Program-made: the position numbers and the translations under genes | From: Trissonchulus latispiculum | Taxonomy: Eukaryota > Nematoda > Enoplea > Enoplida > Ironidae | Direction: 5' to 3' | Assembly: GCA_030248195.1 (NCBI GenBank) | Contig: JASAND010028879.1 | Location: forward strand, 1-64,000 | DNA: 64,000 bases | The notes under the pieces: generated by a model | What the model was told of the DNA's origin: nothing | Seen by the model: the letters and a program-made list of their open reading frames with translations, nothing else | The model's database searches: none | Shown: positions 1-64,000 of the stretch, in pieces | Layout of the letters: the number at the start of each line of letters is the position of its first letter | How positions within the stretch are numbered: the first letter of the stretch is position 1

Positions 1-1110
1 ACGAGGCTACAAAACTAGCAAAATTAGCAAGAAAATAGCAAAGTTTTTCTGACCTACGGGCTAAATGTAGGCAAAAACTTTTGAACATTGATTATTCAAA
101 ATAGTCAAAATTTCAATTAGTCAAAATTTGTTTATGTGCTATCATATAGGGGATTTACGAGCCTAGGGACGTTATATTTGGTTCAGTGTCACTTAGCGGC
201 TCAGAAAGCTCAGAAGGTACATTCACGTAGAAACTAAATTTCCAAATTTTGCACCGATTTTTCTGGAGACTAGAAATGTTTTAGCCGAAAGCAAGGAAAA
301 CCACCCTCCGCAGTAGTACCGCTGTGCATCCTGCCAAAAACCCTTTCGTATCCGTCGGCTAGCTTTTGAGAAATCGAATTTCAAAACAAAATAATCCTAT
401 ATAAGCGTATATTTTATAGCTAATTTCTCTAGATGCATATACATGTTTCTCTAGATGCATATACATGACAAGAACAATGGATTAAATAAAGATTAAGTTA
501 AAGTAAATTTATTAAATAAAGAATAATATAACTTTCAAATTTTCTGACTTTTCAGGAAAGCAGAATGGAATGCTTTCCAGTCCGCTCGCTATATCCTAAC
601 CAATATTCCAATTAACTGATCAATTAGTCAATCATTCAATGAATCAATTAATTTCCTTCCGTTTTCTATCTTAAGTTAAGAAGAGTTTTGAAATTGCACT
701 AGCATTTTCACAGACGGAGCAAGATATATATACTATTATGTGGTACGTAAATGTTCTACCAACATGTAAATATTTGTGGTAATATTTCAAAGATCCTCAC
801 AAATAGAGATCATGGACTCTACAAGTGTTGCCAGTTTTAGCAAGTTTTACTTTTGTTTACATGTCTGGTTGTAGCCGTATTCTCAAGAAAGATGGATAGC
901 TGAAATTCTGATAACTCTAAATAATTGACTCTGGACATTGCAAATTGAAAGCTGGAGCAAGCCAGTTCATTAATTTAATAGATTCATTAGCATAATTAGT
1001 GATAAATTTCGAGTATTTGACAATGAGCTTTCTCTGTTTGACCAGTGATTGAACCTTCCTTGTTCTGCTTCTAGTATCAACCAGCCTCTACGCTAGGGTA
1101 AATTGTTAAA
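1..1110. other. Intergenic upstream region, no gene seen
   Basis: AT-rich non-coding DNA with no convincing ORF or exon. The only structure noted is a perfect 22-bp direct duplication at 424-445 and 446-467. It precedes the + strand channel gene; no clear TATA box or splice-based 5' exon could be picked out. Confidence 0.6.
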
Positions 1111-2430
1111 ATGTTGAACAGAGTAAAACTTTATGCAAGCTGTACTACAATACACGGTGTGGCTGATGTAATTTTGAGCCAGAAGATATGGCTTAAACTC
1201 GTATGGGCCGCTCTGTTCACAGCTTGCATAACACTGGTGGCGTTTCAAACAAATAACGTTGTCGTTAAATTCTCCCAGTCACCTTCTGCTGTGCTGGTGG
1301 AACAACGGTTTCTTGACCAGTTTCCAAATGTAAGCATCTGTTCCGACACCTACATTAACAGAACGGAAATGCTAATGCTAAAATTTACAGAAAAAGAGTA
1401 TACATATTTGAGATATGTGCTCGCGGCTAACCACTACGACTTGACGGAAACACTTAACTTTACTGCGGAGTTCAAGGAAGGGTTCTGTGCGAAGCTAGCC
1501 AACTTGGGAATGTCATCCTTAAACGATCTACTGAGCAAAGTAGCAATGAAACCTAGTCTACTGTTTCCAATCAAATGGGCTGAAGATCCCTACAATTTCC
1601 ATAATATCGAGGTATATTTCAGCTTGGCAGGTATCTGCTACAAGTTTGTCAGCAAAAGCTACGAAGGCAACTTTGAAGGCGTTCCCCATTCGGAGAAATC
1701 TGGAACTAAAACAATTCCCAAGCCTGACCGAAATATTCTACACAGCCAAAATCTGGCGAAGTTCAGAAACTCTGGGAAGAAAAGTGACATATCTTTTATG
1801 GGAATAATTCATGATAATGCCAACGATATTATTGATGAAAATTTTGTCCTAATTGGCGACGACGCTACACGATTTGTTTTTCAAAGCGTCAGCAGCACAG
1901 ACGGCCCCAAAGTTGAGATCCTTTTGGATATTCGATACCTAAAATTCCTAAATTCGTCTAAAAGTCCTTGCTTAGATGTTGTATATGCAAAGCGGTTGCC
2001 GTGTGCACTGCGGTGCAAAATAGAACTAGAAGAATGCCGGAGAGACTGTTACATATTTCGGGGCGATGAAGATGTTGCTGCAAAAACTATTTGCGATGGA
2101 ACCAATGATGTTAGAGAGTCTGCAGGAAACGACACGTCTGCGTGTGAAAGTTTGGAGCTGTCATGTCTAGCCCAGTGCATTCCATACTGTTCCTCATTTG
2201 AATTTGAGGTGGAAAAGACCATAACCTATATTGGCAGTAGCGATGTGAAGCTGTATCTGGCAGCACAGACGCGATACATTTCTTATTATGAAGAATACTA
2301 CGTATACACCCTGACAGGATTTCTGAGCAACATTGGCGGTATTGTGTCACTGTTCACTGGCGCCTCTGTGTTATCCGTCATACAGTTACTGATATTCTGG
2401 TGTACTGCAGGATCTTTCGAAGAAGTCTGA
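1111..2430 (+). CDS. DEG/ENaC-family sodium channel subunit (intact, intronless)
   Basis: A single uninterrupted 439-residue ORF with the layout of degenerin/epithelial Na+ channel subunits: short cytoplasmic N-terminus with the gating His-Gly pair (H15-G16), TM1 at about 29-46, post-TM1 motif FPNVSIC (71-77), a large extracellular loop with N-glycosylation sequons and a cysteine cluster (about 285-360), and TM2 at about 407-430 containing the G-A-S selectivity motif (417-419) after an N-I-G-G stretch. The family forms trimeric, usually amiloride-sensitive Na+ channels of the plasma membrane, gated by peptides, protons or force. The glutamate that often follows TM2's LS(I/V)I is a glutamine here. 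It is divergent from the two - strand paralogs in this window and lies head-to-head with the broken one. The ligand cannot be told from sequence. The start is the first in-frame ATG and leaves a normal family N-terminus. Confidence 0.9.
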   Translation: MLNRVKLYASCTTIHGVADVILSQKIWLKLVWAALFTACITLVAFQTNNVVVKFSQSPSAVLVEQRFLDQFPNVSICSDTYINRTEMLMLKFTEKEYTYLRYVLAANHYDLTETLNFTAEFKEGFCAKLANLGMSSLNDLLSKVAMKPSLLFPIKWAEDPYNFHNIEVYFSLAGICYKFVSKSYEGNFEGVPHSEKSGTKTIPKPDRNILHSQNLAKFRNSGKKSDISFMGIIHDNANDIIDENFVLIGDDATRFVFQSVSSTDGPKVEILLDIRYLKFLNSSKSPCLDVVYAKRLPCALRCKIELEECRRDCYIFRGDEDVAAKTICDGTNDVRESAGNDTSACESLELSCLAQCIPYCSSFEFEVEKTITYIGSSDVKLYLAAQTRYISYYEEYYVYTLTGFLSNIGGIVSLFTGASVLSVIQLLIFWCTAGSFEEV

Positions 2431-3305
2431 GAGACATTTTCTGGAAACCAAGCATGCGAACAAGGAAGCAAAGAAACTGTTTTCATTGCAGCTAGGGGAC
2501 TGCATAAATGCTATCGTAAAAGAATATGAAACAAGACTAAATAGTAAACAAAGGAGCGATTTCAAAACGTATTAAGTTGGTATCAAATTAAATATTCAGA
2601 GGAGCGACTTGCGAGATGTTTTGAGATGGTTTTGAGATGGAGTCAGAGAGCGTGTGTTTGATTAAATTGTGGGGAATATGCCTATCTTCGTGCAGCGGTG
2701 CCAGTGTGGAACTAGCCTAACACAAGAGTACCGTTACCCCGCAAGAGCAACTCAAGCGAGGTGACCGCGGCACAAGTAAATAACACACCAACCGCGCAGG
2801 AACCGGCCGGGAAAGCCTCGCCAAATATATGGACCTTATGAGGGGGTGACACCCGCTCACCTCAGAATAATAATTAAACCTATTAAACTAAATTAAACTA
2901 ACCAAGGAGCTCAGTGATGGCCGACGAAAACGCACAAACCTAGTGGAGATACGTAACAACAAGAGGTATAAAAATACAGCGAATATACGTAATAGATATA
3001 ATTTAGGGTGGCAAAGCCCAACAATTAGACACAACAGTTATACAGTAGAATTAACTAAACACACACTCAGCAATAAGGGGCGAAGCCCCACAAATTTACC
3101 AATTACAGATCCACGTCCACCTAGGGTCTTCTAGGATGGTGTACACATAACAGTAAATGAAATTACAAAAATTTCAAGAATTCTTTGCAAGAATTTCAAC
3201 GCAATTTCGTAGAAGAAAAAAGTTGCTGACACACTGAAAGACACCGATTGCATTGACATTGCATTAGCTCGCTCTACAATGAAAAATCAACACACAGTTC
3301 GGATG
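2431..3305. other. Intergenic; atypical G+C-richer insert at about 2690-3130
   Basis: No gene seen. About 2690-3130 is richer in G+C than its surroundings and has short hairpins such as GGGGCGAAGCCCC near 3078, plus repeated TTAAAC-type motifs around 2875-2900. It looks like a fragment of a mobile element but has no coding sequence or terminal repeats that I can identify. Confidence 0.4.
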
Positions 3306-4977
3306 TTATACAGTTTGCGTATGCATTTCTACGGTCTTTGTTCGTGCTTCGCAATGAACGTGACAGCACCAAAACCACACGCAGTGAATCAGCGTAATCA
3401 CAGATGCTCCGGTGAAAAGTGACAGGGTGCCACCCAGTTGTCCCAATAGTGATACTGTCGAATATAAGTAGTATTCTTCTTCAACCATAAAATGTCTCCT
3501 GCCATCCTTAACTTGAAAGTCAATTCGGTTGATGGTGAAGAATTTGAGATGTCTTGACTCATATAAAAGATGCTGACATCGTAGTCCCATCTGTCACACG
3601 GTGGACTACACGATTTCAAGCACTTACTATATTCTTCCTCGTACTGCTCCAACTCAGGGGTTGAGTCCATGGTCAGTTCTCTCAATTCACACAGAAGAGC
3701 CAGTGAAAGGTTAGCTGTGGGCAAAAACTGGTAACAGTTAGACTGGCACCAGGTCAGCACATTTTCACACATTTCGTCGCACTGATAGTACGACGCTGGT
3801 ATGTATTCGCGACACGGTGACCGAAACCGATTTAGCAGTTTGGTAAATCTTATTTCTATTTCAAATATTATTTCCTCTATGTCTGGCCTAATGTTGAATG
3901 GAATTGCGTCAAAGTTTTCGACGCTGTCTCCAATGAACAGTTTCAAGTGCTTTGTTGTCGGATAAAATAATACAGGTTTTGCAAACAGGATTTGAGCGGT
4001 ACTTCTGGCGTTTGCTGTAAATACGTTCGGATTTAGTGATTTGCTTACGAATTCATAACAAATCCCTTCTGGTCGTATCACAGACAAAATGCTTTCAAAA
4101 TTGGCACCTTCTAGAGTGCTCTGAAAGATTGGTTCTTTTGAGTAGGTCAGGTTGAATACAATTTCAGTGACAGATAGTTGCACGCATAGGATAACGTGGG
4201 GGGGGGAATGGGGGGGTGCAGACCCCCCCCCAGACCGACAAAAAACGGGTAGACCCCCTCAGCAAAAAGGAAAAAAGGGCAGACCCTCTCGTCCAGAAAG
4301 GAAAAAAGGGTAGACCCCTCAGCGATTCTTACCAAAAATAGGTAATTTTTAGCAAATTTTAGCGATTTTTTCAAAAAATTTCTTAAAATTCGCTAGAAAT
4401 TATCATTTTTCACAAATTTTTTGACAAAAACGTTAAAAATTCTCAATTTTTGCCAATTTCGGGGCAGACCCCCATAAAATTTTGGAATTTTTCAGGGGTA
4501 GACCCTTCGCCGAGGTCGGGGTAGACCCCCCCCAGAATCGGTCCCCGTGTTAATGTATGGTTGCACGTAAGGTGACAGCTCATGTTTAGACAAAGTTAAT
4601 TCATCTTTCCTTAGCTTTCGTTTTCTAGGATCTACCGAGCTTAATAAGAGCGAAACAGTTACTGGTGATAGTCCCAAGTCAGCAGCAGAGTTGGTATTGT
4701 ACCAAGTCGGTGAACATAAGATTATGGTTGGAAATTGCATTAGAAATTCAGATGTCCTCTGAAATGTGCTAGGACCTTGGAAATACTGACCCATTGTATC
4801 CTTCAGTTGACATACAACTATGACTACAATCGTTAAGGTAGCCGCTGCCCATGCAAGCTGAAAATATCTCTTCCTAGATGTAAAAATGGTACTAAACCCG
4901 TGGAAAGTTGTGGACGAGCCAAACTCCCTTAACTGGCAGAGAAATGCTCTGAGCAGATGTTTTTGCAGCTTCCTCAT
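3306..4977 (-). pseudogene. DEG/ENaC channel pseudogene (insertion plus frameshift)
   Basis: This is a close paralog of the intact channel at 15907-17223. The N-terminal part (ATG at 4977) has the H-G motif, TM1 (AWAAATLTIVVIVVCQL) and FPTIILC. The reading frame is then cut by a 375-bp inserted element (4185-4559). The extracellular middle resumes at 4184 with the conserved cysteine-rich part and runs to about 3520. There a 1-bp loss shifts the frame; TM2 with LGQLGG and TGAS is found in the next frame down to the stop at 3306. The intact paralog has no intron at the insertion site, and the inserted DNA has its own terminal repeats and target duplication, so an intron is unlikely. Both lesions would stop a full channel from being made. 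Confidence 0.85.
4185..4559. mobile_element. hAT-like non-autonomous element (MITE), copy 1, 375 bp
   Basis: Flanked by an 8-bp direct repeat GTTGCACG (4177-4184 and 4560-4567). The ends are imperfect inverted repeats: left CATAGGATAACGTGGGG, right (reverse complement) CATACATTAACACGGGG. The inside holds G/C runs (GCAGACCCC repeats) around an AT-rich core and no ORF. An 8-bp target duplication with short terminal inverted repeats is the hallmark of the hAT superfamily. A second copy with its own 8-bp duplication lies at 59726-60163. It interrupts the DEG/ENaC pseudogene. Confidence 0.8.
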
Positions 4978-6656
4978 TGGAACGTAGCAACGTTGAAATT
5001 TAGCCTTTAAGTTCGAACCGTTTAATGTCACGATACTAAAATACTGAAATAAAAAGATAACATAACAAGATAATACATAATAAAAAATAACCGAAAACAA
5101 AATGTTGGAAAATTTAAATTTGGAGCTACAATTGTGTGGATTTGCTAGCCAAAATTTTTTGTGATTGTCCTTATTTGATAACAGTATATTAATTAAATGG
5201 TTTGTATTAGATTATTATAAGCATAAATAGTGTACTGTCTAATCTTTGCAAAATTAATGTGTTTATCTTAGGTAAATAAAGTAAGATATACATTTGGACA
5301 CGTAAAAGCTTAACTGAGAAGGATTCGGGAGTAAGAACAAAGCATTATTTGAAGCAAAGCAAATTTGAAATAAATTATGGTGTATTACACTGTGTGTAAT
5401 TGCCGCTTTACTGCTAGCTAGCTATGGTCGATTAGATAAGGTTTCATCTCGGTTTCAGAAACAGAAACAGAGATGTTTAAAACAAGTAAATTTTAACGAG
5501 AAGACTCCGTCATCGTATTTGTACTGTTACGATATCTAACTTGCCTTCGCACAGCCAGCCTGCAATATTTCGTGGATCTCCCCAAACTCAACTAATGTTT
5601 ATCGTCCTTTAAAGGTGTGGCAGTTCTCCAAACTGAAGCTGGTGCGGTTTTGTTGTTATCTCAATGTCTTTGATGCTAGACCTACGCGGTCTAAATTATA
5701 GGATCCTACTCTATTGAAAACCAGTAAAATATTAAATTGGACATGGAAAATCTGCAGGTATGAATTTCAAATGTACGGCCAATGCAGCAATCGAGTATAT
5801 GAGATAAAGTATAGTTTTGTTTTGAGCTATAGCGAAAACCTTGCAATGAGAAAAGCTGTAAAACAGTGGACGTTTGGCTTTGATAGAAAACAAAGCACAA
5901 AGTAAACGCAGAGTCATTTGCACTGAGACACTTACTGAATATGAGAAGAGTCTAGAAAAATTATTTTTTCCACGGCAATGAGTGCATTATCAAAATTAAA
6001 GTATTCTAGCATGGCATATTTAAGTCAATGCATCAGCAATACAAATTTCTTACTTCAAATTTGAATTAATTGACCCTTTAGTTCAAGTAAGATCAGGTAT
6101 AGTGCCCCCTGAAGTACACAACGGATCGACTGCGGCAGTTAAATCTTATATTTGTGATAGTGTGATCGGAGTAACAGATGAACCCGAGAAAAGTAACGAC
6201 GCACACTTTTTAACCCGAGGCCGACGTTATCAAACAGTTCTGGCCGGTTTGACATGGAGGTCTAATTCTTTAAGAGGGATATCATTAATCATACTGACTT
6301 TCCGAACCGGGTCAAATATGCTTGATGAAATAACCAATCGTATACACAATTCGTTTATAAGCTGAAGTTTGTATAGATGATCCTAATTAATCGCATTTTG
6401 CTTGATTTAATGCTTGATGGATAATTTATTCGTCTTGCAATAGCATATGCGTTTCCTGGAAATATGGTTGGCTAATGTAGTAAATACAAAAGCACACAAC
6501 GCTTCTTAAGTACATGTATGTTTATTCTTAGCAATCAAACACTTGCAACCTTGTAGTCGTGATGCTTCATGCGGTCTATTTATTTTTAGTTTTAGCTGTA
6601 GATTCAGCTTCAGGCCTGCTAATGGGGGCTTTTCAGTTTCAGTTTCAGGCGTTTCA
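4978..6656. other. Intergenic, no gene seen
   Basis: AT-rich sequence. Only short ORFs (5714-5905 +, 6102-6365 +) with no recognisable domain, splice context or family resemblance. No RNA gene or repeat array found. Confidence 0.5.
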
Positions 6657-6834
6657 GTGGGTCGTTTCACAAAAAACTTAAACTACTTAACTTAAACGAC
6701 TTAACTTAAACGACTTAATTTAAGTAGTTTAAGTAGTTTAAGTCATTTATTTATGAAACGAATTTTTAAGAAGTTTAAGTTATGTCTTTTAAGTTAAGTA
6801 GTTTAAGCCGACCTTTAATGAAACGAATGTTACA
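6657..6834. mobile_element. Palindromic element of the TTTAAGT family, copy 1
   Basis: A self-complementary stretch built of repeated ACTTAAAC/GTTTAAGT words. The ends match each other inverted: left TCGTTTCACAAAAAACTTAA and, read on the other strand, right ATTCGTTTCATTAAAGG followed by CTTAAACTACTTAACTTAA. Related palindromes built from the same words are at 13425-13790 and 60925-61245. Non-coding. Confidence 0.55.
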
Positions 6835-7077
6835 ATAAAATCAAAATGGCAGTTTAACGGTGCTGGTCCGGTATTATCATATAACTTTGAAAAACAGTAA
6901 ATTACTCAAATCTTGGAGTTCAGCGATAATTTTGATATCACGTAAAAGCTTGGAATGTCCTTGATACAGCTACGCAGAATATTGCTGTCATAGTTCAGCA
7001 GTTCTATTTGGACATGCTCTTGCATGAAAACAATGGACAAAACAATGAAAACAACAACAAAACAACAAATTATTGGA

Positions 7078-7078
<1 letters not shown>

Positions 7079-7132
<54 letters not shown>

Positions 7133-7157
7133 TTTCTTTTCTTTTCTTTCTTTCTTT
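7079..7157 (+). repeat. (TTTC)n microsatellite
   Basis: About 80 bp of nearly perfect TTTC tetranucleotide repeat ending in slightly irregular TTTTC units. It accounts for the lysine/phenylalanine-rich ORFs on both strands here. Short TTTC runs recur near 20656 and 50887. Confidence 0.95.
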
Positions 7158-8100
7158 AAAATTTCGTTTTCTTTGCACTCAAATATGACAGTAGCTGTAT
7201 GAGCTATAAAGGCACTTTGAGGATTCTGAAAAGTGCTAATTAGGCATAACTAATTAACGGGAAGGAATTAAGAGCTAATATTTACATTTCTGAAATTTCC
7301 AGGCCGAGAGCTTTCGAATGATACCAAACTTGCCCGGAAAAATGAACTTTGAAAAAAATCGACTTTCTCTTACGGGTTTGAAAGTGGGGTTTTTTTTCTT
7401 TGTATTCAGCATGATTTTTGTCAATTTTGTGTTAACTCGATTTTTCGAACGGCCCATAGGAAAAATTTTTCTATACTATTTTTTGAATATCTAGGCAATG
7501 GTACTTAGCAAGTTTATGTTTTTTTTCCGAATTTCAACCTGGTTCGATTTTTATAGATGGTCAAAAATGGAAAAAATAGCGTTTTTGGACACCTTCAAGC
7601 TGAAAAACTTCTAAGTCCGAAAATTTGAAAATAGTCTAAAAACGGGCGAAACAGCGTTTTTTATGGCTTGGGGACTCTGCTTGGGGCTCTATTGACAACA
7701 CAATAATGGCGGATAAAGGGCAATCCCCACCTCTCAGTACAGTAGACCCCAACAAAACTGCGCCGAACCGGTTTTGGACAGACCTTATATAGTGTCAGTC
7801 AATCAATAAAAGCCAACCCTACACACAAGTAAAGAAAGGTTGATTGTTTGTCAAATAGAAGTGTAATTTTAGACATCTGTTATCTTAAATACTAGTTTCC
7901 CTATTATATTTACATCACAAACCTACAGTATAACCATTTCTAAGCATGTACTACCAATTTCACACTGTAGAACAAACAAAGTAGACCTATTACAGCAATA
8001 CTGTGAAATCTAAAAGGTTACTGTAAAATACTGTAGAGATACTGAGAAAATCTAGACGGGTTACTGTAATTTTGAATCCTTATACTTAGGCTTAGCACGT
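7158..8100. other. Intergenic, no gene seen
   Basis: Non-coding, with runs of A/T and scattered short words. No terminal repeats, RNA gene or conserved ORF could be supported. Confidence 0.45.
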
Positions 8101-10030
8101 CCAACTGACTGATATTCCACAAAATACCCCCTCTTTGCCACCGCCCGCCCCGGCGCGGTGTTCCCAGAAAGGAGATAAAAAGAGAATACAAGTGGTTAAT
8201 GGTAAAACAGAAAGTTAAAGCAGACGGAAAAGATAAAATGTGGACCCTCACTGGTCACACATGTGGGACTCCCACTGACAGACATGTGCCACTGGCACGA
8301 CAAACTTTTGCCAACTTTGACAACAACTTGACTGGGCCCTTAAACTACTGAGTACTACGACTCTACTACGACGACAACTACAACAACGTGGACATAAAAG
8401 TTTTCGGCTGTCACCGAGACAGAACACAAACGGTACCCTGGGACACACCGCCCAGGAGACGGGGCTGGAGGGGCGTACCGGGAACATCAGTCAGTTATGA
8501 CCCCCCACCAGGCGAAATATGCTCCGGAAGCTAAGGACACACATATTAATAAAGAAAACAATAAAGACAGACAATAAGGCAAGGTAGTAAGGCAGTGATC
8601 AGAACAAACAATTACGAATCAAACATAGCGAAACTTAGTCTTTATTCAAAATAGCTGCAAAACAATGCCAAAACGAATCAAACAAAAATGGCGAGAATAA
8701 AGCACAAGATTAAAGGAATACAGTTAAAGCAAACAAATATAGCCGGTCCTAGTGTCTCTAAGAGTGCCGGGGAGAGGACCAACATCGGATGCCGGCAGCC
8801 TCACAACATCCAGAACAGTCTCCGGAGCAAAATGGTGTGCTGCGGAGGGCAAGGCCATCAACAAAATTCGGCCGACGGACCGAGTAGATACAGTCCTGGT
8901 CGTCGGAAGACATCCGGAAAAAGAATCCAGACAGTCCAGTACAGCCGGAAGAACCGCCGAGCAGCCCAGACAGAAAGGCACAAAAGTCCCAATAGTTCAC
9001 AGAAGGCACCAGAAATAAGACTGGCATCTGCCAGGCACACAACATCGGGGCGGAGGCTAGCAAGGCAATAGCCCCAAACAGTTCACAGACAGCTCCGGAG
9101 CACCCAAGCGCTCCTGATAGCACCGGAAAGCACATCTCAGTGACTAGAGGCGGCGAATAGTCCAACCAAGCAGGCACCGAGCAAGCAAGCGCCGCCACTC
9201 CACAACCATACCACCTCCGGAAGGAACCAGACAACCAAACATCCGCCGCCGGCATCGTCATCAGAAGGGGAGGCACTCCTAGGCACGAACAGAGAGGGGA
9301 CGGGGACGGACCGCACAACCAAACGAACAACCTACAACACACAGAAAAAGGGATTAAGACATGGATTATGCATAAAAAAAGAAAACACAACATAGAAATA
9401 CAAAACATGGCCCGAACTGTACCCGAAGATTAAAAGTGAAACTTGAAATATTTAATAAAACTATTATGTGTTAAAGTTAAAAAGAGAGTAAATTTATAGA
9501 GGCTAAACTGAGGGTGAGCCGAGGCAGCCGAAGCCTGAACACCGGTCGGTCGCTCCTAAAAGGTGCCAGACTCCGTGCCCCGGACCCACGGGAGACAACT
9601 ACGGGGTAAGGAGACAGGGTCCGTAGCCGCTCGGTCGCCCCAAGCAGCCACGGGCCATGAATCCCCCCCTGATTCAAGGAAAAGAAATTTAGGTGCAGGG
9701 CGTACTGGGGTAAGAAGAACCCGGAGGCAAAAGAAAAGTATACGCAAGGAAAGAAAGGAGCCAAGATTTTACATTCCGGAAGGAAAACTAAAAAGATCAA
9801 GGAATTGAATTTAAATGCGCGGAAAGAATAAAGATCAATTTAAAGAGAAACAGAAAAGAGAGCAGAGATGATTTAAATTTAATCAAGAAAAGAGAAGGTA
9901 AAACTGCAAAAGGTATAATAAATTTAATCGAGGAGAGAAATTCGAGAAAGGCAAAAAAAAAGAAAGTAATCAATTTAAAAAGACACATAAAATTTACAGT
10001 GCAAAACCCAGCACGCCCCAATTAAAAACT
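8100..10030. other. Compositionally distinct block, probable degenerate transposon material
   Basis: This block is G+C-richer than its surroundings and strongly purine-rich on the + strand. ORFs of 127 aa (8688-9071 +) and 216 aa (8758-9408 -) overlap each other in opposite strands; neither has a recognisable domain, and the - strand one is a cysteine/leucine-rich shadow of a purine-rich strand. A block at about 14560-15450 shows the mirror bias (pyrimidine-rich). Old retroelement untranslated sequence is my best guess, unsupported by any coding domain. Confidence 0.35.
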
Positions 10031-10228
10031 CAATAAACAACCTCAACAACAAAACAACAACTACTGAGCCCGACGCGAGTAGGCCAGCTCTGCGGCCCGC
10101 TGATCCTTATGCTGCCGTTGGGCCAACCATTCCCGGGTTTGAGCATAAATGGCCTTGGGGTGGTACCCACGTATAGTAAATCGGGGTCGCTGAACACGAT
10201 GAGCATAATGCCGACACCGTATCTCGCC

Positions 10229-12269
10229 TGGTTCATCTGGTTCAACTGGTTCAAAGTTGAACCAGTTCCTGGTTCAAGCTACTGGAGATAGCTAGAAGGC
10301 TGAAATTTTGCATACAAAGGTTATTGGGCATGGGGAATTCACTGGTGGTGTTACTTTGGTGATCCGACCCATGGCTGGCCAGATCTGGTTCAACTGGTTC
10401 AAAATTGAACCAGTTCCTGGTTCAAGCTACTGGAGATAGCTGGAAGGCTGAAATTTTGCATACAAAGGTTATTGGGCATGGGGAATTCACTGGTGGTGTT
10501 ACTTTGGTGATCCGACCCATGCCTGGCCAGATCTGGTTCAACTGGTTCAAAGTTGAACCAGTTCCTGGTTCAAGCTGCTGGAGATAGTTGGAAGGCTGAA
10601 ATTTTGCATACAAAGGTTACTGGGCACGGGGAATTCACTGGTGGTGTAACTTTGGTGATCCAACCATGGCTGGCCAGATCTGGTTCAACTGGTTCAAGGT
10701 TGAACCAGGTCCTGGTTCAAGCAACTGGAGATAGCTAGAAGGCTGAAATTTTGCATACAAAGGTTATTGGGCATGGGCAATTCACTGGTGGTGTTACTTT
10801 GCTGATCTGACCCATGGCTGGCCAGATATGGTTCAACTGGTTCAAGTTGAACCAGTTCCTGGGTCAAGCTACTCGAGATAGCTAGAAGGCTGAAATTTTG
10901 CATACAAAGGTTATTGGGCATGGGCAATTCAATGGTGGTGTTACTTCGGTGATCTGACCCATGGCTGGATAGATATGGTTCAACTGGTTAAAAGTTGAAC
11001 CAGGTCCTGGTTCAAGCAACTGGAGATAGCTAGAAGGATGAAATTTTGCATAGAAAGGTTATTGGGCATGGGGAATTCACTGGTGGCGTAACTTCGGTGA
11101 TCCAACCCATGGCTGGCCAGATCTGGTTCAACTGGTTCAAAGTTGAACCAGTTCCTGGTTCAAGCTACTGGAGATAGCTAGAAGGCTGAAATTCGCATAC
11201 AAAGGTTATTGGGCATGGGGAATTCACTGGTGGTGTAACTTTGGTGATCCAACCCATGGCTGGCCAGATCTGGTTCAACTGGTTCAAGGTTGAACCAGGT
11301 CCTGGTTCAAGCAACTGGAGATAGCTAGAAGGCTGAAATTTTGCATACAAAGGTTATTGGGCATGGGGAATTCACTGATGGTGTTACTTTGCTGATCTGA
11401 CCCATGGCTGGCCAGATATGGTTCAACTGGTTCAAAGTTGAACCAGTTCCTGGTTCAAGCTACTGGAGATAGCTAGAAGGCTGAAATTTTGCATACAAAG
11501 GTTATTGGGCATGGGGAATTCACTGGTGGTGTTACTTTGGTGATCCGACCTATGCCTGGCCATATCTGGTTCAACTGGTTAAAAGTTGAACCAGTTCCTG
11601 GTTCAAGCTACTGGAGATAGTTGGAAGGCTGAAATTTTGCATACAAAGGTTTCTGGGCATGGGGAATTCACTGGTGGTGTAACTTTGGTGATCCAACCCA
11701 TGGCTTGCCAGATCTAGTTCAACTGGTTCAAGGTTGAACCAGGTGCTGGTTCAAGCAACTGGAGGTAGCTAGAAGGCTGAAATTTTGCATACAAAGGTTA
11801 TTGGGCAAGGAGAATTCACTGGTGGTGTAACTTTGGTGATCTGACCCATGGCTGGCCAGATATGGTTCAACCGGTTCAAAGTTGAACCTGTTCCTGGTTC
11901 AAGCTACTGGAGATAGCTGAAAGGCTGAAATCTTGCATACAAAGGTTATTGGGCATGGGGAATTCACTGGTGGTGTTACTTTGCTGATCTGACCCATGGC
12001 TGGCCAAATCTGGTTCAACTGGTTCAAAGTTGAACCAGTTCCTGGTTCAAGCTACTGGAGATAGCTGAAAGGCTGAAATCTTACGTACAAAGGTTATTAG
12101 GCATGGGGAATTCACTGGTAGTGTTACTTCGCTGATCTAACCCATGGCTGGCCAGATCTGGTTCAACTGGTTCAAAGTTGAACCAGTTGCTGGTTCAAGC
12201 TACTGGAGATAGCTGAAAGGCTGAAATTTTGCATGCAAAGCTTATTGGGCATGGGGAATTCACTGGTGG
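10229..12269. repeat. Tandem satellite, 14 copies of a 147-148-bp unit
   Basis: The word TTCAACTGGT recurs at 10241, 10389, 10537, 10684, 10832, 10979, 11127, 11274, 11422, 11570, 11718, 11866 (one mismatch), 12014 and 12162, i.e. every 147 or 148 bp. Each unit has a short palindrome (arms ACTGGTTCAA and TTGAACCAGT around AG), a GAATTCACTGGTGG block and a CCCATGGCTGGCCAGAT block. Copies are roughly 90-97% alike by eye. The unit is not a multiple of three, so the many 60-80-aa ORFs in it are artefacts. Confidence 0.95.
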
Positions 12270-12325
12270 GATTTGTGATTGCTGCTGCCACAGTTATGGC
12301 AGCGTTCCCAAAAACTAGACGGAGG

Positions 12326-13034
12326 ACAAGTAGGAAAATGCTCCTTGCAGTCGCATGAAAAAGTTAATATGAGCTATGATGGTCAACATTTAAATGTGTC
12401 AAGGACAAGATTTAAAATGTTTAATATGAGCAAACATCTAAATAAGTAGAGGACAAGATGTAAACGGCTAATATGAGCCGCTACGTTTCTCTTGGGCTCA
12501 TATTGATGCGACTAAAATGGCAAACATATATACAGTTTACGGTTGGCATATAAGCATCAGTGTTTATAAACGATTTGATTGGCTTGGGAATATTGAATTA
12601 ATGTGATGATTGCGATGATAACTTCAAATGTGATTTCTCAAGATTTCACAACATGTGTAAGTTCCACATTTTCGTTTCTTCATTAGATTGGACTTCGGTT
12701 TCGTTTTGTTGACTCATATGGTGGCCTTAAATGTGTACTTGGATGTAGCGGTGGAGAAGAAAACATTTACGTACAGCTTTGCAAAATTAATGTTTATGCG
12801 TCGTTATTCATGCAAGCCATTTCAGTGTTGGATTAAAAGTAAGCAAAAGCTAAATGAGCGTCAATATGAGCCCAAGAGAAACGTATATTAGCCGTTTACA
12901 TCTTGTCCTCTACTTATTTAGATGTTGGCTCATATTAAACATTTTAAATCTTGTCCTTGACACATTTAAATGTTGACCATCATAGCACATATTAACTTTT
13001 TCATGCGACTGCAAGGAGCATTTTTCCTACTTGT
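12326..13034. mobile_element. DNA transposon remnant / foldback element with ~175-180-bp TIRs
   Basis: Left arm 12326-12506 and right arm 12861-13034 are inverted copies of each other, starting ACAAGTAGGAAAA and running through TTAATATGAGC and CAACATTTAAATGTGTC. The left arm carries an extra 8 bp near 12476-12484. The ~350-bp middle has only a 67-aa ORF without a domain. The superfamily cannot be assigned: no clear target duplication was found. Confidence 0.85.
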
Positions 13035-13424
13035 TGTTACTTATAAATGTCCAAAAAAATTTTAGTACATGCTAAAATTGTTGTGTGCTAGAGCCAGAGC
13101 AAGCGCTAGAGTGTTGCCATTAACTAAAAACCTTCTTATGCAAGTCAGCTTGTTAACTGTGTAAAACAATTGGTTCTCGATTGGGATAACATGTTTAAGC
13201 AAATCAAGCTTTGCTTTGTTCATTTAAAAGGCTTCTTTTTCATTTAGAAGCTGATACAAGCTAAAATTAGACAAAAAATTTAGTATTTGAAGTATTAACG
13301 GATTATAAAAAATAGTTACGCTTGTAACGATATTGTAGAATTAAAGTACTCGTTGACTGCTTTCGAACGATGTGAGAACGACTTTACAACTCCCAAAATT
13401 GCGTAAGTTATGAAGCTTTTAAAA

Positions 13425-13790
13425 TGTTCACTTAATGACATTTAGTTCGTTTAAGTCGTTTAAGCCCCGTAAATCTACGGAACTTAAAAATGACTGATTT
13501 TGAACTGCATTTAAGTGGTCTACTTAAACTACTTAAACTAAGTAGTTTTTATGAAAGCAGTTCTACTTAAACGGCTTAAAGATTAAGTCGCTGAGAGTTT
13601 AAGTAGACCTGTATTTGTGAAACGACACTTTACTTAAAGCTTAAGTAGCTGGTTTTTTGTGAAAGTGGCTCTACTTAAACGACTTAAGTTAAGTCGTTTA
13701 AGTCGTTTTAGTATTTTAAGTAGAGGATGGTTTCACAAAAACCACTTCGTTTAAGCTAAGCCGTTTAAGTACTTTTTGTGAATCGACCCA
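13425..13790. mobile_element. Palindromic element of the TTTAAGT family, copy 2
   Basis: Dense interspersed GTTTAAGT/ACTTAAAC words with repeated TTTGTGAAACGAC and TTCACAAAAACC ends, so the stretch can fold on itself in several ways. Same family as 6657-6834 and 60925-61245. Boundaries are approximate. Confidence 0.5.
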
Positions 13791-13869
13791 GTGTTAAGCG
13801 TAGACTAAAATTTTGTTTTCACATTTTTTACTACTACATCTTCAATCTTCAACTATGTGGTATATCTTG

Positions 13870-13872
<3 letters not shown>

Positions 13873-13943
<71 letters not shown>
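13873..13943. repeat. (AT)n microsatellite, about 71 bp
   Basis: Uninterrupted AT dinucleotide repeat. It encodes the Tyr-Ile run in the - strand ORF over it, which is not a gene. Confidence 0.97.
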
Positions 13944-13947
<4 letters not shown>

Positions 13948-15906
13948 GTTTTATTAGGTTGTCGTATTTATAATCGGTATATATAACTTCTGTGAAAAGT
14001 GAGAATTTCACAGCAACACGTATAAAAGTTTTACAAAAATGGAAACGGCAAATAGTGACAAATAGGAAATGCTCGATCCGATCGGTCGGCTCTTTATCGG
14101 CCCAAACTTTTTCGTTCCGGCCCGGCTCGCTAACCAATGGTTGTCGGACCGGTCCGGGCATGTTAAAATACTCATCTCAACACCACTATCTTACAAATAT
14201 GGTAAGTTTGCAAATATTTTCAAAGGCAAAGGCAGAAGATTTTAACAAAAGAAGTGTCTACGCAGCATTGGCATAAATGAAGCCAAAACTTGTACGTCAA
14301 CTAAGATTAAACTTAAACAAAGATTTTTGCAGATGATCCGAGGTCCCCTAGTGGTTTGCTACAAACAAAACTATACTGATTTGTTGGTTCTTGTCAAGTT
14401 GATCCAGGTGATCCGTAACAAAGTTGAACTGTTGATCCGGTGCTGGATTGAAGCTAGCTGCTCTGGCAATGCAGCTTCTTTGATGTCGGTTTGATGTTTT
14501 GATGTTGGTTTCGATGCGCAGATTACGCTTTCAGTAAAATTTTGTGCTGGATTGTCCCCCCACCTGTGACGCTTCACCCTTTTCCCCCTTTGTTTAATTT
14601 TACGTACTAGTTTCTGTCTTTTTCATTCTTGCGGATACTATGTTTACGTGTGTTAATTGTCACTGTTATTGTCTTTTAGGATGGGGTTGGGGTTGTAAAT
14701 GATTTCCTATGATATTTTCGCTTGCTATGTATGTGCGGCGGGAGCTGGAATATTTTTCTTTTAATTTTTGTAAGGGTGCTTGGTGGTCTTAGTTCTGTTT
14801 ACTAATGTCATTGGTTTCCTTCTAATTCCTTTCTGTCTTTTAAAAAATATCTTTTTCAGCATAACTCTCTCGTCTGCCAGATCATTTCATTTTTCTTGTA
14901 TAATCATTTTTAATGCTGCCCGATTGGGTCTACTCTTGCCTACATGCTTGGTAATGTATTGTTGTGGCTGCTATGATTCGTTTATTCCGTGCTTTACGTC
15001 ATGTTTATTCGTTGCATTTCTACCATTACTGTTATACTGTATAGCATTATTGTTTGCCTTTGCCTGTTGGGCTGATGGGCTTTGTTTATTCTGACTTCCC
15101 GATCGTGTAGCAGTTACTGGATCTTTCCAGGGTACCCTCTCTTTGTCTTTGGGGGTCCTTCTCGGTCCAGAGGGATAAATTCTCTGTTTCTATGCCTGTT
15201 TGCGTGTTCCTTGTACCGGTGTTTCTCGGCATGTGCCGTAGTAGTTTTAGTCTTGTACCAGCCAACAGCGACGCGTCCAAAATAGTTGTTGTAAGTGGCT
15301 GTCTGTGCTGTGGCCATGTGCCCCCAATTAACCTCTTTTTCTTTTAATGTTTAACTGTTCTCACTTTAGTCTTAGATTAACTTTACGTGCGTTATCTTAT
15401 TATCCTTACTTGTTTTCTCTGGACCCGTGCAAGGGCGCCCGGGGGCAAAGACGAAGTATTTTGAGGAGATTTATCGGTTAGAAACTATTATCGATTTTGC
15501 AAACGTTCAGTGAAGTAAAAATCTACACAAGTTAGTTGCTTATTCAATGGTTGCTTGTTTCGTTGCTGGAAAAAGGTCAAGTTCTTAGGTTGGCCTAATG
15601 AGGGTAGGTTGTGTCGTAAACTGCGCATAGGTCCCTCTCAATACTGATTTGTTAGGCATTGTTGTAACCAAGTTCGTTCACTGTTTTATTTGTGCACAAA
15701 TTAATATTCCATATTCGGAAAACTGTATTACCAGTTAAAGTTATTGTCAAATAAAGTTCCTGCTGAACTCTAGCTGAATAGAGCGCGTGTAGGTGATGGA
15801 AGGATTAACACACCGCCTAGAATCTTAGTAGTCTTCCAGACAGAATTTGTCTATTTCCAAATAAACAAACGTATACATCTCAAACTGAATACCCTTGAAT
15901 CACGGT
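13944..15906. other. Intergenic; pyrimidine-rich block at about 14560-15450
   Basis: No gene supported. The part from about 14560 to 15450 is T/C-rich on the + strand, giving hydrophobic shadow ORFs such as 14780-15094 that have no domain. Its strand bias mirrors that of 8100-9450. Possibly degenerate retroelement sequence. Confidence 0.4.
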
Positions 15907-17223
15907 TTACGCGGTTTCAGTTCCAACGTCCGCTGTCCGCCTGTCAGGCTCAAAATGTGAGTGACAGCACCAAAAGCAAATACAATGAATCACAGTAATC
16001 ACCGATGCTCCGGTAAAAAGTGACAGTGTACCACCCAGCTGTCCCAAGAGTGACACAGTTGAGTATAGGTAGTACTCTTCTTCAACCATAAAGTACCGCT
16101 TCCCATACTTCAGCTTAAATGTTAACTCTACAGAGGGGGAGGAATTTGCATCTTGTATCATGAAGAACAGATTAACAGCATACTCCCATTTGTTGCAAGT
16201 GGGACTACAAGATTTCAGACAATCTTTATACTCTTTTTGGCATTTCGGATATGAGTCAGCTCTTGGTAGAAAGGTGTCTTCCTCAACCTTACACAGCAAA
16301 TCAAGTGAAAGATTAGATCTGGGCAAAAACAGATAACAGTTTGATAGACACCAGTGCAGCAAATTTTCGCACATTTCGTCGCACTGGTAATACTTTTCTG
16401 AAGAGTGGTCACGACAAGGTGCGCTGTACCGATTTAGTAACTTGGTAAATCTTACTTCTATTTCGAATATTATTTCCTCCATATCTGGTCTAATACTGAA
16501 TGGAATTGAGTCAAAGTTCTCGACACTGTCTCCAATGAATAGCTTCAAGTGTTTTGTTACCGGATAAAATACCAGTGGTTTGATTACCGGGATTAGAGCT
16601 GTACTTCTTGCCTCAATTAAAGAATCACTAATATTTTGCGAATCCAGTAGCTCACTTAAAAATGTATAACATATACCTTCCGGTCGCATTGTGATGGAAA
16701 TGCTTTCAAAATTTGCACTAGTTACCAAGATGTCAAATATTTCATCTGTTGCATAGCTTAAAATGGTCACCGTTTGTATTGTAGGAATCCTCTTGTAGGG
16801 TGCTAACTGTTGTTTAGCGAAGCCAAGTTCATCGTGACGAAGCGATCGAAATGCAGTTTTCCGACTGTCTACTGAACTCATAAGGAGTTTCACCGCTGCA
16901 GGCGATAGTTCCATTTCCGCAGCAGAGTTAGTATTGTACCATGTTTGTGAACATAAGTACAGAGTTGGGAATTGCTTGAGAAACTGTGATTTCCTTTGAA
17001 ATACGGTGGGTGCTTGAATATAGAGGTCCATCGTATCTTTTAGTTGAGTTACAACTATAATTACAATCGACAGAAGACCGAAAATCCACGCTATTTGAAA
17101 CGATACTTTGTTTGAACTAAAGATGTGGCTGACCCCATGGAAGATGGTTGATGTGCCAAATTGTCTTAATCTCCTACCAAGTGCCTTGAATAATTGCTTT
17201 GGATTTAACTGCTTCTTCTCCAT
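15907..17223 (-). CDS. DEG/ENaC-family sodium channel subunit (intact, intronless)
   Basis: One open frame of 438 residues with the full family layout: N-terminal H-G gating pair (29-30), TM1 at 41-60 (SFQIAWIFGLLSIVIIVVTQ), FPTLYLC (85-91), a large extracellular loop with N-glycosylation sequons and a cysteine-rich part (about 270-350), a VEEEYYLYS pre-TM2 segment, and TM2 containing LGQLGG and the G-A-S selectivity motif (405-407). The tail ends in a short charged cytoplasmic stretch. The start ATG at 17223 gives a normal N-terminus. Its nearest relative in the window is the pseudogene at 3306-4977, which shares the TWYNTNSAA and LSLFTGASVIT segments. The expected role is a plasma-membrane Na+ channel subunit; the stimulus is unknown. 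Confidence 0.92.
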   Translation of the reverse strand: MEKKQLNPKQLFKALGRRLRQFGTSTIFHGVSHIFSSNKVSFQIAWIFGLLSIVIIVVTQLKDTMDLYIQAPTVFQRKSQFLKQFPTLYLCSQTWYNTNSAAEMELSPAAVKLLMSSVDSRKTAFRSLRHDELGFAKQQLAPYKRIPTIQTVTILSYATDEIFDILVTSANFESISITMRPEGICYTFLSELLDSQNISDSLIEARSTALIPVIKPLVFYPVTKHLKLFIGDSVENFDSIPFSIRPDMEEIIFEIEVRFTKLLNRYSAPCRDHSSEKYYQCDEMCENLLHWCLSNCYLFLPRSNLSLDLLCKVEEDTFLPRADSYPKCQKEYKDCLKSCSPTCNKWEYAVNLFFMIQDANSSPSVELTFKLKYGKRYFMVEEEYYLYSTVSLLGQLGGTLSLFTGASVITVIHCICFWCCHSHFEPDRRTADVGTETA

Positions 17224-18293
17224 GGCTCTATCAATTCAAAAGCAACATCAGGCATGGATGTAAGACATAAAGTATATTGCAGCAACATCATTGCACATCA
17301 TAAATTTGGCTCTTGGCTTTGCCAATCTTGAAAATGACAAATAGCATTAATAGAACAGCATCAATAGAATGACATAAACAAGTTGCAGTTGAAACACAAT
17401 AAGTGTAATCCAAACTGCTGTGGATGCCAACAACTCGTTGCAGCCAAGATCTATTGTTTGCTTCTAAAAACCAGTGTAGGTTTCAGTGCCATTACCAAAA
17501 TTAATGTTTGCCGATATTGTCATACTATATCAAATCATGATGTAAATTATACAACCCACGTTGTCATCAAGGTTTACTCTAATGCTCCAAAGGTTGCAAT
17601 AAAGCAAATCTCCTATACAGACAGCTTTGTTCCATCTCTGCGATGCATGAAAAATATTTTAAATTGATGTAGAAAAATTAATTATGTAATTTAATCAAGT
17701 GAAAAATCCTGAGTTTAATTCTATCAGTATCAAATACTTGATTGTTATGCTTCCTCAATCATCACAATGGAAAACTTCTCTTCGCTAAGGGACGTATTAC
17801 AGTACCGCTCCCTAGGGGTTTTACTTATACTTTTAAATACTATTACTGTTATTTATTATTTATTTATTTTATTTATGATAGGTTAAGTTTGTATTTTAAA
17901 TAAGAAGCTAGATTTATCTTAGCCAAGCTTGCATCAAACTCGTCTCCACCACAGTCAGTGTTAAACGACACCGCAGTAAACGCAACTGTTAATGCATTTT
18001 GTTTTATTAGTACAACATTGAATAGCATATTCCCGTTTTTTGGACAATTATACCAATTACAATTAATAGATCATGTGCCATTGAAAAGTATTAAACAAGT
18101 ACAGCAAAGTGCTAATTTTATAGTTGCAACGTATGAGCTAGTATCACCAACTATGTAAACATAATCAATTTTTGTTAAATATAATGAGAATTTAAATTTG
18201 AAAATTCAACGGCCTTGAAGACACAGTGCAGATAATTTACTTTGAAATAGGACTATGAAAACATGCAAATATTTATACAAAACCGGCAACTTA
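17224..18293. other. Intergenic, no gene seen
   Basis: Region between the channel's 5' end and the GPCR's 3' end. Short ORFs at 17383-17667 and 17958-18158 (+) lack domains, splice context or codon signal. It should hold the channel's promoter and the GPCR's 3' UTR. Confidence 0.5.
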
Positions 18294-19415
18294 TTAATAA
18301 TATTTTCTCGGCGTGTGATCGTTTTGGGTCCCAACCAAAGAGTTTGGCATTGGAGTACGAAACATTATTTTATTCAGAAAGGAGGTTCGCATTCTTTTGT
18401 GAAATATGACATACAAATAAAAGTTGGAAGCTTGAGTAAAATAATAAGTAATTATCAAAAGTACTTTGGTGGTTTTTTGAACCGAATAGTAAAAAAGATT
18501 TGACATCGCATCTTCATATGTTAAAGACAATACAGCGTTACATCCAATCAAATGGTTTATAGGGAACCTTGTAACAAAATAAAATATATTGTTCAAAGTC
18601 AAGGGCACAGTTAAACAAAACTGAAGTAAGCACAATTGCTTATCCATTTCCCATTTGGTTTTACTATTAAAATCCGTAACTACATTTTTAGGCTTCCGTT
18701 TAGCAATTATGCCTACCACAACAAGTGAAAGCAAAACAAAAGCTGTGACTCCTTTTATCAGGTCTAGGACAAGAACAGCAATTACTAAAATGTTGTAATC
18801 ACTAGTTTTAGACCAAGCTACAAACGACGGAACAATGAATAGTGTTTCATAAAAATACAAGAAAGAGTATAAAGCTGAAAATAAAGCAACCTTGAATATA
18901 AATTGTCTAGTATTAATTTTTGTAAAGGAAAGTGGAAACCACAAGGCTACGCATCGTTCCAAAGCAACAGCAATGGCAATGACGTCATTTGCAGCACCAG
19001 AACCATTCATAAATCCAAACGCAAAGTGCCTAAAGGTAGTCACAGCTCCCGAATTAAAGTTCAAAATGTTGGGGAAAGCTCTTAGCACCACAGCTAAATT
19101 GGTAACAGTTCCTCCAACAGCAATAAGTCGGTGGTAGGTAAAGCTAACTTGTGCAAACTCAGCACCACGTAAAATCAGCAGGGTCAAAAGTGATCCAATA
19201 AAACCAACGATTCCAAGCACGAATCTAACATATTTTAAATTTGACAGTATCGTTTGAATGAGTAATCGTGAAGTGTAGGAATCGTGGTAACTGACAATTT
19301 GCGAACTGTTCATAAAATTGGATATATTTAACCAAGTTAACAGCAAATTGGATTCTGCCATTTCAATATATTGATGCTGAAAATACCTAAAGCATTCGTT
19401 CACAATAAATGACAA
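18294..19415 (-). CDS. Rhodopsin-like (class A) G-protein-coupled receptor, peptide-receptor type
   Basis: An intronless ORF of 373 residues with seven hydrophobic segments (about 66-83, 92-112, 135-155, 172-192, 208-236, 262-284, 315-337). The N-terminus has sequons at N30 and N36. The TM3 end reads A-L-E-R-C-V-A-L-W-F-P-L (151-162), a variant of the (D/E)RY motif with Cys for Tyr. TM7 ends N-F-Y-L-Y (331-335), a variant of NPxxY with Phe for Pro, followed by a basic helix-8-like segment. Such variants, with the A-x-E-R-x-x-A-x-x-x-P-L pattern, are frequent in invertebrate FMRFamide-receptor-like proteins, so a neuropeptide receptor is likely, but the ligand is not deducible. A second in-frame Met at residue 19 (19361) is an alternative start. 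A TATA-like element lies just upstream. Confidence 0.87.
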   Translation of the reverse strand: MSFIVNECFRYFQHQYIEMAESNLLLTWLNISNFMNSSQIVSYHDSYTSRLLIQTILSNLKYVRFVLGIVGFIGSLLTLLILRGAEFAQVSFTYHRLIAVGGTVTNLAVVLRAFPNILNFNSGAVTTFRHFAFGFMNGSGAANDVIAIAVALERCVALWFPLSFTKINTRQFIFKVALFSALYSFLYFYETLFIVPSFVAWSKTSDYNILVIAVLVLDLIKGVTAFVLLSLVVVGIIAKRKPKNVVTDFNSKTKWEMDKQLCLLQFCLTVPLTLNNIFYFVTRFPINHLIGCNAVLSLTYEDAMSNLFYYSVQKTTKVLLIITYYFTQASNFYLYVIFHKRMRTSFLNKIMFRTPMPNSLVGTQNDHTPRKYY

Positions 19416-19458
19416 AAAGTTGAGTTAAAATTTCACGAAATTTTAAATCATTGCCGGG

Positions 19459-19476
19459 TAAGAGGCCCCTTTTATG
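19459..19476 (-). promoter_or_regulatory. TATA-like core promoter of the GPCR gene
   Basis: Read on the - strand: CATAAAAGGGGCCTCTTA, about 44-61 bp upstream of the GPCR ATG. The sequence upstream of the giant repeat-protein gene (51591-51612) is strikingly similar, with the same CATAAAAG-GGGCCTCTT order. A TATA box at this distance fits a short 5' UTR. Confidence 0.5.
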
Positions 19477-19542
19477 TTCTGGGTATGTTGGAGATAACGT
19501 TGTCATTACGTTTTCTAAAACTCAACTATTTTGACAGATAAA

Positions 19543-19974
19543 GACCGGTTCATACTTATGTCTAAGTCTCCGTCTCTATGTCTCTGTCTCTGGCCGGTTC
19601 ATACCGTCTCTGTCCTTTTGTCCTTTTGTCTCTCAGCTGTCCTTAAGAGCATGTAAGCGAAGTTGAACAAGGCTCAACTTTTCTGTCTGTCCTTAAGAGA
19701 CAGCCAATCAGAATAGCGAATGATATCACGTGAAAAGTCTCTTTTACATGAATACTTAAAAATGATATTGTATTGTTCCAATTTAAAATATTTAGTTAGT
19801 TTTTAACTACACCAAGTAACCAATGAAATTTAAATTTGTTGTCACGTGACCGAGTCTCTGTCCTTTTGTCCCTTTAAGTATTAACGTCTTGTCTCTATCA
19901 GTGTAGAGACAAAAGGACAGATACATAGACACAGAGACTCAGAGACATAAGAGACAAGCATGAACCGGGCTTAA
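19543..19974. mobile_element. MITE with CCGGTTCAT inverted termini, ~430 bp
   Basis: The left end CCGGTTCATACTTATGTCT (545-563 of the 19-kb block) and the right end, inverted, CCGGTTCATGCTTGTCTCT match. Inside both ends are inverted GTCTCTGTCT-type repeats and TCCTTTTGTC words. No ORF. It sits immediately upstream of the GPCR promoter and may therefore influence that gene. Confidence 0.65.
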
Positions 19975-22662
19975 GTAGTCATATGCTAAGGATATGTCAG
20001 ATTGCTAAACATCTTTTGTACTCATGCTGGTTTGACATGAACAAGCAAGATTTTATGCAAAAGTTTAAATTTCCGCTGGTCGGACATTTAAGCAATTGTA
20101 AACCTGCTGCGCAGCTAACTATTTTATAAGGAGCTCTTACTTGCTTACTACAGAAAATATACGTGCAAAACATTGTCTGAAAAAATTTCCTAAAGTTGAG
20201 GAATTTACTTTTATGTCGCAAATAAAGTTCAAGCAATTCAGGATTAGATACATGTTAGCATTTGTTTCTGCAAGTTCCATGTATTTGAAAAATCGCTGGT
20301 GAACTGTTAAGTTCAGGAAGTTTAACTTTAACGATGAACTATGAGTCATCAATCGGAGCAGAGAATATTCTTTTCCGAATCTAGTAATACACGAGCAAAC
20401 GTATATATGCAATATCTACATGAATCGGAAGAAGAAGTTCTTTGGAATTAAAGAAAAGATTGCACACACAATTCATGCAATCCCTATCTTAAACCATTGT
20501 TTACACGCAAGTACGGTGAGCAGTATCTTTATCAAGCAAAATGTGTGCGAGTCCCGGGGGCCGAGTAAATTTAAGAGACCTGCTGCGCTGAGGCACTGCA
20601 GGAAAAATGTAAGTGCACTGCGTCAAGACTAGCGAGAAATTGGCAACACTGCTTCCCTCTTTCTTTCTTTCTTTCTTTCGTTTCCGTATACTCACATAAT
20701 AGAACAGCACAAAACTTAATACAAAAAGCAGAGGTGCTTATTTTGCATGAGAAAGAGGCCAGATTCAAAAATGAATTGAATTGAATTACGAATAGAATCT
20801 GCTGACAAATATTCATTTTCCTGTCATTAAACTTATCGTTAGCCCGGTCTCTAATTGAGATTCCAATTGACAATCAGAAATACCTTTGATGGATCTCTTA
20901 ATAACAAAAGGAAATAGGCGTTGCAAAAATCTGAGTACTGCGTAATAAGCCTACGTCAGAACGGATTAAGGGAAGAAGAATAAACTTCCGGGAACAATTT
21001 CGACCTATCCTCTATATTTGTGCCAAAATGTAGCCCCATCAGACGAATATTCCTTTCAGGACCTCAACAGCAAAGACACCGACAAAAGCATTAAATTTAC
21101 TTTTGAAATTCACGGAGGTTGAATTGCAACCGTGATAGTACCTGGCCATCAGCGAACTATTTAATGCGTTCTTTTAGTTGGCTTGTAAGATAGTTGAAAA
21201 ATCATATGAATCATGTGAGTACCCTGGATAGTACAGTGGTAATGTTACACAGGAGTGGCGCGTACGGTACCGGAGCAATCCCCGACCGCCTCTTATCCCA
21301 ACAGCCCTCTTAAGGGCTACCAGCCTGAAGCTTCCCATTGGTAAGGATAGGCGAAACGTCGCGACCCATATTTTAATAGCCGTGGCAAGTAGAGACCAAT
21401 CATTTACTCTTAGACATGAAACAGCACGAAGAACATATAGAAATCAGACGTATAAATCAGTGTGCGTACAAATTGATTTAATTTTAATTTTTAATCAATT
21501 GTTTCAATTATTTTGGGTACCCACAATTGTTGCTTCGACTTGTTGGATTTTACAGCTGTTTGCAGGGACTATTAACTTGTGACTTGTGGCTTGATGAAAC
21601 CAAAACCAAAAAATCAACCTGTGGGTTTGTTGACACAAGCAGGAACTTCACTTTTGGCTTGTGACTTGCGACTAATCGTTGATGAAACGAAAATTGCCTG
21701 TGGCTTTGGTAAACGATTATTTCTAATGGATAATGATTAAATCGGCCCCGGCAGAACTGACTGATCTAATTAGGACTCTCCCCTTATACACTTTCCGTCG
21801 AAAGAAAATAAGAAAAATGCAAATATGGTCGACTAACTACATAAACTACAGAACATCAGAATGTTTTTTCAAGATATGACATGCAAGAAGACGAAAGTGT
21901 TCTGTACTTTTGAGGCCAACTGCGAGCCAATTTTAGCACTGCACTGCGTGGAGCGCTCTCAGAGATTTGTAGTCACAATAGCAATTCCGAGTGAAGGGCA
22001 CAAGTGCGAAGCGATTCGAAGTGGAGCAAAGCGAAGCGAAAAAAGTAGAAATCCTATTTCTGAAGTATTGTTTTGATATGCAAGTCCATATTGCAGTCCT
22101 GTAGTGAACTTTCGACTCCAAAGGAATTTCAGGATTATAATTAGATTATTATCGCAACCTACTCTAATTTAGATTTCTGGTCTGTCGCCTTGTTTCTGAT
22201 TCTAGCTTCTGATCTAGCCTTGGATCCACACACGAGCTTGTACTGGCATTGTTCCAGTATAAATTTATCTTCTTTAGGCAAAGTCGCTCGCTGTCTGGTG
22301 CGCCCAAAGACCGACCATGACATTGCCTGCTGGCCGTTGATCATTGGCCGTTTGTCGTCCAATTGGCCGTTCCTGGCCGCTGACTGTTCCGTTGGCCTGT
22401 TGTTGGCATAGCTTAGATGCACACATGCAAATCAGCACTTGACGGTTTTCTCCGTTACTCCCTGACCGTTCAGAGTTTGTGAATAGCCAATTTGAAGCCT
22501 AAGCCAATTTGAAGTCTTAGGTAATCTCGCAACGAAATGCGGTTTGCTAGACCCACTTGACTCATTTCTTTAGTGCCTCCACAATACTCGCACACCAGTT
22601 TAAAACCTGATCCGATCTGTAGAGCAGCGAGTTTCTTGCTCAAATAAACAATGCAAAATTTT
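19975..22662. other. Intergenic; scattered repeats, no gene seen
   Basis: Holds a short (TTTC)n run near 20656-20680 and a candidate tRNA-derived SINE around 21228-21380 (tRNA-like A-box TGGATAGTACAGTGG, then a CGAAACGTCGCGACC tail). Short ORFs show no domain. Confidence 0.4.
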
Positions 22663-22734
22663 TATGGCTAAGGTAAGATTCGAACCTCGGACCGTTTGAT
22701 CCGTAGTCCCGGCTGAACTATTCGGTTCGGTCAA
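22663..22734 (-). mobile_element. tRNA-derived SINE head / tRNA pseudogene
   Basis: On the - strand it reads TAGTTCAGCCGGGACTACGG (pol III A-box) and, 20-odd bases on, GAGGTTCGAATCTTACC (B-box and T-arm), ending CTTAGCCA. The 5' side does not pair with the 3' acceptor half, so it is not a working tRNA. Lies 3' of the giant gene. Confidence 0.55.
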
Positions 22735-23092
22735 GGAATTTCAACTCTTTTGACAATTTGATGAAGGAATAGCAACTTGCCTGAGACTCTACGTAATACA
22801 ATAACTGAGGATTTTATGTTTGAGCAGTATGTAAAACAATCTTCTGCAATTTATTGTCAAGAGTTAGCAATTTAATATGCTATTAATAATGTTTACGATG
22901 GAGCTGGATCTTCATATGCTACGGCTTTGGCCTTGATTACTTCCTTTTTCTAAAATAAACAATACAAAATCGACACAACATTAGATACCAAAATGCAGAT
23001 CTAACCAAGAACTAACTCAACTAACTCAATTATTACACCTTACTCTAGTCTTTGGTTAAACCAAAGTCAACCATAACTCCCAGAAGTCATGT

Positions 23093-23098
23093 TTTAAT
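23093..23098 (-). terminator. ATTAAA polyadenylation signal of the giant gene (candidate)
   Basis: ATTAAA on the - strand, about 20 bp beyond the TAA stop at 23118, the commonest variant of AATAAA. A canonical AATAAA also lies further down, near 22850. No transcript evidence is available. Confidence 0.4.
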
Positions 23099-23117
23099 GG
23101 AGAGTGAAAAAAAGAAG

Positions 23118-24421
23118 TTACCCGATGAATTGAAGTTGTCCGGAAGACCCGAAACCGGAGGAACTGCCGAAACTCCCGCCGAATCCGAGTTTATTCAGCA
23201 GATCACTGTTTCCGCTGACGCTGATTTGAGTACTAGTTCCGCCTCCCTAAAATTAATTAAATTAAAATTAAAAAATTAAAATTAATTAAATAATGCACCC
23301 AGATCTTGATTAATAATCTTCTTCCAATCAGAATAAGAAAGGCGTTGCATAAAGCGCACTGTCAAAACAGTTACAGAATTTTCTAAAAATAAGAGCAATT
23401 GTAGTCAAGTTTTCGATTTCGACTTCTAAAAATACTAACAAATACTAACCATATTAATGACACTAATTAATTAATAGTGCATACAAGATTGCCAAATCCG
23501 CCAAAACCGCCGAAACCTCCCAGACTTCCGAGACCACCCAGGGAGCTAGTCGTTGAAGTTACGACAACCGTCTTGCCGCTCAAGTAGGCCAAAATGTTCT
23601 GCTTAATTTGCATATCTACGTTGTTGAAGACGGTGAAATCGAAACTGCCCGGCTGATGGTAGTCAACGTTGGCCAGAAGAGTCTTCAGTTTGGAGATGAC
23701 ACTAAATGGAAGGCTGGCCTGGAGCAAAATAAAATTAGAATTAATTAATTAGTTAATTAATTATTAATTCATAAATTAATAAATTAATAAAGTTTATTCA
23801 GACCTTTAACTTTGGCGAATTAATCTCAACAAACAAATTCGAAAAATTTCTGTAATCTGCTTAGTCAATGTTTTCATGAACTGAACCTAAAAAAGACAGA
23901 TAAATATAACGTACAAAGTTTTAAAATTTAAAGTTAATTGAAACCTGAATTTTTCCATCAGCAACCAATTTCAGCATTAGCAAAACCGTTTTCTTCGCTG
24001 ACACATCGGCGGTGTTGAAAACTTTGAAGTCGAAATCTCCCACATTCACTTGAGTTCCGGGGAAGAATGATGCCAATTGAGCCTTCAGTTGATTCTGAAA
24101 CATGATAAAGCAGGAAATGTCACAAATGTTTGACCAAATAGACCCAAAGGTGACAAGATTCCTTGGTAGTCCTTTTCTCATTGCCAATCTTTTAACGAAA
24201 TTCAGACAATTTGAACAGACTGCAAATTTCTGCGAAAAACACGAAATCCGTACCAAATCCGGAGTCGACTGAACGGGACGACGAGAAATGACGGAAATGA
24301 GAACTTGAACGGAATTGTCGTCGAGTTGTTTGAGAACGTTGAAATCGAACTGATCCGGTTGACTCGGATTGGCTGAAGCCAGAAGGACCTTCAGTTGGGA
24401 TACCAGATTGCTTGGAAGACC
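23118..24421 (-). repeat. Giant gene: final half-hexad and Gly-rich tail (exons 50-53)
   Basis: Exons: 50 A 24254-24421; 51 F 23945-24094; 52 E' 23485-23718; 53 23118-23246. Exon 52 starts as an E module (SFDFTVFNNVDMQIKQNIL) and then runs into GGLGSLGGFGGFGGFGNL. Exon 53 continues in the same frame and style, ending with GFGGSFGSSSGFGSSGQL and a TAA stop; its phase-0 acceptor follows AATTTTAG. If the exon 52 donor (GTATGC) is not used, translation ends six codons later at 23467 with VCTIN, giving a shorter tail with one extra cysteine. Low-complexity Gly/Phe/Ser tails occur in silks and other self-assembling extracellular proteins; this role is inferred. Confidence 0.85.
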
Positions 24422-27400
24422 CTAAACACCAAAAAATTTGCAAAAACTGGCAATTACTTACTTATCGTAACTGCATAGTTCCCCCCTCAATTTGAAAGTG
24501 TCGTTACAACCACACGGTCATCTGTCCCAGTACATCCAAAATTTACTACGTATCTGTTTATGTGGTATGATCAAAAGACAGTCCATCATTTCTACCTTAC
24601 AAAAGCCTGCCAAATTCTTATGATCACAACCCAGTGATCTGGCAAGACTAATTGCTCTATTGACTATTGACTAATTCAAAACAATCAGTTAATGATATTG
24701 TAAGGGAAGCAGGCATAGGTAAGATAAGCCTGTAACATGAGTTCAGCTGATGGCCCAGTGGTGTAGTTGGTTCGCATGTCTGCTCCGGAGTCAGAAGGGT
24801 TCGAAACCCGGCTGGACCAATTCTTTACTTTAGAGTTTGCAATTACGGACATGTTAAGTCTATCCTACTTGGACAGATCCCGAAGTGAACATCTGCAGCA
24901 GCTGAATGAGCGCTTTCTTTGTCTGCGGGTCCGCCTTGTTGAAGGAGTTGAAGTCGAAATCGAAAGTGATCACCGGCCCGGAGCCCGGGAACAACTTCGA
25001 GACAGTCGAAAACAGGGTCGTCTGAAATTGATGAAAAGAACTGAAAATAAATTAGAAAAAGTTGAAAACTGGAATTTTGAAAAAAGTTTGCACCTGGCGG
25101 GTCTCTAATCGACAGACTCTAACACGCAGTCGCTCTGTCAACTGTGTTACTGGAGCTTAACTGTACAGAGCTACGTAAATCAGAATTTTAAGTTTTTGGT
25201 ATAGGTTTCTGGTACTTCGACCTGGTTAGGGTCTTGTTACCAAGTTTCAATTTTTTTGGTGAGCAATGTCGTAAATGACTTATCTTACACCGTAAAACAT
25301 TCTCAAAATTGGGCTTGTATCCGCTCTACAGACCTATTTTTGTGACAGTTCAAAAATCAATTTGTAATCACTACGAGACGAAGCGATTAAAGTCAATAAT
25401 GCAATAAATATCAAAACAAATAATTTGTGCTCTGAATGCAGTACATATTTTAAATTAACTTTAAAGTAATTTTAAATTATTCTTACAATATCCGGCACAG
25501 GTTCTGATGGTGCGCTTCCGGTGAGCAAAAGAATCAAATATCTTTTCGTTTCTGGATCGAGATTAGTCAAAAGACTGAAGTCTGGATTGGGCTGAGAGTT
25601 AATCTGTTGCAAGATAATCTTAATCTTGCTCAAACTGGCCGGTGGAATTCCCTGAAATAATAAGATGAAGTTTTAACAGCTGTCATGACACAGAAAACAA
25701 TTAAGCAATAATTTCTGAAAACACAACCACACTCTTTTAGGTGTTTTTGTAGTTACAAGTTTATACATGTTGGGAAACAAATTAGGGTTCTCGATAGGAA
25801 AACCTGGTTTTTAACAACCAAAATCAGAAACCAAAAACCGACTGCTTTCTCAATCGATGAGTGCAGTTTTTATAAATCAGTTAATCTTATTAATTTAAAC
25901 CATCTCGACTCCGCACCTGTGTGGTATCAACTTTAGTCAATAGGTAGTTCAGGATGGTTTTTTTGGTAGTGACATCCAAATTGGTCAAAACATTCAGTGA
26001 TGTGACTCCAGACGGAAAGAGGGTTGTAACAATCCGGTTAACATCATCCTAAAAAGAAACAATCATAAGCATAAGAATAATTAAATGGCAAGATTAAATT
26101 AGAAAATCTAGTATCCTTTAAATTGTGCCTAACGCTGAATTACAGTGAAGTGCATCACATATGGCAACTGCATGCATCAACTTTCTTTGTAAAATTCAAC
26201 ATCATAATAAATGGTATGCACTAACTGAAACTAAAAAATAGTAAAATGACCAAAAATAAAATATTTTTAAAATTAACATCTTTAGATTGTCCCCCGTACC
26301 GTGTCGGGTTTACTGGGTCCAATGACTTGTGTCACAGTTTTTCCGCTCAAGAAAGCCAGAAGTAACTTTTTGGAGTCGATGTCCAAAGTGTTTAGGACGG
26401 CGAAATCGATGTTGGGACCGTCGGGTCGGTGTGTGTCCACATTTGTGAGAATCTGGTGCAACTTGGCCTGCAGAGTGTTTGTGACCGTGATGCCCTGAAA
26501 TATGCAAATTAGGTAAAAAAACAGGCCTGCTAGGTAAAGTAGGGCCTGAATTTGTCAGTTCATAGTTGCTACATTTGCACTCTTTCCAAAACTGTAGCAA
26601 AATTAGACCTATAAAAATTTGTCTTTTTCCCAACAAAGCATGGTGTCAGGTGCAAGTGCAAGTTAGTTCAAAACAGCAATCAGACAGCAATATACCAACA
26701 ATCCATCTCATCAAACTGCGGCTAAAAAGATTCATTCTCCAAGTGTGCACATGGCATGCTAGCGTACAAGCACAAGCACAAGCACAAGCACAAGCACTAA
26801 GGAGCTGCAGTATAGAAAAGGTCACAAGGAGAGCGGTTGTCACACACCGAGTGTTGAATCTCGATTTTTGTACCTGAAGTTTTCCACTGTCGAGAATTCG
26901 CAGCAGAGTAACCACTCCCTTTTTCGTGGGAACGTCGGCGTTGTTGAGAACGCTGAAGTCGAAGTTGTTCACGTTCACCTGGGTTCCCGGAAATAGGTGG
27001 GCAACAACTTGTCTGACTTGATCCTAGAAAAATCAGAGAACTAGTAGTGCAAGTGGCATAGTGAATAAATTACTGACCTTACAGGGAATCGACCCGAAAA
27101 CCCAAGTTCTGTAATCTCCTCGAGGGTTATTTACTGCGAAAATTTCTTGAAATATTAAGTTGGAAGTCCGAGAAGCTTGTCGGCTTAAAATTGACTTTTA
27201 GAAAGCAATGGTGAAGACTGAAAACTGAATTCAAAAATCCTTAGTTCCGTACCACATTCGGAAGTGACTGGACAGATCGACCTGAAATCAGCGAAATCAG
27301 GATCTGTTTCGAATCATCCGGCAATTGGTTGAGAACCTTGAAATCCACAGTTGTTGGGGAATCCAAATTCACTGGAGCCAAAATCGTTTTCAGTTGAGTC

Positions 27401-30400
27401 AGAACGTTGCTTGGAATTCCCTGAAAAAGCAAGTGGTAATGAATTTGGAAAATTGCACACAGCGAGGAATTGCGCCAAGTCAATTACGTTTGATTATTTA
27501 ATTATTAATTTACTTAATTATAAACTTAATTATTTTTAACAGAAGCATTCATTACCTGAACATTTCCAGTGGTAAACAATTTGAGCAATTGAGCCAGAGC
27601 GCTTTTGGTAGGTTGATCTTGTCGGTTGAAAATATCGAAATCAAAATCGAAAGTCACGATTGGACCAGAGCCAGGGAACACTCTGGAAATAATCGTAATC
27701 AGTGTGCCCTAAAAAATTAAATATACACATCAACACAAATTAAATAACACAATAAGAACAAAAATTTGCAATAATCGTCAACATCAACACTAAATAGTTA
27801 TCGAAAAACCAGAAAATCATGAGATCTGGAATTAAAAACGAGAGTACGAAAGAGATGAAGAGGTGTCAATGGAGCACCTTTTTTGACTCCAAGCATTCGG
27901 CCCTGAGGTGGGGATCGAACCCACAACATTTGGCTATCTAGGCCAACGCTCAACCGATTCAGCCAACCAGTCACAATCGAACCAAGCTTAAGTTTGAATC
28001 CGTTCCCAGACTGCAGTGACATTTTAGAGGACGCTTTCACGCCTGCCGCATATAGATTAAAACTAATACCTTATTATCATATATACGTACTGGGTCAGTG
28101 GGTGTGTTGGGAGTGGTTCCGACGTCGCCTCCGGTTGGATTCTGACCGGTCAGGATTTTGATGAGGTACTGTCGGGTCGTGGGGTCCAGATTGTTCAGAA
28201 TCGTGAAATCGATCGACGGCTGCGACTTCAACTGGACAAGAATCGGCTGCAGTTGATCGATCACATTCTGTGGTAGACCCTAAAATATTTTCCATTTTTA
28301 ATTTTAAGGTAATCTCAACATATAATTTTAAGTCAATTGCAATATTTAATTTTTGGTTCAAAATTGCGAATTCTAGCAATCGTGAAACACAAACAATTGG
28401 GTAATGGCGGAATTGAAATTTCATTGAAACCTTACCTATCGATTTGGCTTTACCTCTGGATTAGTTTGAGTTAGGGTGATCAAATAGTTTACGATGGTTT
28501 GTTTGGTGGGCTGATCGAGATTCGACAAAACGGTCAGCGAAGTTCCTGGCTGGATCAGTCCTTTCAGTCGGTTGAGCAGTTCAACTGTGATCTAAATTAA
28601 AACACATTTTATCTTTTTATCGTTTTATTGTATTATATGATAACAGATGATAACAAGGTTCGGGAATATTTTCTAAGAAGAAGAGCATTTTTCTCTGTCA
28701 GAAAAAGCAAATTGAAACCGAAATAAATAGAATGTTTATTTACATGCATTCCTAAAAAATTAATATTTTAAGAAGTGATAAAGAAATGTTTCATGATTTC
28801 TCCGAATTGACAATTACAACTCTGCGCATTTTTTGTCCTTTTCAACAACTAGGAATTGCAACGCAACCGTTGTGGGTCCTGTAGGGCCGATGTGTTGAAC
28901 GACGGTTTTTCCACTGAGGTAGGCCAGAAGGGTCTTCTTCGTTTCGATGTCCAGCGTGTTGAAGACCGTGAAATCGATATCGGGTCCCTCCGGTCGATGG
29001 TTGTCCACATTTATCAATATCTGATTCAGCTTATCAATGGCACCACTGGGCAGAGGTATTCCCTAAGGAACAATAAAAACAAACTGATTATGTTTTCGCA
29101 AACGGTTTGCATCATACATGAAGTGTATATTGGTGTAATAATTGGCAATATCATAACCGTAGATTTGTTTGTAAGAACATCGTAACGACTCTAAACTTCG
29201 AACTATTGCTACTGCTCGTGCTGTATCATTATACCAAGAGTACATAATGATAAGAGTGTGACAACAGGCAGGCTCTCTGTTATCAGAGCAAAAACTATGC
29301 TATGCGCACCATCGGCTTACCTCCCTCCCCCACAAACTAGCCCCCTCTCACACCGCCCCTATATGGGTACATAGTTTCAAACGGGGGGGGGGGGTGCTCA
29401 CTCGCATTATTTCGAAAGCAGATGTTGTGTTTGGCGAAGCGGGAACCAGCGTACCACAAAATTATACATTAATTGTAAGTAAGTAAGTAAGTTCATTCGC
29501 ACAACACAGTTACACACGTACAAGACTAGTGAGAAAAAAATAAGTTATTGGTTATTATAAGTCTGTCGGAGCAGTAGAATTTAGGGTTTCGCTTCCAAGC
29601 GTATCAACATTCCTATCGGCTTTTGTGAGAATTTAAGGGGGGGGGGGCTACTAAAATCGACTTGCCCCGACTTTGTCCGATTGGCCTAATTTTTGGCGAA
29701 GATATAGAGCATGGGTGTGGTCAAAAAATATCGGGTACTGAGATCTTAGTTGCCTTCCAGCCATGTGCAGCCGTCGCGTTTATGTGCCCGACCCCCCATT
29801 TTTCGCAACTACCAACATAATTAATTAAAAATTTCTACTGACTGCTAGGCCCAAGCTTCAAAGCTGTCATTCGCCAATATGATTTGGCACATATGCCCCT
29901 ACCTGTAGAAAAATACTAGATGTCTGTATCTTATCTGCATCTAAGGGAATTACTCTTGAAAGTTGAAGTTTCGGCAAAAATTTAAAAAATTTTGGCTAAC
30001 GAAAGGAAAATTTTATTACTGGTGCGAGCTACAAGGCTGTAATTTGACATAGAAGGAGGCCCTATAGGAGTACTCATTTGTGCCAAATGGCAAGAAATTC
30101 TGCCCAGTGAAAAAAATTTTATGTCAACTTTAATCTTCAAAAATTGCCGAAACCGCCATTTTCAGTCTGTCGGATCTTGTGTAGAGGCTTTCTGCAGCCA
30201 AAGAAGTCGCAAACCTTCACTAATCGAGCTGAAATCTTTTGTGGGGGTGTTTTCGACCTCGCTGAGTTCAAATATCTCAAATAATTTTAATTTGAAAAAA
30301 TTTGATTTTTTCGATTTCTGGGCTACCATTCCCCAAAAAAGGCGTTTTAGGAAATTTTTGAAGATTAAAGTTGACATAAAAAATTTTTCACGCGGCAGAA

Positions 30401-33400
30401 TTTCTTGCCATTTGGCACAAATGAGTACTCCTATAGGGCCTCCTTTCATGCCAAATTACAGCCTTGTAGCTCGCACCAGTAATAAAATTTTCCTTTCGTT
30501 AGCCGAAATTTTTTAAATTTTTGCCGAAACTTCAACTTTGAAGAGTAATTCCCTTAGATGCAGATAAGATACAGACATCTAGTATTCTTCTGCAGGTAGG
30601 GACATATGTGCCAAATCATATTGGCGAATGACAGCTTTGAAGCTTGGGCCTAGCAGTCAGTAGAAATTTTTAATTAATTACGTTGGTAGTTGCGAAAAAT
30701 GGGGGTCGGCCACATAAACGCGACGGCTGCACATGGCTGGAAGGCAACTAAGATCAACTATATCCTCGCCAAAAAGGAGGCCAATATGGCAAAGTCGGGG
30801 CAAACCTTTAGTAGCCCTCCCCCCTTAAAGAAAGGGAAGTAAGATGCATCATAAAGCGCAGAACTGCAGTTTATATACCTGAAGTTTTCCACTGGTGAGC
30901 ACTCTGAGTAGGGTGACGACGGATTTCTTGACCGGAACCGGAGATTGATTGATGACCGAGAAATCGAATTCGTTCAGATTCACTTGTGCACCCGGAAACA
31001 GACTCGTTAGCGTTTGACGGATCTCCGTCTGAAAAAGACATTACATTAATAGCCAGTTGAGGACCGAAATATTTTGAAACCGTTATGTTTTTCAAAATAG
31101 GTTATGGAAACTAAATTTCTTTCTCACTGATTCTCTAGTGGCTGGCTCCTGGAGGCGTGACAGATCCAACTTGGGGCCTTTTCAAGAATGCCTGGTTTAT
31201 ACTATCAAACTTTCTTCTGATTTTGTCAGATGGAACAAAATGTCAGAGCAAACATTTTGTATCCAACTTTTAGTTTACATTGTTCATCAAACAAGTAAGG
31301 AGTTTGCTACTGACAATGCCAGTGTCCAATCAAATTCAGCTTCTGTTGCTTCACACCAGCCATTTTCAAAATCAAGCAATACGACTGGTCAGTTTCGTCT
31401 GATATCAGACGGAATTTCCATTTTCGTCCAACAAAAATTTCATTTGTCAGAGCTGAGTCAGTTAGTCGTTTACACGCGAGAATTTCGACTGACTTTTGTT
31501 TGAAGAAAATTTTCATCTGACAAAGTCAGAAGAAAGTTTGATAGTGTAAACCCCCCTTTAGAGTAGAGTTAAAATTAACTCGATCCTGTTCATGAAGGAG
31601 TTAAAGGTAGGAAACTCAAGCTTGAGTGGGGTTAAAATCGGTTAAAACACTTAATTTTAAGTCTACTCTACTCTACTCTACCCTTTCTTGAAATTGCCAT
31701 TGGTTTGCGTCAGATCGACTTTCGTTGAGTAAATAATTTAGGAACGGTAAAGACCAAGATTTAGTTTTAATATTAACAAAAGAATGGGTAGTTCACAAGC
31801 AGGAAATTGTAAAATTAAACTTATGAGCACAGATTTGGAAAGTACCACTTGTCTTATAGGATTTTTGATCCCAATTGTTGCATTTTAAGAATTTTTTAAA
31901 ATCACTACATGAAACTGGCTTATCAATTTCGATTTTCATGTGAACGTGTTCGTTCATACAAATTTCAACTGCATTTGCATTTGCCACTTACAACATCTGG
32001 CACGGCTTGAACTGGTCGGCCCGAAATCAGCGAAATCAGGATCTGTTTCGCGTCGTCGGGCAATTTATTCAGAACCGTGAAATCCACAGTGGCCGGGGAA
32101 TCCAAATTCACTGGTGACAAAATTGATTTCAGCTGAGTCAAAACGTTGCTTGGAATTCCCTAAAACAGGTAGCAAGGAACTAAATTGCATATTGAAGTAT
32201 TCGACCAGAAGGCGCTGTGTGTTACCTTGTGGAAGAAGTGACCTGCTAAAAAATTGTCAAGTCAGCGCACCTTCAATACAACGTTAGTAAAAATCACGCA
32301 ATCCTGTAGTCTAGAGTTCTAACCTGAACATTCCCGGTTGTGAACAATTTCAACAGTTGGACGAGAGCGCTTTTGGTTGGTTGATCTTGCTTGTTGAAAA
32401 TGTCGAAATCGAAATCGAAGGTCACAACTGGACCGGAACCAGGGAACACCTTTGAAACAATGGTGATCAATGTACCCTGGAAAATATAAGATTACAGTCA
32501 TGCAGTCGGTATTGCTAATAAAATAAAATAAAATCGTTAAGAACGGATTTCGCTTACACGCCTTGAAATCGCATATTTTTCACGAACTAGATACGATATC
32601 AGAGTTCGAAATTTAGCTGTGTTAGAGTTATTCAGTTTGAAAGTCAGTTTGACAGCCAAATTTGTAAGTTGCAATCATGATATGAGTCCTTCATGGTCTA
32701 AGAACAATAGTTGCTTGGGCAATTAAAGTATTAAAGTCTTTACGAGGGCAATATTTCAGTGATTACACATCTGGGTCAATCGCGGCCAATGGGGAAATCC
32801 GTAAACCGAATGAGACTTGAGGAAATTAGAAAAGATCAATTTTAAAACAGATGCATACCAGATCAGTGGGAGTGTTGGGAGTGGTTCCGACGTCGCCTCC
32901 GGTTGGATTCTGTCCGGTCAGGATTTTGATGAGGTACTGTCGGGTCGTGGGGTCCAGATTGTTCAGAATCGTGAAATCGATCGACGGCTGCGACTTCAGC
33001 TGGACAAGAATCGGCTGCAGTTGATCGATCACGTTCTGTGGTAGACCCTAAAATGGGAAGCTTGAATTTATGACAAACACTAAATAGGTTCCATAAGGTA
33101 TTAGTTGCAGATTGCAGAATAATTACTGAAAACAAAGCGTGAGGTTAGACTAAGGCTTCTCATTATGACTGCAAATGTGTTCTTCTAACGTGTGTTCTTC
33201 AAATGTCTTCTAACGTTTGATAAATAATTATTTTTATCGAATGTTTTATCAAATGTCTAAGAAAATAAAAAAATTGCCACGTTGAAGACTAAGAAATCTG
33301 CATGGAAAGAAAAATCATGTTAGCTATCTAACCTGTGAATTAGTTTGAGTTAAGGTGATCAAATAGTTTACGATGTTTTGTTTGGTAGGCTGATCGAGAT

Positions 33401-36400
33401 TCGACAAAACGGTCAGCGAAGTTCCTGGCTGGACTACTCCTTTTAGTTTTTCAAATAAAAGGTTGACATCGACCTAAAACAGAAAAAAGAATTATAGATA
33501 CGTCTATAACCTAAACACAAAAGCAGCCAAGCGTGCTCGAAGATTTTCTGGCAGGTTAGCGGACAAACCAGATTCTTACTGAAGTCTGAAAAAAAATTTA
33601 TTTCATCTATCAAAACAGTATATATAGGGAGGTCAGTATGAAAGCTAAAGTTGTAAAAAAGATTAAAAAAGAAAATTTGTTTTCTTATTATTACTCGAAA
33701 AGCTACTCTGAACTCTGACTTTTAGCTTGGGGCCTTGGTACAGGATTTAGCGCCATATCGAAAGAGCCAAAATCGGTACATTTTGAATTGGCCCAGACAT
33801 ACAAGCGCATTGTCGCAAATTACAATCGAAATAAAAGTGTATAGTTACAGTTGTGGGTCCTGTAGGGCCGATGTGTTGAACGACGGTTTTTCCACTGAGG
33901 TAGGCCAGAAGGGTCTTCTTCGTTTCGATGTCCAGCGTGTTGAAGACCGTGAAATCGATATCGGGTCCCTCCGGTCGATGGTTGTCCACATTTATCAATA
34001 TCTGATTCAGCTTATCAATGGCACCGGCGGGCAGAGTAATGCCCTGAAGAACAAAGGAAGGAATTTATTTTGCACAAGGGTTTAGCCTTAGCACTGAAAC
34101 TTAACATGCAATATTACCAGGTATGGTTTGCCATTACCTACTTTAAATTCTAATATTTTCATAACAGAAAACTGTGCGCAACAAAATCAACAAATCGTAA
34201 TTTTCTCAAATCAAGCTTACAATCAGATATATAAGTGTTTATGGGACTAGCTTGCACGTGCTATAGACACACTAGAAACGACAAATCAATGATGCCATAT
34301 CAATATTACATATTACCGATCAAATCGATACCTGAAGTTTTCCACTGGTGAGCACTCTGAGTAGGGTGACGACGGATTTCTTGACCGGAACCGGAGATTG
34401 ATTGATGACCGAGAAATCGAATTCGTTCAGATTCACTTGTGCACCCGGAAACAGACTCGTTAGCGTTTGACGGATCTCCGTCTGAAAAAGACATTACATT
34501 AATAGCCAGTTGAGGACCGAAATATTTTGAAACCGTTATGTTTTTCAAAATAGGTTATGGAAACTAAATTTCTTTCTCACTGATTCTCTAGTGGCTGGCT
34601 CCTGGAGGCGTGACAGATCCAACTTGGGGCCTTTTCAAGAATGCCTGGTTTATACTATCAAACTTTCTTCTGATTTTGTCAGATGGAACAAAATGTCAGA
34701 GCAAACATTTTGTATCCAACTTTTAGTTTACATTGTTCATCAAACAAGTAAGGAGTTTGCTACTGACAATGCCAGTGTCCAATCAAATTCAGCTTCTGTT
34801 GCTTCACACCAGCCATTTTCAAAATCAAGCAATACGACTGGTCAGTTTCGTCTGATATCAGACGGAATTTCCATTTTCGTCCAACAAAAATTTCATTTGT
34901 CAGAGCTGAGTCAGTTAGTCGTTTACACGCGAGAATTTCGACTGACTTTTGTTTGAAGAAAATTTTCATCTGACAAAGTCAGAAGAAAGTTTGATAGTGT
35001 AAACCCCCTTTTAGAGTAGAGTTAAAATTAACTCGATCCTGTTCATGAAGGAGTTAAAGGTAGGAAACTCAAGCTTGAGTGGGGTTAAAATCGGTTAAAA
35101 CACTTAATTTTAAGTCTACTCTACTCTACTCTACCCTTTCTTGAAATTGCCATTGGTTTGCGTCAGATCGACTTTCGTTGAGTAAATAATTTAGGAACGG
35201 TAAAGACCAAGATTTAGTTTTAATATTAACAAAAGAATGGGTAGTTCACAAGCAGGAAATTGTAAAATTAAACTTATGAGCACAGATTTGGAAAGTACCA
35301 CTTGTCTTATAGGATTTTTGATCCCAATTGTTGCATTTTAAGAATTTTTTAAAATCACTACATGAAACTGGCTTATCAATTTCGATTTTCATGTGAACGT
35401 GTTCGTTCATACAAATTTCAACTGCATTTGCATTTGCCACTTACAACATCTGGCACGGCTTGAACTGGTCGGCCCGAAATCAGCGAAATCAGGATCTGTT
35501 TCGCGTCGTCGGGCAATTTATTCAGAACCGTGAAATCCACAGTGGCCGGGGAATCCAAATTCACTGGTGACAAAATTGATTTCAGCGTAGTCAAAACGAT
35601 GCTTGAATTCCCTAAAACAGGTAGCAAGGAACTAAATTGCATATTGAAGTATTCGACCAGAAGGCGCTGTGTGTTACCTTGTGGAAGAAGTGACCTGCTA
35701 AAAAATTGTCAAGTCAGCGCACCTTCAATACAACGTTAGTAAAAATCACGCAATCCTGTAGTCTAGAGTTCTAACCTGAACATTCCCGGTTGTGAACAAT
35801 TTCAACAGTTGGACGAGAGCGCTTTTGGTTGGTTGATCTTGCTTGTTGAAAATGTCGAAATCGAAATCGAAGGTCACAACTGGACCGGAACCAGGGAACA
35901 CCTTTGAAACAATGGTGATCAATGTACCCTGGAAAATATAAGATTACAGTCATGCAGTCGGTATTGCTAATAAAATAAAATAAAATCGTTAAGAACGGAT
36001 TTCGCTTACACGCCTTGAAATCGCATATTTTTCATGAACTAGATACGATATCAGAGTTCGAAATTTAGCTGTGTTAGAGTTATTCAGTTTGAAAGTCAGT
36101 TTGACAGCCAAATTTGTAAGTTGCAATCATGATATGAGTCCTTCATGGTCTAAGAACAATAGTTGCTTGGGCAATTAAAGTATTAAAGTCTTTACGAGGG
36201 CAATATTTCAGTGATTACACATCTGGGTCAATCGCGGCCAATGGGGAAATCCGTAAACCGAATGAGACTTGAGGAAATTAGAAAAGATCAATTTTAAAAC
36301 AGATGCATACCAGATCAGTGGGAGTGTTGGGAGTGGTTCCGACGTCGCCTCCGGTTGGATTCTGACCGGTCAGGATTTTGATGAGGTACTGTCGGGTCGT

Positions 36401-39400
36401 GGGGTCCAGATTGTTCAGAATCGTGAAATCGATCGACGGCTGCGACTTCAACTGGACAAGAATCGGCTGCAGTTGATCGATCACGTTCTGTGGTAGACCC
36501 TAAAATAGAACTCGCTATTAGCCAGAATTAACTAAATGAAGTAGTGGTAAAATTTATCCAGAAAGATCGCTTTGATTTAAAAAGTTGAAGTTTTATTAAG
36601 TTTGTTTTATGAGATAAGGAAAGAAATTAATTTTTAAGTTTATTTAAAAGTTGAAAATTTCAAGGCACAGTCTTACTTGTGGATTAGTTTGAGTAAGGGT
36701 GATCAAATAGTTTACGATGTTTTGTTTGGTAGGCTGATCGAGATTCGACAAAACGGTCAGCGAAGTTCCAGGCTGGATTACTCCTTTCAATTTTTCAAAT
36801 AAAAGGTTTACATCAATCTAAATTCAAAAGTAACATTTACCAATTTATATCAATATAATAATATTTACCATCATTTAATAAATCAATCTTAACCTAGAAT
36901 CATATATCGTTCATTCCAATTCAATTCTACTTCCTACGTAAACTAGAATATGACTATGAGTTAAACAGAATCTTCACTTTTTGTTTTTGTTTTCATTTTT
37001 ACACTCAAATTCTTATTTCACCACATTGTTGCTACAATGCGAATGACATTAGCACCGTTGTGGGTCCTGTGGGTCCGATGTGTTCAACGACGGTTTTTCC
37101 ACTGAGGTAGGCCAGAAGGGTCTTCTTCGTTTCGATGTCCAGCGTGTTGAAGACCGTGAAATCGATATTGGGTCCTTCCGGTCGATGGTTGTCCACATTG
37201 ATCAATATCTGATTCAGCTTATCAATTGAAGTCTGGGGCAGGGTGATGCCCTAAAAACGAATGTAAAACATTGACACTTTAAATAAGTGTTGACCTTTAA
37301 AGTTAATATTAAATTAACTTGATTAGAATTCAAAATATAGTTTCATTGTTAGAAATCCGTTTAGCATAGAATTGGTTCATTAGGTAAGGCTGTGTCACAT
37401 TTACTACCTTCTTACTGGTTTTCGATACCTGAAGTTTTCCACTAGTCAACACTCTGAGTAGTGTGACGACGGATTTCTTGACCGGAACCGGAGATTGATT
37501 GATGACCGAGAAATCGAATTCGTTCAGATTCACCTGGGCGCCCGGAAACAGACTCGTCAGCGTTTGACGGATCGCCGTCTAGAAAAGAAAAATGTAAGAA
37601 CAGAAATCTGTTGGAAGTCTAATTTTCTGGTTTCAGTTCACGCCAATCTGCCAAGGAAGTTCCTATGGTTTGACTCCAAATGTAGATGTTAACTATACTG
37701 GGCCAACCACATCAAGAATATGAAGTTTTCATGTTTTCGTGTTTTTTGTTTTCAAATTTTCATTAGTATTCTATGCCTGACAGTAAACTGACATTTATTC
37801 CGAACCGAAACACAAACTGGGGCTGAAATTGTAGAATCTCAAAATTCCGTAATGTGAGAAACGAGACATATCAGATGTTGGGGCTTTAGCTTCCACTTTT
37901 CGGCAAATTTTCGTAAAACTCTACGTCCGTAATTGTGACTTACAACATCTGGCACGGCCTGAACTGGTCGACCCGAAATCAGGGAAATCAGGATCTGTTT
38001 CGAATCATCGGGCAATTTGTTCAGAACTGTGAAATCCACAGTGGCCGGGGAATCCAAATTCACTGGAGACAAAATTGATTTCAGTTGCGTCAGAACATTG
38101 CTTGGAATTCCCTAAAACAGGTAGAAACTAATTTGCATATTGGAACTAAGGCCGAAACTGTTCAGAACGAGAGTTTTAAACGAAATTGATCCAAACGAAG
38201 TTAACAAGAATTTATAGATTTGACCAAGAACCTGAACATTTCCAGTGGTGAACAATTTGAGCAGTTGAACCAGAGCTTCTTTGGTCGGCTGATCTTGACG
38301 GTTGAAAATATCGAAATCAAAATCGAAAGTCACCACCGGACCGGTACCTGGGAACACTTTGGAGACAATGGTTATCAGGGTTGGCTGAAAATCAGCAACA
38401 AACCGTTATCAAATGTAGAAGCAATAGCAGATCGAACAATATTACAAAAAAACTAAACCAATATAGCAGTTCTAGCAACAATACCACATGCAATATTACT
38501 CTTGACAAAATAAAGTATAACATATATAAAGCTACACACACAACAACAACTTTGTTACCTATATACGTCAAAACTTCAAAATTCAAAAAATTCTGAATTA
38601 ATTTCCTACCAGATCAGTGGGTGTGTTGGGAGTGGTTCCGACGTCGCCTCCGGTTGGATTCTGACCGGTCAGGATTTTGATGAGGTACTGTCGGGTCGTG
38701 GGGTCCAGATTGTTCAGAATCGTGAAATCGATCGACGGCTGCGACTTCAACTGGACAAGAATCGGCTGCAGTTGATCGATCACGTTCTGTGGTAGACCCT
38801 AAAATATTTTTCATTTTTAATTTCAAGTTAATCTCAACATATAATTTTAAGTTGGTTTCAATATTTAATTTTTGGTTCAAAATTGCGAATTCTAGCAATC
38901 GTGAAACACAAACAATTGGGTAATGGCGGAATTGAAATTTCATTGAAACCTTACCTATCGATTTGGCTTTACCTCTGGATTAGTTTGAGTTAGGGTGATC
39001 AAATAGTTTACGATGGTTTGTTTGGTGGGCTGATCGAGATTCGACAAAACGGTCAGCGAAGTTCCTGGCTGGATCAGTCCTTTCAGTCGGTTGAGCAGTT
39101 CAACTGTGATCTAAATTAAAACACATTTTATCTTTTTATCGTTTTATAAATGGTAAGTCTTTCTGATAACAAGCAACATGCTGTGACTAAAAAGTTAAAA
39201 AATGTTTAAGACTTCAAAAGTCTGAATCCTCTGATATAGTCTTTACTATTGTCATCATATGGCTATAACAGTTGACTCTTGTAGTTTGGCTGTTTAAAGC
39301 TTTAACAGAACAAATAGAACAAACTTAATAGAGCTTAATAGTTTCAATACAACAGATACACGATATTGTATAAAAACCGACGAAAAAGCCTTTTCCTGTT

Positions 39401-42400
39401 CCTGGATTGATCCTATTACAATTGGATATCAACGGGAAACCGTGCATTCCACCGAATTTCGAATTGCAACTGTGCGCAATTTTTTGTCCTTCTCAACAAC
39501 TAGGAATTGCAAAGGAGCTGTACCCACCGTTGTGGGCCCTGTGGGCCCGATGTGTTGAACGACGGTCTTTCCACTGAGGTAGGCCAGAAGGGTCTTCTTC
39601 GTTTCGATGTCCAGCGTGTTGAAGACCGTGAAATCGATATCGGGTCCCTCCGGTCGATGGTTGTCCACATTTATCAATATCTGATTCAGCTTATCAATGG
39701 CACCACTGGGCAGGGTTATTCCCTAGAGAAATAAACAAGTGGAAGGTACAAACGACATTTTTGAATATTTTAATTATGAAAATTGAAATTGTAAATAAAT
39801 AAGAAAATGTTTGATTCCTGTTTTAGAAAATTAAGAATACGTATTCAATCATTTCGACTTGAATCACCAGGCGTAGAAAATTCGAAGCACAACTCGACTG
39901 CAACTGAATTTATTGATTTATTGATACCTGAAGTTTTCCACTAGTCAGAACTCTAAGTAGGGTGACGACGGATTTCTTGACCGGGACCGGAGATTGATTG
40001 ATGACCGAGAAATCGAATTCGTTCAGATTCACCTGGGCGCCCGGAAACAGACTTGTGATCGTTTGACGGATCTCCGTCTGAAAAATGGGAAAATATTTAT
40101 GCCAGAGCTGCTGGCGATTATTAAACTAGTTATAAAACAATTATTAAATGTCAATGCTCAACAAATTAGACAAAGGAAAAATTAAGTTTAAATAAAGCTT
40201 AGTAAAACTAGGATAAGTTTTGGATAACATTTGTTGATTCCACTTTACACCAGTTCTCTGCAAGACTGCATTCGCCACTTACAACATCTGGCACGGCTTG
40301 AACTGGTCGACCCGAAATCAGCGAAATCAGGATCTGTTTCGCGTCGTCGGGCAATTTGTTGAGAACCTTGAAATCCACAGTCGTCAGAGAATCCAAATTT
40401 ACTGGAGACAAGATCGTTTTCAGCTGAGTCAAAACGTTGCTTGGAATTCCCTAAAACAGCAAGAAATAAACTAATTTGCATATTGGTATTGAATATTAAA
40501 TGCTTCGATGTAGTTCAGTCAAATCAAACTTTCATCGAGCTTTCCAACAACTGCCTCCTTTTCAGGGAAGCTGGAAAAGTAATGGCAAACCGAACTGTTA
40601 CGGACAGGCACAAACAAACGTTTAAAAACAATTAATAGAATCTTTTAACCTGAACATTTCCAGTGGTGAACAATTTGAGCAGTTGAACCAGAGCGTCTTT
40701 GGTCGGCTGATCTTGTCGGTTGAAAATACCGAAATCAAAATCGAAAGTTACCACCGGACCGGTTCCTGGGAACACTTTGGAGACAATGGTTATCAGGGTT
40801 GGCTGAAAAACCCAAAAATGACAGTTAAGATTTATCAAATTGGCAATTTATTTCAGAATATTAACATTAAGATTAAGAGGAAACGTGACATCAGAAATAA
40901 TGGAATATAGAAATATTCTATCAAAATTATGTAAGTTTCGACGTAACAATGTTGTAGAAGAAGAAATGGATGGGTAAGAAATCCTTTTTACAACCACGTC
41001 AACCCAGTCGGTACTCCGGTTAGGGGTAGTGCCTGCTTAGAACGTGAGAAATGCATTTTGAGGGAAGGGGGGATGCTGACACTGAATAATTGCCATAGCA
41101 ATTGCCCGAGATGTTCTACAAGGCTATCAGAACGCCTATTACGTCCACCACAAGAGGTGCTATATCTGACGGGCGGCCACCCCTTGACAAGCTGTGTAAA
41201 GTGCCAGGGTGGATGTGAAATCGGGTGCTCGAGCTTATTTTTTGCAAGCTCTAGACTTGACATGATCCTCAACCTCCACTTATAGTGCAGTAAGAAACCA
41301 CTACGCTATCAGAGTCTCGAAGAAATGCTTAATGACAACTTTGGAAAGATCTCCACATTTTTACATACATACCAGATCAGTGGGAGTGTTGGGAGTGGTT
41401 CCGACGTCGCCTCCGGTTGGATTCTGTCCGGTCAGGATTTTGATGAGGTACTGTCGGGTCGTGGGGTCCAGATTGTTCAGAATCGTGAAATCGATCGACG
41501 GCTGCGACTTCAGCTGGACAAGAATCGGCTGCAGTTGATCGATCACGTTCTGTGGTAGACCCTAAAATGGGAAGCTTGAATTTATGACAAACACTAAATA
41601 GGTTCCATAAGGTATTAGTTGCAGATTGCAGAATAATTACTGAAAACAAAGCGTGAGGTTAGACTAAGGCTTCTCATTATGACTGCAAATGTGTTCTTCT
41701 AACGTGTGTTCTTCAAATGTCTTCTAACGTTTGATAAATAATTATTTTTATCGAATGTTTTATCAAATGTCTAAGAAAATAAAAAAATTGCCACGTTGAA
41801 GACTAAGAAATCTGCATGGAAAGAAAAATCATGTTAGCTATCTAACCTGTGAATTAGTTTGAGTTAAGGTGATCAAATAGTTTACGATGTTTTGTTTGGT
41901 AGGCTGATCGAGATTCGACAAAACGGTCAGCGAAGTTCCTGGCTGGACTACTCCTTTTAGTTTTTCAAATAAAAGGTTGACATCGACCTAAAACAGAAAA
42001 AAAGAATTATAGATACGTCTATAACCTAAACACAAAAGCAGCCAAGCGTGCTCGAAGATTTTCTGGCAGGTTAGCGGACAAACCAGATTCTTACTGAAGT
42101 CTGAAAAAATTTATTTCATCTATCAAAACAGTATATATAGGGAGGTCAGTATGAAAGCTAAAGTTGTAAAAAAGATTAAAAAAGAAAATTTGTTTTCTTA
42201 TTATTACTCGAAAAGCTACTCTGAACTCTGACTTTTAGCTTGGGGCCTTGGTACAGGATTTAGCGCCATATCGAAAGAGCCAAAATCGGTACATTTTGAA
42301 TTGGCCCAGACATACAAGCGCATTGTCGCAAATTACAATCGAAATAAAAGTGTATAGTTACAGTTGTGGGTCCTGTAGGGCCGATGTGTTGAACGACGGT

Positions 42401-45400
42401 TTTTCCACTGAGGTAGGCCAGAAGGGTCTTCTTCGTTTCGATGTCCAGCGTGTTGAAGACCGTGAAATCGATATCGGGTCCCTCCGGTCGATGGTTGTCC
42501 ACATTTATCAATATCTGATTCAGCTTATCAATGGCACCGGCGGGCAGAGTAATGCCCTGAAGAACAAAGGAAGGAATTTATTTTGCACAAGGGTTTAGCC
42601 TTAGCACTGAAACTTAACATGCAATATTACCAGGTATGGTTTGCCATTACCTACTTTAAATTCTAATATTTTCATAACAGAAAACTGTGCGCAACAAAAT
42701 CAACAAATCGTAATTTTCTCAAATCAAGCTTACAATCAGATATATAAGTGTTTATGGGACTAGCTTGCACGTGCTATAGACACACTAGAAACGACAAATC
42801 AATGATGCCATATCAATATTACATATTACCGATCAAATCGATACCTGAAGTTTTCCACTGGTGAGCACTCTGAGTAGGGTGACGACGGATTTCTTGACCG
42901 GAACCGGAGATTGATTGATGACCGAGAAATCGAATTCGTTCAGATTCACTTGTGCACCCGGAAACAGACTCGTTAGCGTTTGACGGATCTCCGTCTAGAA
43001 ATTTAAATTAACAATTTCAAAAAATCGGAAAAACTATTGCAAATTGGAAAACTATTACAAACAAAGTTAGACGTAACTAAAATGATTGCTTACAAATTTC
43101 TGAATTTTGCAAATTCAGAAAGTTCAAGCATTTGTGGTTACTTACAACATCCGGCACGGCTTGAACTGGTCGGCCCGAAATCAACGAAATCAGGATCTGT
43201 TTCGCGTCGTCGGGCAATTTGTTGAGAATCTTGAAATCCACAGTAGCCGGGGAATCCAAATTTACTGGAGACAAGATCGTTTTCAACTGAGTCAAAACGT
43301 TGCTTGGAATTCCCTAAAACAAGAAAAAACTGACTAATTTGCATATATACTAGCTAACTACTAGAAATTTAACTAATTTGAGTGAAGGAATCAACTGCTA
43401 CAACTCGATGCAAAAACGGTCTTTAGAAGCCCGACGTGTCAATATCATAGAGGCTGTTTACTCTTTATGAATGGTGGGACAAAATTCAAATTCGTTATCG
43501 CTTCTGAAAACTAATTTTATGTCGATTAATTTGTTAGTTAACTTTTGCTAACCTGAACTATTAATTTGTTAGTTAACTTTTGCTAACCTGAACATTTCCA
43601 GTAGTGAACAATTTTAGGAGTTGAACCAGACCTTCTTTGGTCGGCTGATCTTGTCGGTTGAAAATATCGAAATCGAAATCGAAAGTCACCACCGGACCGG
43701 TTCCTGGGAACACTTTTGATACAATGGTGATCAGGGTTGGCTGAAACAATAAAAATATAACAATAAAGTTAGAATAAGTATAGAAATAAATTATAAATTA
43801 TTAATTAAGATGCAAACAGATTTACACGCAACAAATTGTTCTCGTTTGAGCCAAAGCGTCAAATCTTACACTGCAACAGAAATACCCAATAACTTTTCAC
43901 CAATTATATTCAGACTTTAATTTTATTATTATTATGAATCAGCTCAGGTTTCTGATTATAATTTAATATAATTAATTTTCATTTAATCTAACCAGATCTT
44001 GCTGAGTAGCAGTTGTCGGTGTAACAACCGTCGGTTGAGTTTGACCGGTCAAAATTCTGATCAGATACTGTTTCGTCGGTTCATCCAAATTGTTCAAAAT
44101 ACTCAGATTTACTGTCGGCTGCGACTTGATCTGTTGTAGGATCACGTTAATCTTATCAATGACCGTCTGAGGAACGTCCTAAAAATTTAAATTAAAAAAT
44201 TACAAATTACAAAATTATGTAACCTAGCCTTATGGCTAAGTTATGTAAGCTAAGTACATAGAATTAATCATGCTCAAAATTAGTCTAACCTAAAACTGTA
44301 TGAATGTTTGAAATCAACTTAGAATTTAAATTTAAAATTTCAGTAGTTGCAAGAATTCAAGTTTGAATTTTTATTCTGCTAAGCTAAGTGTACGGTACGG
44401 GTAGGTTGAATTAACAATTCTCACAAATGGTTTAGACTTTAAAACTGAATGAAAAATTGAAAATTTATAATTCACATTAAAAACTTTAGAAACTGTAAAA
44501 ATTAAAATTAAAATTTTTATTATGCTAAGCTGTACTGTACGGAAAGGTTGCATTAACCTAATTGCGCTCATGATTGGTTTAAATCTGATTTTGTACGAAG
44601 GCGATTGATATGTCTCTTGTCACGTGTTACCTGTGGTTTATTCTGGACAATGTTGATTAGATAGTTGAAAACTTTCTGCTGAGTTGGAGCGTCCAAAGTT
44701 GACAAAACTTCCAGGGATACTCCGGGTCGAATTAGATTCTTCAAATTCTGAATCAGTATCGTAACATCCACCTAAAATCACTGACTCTACTTTAGTTTCA
44801 ACATTCTCGGCTTTTAATTGTTTTTAACTTAATTTATTAACCTCAATTCAAATTATGGCAATATTAATATTAATATTAATTAATTGATTGATTAATTAAT
44901 TGATGGCTAGTACTATCATTCATGGCAGATAATGACACAGATTATGTAAGCAATAAATGATAATTTCAGTAATGATGGATAAAACGTTAACATTCAGTTC
45001 AGTATGCCTGGTTTAATGTTGCGAGAGGTTCAATTATGTGGTTTAAGCTACATTGGTGAAATTTACAAAAATCCTACCGGCGCCGGAGTTGTACCCCCAG
45101 TAGGTCCGATGACTTCCAAAACCGGTTTGCCACTCAAGTAGGCTAGGAGTATCTTTTTCGTTGGCAGATCGAAGTTGTTCAGAACACTGAAATCGATGGT
45201 TGGATTTTTGGGATCCACATTTGACAGGATTTGCTTCAGCTGAACGACGGACGGTTCTGGCAGAGTGATTCCCTGAAAAAGCAAAAAGATACCACTGATT
45301 ATTGCAGTAGCGAAGACAATAAAAACATAAAATAACAACTTTGTTAGGAACTTGTATTGAACATTCCTTTAAGCTCTAACTGGTTTACTACACATTTAAT

Positions 45401-48400
45401 TTTCAATACTTATCACAGACTTATTATTTAGCTGAAGCAAAGCTACATGAAAATTGACGTTAGTGGTAAAATATATTTGCAATTTTTAATAATTTTTTTG
45501 TCAGGGCTCTTAAAAAATTTACATCACATTTATCAATTTTCAAGAAAAATTAAAATTTTGATCGATTTGTTAGAAAAGTTTAAAAAGTTTGGCAAAACCT
45601 TTGAGTCGAGCCGGAAGTTTTTAAAGATTTCGGTGCGGAAACTCCTGTTTCGTTGTGTTTCGGCTATTTCTGCTTACTCTTGACCCAGTTTTCTTACTCC
45701 TTGCCTCTGCTGGCAAGTCAGGGCAGTCAGGGCTTGCACGGGGTGTAGAGGCTTCGGCCCCGTACCCCCTCCCCCTTGTTAACCTACTGTTAACAATTTG
45801 TATATACGAATGTCGGAAAAAATTACAAGTTATAAAAGAATATTACTAGCTATAAAATGCTAATTAGTTATCACTAATTTTACTAATCCTTTCATTAATT
45901 ATTACTGCAAAACATGACTGCAGTAATAATTAACCTGAAGTTGGCCAGTCGTTAGCACTCTCAACAGGGTAACTACGGTCTTCTTAACGTTTGGTTCAGC
46001 ATTGTTGAAAACGGTGAAATCGAATCCATTGACTTCAACCTGCGGTTTTGGGAAGAGGGAGACGATGATTTTTCTCAGATCATCCTAAAAATCAATCAAA
46101 ACAACAAATCAGTTATATATATACGTAATCAAATTTCCTAAAACGTCGGCAAACAAATTAAATCTAGAATTAGTTTTAAAATAAATTAATTTGTTTGATT
46201 AATTAGTTTCTTTAATTAATTAGTTAGTTAGTTTAATTAGTTTTAGATTAAATTCAATTTCTTACAACGTTGGGCAGGGGTTGAACAGGTCGACCGGAAA
46301 TAATCGAAATCAGGATTTCCTTCGATTGGTCATCCAACGGATTTAGGATCTTGAAATCGATCTTATCGGGTGACTTCAGATCAACATTGCTCAGGATTGG
46401 ACGAAGCTGGTTCAATACAGAATCAGGCACTCCCTAAAAGTTAAAAATTCCTTAAACAAATTAACAAGGCATTTAACCAAAACCAATTATAATATCCTCA
46501 GATCTATATAACATTTCACAACAATGATTCTAGTCTAAACAAAGAAAAAATGAATAAAAGAAAGGTCAAAAAATATAAACGAATGGTGAAGTACTAAATT
46601 TAAACTACAAATGGAAGAGACGTTGTAGTGATTTCATTTTTACTTCACAATGAAAGAAACGTTCTAGTGATTTCGTTTTTACTTCACATATTAGGTATCT
46701 GCGGTAGGGTTATTCAAAGCAAAATTAAGGGGGTCCATTGTGAAAAATTTTGACCACGGATTTCGCTCATTTTCACACATAATCTAGCCACATATGTCGT
46801 ACATTTCGAGCTTAAATTTTGAGTTGTTTAGTTCAGTTCTCCTTAAGTTTCGAGCTATTCAATGAGTATAATTTGAATATAATCGAAAATGAGGACGCTG
46901 CAGACAACTGAAGCAAGTTTTCGCAAACCAACTTCAGATTTTTGGCTTATTTTGCTATATACTTTTTATAAACAATAATGGAAACATCTTCGTACAGTTT
47001 CAAGTCAGATGAGCATGATCAGTAGCTTCTTTAAAGGGTTTTTCAAAGGAACAAGGTCCCTGGTCCCCCGAATGTAATGAAATATTTAGCAGAGCTTAAC
47101 TTGAAAGAGAAGCATTTCCGAGCCATAGTTCCATGAGAAAAATTCATCCAATGCAAAAAAGGGAATTTTACAATATAGCTTGGACGTAAATTGCCTATCT
47201 TTCTAAAAACAGCAATTTTCGCAATTTTTTCAGAAAAAAACCGAATTGCTGCGCCAGAAACATCTCAACACTGGCAAAAGATTCCAAGTAACATTGGCTA
47301 TCACTATTAGCTATGCATCTACTGTGTCACTGTGGAGTTGGAATTTTTAGTTAGGATCTCTGTTTTTATATGCAGTCAAACTTAACGACCCCCATTTTTG
47401 GTCACCAAAAACGTCAGAATTTTGCGATTTTCGGCAGTTCGCTAAATTCAAAAATTCATTAAAATGTTTTGAAGCCCTAATTCAAAATTCCAATTCCACA
47501 GTGACACAGTATCTGTTTAGAGGTTTAAAACGACACCAAAAGTTACCCGGTATCTCACACCAGTTTCGAGATTTCTTTGGCGCAGAATTACACACACTCC
47601 ACTCTACTCTACTCTACACTTTTTCGATTTCCTATGTTAACACATGCATACCTCTACTTTGAGATAAATTTTCTCAAGTACCGTAAGTGATCCGACTTAA
47701 ATTTTATAAACTCGTTAAAATATCCCATTGGACAATAAAATATGTAAATATAAATAAATATAAAATGAGAAAATCCGAGATAGTCGAAGAATGACCCCAA
47801 AGTGGACTCCCCCCCCCCTTAACAAGATAAGAAATGAAAACCAAAACTCCTGTTTACTTGAACATTTCCTGTAATCAGCAGCTGCAGTAGCTGAGTGAAC
47901 GCAGTTCGACTTGGAATATCCGCCTTATTGATGACATCGAAATGGAAATCGAAGGTTACAATCGGACCGTCACCCGGAAACAAGCGAGATACCACACTGA
48001 TTAGCGACTGCTAAAATACACAGGAAATTATATTTATGATTTTTGAATGCAAATTTTAAATTTATTAACATTAAAAGAGCTACTTTTAGTCGATTTTAAA
48101 CCATCCTTTTGTAATGTTTAAAGAAATTGGACGAAGCTTAAACTCCAAAGGTTATTTGTTCTCAACTTTCCGACACCTAGAAGAGTGGTAGGTTTTTTAT
48201 GGTTGGAACCATTCAGCTTCCGGTTTGGTTCAAATCCCACAAATTTAAAATCCTTCAACTTTTTATTAAATATTGCTCCGACAATTACATATCTCAGTTA
48301 AAATCAGTTGATACTTTCACCGATCTGCTTAACATCAAACTTCGACGTGTGAGCAGAATATTATGGTAAATTCCTAAATTTTGAAACAATATTCCTAAAT

Positions 48401-51400
48401 TCCGAAACAAAATTCCTAAATTCTGAAATCTTACAATATCCGGAAGGTCAGAAACGGGTTTCTGTGACAACAGTGACAGCAAAGTGGTTTTCAGTTTATC
48501 CGGCAGGTTGTTGAAGACCTTGAAATCGAATTGGTCTGGGGTGTCCGGATTTGCAGATTCAACCAATGGGCGCAAAGCAGTCGTCAAATCGGTTGGAATT
48601 CCCTGAAAAAGCATTCAGTTTAATGATAACATTAATGAAAATTATGAAATTAACGTTCACAAGCTTAGGTCATGGACTGAAAAATTTTCAACATTTGCTT
48701 TAGCCATAAGTTCAGCAATTATTTGTACATAGATCCATAAATCAATAGAAGCTACACCTAATGCATATTAAATCAATATTAAATCAATAAATAAAGCAGT
48801 ATTACTTATCAATCAATCAATTACATCTGACCTGTGAAAAACTTTTATATGTACAACCTACCTCTATGTATCATTTGGCTTTTATATTCACCATAATTTG
48901 TGAAAATATTTACTTGAATAGTGTCTCCAGTGAACAACTTGAGTAGATGCAAAAGGGCAGTTCTGGTCGGCACGTCGGCCCGACTGAAAACGTCAAAATC
49001 GAATCCAAACGTGACTATCGGCTTCCCTTCAGGGAACAGAGTTTTCACTATTTCGCGAAGTTGATTCTAAAAACAACCATAAAATTAAATAGTGCCCGAG
49101 TAGGTTTCGTGATCTAAATACAATCACCAAATTTTATATCATACGTACTTTGCCGCTTTACCACGCTTTAAAATAGAGTAGATAGAAAAGGAATGAATTT
49201 AGTAAAATTATTAAAGAAAAAGTTGATCAATGGTTTAATCTGTCCAAAAACTCTTTTTCAAGCATACACTTTTAAAGCAGTGTAACTGTTTTTCGTACGA
49301 AACCGCTAGTCATGTACGCAAATTTCACATATTCGCTAAACTAAACTAATCACGATGCCTTTTCCTTTCCTTTGCATTTTCTTTTTCCGTGTTTTCTTTT
49401 TTATTAGAATTTATTTCATAACAATCTTATGGTAAAGTAGCACTTAAGTATACCACGTCAGGTGTTGTGGGTGTTCCGAAGTTCAGCAGAAACTGTAGCA
49501 CCGTCTGTCTTGTTGGGAGATCCAAATTGTTGAGAAGTTGGAAGTTGAACTGAGTTCCGGGCTTGTACTGGGACAGGATTGCAATCAGCTGGTTTTTGAC
49601 ATTCTCAGGAACTGGCTGAAATATGCAAATTAGTTTTCTTCAGTTACTTCGCTGTTAAATTTTGCATAAGAATTAAATAAAATTTAAATTCCGTATCAAA
49701 TTTCAAACACCAACTAGTAACAGTAAATTTCACTAAAAGGAAAGTCAATTGTTGAGTAATAATTAGGTTAATTATAAATTATTAATTAATTACAGTATCA
49801 GTCTTTCCATTGGCCAACTGAATCAACAGCTGAATAATGGCATTCTGAGTTGGCTGGTCTTGGTTGTTGAAAATGTCGAATTTGAAATTCGGAATATCCG
49901 GACTACCGATCTGCTTGATCACTTTGATCACCACTGGCTTCAGAGCGTCCTAAAATACAATTCAGATCTAATTAAACTTTTAATTTTTTAAATTTAAATT
50001 AAAATTAAATTTAATTAAATTTAAAAGTTTAATTTTTTAACTAAAACTAAACTGAACACTAAACTACAAAATGACTAAACACTTGAAGCCTAAAACAATC
50101 GCCAGATAAATATACTAAATCTACATTATGCCATGTTGTTACTTTGAATTTGAACGTAGGACTACATGAATCAATCGCACTTGGATTGCAATCAATCAAC
50201 AGCAATCCTCTTTTTATGCTGAGAACAGTCAAAATGGTATTGGTAATTCCTGCGTAGCAATGTTGATAGAGACTATACGTACTCACTCAGACCAATCTTG
50301 CTATATATCTCTTGTTGAAAGCTTGCTATATATCTCTCTTGTTTCGGAGTCATTTGTTCACTATACGTCATGCACTTCATGCACTGGTAGCATACACATT
50401 TCGAGTCGGGATTTTCCCACAATGAGGCAGAAAACCGTTAAGACTATGTTAAAGTTAAGTAATACCAAGAGTACATAATGATAAGAGTATGACACTAAGC
50501 ATGACACTAGTCTCTGGTATCAGAGCAATCATGCGCTGGTAACAGACACATCCACAATGAGGCCAGACTATGTTAAAGCTTTGTAAGTTATACTTACAAC
50601 CGGATCGGGATTGGGAAAGGTGATCTGAAAAGGTTGATCACCAGAGAGGCTTCGAAGGAATCTCAGCAATTCCTCTTTCGTGGGCACGTCGAGATCATTT
50701 AGTCGAGTGAAATCGAAGAGGGGCGCAGTTCCGGGTCCGTAGGGTCCAAACAGCACCTGAAGTTTCGGTTGAACCGTCGCCTGGATGTTCTGAAACGATA
50801 GAATTGTTACGGATTACAAGAAGCCAAATTTAAGTCAAAGTATCAAACATCACAACATTACGAGCTGGGGGACTTCTGGGGCATTCTTTCTTTCTTTCTT
50901 TCTTTCTTTGACTTTTCTTTCATTCTTGAAAATTTCTTTTTCTTTGCACTCGACTAAGACAGTGGCTGTAGCAAGCGCGCAAGCAAGCTGTAAACAGTGA
51001 CCAGTTCCAACTTATAACTAATGCTAAATTAAAACTATTATACCTAACTAATAAAAAAGTGGTAACCCATATATACAAAATTAATATAGTCGTATATTCG
51101 ATGACTAGCGTAGTGCAGTGGTCAGCGCCCCCATAGCAAATCAGGAAGCTGGAGTGCAATTGCTGGTCTGAATATCTTCAGTTTTCACTGGTTTCACAAA
51201 ACTTTACATCTTTCAATGACTTTGTTCCAAACCCCAGGTTAAACTGCATACATGTCAGAATTTGCCAGTTGAAACTGCATTTTTGGCACAGTAATACGCA
51301 ACCCGTAAATTTGGTGCAACTACATCGCTAAAGACAAAGGCTGCATAGCACTATTAATGATGCTCACTCATCTTCTGAAGTGCACAACTGAAAGCCTAAT

Positions 51401-51541
51401 TTATTTAAAGTAAATTAAACTGCAATTAATTACTTGCAAAATTAATTGCGATTAAAGAGCAACCGCAACACTTACCGGACAAACGCAGGTATCAGCCAAG
51501 GCCGACCCAGGAAGTGCAATTAGCAGCAATAACAATATCAT
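23118..51541 (-). CDS. Giant secreted modular repeat protein, 53 exons (novel family)
   Basis: Family not recognised. Exon 1 (51476-51541) encodes a signal peptide. Exons 2-52 each hold one complete module of 44-65 residues: an amphipathic stretch like L-x-x-L-K-x-I-L, then a core F-D-F-x-V-F-N-x-L-D-x-x-T-K, then L-L-x-x-L-x-x-G. Exons 52-53 add a Gly/Phe/Ser-rich tail. All exon lengths are multiples of three and all introns fall between codons (phase 0), with GT-AG ends, usually GTAAG/GTTAG donors and TTTTAG or CAG acceptors. Six module types recur as A-F-E-D-C-B in transcription order, seven full times (exons 8-49), then A-F-E'. Length is about 2,886 residues if one 1-bp frameshift in exon 32 is set aside. 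The only cysteines are two just after the signal peptide (CVC). Inference: an extracellular structural, adhesive or elastomeric protein. Exons are given in the block entries. Confidence 0.9.
24752..24819 (+). mobile_element. tRNA-like element (tRNA-Arg-like pseudogene or SINE head), intronic
   Basis: 68 nt beginning GGCCCAGTGGTGTAGTTGG and ending GGTTCGAAACCCGGCTGGACC-A. The acceptor halves (GGCCCAG and CTGGACC) pair except at one position, and A- and B-box sequences are intact. The anticodon region (TCTGCTCCGGAGTCAGA) resembles tRNA-Arg(CCG) but the variable loop is missing and position 33 is uncertain. It lies antisense in the exon 49-50 intron. Confidence 0.5.
24869..27420 (-). repeat. Giant gene: hexad 7 (exons 44-49)
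   Basis: Exons: 44 A 27253-27420; 45 F 26874-27023; 46 E 26300-26494; 47 D 25917-26048; 48 C 25487-25651; 49 B 24869-25021 (56, 50, 65, 44, 55, 51 codons). The modules keep type identity but are clearly diverged from the central hexads; exon 48 lacks the long Gly/Thr/Pro tail of other C modules, and exon 47 is the shortest module. Confidence 0.88.
27901..27973 (-). mobile_element. tRNA-derived SINE head, intronic
   Basis: Reads TGGCTGAATCGGTTGAGCG (A-box), a perfect anticodon-type hairpin TTGGC-CTAGATA-GCCAA, and a perfect T-arm GTGGG-TTCGATC-CCCAC, but the 5' and 3' acceptor strands do not pair. Located in the exon 42-43 intron, same strand as the host gene. Confidence 0.55.
29637..30824. 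mobile_element. TTAA-flanked foldback element P1 (piggyBac-like MITE), 1.19 kb
   Basis: Flanked by TTAA at 29633-29636 and 30825-30828. The arms (about 29637-30141 and 30354-30824) are long inverted repeats starting G(n)CTACTAAA and sharing CTTGCCCCGACTTTG and GTGCGAGCTACAAGGCTGTA. TTAA target duplication is the signature of piggyBac-type elements. No transposase. The 131-aa and 95-aa ORFs inside it are artefacts of the palindrome. Inserted in the exon 39-40 intron. Confidence 0.75.
31194..31552. mobile_element. MITE with ~39-bp TIRs in exon 38-39 intron
   Basis: Left end GGTTTATACTATCAAACTTT continuing CTTCTGATTTTGTCAGATG; the right end (31513-31552) is its inverted copy with two or three differences. 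The 121-aa ORF inside has no domain. The same element sits at 34647-35005 in the duplicated intron. Confidence 0.75.
31559..31683. repeat. Small inverted repeat next to the MITE
   Basis: GAGTAGAGTTAAAATTAA at the left and the inverted TTAATTTTAAGTCTACTCTACTC at the right; possibly a second mini-element. Copied at about 35012-35136. Confidence 0.5.
32324..35611 (-). repeat. Giant gene: hexad 5 (exons 32-37), with a frameshifted first exon
   Basis: Exons: 32 A 35445-35611 (167 nt, 1 bp short); 33 F 34332-34481; 34 E 33849-34043; 35 D 33333-33473; 36 C 32859-33047; 37 B 32324-32476. Exon 32 lost one C in its third codon relative to its near-identical copy exon 38, and has other clustered differences within 30 bp; spliced at the normal acceptor it hits a stop (TGA) at codon 7. 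From about codon 4 onward the correct module frame is intact. The intron between exons 32 and 33 contains a MITE also present in the duplicate intron. Confidence 0.88.
34647..35005. mobile_element. Duplicate copy of the ~39-bp-TIR MITE in exon 32-33 intron
   Basis: Essentially identical to 31194-31552 at a fixed offset of 3453 bp and in the same intron context. It was therefore carried along by the segmental duplication rather than inserted twice. Confidence 0.75.
35776..38111 (-). repeat. Giant gene: hexad 4 (exons 26-31)
   Basis: Exons: 26 A 37944-38111; 27 F 37429-37578; 28 E 37056-37250; 29 D 36677-36817; 30 C 36311-36499; 31 B 35776-35928 (56, 50, 65, 47, 63, 51 codons). Exon 28 ends with a weak donor (ACG|GTGCTA). 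Exons 30 and 31 lie in a duplicated block shared with hexad 5 (offset 3452-3453 bp). Confidence 0.9.
38232..40450 (-). repeat. Giant gene: hexad 3 (exons 20-25)
   Basis: Exons: 20 A 40283-40450; 21 F 39928-40077; 22 E 39528-39722; 23 D 38973-39110; 24 C 38610-38798; 25 B 38232-38384 (56, 50, 65, 46, 63, 51 codons). Exon 23 has one codon fewer than most D exons. The stretch from exon 24 through 23 and its flanking introns is about 95% identical to exons 42-41 (offset 10,519 bp). Confidence 0.9.
40650..43313 (-). repeat. Giant gene: hexad 2 (exons 14-19)
   Basis: Exons: 14 A 43146-43313; 15 F 42845-42994; 16 E 42362-42556; 17 D 41847-41987; 18 C 41373-41561; 19 B 40650-40802 (56, 50, 65, 47, 63, 51 codons). 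The segment from exon 18 to exon 15, introns included, is near-identical to 32859-34481 in hexads 4-5 (offset 8513-8514 bp). The intron between exons 18 and 19 carries an inserted element at about 40920-41330. Confidence 0.9.
40920..41330 (-). mobile_element. Inserted element, possible SINE, in exon 18-19 intron
   Basis: G+C-richer than the surrounding intron. On the - strand it starts with a tRNA-like GATAGCGTAGTGGTTTCTTA (A-box type) near 41310 and runs to about 40985. The 94-aa ORF within has no domain. A similar GACTAGCGTAGTGCAGTGG start lies at about 51101. Ends not determined. Confidence 0.4.
43588..46433 (-). repeat. Giant gene: hexad 1 (exons 8-13)
   Basis: Exons, type and position: 8 A 46266-46433; 9 F 45935-46084; 10 E 45078-45272; 11 D 44631-44771; 12 C 43993-44178; 13 B 43588-43740. 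Lengths 56, 50, 65, 47, 62 and 51 codons. First complete A-F-E-D-C-B set; diverged from the central hexads except exon 13, which is close to the central B exons. A 35-bp tandem duplication spans the exon 13 donor, so a second donor-like CAG-GTTAGC lies 35 bp downstream; its use would shift the frame. Confidence 0.88.
46729..47818. mobile_element. TTAA-flanked foldback element P2, 1.09 kb
   Basis: TTAA at 46725-46728 and 47819-47822; termini GGGGGTCCATTG and, inverted, GGGGGGGGGGAGTCCACTTTG. Internal inverted segments match, e.g. CTGCGCCA...CATCTC near 47250 and its inverse near 47570, and GTGTCACTGTGGAGTTGGAA near 47326 versus its inverse near 47497. Non-coding; in the exon 7-8 intron. Shares sequence with element P3. 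Confidence 0.65.
50459..50530. repeat. Dispersed repeat ACCAAGAGTACATAATGATA
   Basis: The block ACCAAGAGTACATAATGATA then AGAGT and a GTATCAGAGCAA end is repeated at 29227-29290 (both in introns of the giant gene) with small changes between. Likely tails of one interspersed family. Confidence 0.5.
51101..51180 (+). mobile_element. tRNA-like SINE fragment in intron 1
   Basis: GACTAGCGTAGTGCAGTGG followed about 45 bp on by TGCTGGTCTGAATATC gives degenerate pol III A- and B-boxes. No tRNA fold. A (TTTC)n run lies nearby at 50887-50911. Confidence 0.35.
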
Positions 51542-51590
51542 AACCCAGATAATTTAGCTGATCTACAATGATATTGAGAACCAAAAATGG

Positions 51591-51612
51591 TTAGAAGAGG
51601 CCCGCTTTTATG
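51591..51612 (-). promoter_or_regulatory. TATA-like core promoter of the giant gene
   Basis: On the - strand: CATAAAAGCGGGCCTCTTCT then AA, 50-71 bp upstream of the ATG at 51541. It matches the element upstream of the GPCR gene with one inserted C in the G run, and sits at the expected place for a TATA box with a ~25-40-nt 5' UTR. Confidence 0.55.
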
Positions 51613-53956
51613 AACCTCTATGTACTTATCTCAAGGGGGTAACAGATGTGATTAATCGGATTATCTCTAGGTTTAATCCCCAGTTCATATCGCAAAGTGA
51701 AAACTGGGCTTGAAATCACGAGTGCTTGAAATGATGTAATTATTCTGAACTGTGATAAAAAATGAAAATCATATTAGTGTGGATCTAATTTTGATTATTT
51801 AATGTAAATTATTTGCTACTATCACGCAGACAATTAATTAATCAACTGAAATTTTTGATAAAAACAAATCAAACTTGAATTACAGCACCATTTCTGTTTA
51901 CACGAACTCAACACACAAGGTGCAGCGCTGCAGTCAAACGCGATTCGTCGAAAAATGAAATATGCAAATTAGTTTTCGCAAAATTTCCATTCTATTCCCA
52001 CTCTAATTTTCCAGGTATTTTTCTGCTGCACTATCCTGCTCGTTGCCACTAAATATATAATTTCGAAACCTAACTTTCTGGTCGTCGCCTTTAGTAGTAG
52101 TAGTAGTATAGTAGTAACACGTTAGTATAGTTTAATACTTCATTCATTCAAGGCAGTCTTTTCAAAAATATATTTTTCCCTTGTCCTAAAGGTCGCCTTC
52201 TTCACATCCAATCCACTTTGGAAAATCATAAACCATATTGAGAGCGATGAATTAAGCCACGTATCAATTTGAAGCTCTAAATCTTCTGCGTCGTTTGGTG
52301 CCATTGAAACCGGCCCAAATAATTTGTACTCGTTGCAAACTTACCAAGCGTAACTGCAATTTTTGACCAAAAATTATACAAAATGGTTATGGCTGCTGTT
52401 TGACAAGATCAGTGATTCGACTAATTTAGTGTACAGGGTTCCAATTAACCCAATTTGTGCATCATTCGCAGATCTTCAACTTGTCTTTTGTTGTTTTCTG
52501 CACTTGTACCAAGTCGGCAAAACCTGGCTTCAGCAAGATTCAAAAATATTAACAATCAAATTAACTAAATTTTTGAACGAAAAAGCTTCAAAAATTCATT
52601 GCTCAAAAACAATCAGAGTTAGAGACTTATGTTTGAAAACAAATTTGTACATTTAAATATGCCTTAACTAATACACTTTAAAATGATCATAGTTGTTGGT
52701 CAGCATAATTTTCTAGTTGTGTAACCCTCAAATTTTTGTTTCTCAATGTACATGTTTCAGTTATGAAGCTGACAGTAAGTGTGTCATCCTAGCTTTCAGT
52801 TTTAGTTTCATTTTTTCTCAAAACTGGAGTCTCTGACCTACAGTGTTGATATAATGCATACATTGATAATTATTCAGGTATCCCCAGCCGAACTAATGCT
52901 TAACCAAAAGCTACGAGCGCGGCTCACTTTGACTAGACCAAAGCAAAGAAGGATCAGCCGGCGAAGCAATGGTCCAATCAAATGCAGGATGTTTACTCCT
53001 AACCAGAAAGTTTGGGTCAAGGATTAGTCCAATGCCAAGCCAAATCTGTCAACCGGCGTAGCAATCGCACTGGCCCTGACTATATCAACTTTTCCTATGC
53101 CTGTTTCCCTTACAGTAGTACATAATAGCTAAGACTGTGACAGACAAGCGTGCTACTACAACGTAACTTGTCGAAGCTAGCTTGAACTGTCCCACTTCTG
53201 CTAGAATCGTCTGCTTATTTCGTTGGCCTGGTATTTATCCAGGAAATATTTTATTTTAAATAATCTTTTCATCCCCACAACATAAAACTTTCATAGAAAC
53301 AACTGATCTTGTAACTTTTGAATTTTAGATTCCTTTTTTGCATTTTTAATTGTACCTTACTGTGACAAATGATAACTCATTACAACTGTTTAGAATTATT
53401 TGGAATTACATTGAGACTTTTTGGTATTAAAGTAGAAGCCACCATCTCGAAGCCCGAAACTAACTCAACGGTATATATTAAGTACAACAACTTACGCTAA
53501 TCAATTGAACAAGTAGGTTGTATGTCAGTAGTATACAGGAAAGTAGGTTTGTAAGAAATACGGTTTCCACGGATTACTTTTCTTCACTTCTGCCGATTGG
53601 TATAATTTTAGACCATTAAATTAGTCTAGTCTAGAGCTTTCGATTGATTGCTATGTTCTGGTTAAGATTAAAGAATTTTCTATGCTAATTTTAAAGGACG
53701 GCTAACAGTTGTAATTAGCATAATCACCGTGTTAGCATAAATCAAATTAAATGCCATCGTGAGAAAAAAATTATTTCAAGCAAAAGTATGAAATGTTAAC
53801 TATGGAGAAAATAATATTTTACGAGGGAACAAATTTTTGGTCGTGGTCCATTTTATGGATAAACGGACTCCAGTGCCAAAGGACCTGCGTTACTATGATA
53901 GAATATGGGGATAAACTTTATTGTATATTAATTGATTAATTAATTAATTATGTTTG
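51613..53956. other. Intergenic upstream of the giant gene, no gene seen
   Basis: AT-rich non-coding DNA. A 97-aa ORF at 52363-52656 (+) has no domain and no splice context. A short GTAGTAGTAGTA run lies near 52093. Regulatory sites cannot be named from sequence alone. Confidence 0.45.
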
Positions 53957-53960
53957 TTAA

Positions 53961-54433
53961 GGCCCCCCTTTCAACTATTAAGGTCATTTTTATGCATCCT
54001 CCGCTTTCGCGAATTTTTACAAATTTTATTGTCTAAATGGTATATTTCAATGAGTTTTTAAAATTGAGGTCGCAGAGCAGGTTTCATACCAATTTAAATT
54101 TTAAATTTTCAAAAATTAACTAAAACATGTTAAAGGAATACATTAAAATTCTAATTCGACAGTGACACAGTTTAATATTTCAGCATTAATTTGATGCATA
54201 ATATGTCGAGATTTATTAAAGTTTGTCGGAGAGTTTCTTGGCGAACGAGAAAAAGTAATAACTTTCCTGCTTTATCACACGAAATCTCAACTTTGTGGCG
54301 AAATAACACAATAACCATAAGACCTTACGTCTTCATTTTTAGGAACTCGCTAAAATTTTCTGTTTGGAAATAAAATATGTAAAAAAATCAGCGAGATCAG
54401 AGAAAGTCACCAAAAACCTTAAAAGTGTACCCC
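53961..54433. mobile_element. TTAA-flanked element P3, 0.47 kb
   Basis: TTAA at 53957-53960 and 54434-54437. Shares with P2 the words GACAGTGACACAG and AATAAAATATGTAAA and a C/G-run terminus, in the same order, so it is a shorter member of that family. The 60-aa ORF inside is not a gene. Confidence 0.5.
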
Positions 54434-55742
54434 TTAAAATTTCAGATTTAAATTTTTGAATTCATTAGCATCCAGTATGGGCCCATACAAAATTTTAAAG
54501 CTGTTAGTGGAAAAAATCAAGTTAGAGCCAAAGGACCAGTTTGGGCGCAAGAGATCATCATCTTGCTTTTAGAAGTTTGTTGGGAAATGGGATTTTAAGA
54601 AATAGTTTTCTCCGTATTTGGTTTTCTGCTAGGTTATTGTTCATTATTTCATGCATTATTCTATATTTAATCGTGCACGCAAATTCATGCTACGTTAGAG
54701 AAACCCTAAAAGTAGGGTTATTTTTTGTTTTATTTGCTCCATGGATAATGTTGGTCCGAAAATTTGGACCTGTTACAAAGACCATCTTAATCAGTCGACT
54801 ATGACACTATGATATGATATAAACGATATGAAACTGTCTGAATACTACGTTGTAGGTACAGGGTTAAACACTATGTTCATTTTCAACTCGCCTACTGAGC
54901 TGCACAAGTTAAACATTTTCAAAAACTGAAACGTTTCGAATCCAAATCTACTAACCTTAGAGATTCAACTATTTATTTTTACACATTCAACATGTAAACC
55001 AACCTAATTCAAATATAGTCAAATGCAAAAGGAAAAAAAACGTTGCAAACCGACAATTTGTTACTAATGGCCAAAATCGTGTGAAAGCGCTATAGATTTT
55101 TTACTTCAAGATTAAGAAATGGGTACTTTTATTCGAACCAAGATTTGTCGATCACCCAACCGTAGTACCTAAAAGGTTGCATGAAAGGTTTCTCTGAATG
55201 TTTCTAAACTGAATTCCAGGTATCGTCTTTAGGCGTCATCTTTTGTTAGAATCTATCTAGTTTTGCCTGACAAGCGAATGACAATAAGATAACTAGAAAA
55301 ACTAATAACTAATAAAGATACCAGAATAACTGCTAAATACAAAGGAGGCCACAAAATATCATTGGGCAGTTTCATTTCTTAAATTTAAGTTTATTTATTA
55401 ACCTGATATTAATCTCTAAGATTCGACAATTTTTTAAAAAGTATAGTAAGAGTTTGGGGTTTCTGTACCATCCGCCACTTCTTTGGTGCAGTTTTTGGGT
55501 CGTTAGAAATTTTGGTGGTCGTAATGCTACCCAACAACAAGAGTGCTGAGTTTTACGTTATTTGTTTAAAAAACAAATATATGTCAACATCTGGCTTAAA
55601 GACACTGGCATTATGCTAAAACTCCTTTCGCTTTTGGCTGGCGGTTTTGCAAAGCTACGACTAAAACTGCATTATCGCATCCCACCCGGCTCTGTTTGAT
55701 TTTTCCAATAACGAGAATCTGCCAAATAGAGTCTTACTACCG
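54434..55742. other. Intergenic, no gene seen
   Basis: AT-rich. An 87-aa ORF at 54541-54804 (+) is hydrophobic but matches nothing I recognise and lacks splice signals that would join it to other exons. Confidence 0.45.
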
Positions 55743-56611
55743 CTTAAACCAAATACAGATAAATTATAACAATTTTATCTTCACTGATCTGTTCTTCGGA
55801 AGCATCGATGGTATGCGCTCTGGTTGTTGCAGATTTTCGGTTCCTACACCATTTGGCATCGTGTCCCAACTTTCCGCATGCGTTGTATTTCTTTCAGTTG
55901 GCAGGGAAGGATCGGCTCCGCATACGACGATTGTACGAACAGCAGGCGCTACACTAGTCTTCTTCTTCCGAACGTTGTGATCCTCCGTCAGACGCAGATT
56001 CAGATAAAGTAACACGACGGTCACGTTTGTTCTGGCGCTAGCAAGAGGACTTGCGGCGAGGCTTCTGGCGCCCATGGTTCATACTGGCAGATCAGTCCTG
56101 CGACATGGGCTCTTTGGCTTGAGACTGGGCTTTCTCAGTCTGAGTAGATCCTTCTGGATGCATTTTTGCACGGTGAGGTTGTTTTCTATTTTCTAGTTCT
56201 CTCGTATTTTAGGATTGTCAATCCCTTACCCGATTAGATCTGACAGCATGTCTCCCTGAGTGGCTCCAAACTCGCACGCTTGAAGCAAGGATGACAAGTC
56301 ACTCAGGGCCTTTTCGCGCAGCGAGTTAAACGAGTTAAAGGAGTTAAAACTAACTCAATCCTTTTCGCGCACTGGGTTAAAAGAGTTAAACAGTTCAATT
56401 TAACTCGTCTGCTGGGTTAAACAAGTTAAAATTTTTTTAAATCCACTATTTTAACTTGCGTGCGAAAAGACAGTCAGATACTGTGAAAATGGATCGTTCG
56501 ATTTCTGTTTTCTCTGGCGGAACAGATGTCGAAACCTAACGAGGTTTTGCTTCGGTGTGAAATGCTTGTACAGTTGTATCTTGAGGTCTTCGTTGGTGTA
56601 ACCAGCTTTTA
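55743..56611 (-). pseudogene. Ty3/gypsy-type retrotransposon gag relic
   Basis: Broken gag-like pieces in collinear order on the - strand: a KAGYTNEDLKIQLYKHF region with a following NDPFSQYLTV end (56611-56470), a LSSLLQACEFGA...LSDLI region (56305-56233) that resembles the CEFG...I-D-x-(I/L) stretch of gypsy gag, an NLTVQKCIQ region near 56190-56150, and a zinc knuckle NACGKLGHDAKWCRN (about 55875-55830) whose first cysteine is lost. Stops and frame changes separate them. A small palindromic element interrupts the relic. No protease, reverse transcriptase, integrase or LTR is visible nearby. Non-functional. Confidence 0.65.
56310..56469. mobile_element. Small MITE inserted in the gag relic, 160 bp
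   Basis: Ends CTTTTCGCGC...AGTTAAA and, inverted, CTTTTCGCACGCAAGTTAAA, with internal GAGTTAAA repeats. It splits the gag relic between the QYLTV and LSDLSS segments, which are adjacent in the family. Confidence 0.6.
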
Positions 56612-58748
56612 CTTGTCTTTCCATTCTTTCTTTCCTTTCTTATGTAGCTTTTAGGATCGTATCATTCTACTAACAGAAATTTGTCAAATTTTTCTTAACT
56701 CCCAGTATTGGTTACAATCACACTACAACACAAACAATATACGTGTCTTAAACTGGTGGTATCCTTTCGTGCAATGCTTTTGTGGTCATTTTTTGAAACG
56801 TTATAACTTTCGTAATTTTGGGAGTTGGAAAGAGCTTTATACGTCGTTTAAAAGCTTATAATCTGTACATTCAAATGAGCTTACAGAACTAGTAACACTA
56901 GCACAAAATTAGCAAGAACTTTATGACATACTGACATCTGACAGGCTGAATATAGACCAAAAATAATGAACATCGATTTCTCAAAACTGTAGAATCAACC
57001 AAAATTTCTTCTTGTGCCACGATATGAAGGACATATGGGGCCGAGGAACATTTTTCTGGATCTGGCTCAACAAGCCTCAAAACTGCAAAAACTCTAGCAA
57101 ATGTGCGATGACACGAAATTTCGCAACTTTAGTCAGTTTTCACGCAACTGGTGATGTTTTAACTCAAACAAAGACAAATATCCATCCGCAATAGGATTTT
57201 CATCCAGCAAAAAATCGCGCGAATTGGGTAGTTTTTGAAAAAACTATGTTCAAAACAATATAATCGCGGTTTTGGCAAAATAGTTTTTCGGCCAAATCTC
57301 TAGTTTAGAGCAACGAACTTCAGTTAACAGGCATTTATAAAATGTGCAATTAGACTGTCTATCGATTGAGTATAAATAAGCCAAAATTGTCTGTAAGATT
57401 TGGCAGTAATTTTGAAAAAAACTGATTTCCTGGAAAATGACCATTTTTTGACCACAAAACTCGATTTTGGCTTACACTGACTTAATAACCAATAGACACA
57501 GTTCAAAGGTAGTAAAAGCAAAATTGTTCATTTTGGTGCCATCTTTCCACCATAACAACCAATAACGTACTAAGAGAATAATTGCCAGAATCAAAAATTT
57601 CTTAACTTTTCATCACCTGAAAATGCGGGACTGATCCCCGAATGTTAAAGAGCACCAAAATTATATATTTTGAAAGTTTCATCCATTTTCATACAGAATT
57701 GGAGCCTGTAAGATTAAATTTCCACAAAGCGGAGCCAGCACCTTAAATATTGAGTTTTTGTTAATTAACGATGTCTGTATGGCTCAACGGCGGAATATTT
57801 CCTCTATTAGGGGTAAACTTGTTCTTATTATCCTGGAGGAAATTTGTTCTTCCAACAATTTCTGAACTAACTGCTATTACAACTGAAGTTTGGTCATTGA
57901 GCTAAAGAAAAAATTAATTAAATTTGACTGTGACTTTGAAATTAACACAGGATCTGATCCTAAGCATAATGATAATTTTTCCGGTCATTTCTGTTTTTGG
58001 TCTGGTCAACTTTTCTTCAGGTCTTGCCTCGCGCCGGTATAGTCTGCTAGAGAGCTCCACCCATGCCTCAAGTGCTGTGCTTAGATTGTACAGTCATAAT
58101 AAATCAAGCCGTCAGTTCATGTAATTTTAGGTTCCTGGTTAGGTACTGTTTGATTGAACATTCATAACCATTTTGGTGTGATCTGAGCTGAGAACCCTTA
58201 CAGCATTAACATGCGATAACACTGCTTTTTCGGGTTTTATTTCAACCTTTTGGAAAGCCAGAGATATACAGTCAAGAACTTCTGATCGGCAATTTTCAGC
58301 TGGTTCTGACAGAATATTTTTTGGCCGTCTTTTCCGAAAAATAGACGGCAAAATTGCCACACATTATCACATTGCATAAATCTTAAACGAGCTTAAAGTT
58401 TGAGATTTACTTGGTTACACAGAAAAATGCCATAAATATTTTCACTTTCCATGTAAAATTCAAGCAGGATTTGCGGTATCAATAGATTTCAGATGATATT
58501 AACTGTCACCTAAGAAGTTACCTAATCTCTGGAACACATAGATATATTGAACCTTTCATATCGTTGTGCATATCTACAAAATACCAGTTTTGTTGAAGGC
58601 TTGACTTAAAATCTGGTAAGAAAATGACTAAAATTGCGGGTGGTGGTTTGTTGATATCAATTTTTTTCAGTTTGTAATAGTTGAGGTTGTAGTAATTTTG
58701 ATTGAACTCATTTATTTGAATTTTCAAATTGTTTCCAGATATGCTTAG
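56612..58748. other. Intergenic; two possible - strand exons of an unknown gene at 58.1-58.7 kb
   Basis: Mostly non-coding. Two - strand open segments look protein-like: 58522 to about 58740, containing KPPPAILVIFLPDFKSSLQQ and NWYFVDMHNDMKGSIYLC and ending in a good donor AG|GTAACT; and 58139 to about 58340, containing CRSEVLDCISLAFQKVEIKP, ending in TAA. Their splice phases do not fit each other with the acceptors I can see. No family is recognised. Confidence 0.25.
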
Positions 58749-59364
58749 TTGCACCAAGAGTCCATAATAGTTTCCTATATATTATAGAAGAAGAGTTAAG
58801 CCACTAGAGGGCTCCTCTTCTTGGCATTGCGTAACGGGGCTCCGACCACAATACGCGAATGTTCCCCCGTTTGGGGGGGGGGGTCGACAAGCACACCCCC
58901 CTCCGTTTGGTGGGGGGGGGGGGGTAGCCAAAAGTGGTCCCCGTTTGGGGGGGGGGGGTCGCTGAAAGAGGTACCCGTTTGGGGGGGGGTCGCTCAAGCA
59001 GGCTAAGTTCTGCTCATTCTGATTGGCTGTTGGCGACTCCCCCCAAACGGGGACCCATTTTCGAATAGCACCAAAGCTACCGTAATCCTCTGCTCTCCCC
59101 CCCCCCCCCTCCACCAAACGGAGGGGGGGTTTCTGCAATCTGATTGGCTGTTGGCTACCCCCCCCCCCACCAAACGGGGACCTCTTTTTGGTAACCCCCC
59201 CAAACGGAGGGGAGTATGCAATGTCGATTTGGTCGACTCCCCCAAACGGGGGAACATTCGTGTATTGTGGTCGGATCGAAGTTACGCAATGCCAACAAGA
59301 GGAGCCCTCTAGTGGCTTAACTCTTCTTCTTAATAATAGTGCAATTATGCACTCTTGGTTGCAC
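58749..59364. mobile_element. Foldback element with G/C homopolymer core, ~616 bp
   Basis: The outer arms match inverted: TTGCACCAAGAG...AAGAAGAGTTAAGCCACTAG, then GGGCTCCTC...GGCATTGCGTAAC, against the mirrored end at about 59266-59364. The middle has repeated CCGTTTGGGGGGGG / CCCCCCAAACGG blocks (8-12-base G or C runs) in both orientations. It can form a long hairpin. ORFs across it are proline/glycine shadows. Confidence 0.75.
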
Positions 59365-59725
59365 TTTTTAGCTCCTAGCGATGTTAATGCTGCTCTTGAT
59401 GCTGTGGTTTGATTGACAACTGACGTATATGCCGACGGTAAACATCGATAAACTTTGATGTCTAAAATTATACATCACGTCTGCAACGTCCATCTGAGCA
59501 CTGTGGTAGTTTTAAAACACAGCACAAAGATAGATACCTGCAGTCATTGTGCATCGTCCGTCAGCTCGAACTTGCCTGTGAGGGCATGAGTTCTAGGCCG
59601 TGGTATATGTTATTTGAAACTGTGACATTATGGCTTGAAAACAAATTCGAGTTTAGAATTATTATGACTGGGTGGCCCATTCGGTAAAGCTTCTGCGACT
59701 GTTGTGGTTTTGATACCAACCTCAG

Positions 59726-60163
59726 CATAGGTTAACGCGGGGGGGGGTTCTGGGAGGGTCTAAGCCACATTACCCCCCTCTCCAGCCCGGATAAGGTACA
59801 AGGAACAAGGGGAATCGAAAACATGGTCATGGGGTAAGGAAAAATAACCGAAAAAATTAGTTGTGAGACTAAAACTTCAAACCAGTTTCGGCTTCGCCGG
59901 TATTTAACTGAAATATTTAATTTTTAGTGATAATCGGGCGAAGTTTTGAAATTGTTTTCTAAAAATTTAAGATTTTATTGAAAATTTTAATAAAAAATAG
60001 CAAATTTTAAGAAAATTGGCGTTAATTTGTCGGTACATTTCACAAACTTATTTCTGAAGTGCAAAGCCCCCCTAAAAATTTTAGTTCCAGGTACAAACCC
60101 CCTCAAAATATTACTGGACAAGCCCCCGCAGGACCCAACCCTATGTTAATTCGTTAAAGTATG
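59726..60163. mobile_element. hAT-like non-autonomous element (MITE), copy 2, 438 bp
   Basis: 8-bp direct repeat AACCTCAG at 59718-59725 and 60164-60171. Left end CATAGGTTAACGCGGGG, right end inverted CATACTTTAACG, matching the copy at 4185-4559 in ends, G/C-run subterminal blocks and AT-rich core. Non-coding. Confidence 0.75.
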
Positions 60164-60451
60164 AACCTCAGCAATAAAGTTTTCAAGCCTGTGGCGTTGT
60201 AGTGACATCCTTTTTTTCTTTCGATAATTATCTAATGCACGAACACTCTACTTTTGATGCTATCGACGCAGATGTTGGCCTAAGGGTGGGTTATCAGCTG
60301 ACGTATAATGCAATTTATGTGGCAACACTGATGTCTAAATTAAGTACAGGTTAAGATTATCTTATTGATAACCAGTTCAGAAATATTGGTGCCAGTAGGA
60401 GAATTTGTGGTGTCTAATAGTTTGAAGCGGTACTGTGCTTCCTCGTTGCAG

Positions 60452-60688
60452 ATAAGGCCAACTGCATTAACGCCAGCGGGAACTGCTGGATAAACAGCAG
60501 AGACTGCGTTTTCCGGGAAACAAATGAAGCATTTGGTAATGAAACTGTAGACGGACATGCATGCATTAAGGAAATAAAGTTTGGCAAAACAGTGCATCCG
60601 GACTATTGAACAAAGCCAAATAAACGCACAAAGGTTCCTGACTGTGTCTATGCGGAAAACAAGCGCCAGGAGTGCTTCTACATTTGCG
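60452..60688 (+). pseudogene. Cysteine-rich extracellular exon with an in-frame TGA
   Basis: A 237-bp open stretch after acceptor TTCCTCGTTGCAG and before donor G|GTATGC, with phase-1 boundaries on both sides, typical of extracellular-module exons. It encodes DKANCINASGNCWINSRDC (with N-glycosylation sites), then a segment ending KTVHPDY, a TGA stop at 60607-60609, and in the same frame TKPNKRTKVPDCVYAENKRQ and ECFYIC. Seven cysteines plus the TGA position suggest a Cys or Trp codon turned stop, hence pseudogene; family not recognised. Phase fits the exon ending the ORF at 62551-62798. Confidence 0.45.
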
Positions 60689-60924
60689 GTATGCACCGAT
60701 GAATTAATGGTTTTTTTCGCAGTTTTGGTTAGTGCCACTTGCTGTCACTGTGGATAGTCGTTTTAGTTTCAGTAATCAACCAATTTGACTTTCAGGCTAG
60801 CAGTATTTTTTTAGTTCTGTTCAACTGCAACTTTAGTTCAGCTAACTATACACATCATGCAGCTGAAATAATACAAAACGAAGTGACGACAATAGAATAT
60901 ATAATAACGGAGCACGGCTTAGCT

Positions 60925-61245
60925 TAAAAGGCTTTCATGAATAGTCGGCTTAAACAGATTAAATTTAAGCAGTTTAAGCCACCCCATTTCGAAAATAACC
61001 ATCGACTTAAACGTTAAACCGAACCCTTTTCATAAAAAGTACAACGGCTTAAAACGCAGTGGCTTCAAATTAAGCCGTTTAAGCCGATGTACCTATATTG
61101 GGTGCGAAAATGACCGAAGTCCGTGACTATCGATTTTGACCCAAAGCGACCCCCCTTAATCCAATCAATCGGATTGTTTGTGAAAGCATTTTAAGCTAAG
61201 CTGTTTAAGCTAACCCGTTTAAGCTTTTTATGAAAGGCTAAAGTT
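60925..61245. mobile_element. Palindromic element of the TTTAAGC family, copy 3
   Basis: Ends AAAAGGCTTTCATGAATAG then GGCTTAAAC, and inverted AGCCTTTCATAAAAAGCTTA, with internal GTTTAAGCC words. Related in design to 6657-6834 and 13425-13790. Non-coding, in the presumed intron of the + strand gene. Confidence 0.55.
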
Positions 61246-61949
61246 ACAAATTCTTGATTTTTGTTTCTAGTTTTTGATAAAAACAAAAAGAAAAATCAAA
61301 GTTAGACACTCTTGATTTTTGTTTTTTGAGTTTTGACAAAAACTAAAAGTCAAGCTATATTCCGATTGGGTGTTGGATGATGGCTGATTGCGCAAAGGCC
61401 AATTATGTCAGTATTTCGGACACGATAATGCAGTCAGTGCAACGATGGAAATATTAATGATAAAACCTTAATTTTTATAACTTATTATTAATAACAATAG
61501 CACATAAGCAATGACATTTTGAAGTTAGAAGTTAAACACTTCCCTACCCTAGTCCATGCCACCTGCCATTAACTGAGCATAGCTTTTGGCGATGGAGAAG
61601 TTTGAATTTTAAAGTATGCTATGGAAGCACTGTGAAAATTTAATCGGGCTAAACTAAACAGATTAAAGTTAATTAAATTGATTAAATTAAAGTAATATTT
61701 TCTGTCACGATTTTCAAAAAAGTAAGTAATGCCAAGTTAATGCGATACAGGTTACTACCCTCTTTTCCAGCCTTCCCCCTTTCCCCCACAAAACATGTCA
61801 TAGCGGAAACAAATCGTGGAATGTGGAACAAAATGTGGAAACAAAACGTTAGTTCAAATGTTCGGAAACGCATTGGAAGATAAACCGGCGTGGAAAAAAC
61901 AGTTGAACACGCAAAGTTACGGGTGTGCTTTGTCTAATTATCCTTTCAG

Positions 61950-62030
61950 GAGACTTGAGAACTTCCATTCTGGCACATCAAGTTTTTCGTGACTTCAACG
62001 GAACAGTTGCTTCTGCATTTTGCTGCACAC
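61950..62030 (+). CDS. Possible small exon of the same + strand gene
   Basis: After acceptor TTATCCTTTCAG, open in the phase compatible with the exon at 60452-60688, encoding GDLRTSILAHQVFRDFNGT and then VASAFCC; candidate donor C|GTTATA. Weak evidence: only phase and splice sites. Confidence 0.2.
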
Positions 62031-62082
62031 GTTATAGTTATCTAATTTTCATCACCTTTACGCTTCACGATTCCGGTTCACG

Positions 62083-62373
62083 ATGGTGTGCTTTGAGCTT
62101 TGTGCTTTTGTGCTTTTGTGCTTTGTCCTCTGTGCTTTCTCGGTTCATGATGGTTTGAAAAGCACAATGCTTTGTGCTTTGTACTTTAGTGCTTTGAATA
62201 CCCTCCAAACTTGCTTCCGTGACCTGTGCTTTTGATACTGTGCTTTATCATCTTGAATCATTTGTTTTCTGTCTTCCGACCCAAAGCAATGCATCCTGAG
62301 CACAAAGCACAAAGCACAAAGCACAGGAGACGAAAAGCACAAGAGACAAAGCACAACGCACAAAGCACGTCAA
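62083..62373. repeat. Inverted GTGCTTTGT / ACAAAGCAC repeat cluster
   Basis: Left half has repeated GTGCTTTTGTGCTTTGT units, right half (62299-62368) the inverse ACAAAGCACAAAGCAC, with CTTGATGTG-like flanks; a palindrome about 290 bp long. ORFs here are repeat artefacts. Confidence 0.6.
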
Positions 62374-62550
62374 GGACGGAAAAGTTTTCTTTTAGGGGTG
62401 ATTTTGTTCAGTTCCAAGTTATGCTTTAGTTACTATGTAATCGGTTAAAGCTATAGCTTGCGTTGTCTCTTTGTAACACAGCCGTGACGGTATTGTGCAG
62501 TGTGAAAATTTGTAATCGCATTCGCATATCCCAGCTTATTATCGTTTTAG

Positions 62551-62798
62551 AAAGGTTCAATTACACCACTGTCAGTGGAGATGGTACATTCAATGGAACC
62601 ATTGGACGGACTATTGGTGACGACAAATCCATCGATGAATGCGCTGATCGTGGAACAGTTAGTGGTGTGGGAGTTAGATACAAAAAGAAGAAAATTACAT
62701 CATTCCAGCTAAATTGCACTGATAAAATTGACGACGAATTTAGCACACCCTACCGGCTAACGCTTCATGGGAACGATGAACTTCATAGCAGAACGTAA
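62551..62798 (+). CDS. Possible 3'-terminal exon of a secreted protein
   Basis: After acceptor ATTATCGTTTTAG, an open frame with phase-1 start encodes RFNYTTVSGDGTFNGTIGRT, then a segment with IDECADRGTVSGVGVRY, KKKKITSFQLNCT, and ends HGNDELHSRT with TAA at 62796. Two cysteines and several N-glycosylation sequons point to an extracellular domain; the E-C-A...V-S-G-V-G-V-R-Y...L-x-C pattern faintly recalls beta-prism lectin-like domains, unproven. AATAAA overlaps the stop (62797-62802). Confidence 0.45.
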
Positions 62799-64000
62799 AT
62801 AAATAATACGCTGTAAATAGAGATTTGCCTTGCGAGTTATCTCTGCACTGACGACTTCAGACAGAACGAGACTGCGGAAACTGGAGCTGGAGCTAGCAAC
62901 TGTAGGCTCCTCGAAGTTACTAATTGCTTGTCGAAAATAAAATTTCAATGCGACAAATTGTTGGAATTTTTACACTCATCAATGACCTCCATTGGGAAGA
63001 TCATTAAGTGTTCGTTATCTTCGTCTAAGAAAAAATTTGTCCACCATATTTTAGCAACGTTTAGTATGAATTCAAGCCTCGAAATTCGGGAAATTTTTTA
63101 ACTTATACAACTAGGGTCACAATTCAGTGGTATTGAGCACTATTTATCCGTCAGTGATTTTTCACAGTCCAGCTGTTAGCTACCGGCTGACTGTCCTTAA
63201 AGTTTCGATTACAGGTAGCCTAGAGGGTGCAACACAGTAGTTAAAATTAAAAAAATGATCAGCAGTAACGGCATCATTGTTTTAATGGTAACTTTTAAAC
63301 TTTACTGATATCATAACGCACAGCTATGAGCAACAAGAGATAAACTGAGCCAAAATGACCAAAATGACAATTGATGACACAATCTGTGACCAAAATCATA
63401 ATTTTGAAGAACCAAGTTTTAAATTTTTTCACAGCGAACAAAAACACTCTTTCTGATTGTCCCTTTTGTATCTGATTTCGATGAAAAGTTATCAGGAGCA
63501 TTTCAGGGTCGCTGAACAGGAATTCAAAAGCGGTTTCGATTCAGGGATTTGATATCTAGAATTAAGCTTAGATACTAAACTTACCTTTTTAACTGGCACA
63601 AACGATAAACAGGATCGAAAAACGTTTTGAGATTCGTGTTCAGTGTCGTCAACATGGATTTGGATGAAGTGGATTTTATGGGTTGTAGATCTGCAACAAA
63701 AAACCGTGGAATGGCGCTACCAACCCCATCCTCTGGCAAACAAGCCTAATTACCTGTACCTGATTATTTGATTCTGTTTTAGTTCTTGTGGGCCTGACCG
63801 GATAGCTACTGGTATTATCGTAGAGACAATAGACTCGTTTGGAAAAATGGGACTGATTTGTCGAGACCGATTGGACTACAGTCAGAAAAGCGGCGACGTA
63901 TGTGAGACAGCCATGGCATATTCTGGAGTGTCCTCACAACAGCGCAATTGTAGGAGCCCAAGTCTTCTGGGATTCAACAAGTTTCTACGGATTGACAATT
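62799..64000. other. Intergenic to window end, no gene seen
   Basis: Contains the probable 3' flank of the + strand gene (AATAAA again near 62935). No further ORF, exon with convincing splice sites, RNA gene or repeat could be supported. Confidence 0.4.

Follow-up and report, generated by a model that had tools for sequence, protein, structure and literature searches.

A predicted giant secreted protein built from one-exon modules in the nematode Trissonchulus latispiculum, and its family of paralogues

Introduction

The window analysed here, a 64,000-nt stretch of T. latispiculum DNA, carries on its - strand a long succession of similar exons between positions 51541 and 23118. The question raised by this locus is what kind of protein these exons encode and how the array has evolved. 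A first-pass annotation made from the sequence alone had read it as an undescribed giant secreted protein of 53 exons, with one module in each of exons 2-52 and six module types recurring in a fixed order.

Results

Organization of the gene

A splice chain of 53 exons was predicted from the genomic sequence. Its 2,886-aa product opens with a signal peptide, continues with 51 modules of one exon each and closes with a Gly-rich tail. The first-pass exon number and the coordinates of exons 1 and 53 concur with this model, and the assignment of one module per exon was borne out by an iterated profile, which returned 51 modules, all on the - strand and each with an independent E of 8.4e-11 or lower. 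The remaining profile matches in the window had E values of 0.27 and 1.5 only. Since this profile was trained on the modules themselves, two controls were added. On the reversed window the best match with the same profile was no better than 0.1, and a profile obtained from the 21 outer modules only recovered the 30 central modules (30/30; worst E, 1.2e-12).

Exon boundaries were placed at phase-0 AG/GT sites chosen by a script, with exons 1, 27, 30, 40, 45, 52 and 53 set manually; the right dinucleotides and the lengths in multiples of three are therefore built into the model and are not evidence for it. Such sites were available for every module, exon 32 being the exception as to frame, and an open phase-0 exon was modelled for 50 of the 51 modules. 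The donor sites depart widely from the consensus. The modelled introns (n=52) have a median length of 285 nt, and the modules measure 44-65 aa, with short and long classes alternating.

Exon 1 (51476-51541) encodes the putative signal peptide MILLLLLIALPGSALA, whose cleavage point was placed by eye, followed by DTCVCP and a GTAAGT donor in phase 0. Upstream of the hexads lie three head modules, h1, h2 and h3 (exons 2-4, 49454-50789), and one additional B-A dyad assigned by type profiles (exons 5-6, 48435-49066). Hexad 1 (exons 7-12, 43993-48010), with the order B-A-F-E-D-C, has diverged from the central hexads, and is followed by hexads 2 (exons 13-18, 41373-43740), 3 (exons 19-24, 38610-40802), 4 (exons 25-30, 36311-38384), 5 (exons 31-36, 32859-35928; a chimera, see below), 6 (exons 37-42, 28091-32476) and 7 (exons 43-48, 25487-27708), the last of them also diverged. 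A final B-A-F-E' run occupies exons 49-52 (23485-25021), and the Gly/Phe/Ser tail begins in exon 52 and finishes in exon 53 (23118-23246), a Gly/Ser/Phe sequence ending in LQFIG and a TAA codon. A possible polyadenylation signal, AATAAA, was read directly in the sequence of the same strand at 22850-22855.

The signal peptide and the tail agree with the earlier description. Its statement that the repeats have no Cys was correct for the repeats, but the whole protein is not Cys-free: it contains exactly two Cys, both in exon 1 directly after the signal peptide, in a CxCP motif. There is no Trp and a single N-glycosylation motif.

Hexad and dyad periodicity

Mean identity between modules was 0.27-0.33 at offsets of 1-5, 0.73 at an offset of 6, 0.70 at 12 and 0.67 at 18. 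The value at offset 6 bears out the order A-F-E-D-C-B proposed earlier for seven turns (exons 8-49), followed by A-F-E' (exons 50-52). The hexad can be divided into the dyads BA, FE and DC. As a fixed arrangement it holds for exons 8-49 of this gene but not as an obligatory unit, because the paralogues repeat other, four-module blocks.

Near exons 30-36 the blocks repeat other blocks at 99-100% identity, and hence the number of turns depends on correct assembly in that region. Exon 32 (type A, 35445-35611) has 167 nt against 168 in its sister exons. Its acceptor is present, but its frame is broken by a single base and mismatches cluster near its 5' end. Neither defect occurs in the near-identical sister exon 38; they may reflect either a consensus error or a pseudo-exon. 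Its first nine residues were entered as X in the translation.

Paralogues in the same genome

The 734-Mb genome carries further modules on eight contigs besides the present one. At E<1e-3 they numbered 69 with the window-only profile, 84 with the outer-module profile and 87 with a retrained profile, the last count taking in haplotype-like copies. Both phase-0 splice sites could be assigned in 83 of the 87 by script, some of the resulting exons being visibly too short, and Cys was present in none of the 83. One-exon, Cys-free modules with modelled phase-0 introns thus occur in more than one gene. A signal peptide with CxCP in exon 1 was detected in three genes (that of the window, C12794:8245 and C5061:31477, the latter being gene 2 of C5061), and a Gly-rich QLxG-like end in three (that of the window, C5061 gene 1 and C20786) plus two near-copies, the paralogue tails ending in FQLLG and LQIVG. 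In the remaining genes, the pattern scan for the CxCP start or the tail end was negative or the gene was incomplete; the paralogue on C16732 is partly broken. Some contigs are 96-99% identical over long stretches, which suggests uncollapsed haplotypes or recent copies.

A tree was built leaving out partial exons, contigs C7926 and C16732, and window exons 19-42, which are near-copies. Module types largely clustered across genes; h1 grouped with C12794 and C5061 gene 2, and h3 adjoined a head module of C12794. Since the sister genes have multiplied different blocks, the family offers a natural comparison of the module, dyad and hexad hierarchy.

Searches for relatives outside the genome

The absence of a named family was confirmed in Pfam, NCBIfam and PDB, where no significant match was obtained. 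In Pfam, exons 1-11 and hexad 2 gave no family at E<=1, exons 43-53 gave one chance-level match (ANAPC9, E 0.045, below the cut-off of that family), and 39 of the 51 modules scanned singly gave a best E of 0.07 (12 were left out of the module alignments). NCBIfam returned only weak matches to single hexads, the best of which (TIGR00269, E 0.0037) was taken as chance. Nothing in PDB fell below E 0.25, the value reached by the helical repeats of FliG (3hjl) through a weak, non-significant L-x-x-L-D-x-x-T-K likeness. A set of 5.8 billion proteins, queried with 1,293 aa and with a five-hexad profile, yielded nothing at E<=1 among the roughly 8,000 most-word-sharing candidates that were scored. The same set also missed the control, a DEG/ENaC ORF of the window (nothing at E<=0.001); sequences of this animal group thus seem to be missing from it, and the lack of matches there is uninformative. 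Prokaryote and viral contigs gave 101 and 35 pattern matches, respectively, none of them confirmed, and no description of the module was found in the open-access literature with the few terms searched.

The description as an undescribed protein therefore stands as regards library matches and is revised in that the protein is one member of a family in this nematode. A module family and a family of giant genes built from it are thereby added, for which the libraries and literature searched gave no name.

Exon identity and intron divergence

Identity among the exons of the central hexads ranges from 81 to 100%, with dS of 0.09-0.32. Within hexads 2-6, likeness stops at most 20 nt beyond both splice sites in 40 of 60 same-type exon pairs; in the other 20 it continues into the neighbouring intron on one side or both. 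Of 21 comparisons between hexads, 18 allowed an estimate of dN/dS, which ranged from 0.09 to 0.34 (exon 32 left out). Intron-intron matches within the gene are mainly found in a few duplicated blocks. Hexad 5 is a chimera: introns 30-32 match introns 36-38, on the hexad 6 side, and introns 33-35 match introns 15-17 of hexad 2, with the exchange point in or at the type-F exon 33. Mobile introner elements were considered for the introns and found no support, the one intron tested being single-copy genome-wide.

We read the contrast between exons and introns as recombination confined to exons. The array would gain and lose dyads (BA, FE, DC) by unequal exchange; since most central repeats now differ in their introns, pairing and exchange would now be largely exon-limited, which would homogenise the exons and preserve the frame. 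If exons are indeed the main places of recombination, coding units are copied and homogenised and introns diverge freely.

The contrast might have another origin, with synonymous sites held under strong constraint or exons converted by spliced cDNA. The type-C exons of hexads 2-6, which match at 95.7-99.7% with mostly unrelated flanks, would fit either process. However, in hexads 1 and 7 dS for the corresponding module types is >1 or saturated, indicating that synonymous sites are not generally frozen, and nine of the ten type-B pairs of hexads 2-6 are just 81-97% identical. The introns have been retained rather than lost, and the exchange point of the hexad 5 chimera lies at an exon. We consider this explanation unlikely, and exon-limited exchange is kept as the preferred reading.

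Spidroins have conserved terminal domains and Ala/Gly-rich low-complexity repeats. No Pfam match to such terminal domains was obtained with exons 1-11 or 43-53, and the protein described here is without Ala/Gly-rich repeats outside its tail, where its Gly-rich sequence is confined (Ala 2.6% and Gly 6.1% of the whole protein). It resembles the spider MaSp2 genes (PMC9779670) in being a giant secreted repeat protein with intron-delimited hierarchical repeats and within-gene homogenisation. The direction is reversed: the MaSp2 introns themselves are homogenised, with a mean similarity of 97.6% (PMC9779670), whereas here the exons are homogenised and most central introns are unrelated. If exon-limited exchange is true, it would represent concerted evolution by a route opposite to that of the intron-homogenised silk genes.

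Possible role of the protein

The explanation that we propose as a whole, and to which we give about even chances, is a small nematode gene family of giant secreted structural proteins shaped by exon-limited exchange. The family plan would comprise a signal peptide, a CxCP motif at the start of the mature protein, dozens of phase-0 one-exon modules lacking Cys and a Gly-rich QLxG-like tail. An extracellular structural role appears the likeliest, as judged only by how large and repetitive the protein is, by its composition and by its Cys pair, and the product may be a fibre, a glue or a gel. Such a polymer could serve as matrix, coat or gland secretion; its bulk would come from many weakly binding modules, the N-terminal Cys pair would cross-link chains and the Gly-rich end would drive assembly. 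Should the product be a matrix or secretion, it would constitute a new biomaterial-like nematode protein. Less probably than not, it may represent a nematode-lineage material with no described counterpart, in which six specialised module types make up an extracellular polymer that assembles by itself and whose exons are the main recombination places.

A different role would be that of a secreted polyprotein carrying lipids or other hydrophobic ligands, with modules pairing into binding cavities. NPA proteins bind fatty acids and retinol, and the Bla g 1 unit has six helices around a lipid cavity; Bla g 1 is not known to have an N-terminal CxCP or a Gly-rich tail. The nematode host, the signal peptide and the tandem repeats suit a carrier, and because short and long modules alternate, dyads of about 110 aa could make one unit. 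Amphipathic helices are possible in view of a periodicity at 100 degrees, contrary to residue propensities on a simple scale, which in six sampled modules favour strand over helix across much of the length. Published precedents exist in the NPA/ABA-1 proteins, which are likewise nematode, secreted and large with tandem lipid-binding units (PMC3079579), and in the insect allergen Bla g 1, whose tandem amino acid repeats are helical and form one structural unit for every two consecutive repeats (PMC6893020), as the dyads here might. Against a carrier, no significant Pfam match to either was obtained (exons 1-11, hexad 2, exons 43-53 and the 39 single modules), and the module length of 44-65 aa differs from the units of both. 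NPA are defined by regular proteinase cleavage sites between units and by repeat-region introns that are very small or absent (PMC3079579), whereas here an intron is modelled at every module and regular basic cleavage sites are lacking: there is one RxxR in 2,886 aa, and of 20 basic pairs 18 lie at the TKK/VKK core position and none at module joints. A carrier is thus rather improbable.

The array might also generate splice variants by cassette skipping, giving many lengths and mixes and possibly an antigenic or recognition repertoire. All modelled exons except exon 32 are frame-neutral (phase 0-0), so that any subset would keep the frame, and the departure of the donors from consensus would favour skipping. 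Yet the homogenised central exons would provide little diversity, and exon symmetry is equally expected from the duplication of one-exon modules; this role is decidedly unlikely, and a structural polymer is still preferred. That the locus is a dead gene or a product of misassembled repeats, as the broken exon 32, the copied blocks of hexads 5-6 and the near-identical contigs might suggest, is very improbable given the open phase-0 exons of 50 of the 51 modules, the low dN/dS and the same architecture in the paralogues.

An arthropod origin of the sequence was considered as well, and a scan run with no positive control gave no RR-cuticle match. The decision came from nematode families, which show the animal to be a nematode: the genome contains at least 150 matches to Col_cuticle_N and 44 to TTR-52.

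Fifty-one single-exon modules in one minus-strand gene

Both strands of the window were translated and searched with an iterated profile, which found one module 51 times, in every case at E ≤ 8.4e-11 and exclusively on the minus strand. Since this profile was trained on the same 51 modules, controls were needed. The reversed window gave no match below 0.1 with the module profile, and a profile built from the 21 outer modules only recovered 30 of the 30 central modules. For each module a phase-0 exon flanked by AG and GT could be placed (by script, some exons by hand). The modelled chain runs from exon 1 (51541-51476, minus strand), encoding a signal peptide followed by DTCVCP, to the final exon 53 (23246-23118, minus strand). 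It encodes 2,886 amino acids, including nine unknown ones at the broken start of exon 32, where the acceptor is present and the length is 167 nt, one nucleotide shorter than in the sister exons. The 51 modules proposed in the first-pass annotation were confirmed by the profile and its two controls, and the 53-exon chain modelled here agrees with the one proposed there.

Leu, Thr, Val, Pro and Ile are the most abundant residues of the protein, which has no Trp and one N-glycosylation motif. The repeats lack Cys, as had been claimed, and the whole protein has exactly two, both in the CVC that follows the signal peptide.

The intron between exons 50 and 51 (24095-24253, minus strand) is open and in frame with both exons, so that its retention would read through. 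A tRNA-like Rfam match (33.9 bits; no call by ARAGORN) lies at 27908-27965 (minus strand), in the intron between exons 42 and 43. In the 1.8-kb intron 39, frames at 30043-30513 (plus strand) and 30165-30455 (minus strand) have a peptide stretch in common, which suggests an inverted repeat or a mobile element.

The modules form a nested repeat

Mean identity between modules was 0.73 at an offset of six, versus 0.27-0.33 at offsets one to five; even offsets not divisible by six (0.32-0.33) were slightly above odd ones (0.27-0.30). Module length alternates as well, B, F and D being short forms and A, E and C longer ones. The B-A-F-E-D-C hexad is best interpreted as a run of three dyads (BA, FE and DC). 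The gene order is three head modules (h1-h2-h3), B-A, seven hexads, and then B-A-F-E' plus the tail, which bears out the six-type repeating order.

Comparison with known families

No Pfam family was found at E ≤ 1 for exons 1-11 and hexad 2; exons 43-53 gave a single, chance-level match (E 0.045), none of 39 single modules did better than E 0.07, and PDB gave no match below 0.25. The statement that the module belongs to no named family held in these searches. The 5.8-billion-protein collection also missed the DEG/ENaC control, a channel ORF from the window, so a lack of matches there carries no weight. Closest in style to the array are the polyprotein allergens of nematodes and the allergen repeats of insects, but each failed the tests that could be made.

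Exon-limited similarity among hexads

The repeat array was shown by codon comparison to be under purifying selection: of 21 hexad comparisons, 18 allowed an estimate of dN/dS, and the values were 0.09-0.34. Among hexads 2-6 dS was 0.09-0.32, whereas between these and hexads 1 and 7 it was above 1 or saturated. In 40 of 60 same-type exon pairs from hexads 2-6, similarity stops at most 20 nt past both splice sites, sometimes within the exon (median identity 93%; at least 95% in 11 of the 40). The other 20 pairs have flanking intron sequence in common on one or both sides. Among these hexads, type-C exons are 95.7-99.7% identical. Introns match mainly as blocks (15-17 with 33-35, 30-32 with 36-38, 23 with 41); introns 22 and 40 have two short pieces in common, and introns 2 and 39 one. 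One diverged intron, searched genome-wide, occurred once. Judged from these alignments, hexad 5 is a chimera with its exchange point in or at exon 33.

The simplest account of the contrast between exons and introns would be exchange confined to exons, drift of the introns restricting pairing and exchange to them. Constraint on synonymous sites and conversion by cDNA are alternative explanations of the same contrast. In the Argiope MaSp2 genes, repetitive introns are reported to be homogenised, at 97.6% on average (PMC9779670); the pattern here is the reverse, exons being alike while most central introns differ.

A family of paralogues in the genome

Further modules lie on eight contigs of the genome (734 Mb, 21,732 contigs). 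At E < 1e-3, and with copies counted apart, there were 69 with the window-only profile, 84 with the profile of outer window modules and 87 with a profile retrained on hits; two further protein queries added no contig to the set of the first, such query counts being lower bounds. Both phase-0 sites were assignable in 83 of the 87, none of which contains Cys.

C5061 carries two genes with modules. C7926 and C16732 are 96-99% identical to the first over their longest stretches and are probably haplotypes or recent copies of it, and C3553 matches C12794 at 91.8% identity across 3.6 kb; C20786, C9406 and C12243 complete the set. When modules of different genes were placed in a tree, clustering largely followed type for the head modules and for A, B, C, E and F; type D is a weak group, assigned in C12794 by position only. 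A B-A-F-E block is repeated in C5061 gene 1 and C20786. In C12794, h1-h2-h3 and a single B-A-F-E-D-C are followed by blocks of four modules. By the tree these blocks are F-E-D'-C; the type profiles distinguish them less clearly (F or B, A or E). The C9406 modules are strongly diverged.

The N-terminal Cys pair and the Gly-rich end were shown by sequence comparison to recur in some paralogues. In C12794 and in C5061 gene 2, the first exon likewise encodes a signal peptide, then CxCP, and has a GTAAGT donor; tails end in FQLLG (C5061 gene 1) and LQIVG (C20786), versus LQFIG in the window gene. Two contigs with diverged or incomplete genes, C9406 and C12243, yielded neither start nor tail in the same scan.

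Proposed working of the protein

Hydrophobic moments at 100 degrees may point to two amphipathic segments per module, but simple residue propensities lean to strand across much of six sampled modules. The N-termini would cross-link the repeat chains, whose bulk would form a matrix, coat or secretion. We give even odds to this combined reading of a secreted repeat protein, the doubt falling mostly on function. For the extracellular fibre, glue or gel of the first-pass annotation, the signal peptide and Gly-rich end stand, and the material role is inferred.

Other genes and elements

Three window ORFs match the amiloride-sensitive sodium channel family (PF00858) in Pfam, at 1102-2427 (plus strand), 15910-17235 (minus) and 4495-5211 (minus). 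Each of the first two is one uninterrupted frame spanning the whole profile, which is unusual among nematode channel genes. The segment 3401-4258 (minus), without a Pfam match, resembles part of another channel copy. A 376-codon open frame at 18297-19424 (minus) looks seven-helix receptor-like by eye, with no Pfam match at E 0.01, and a satellite occupies 10235-12269 (148-bp unit, 13.8 copies, 92% matching).

The genome search for RR cuticle protein, which had no positive control, gave no match. At least 150 nematode cuticle collagen matches (150 of 285 candidates scored) and 44 TTR-52 matches were found in the genome, and the animal is taken to be a nematode. The 37-kb contig C17523 contains, at about 28493-29676, a frame-broken cox1-like copy that reads with the invertebrate mitochondrial code (TGA=W, AGA=S) and probably derives from mitochondrial DNA copied into the nuclear genome.
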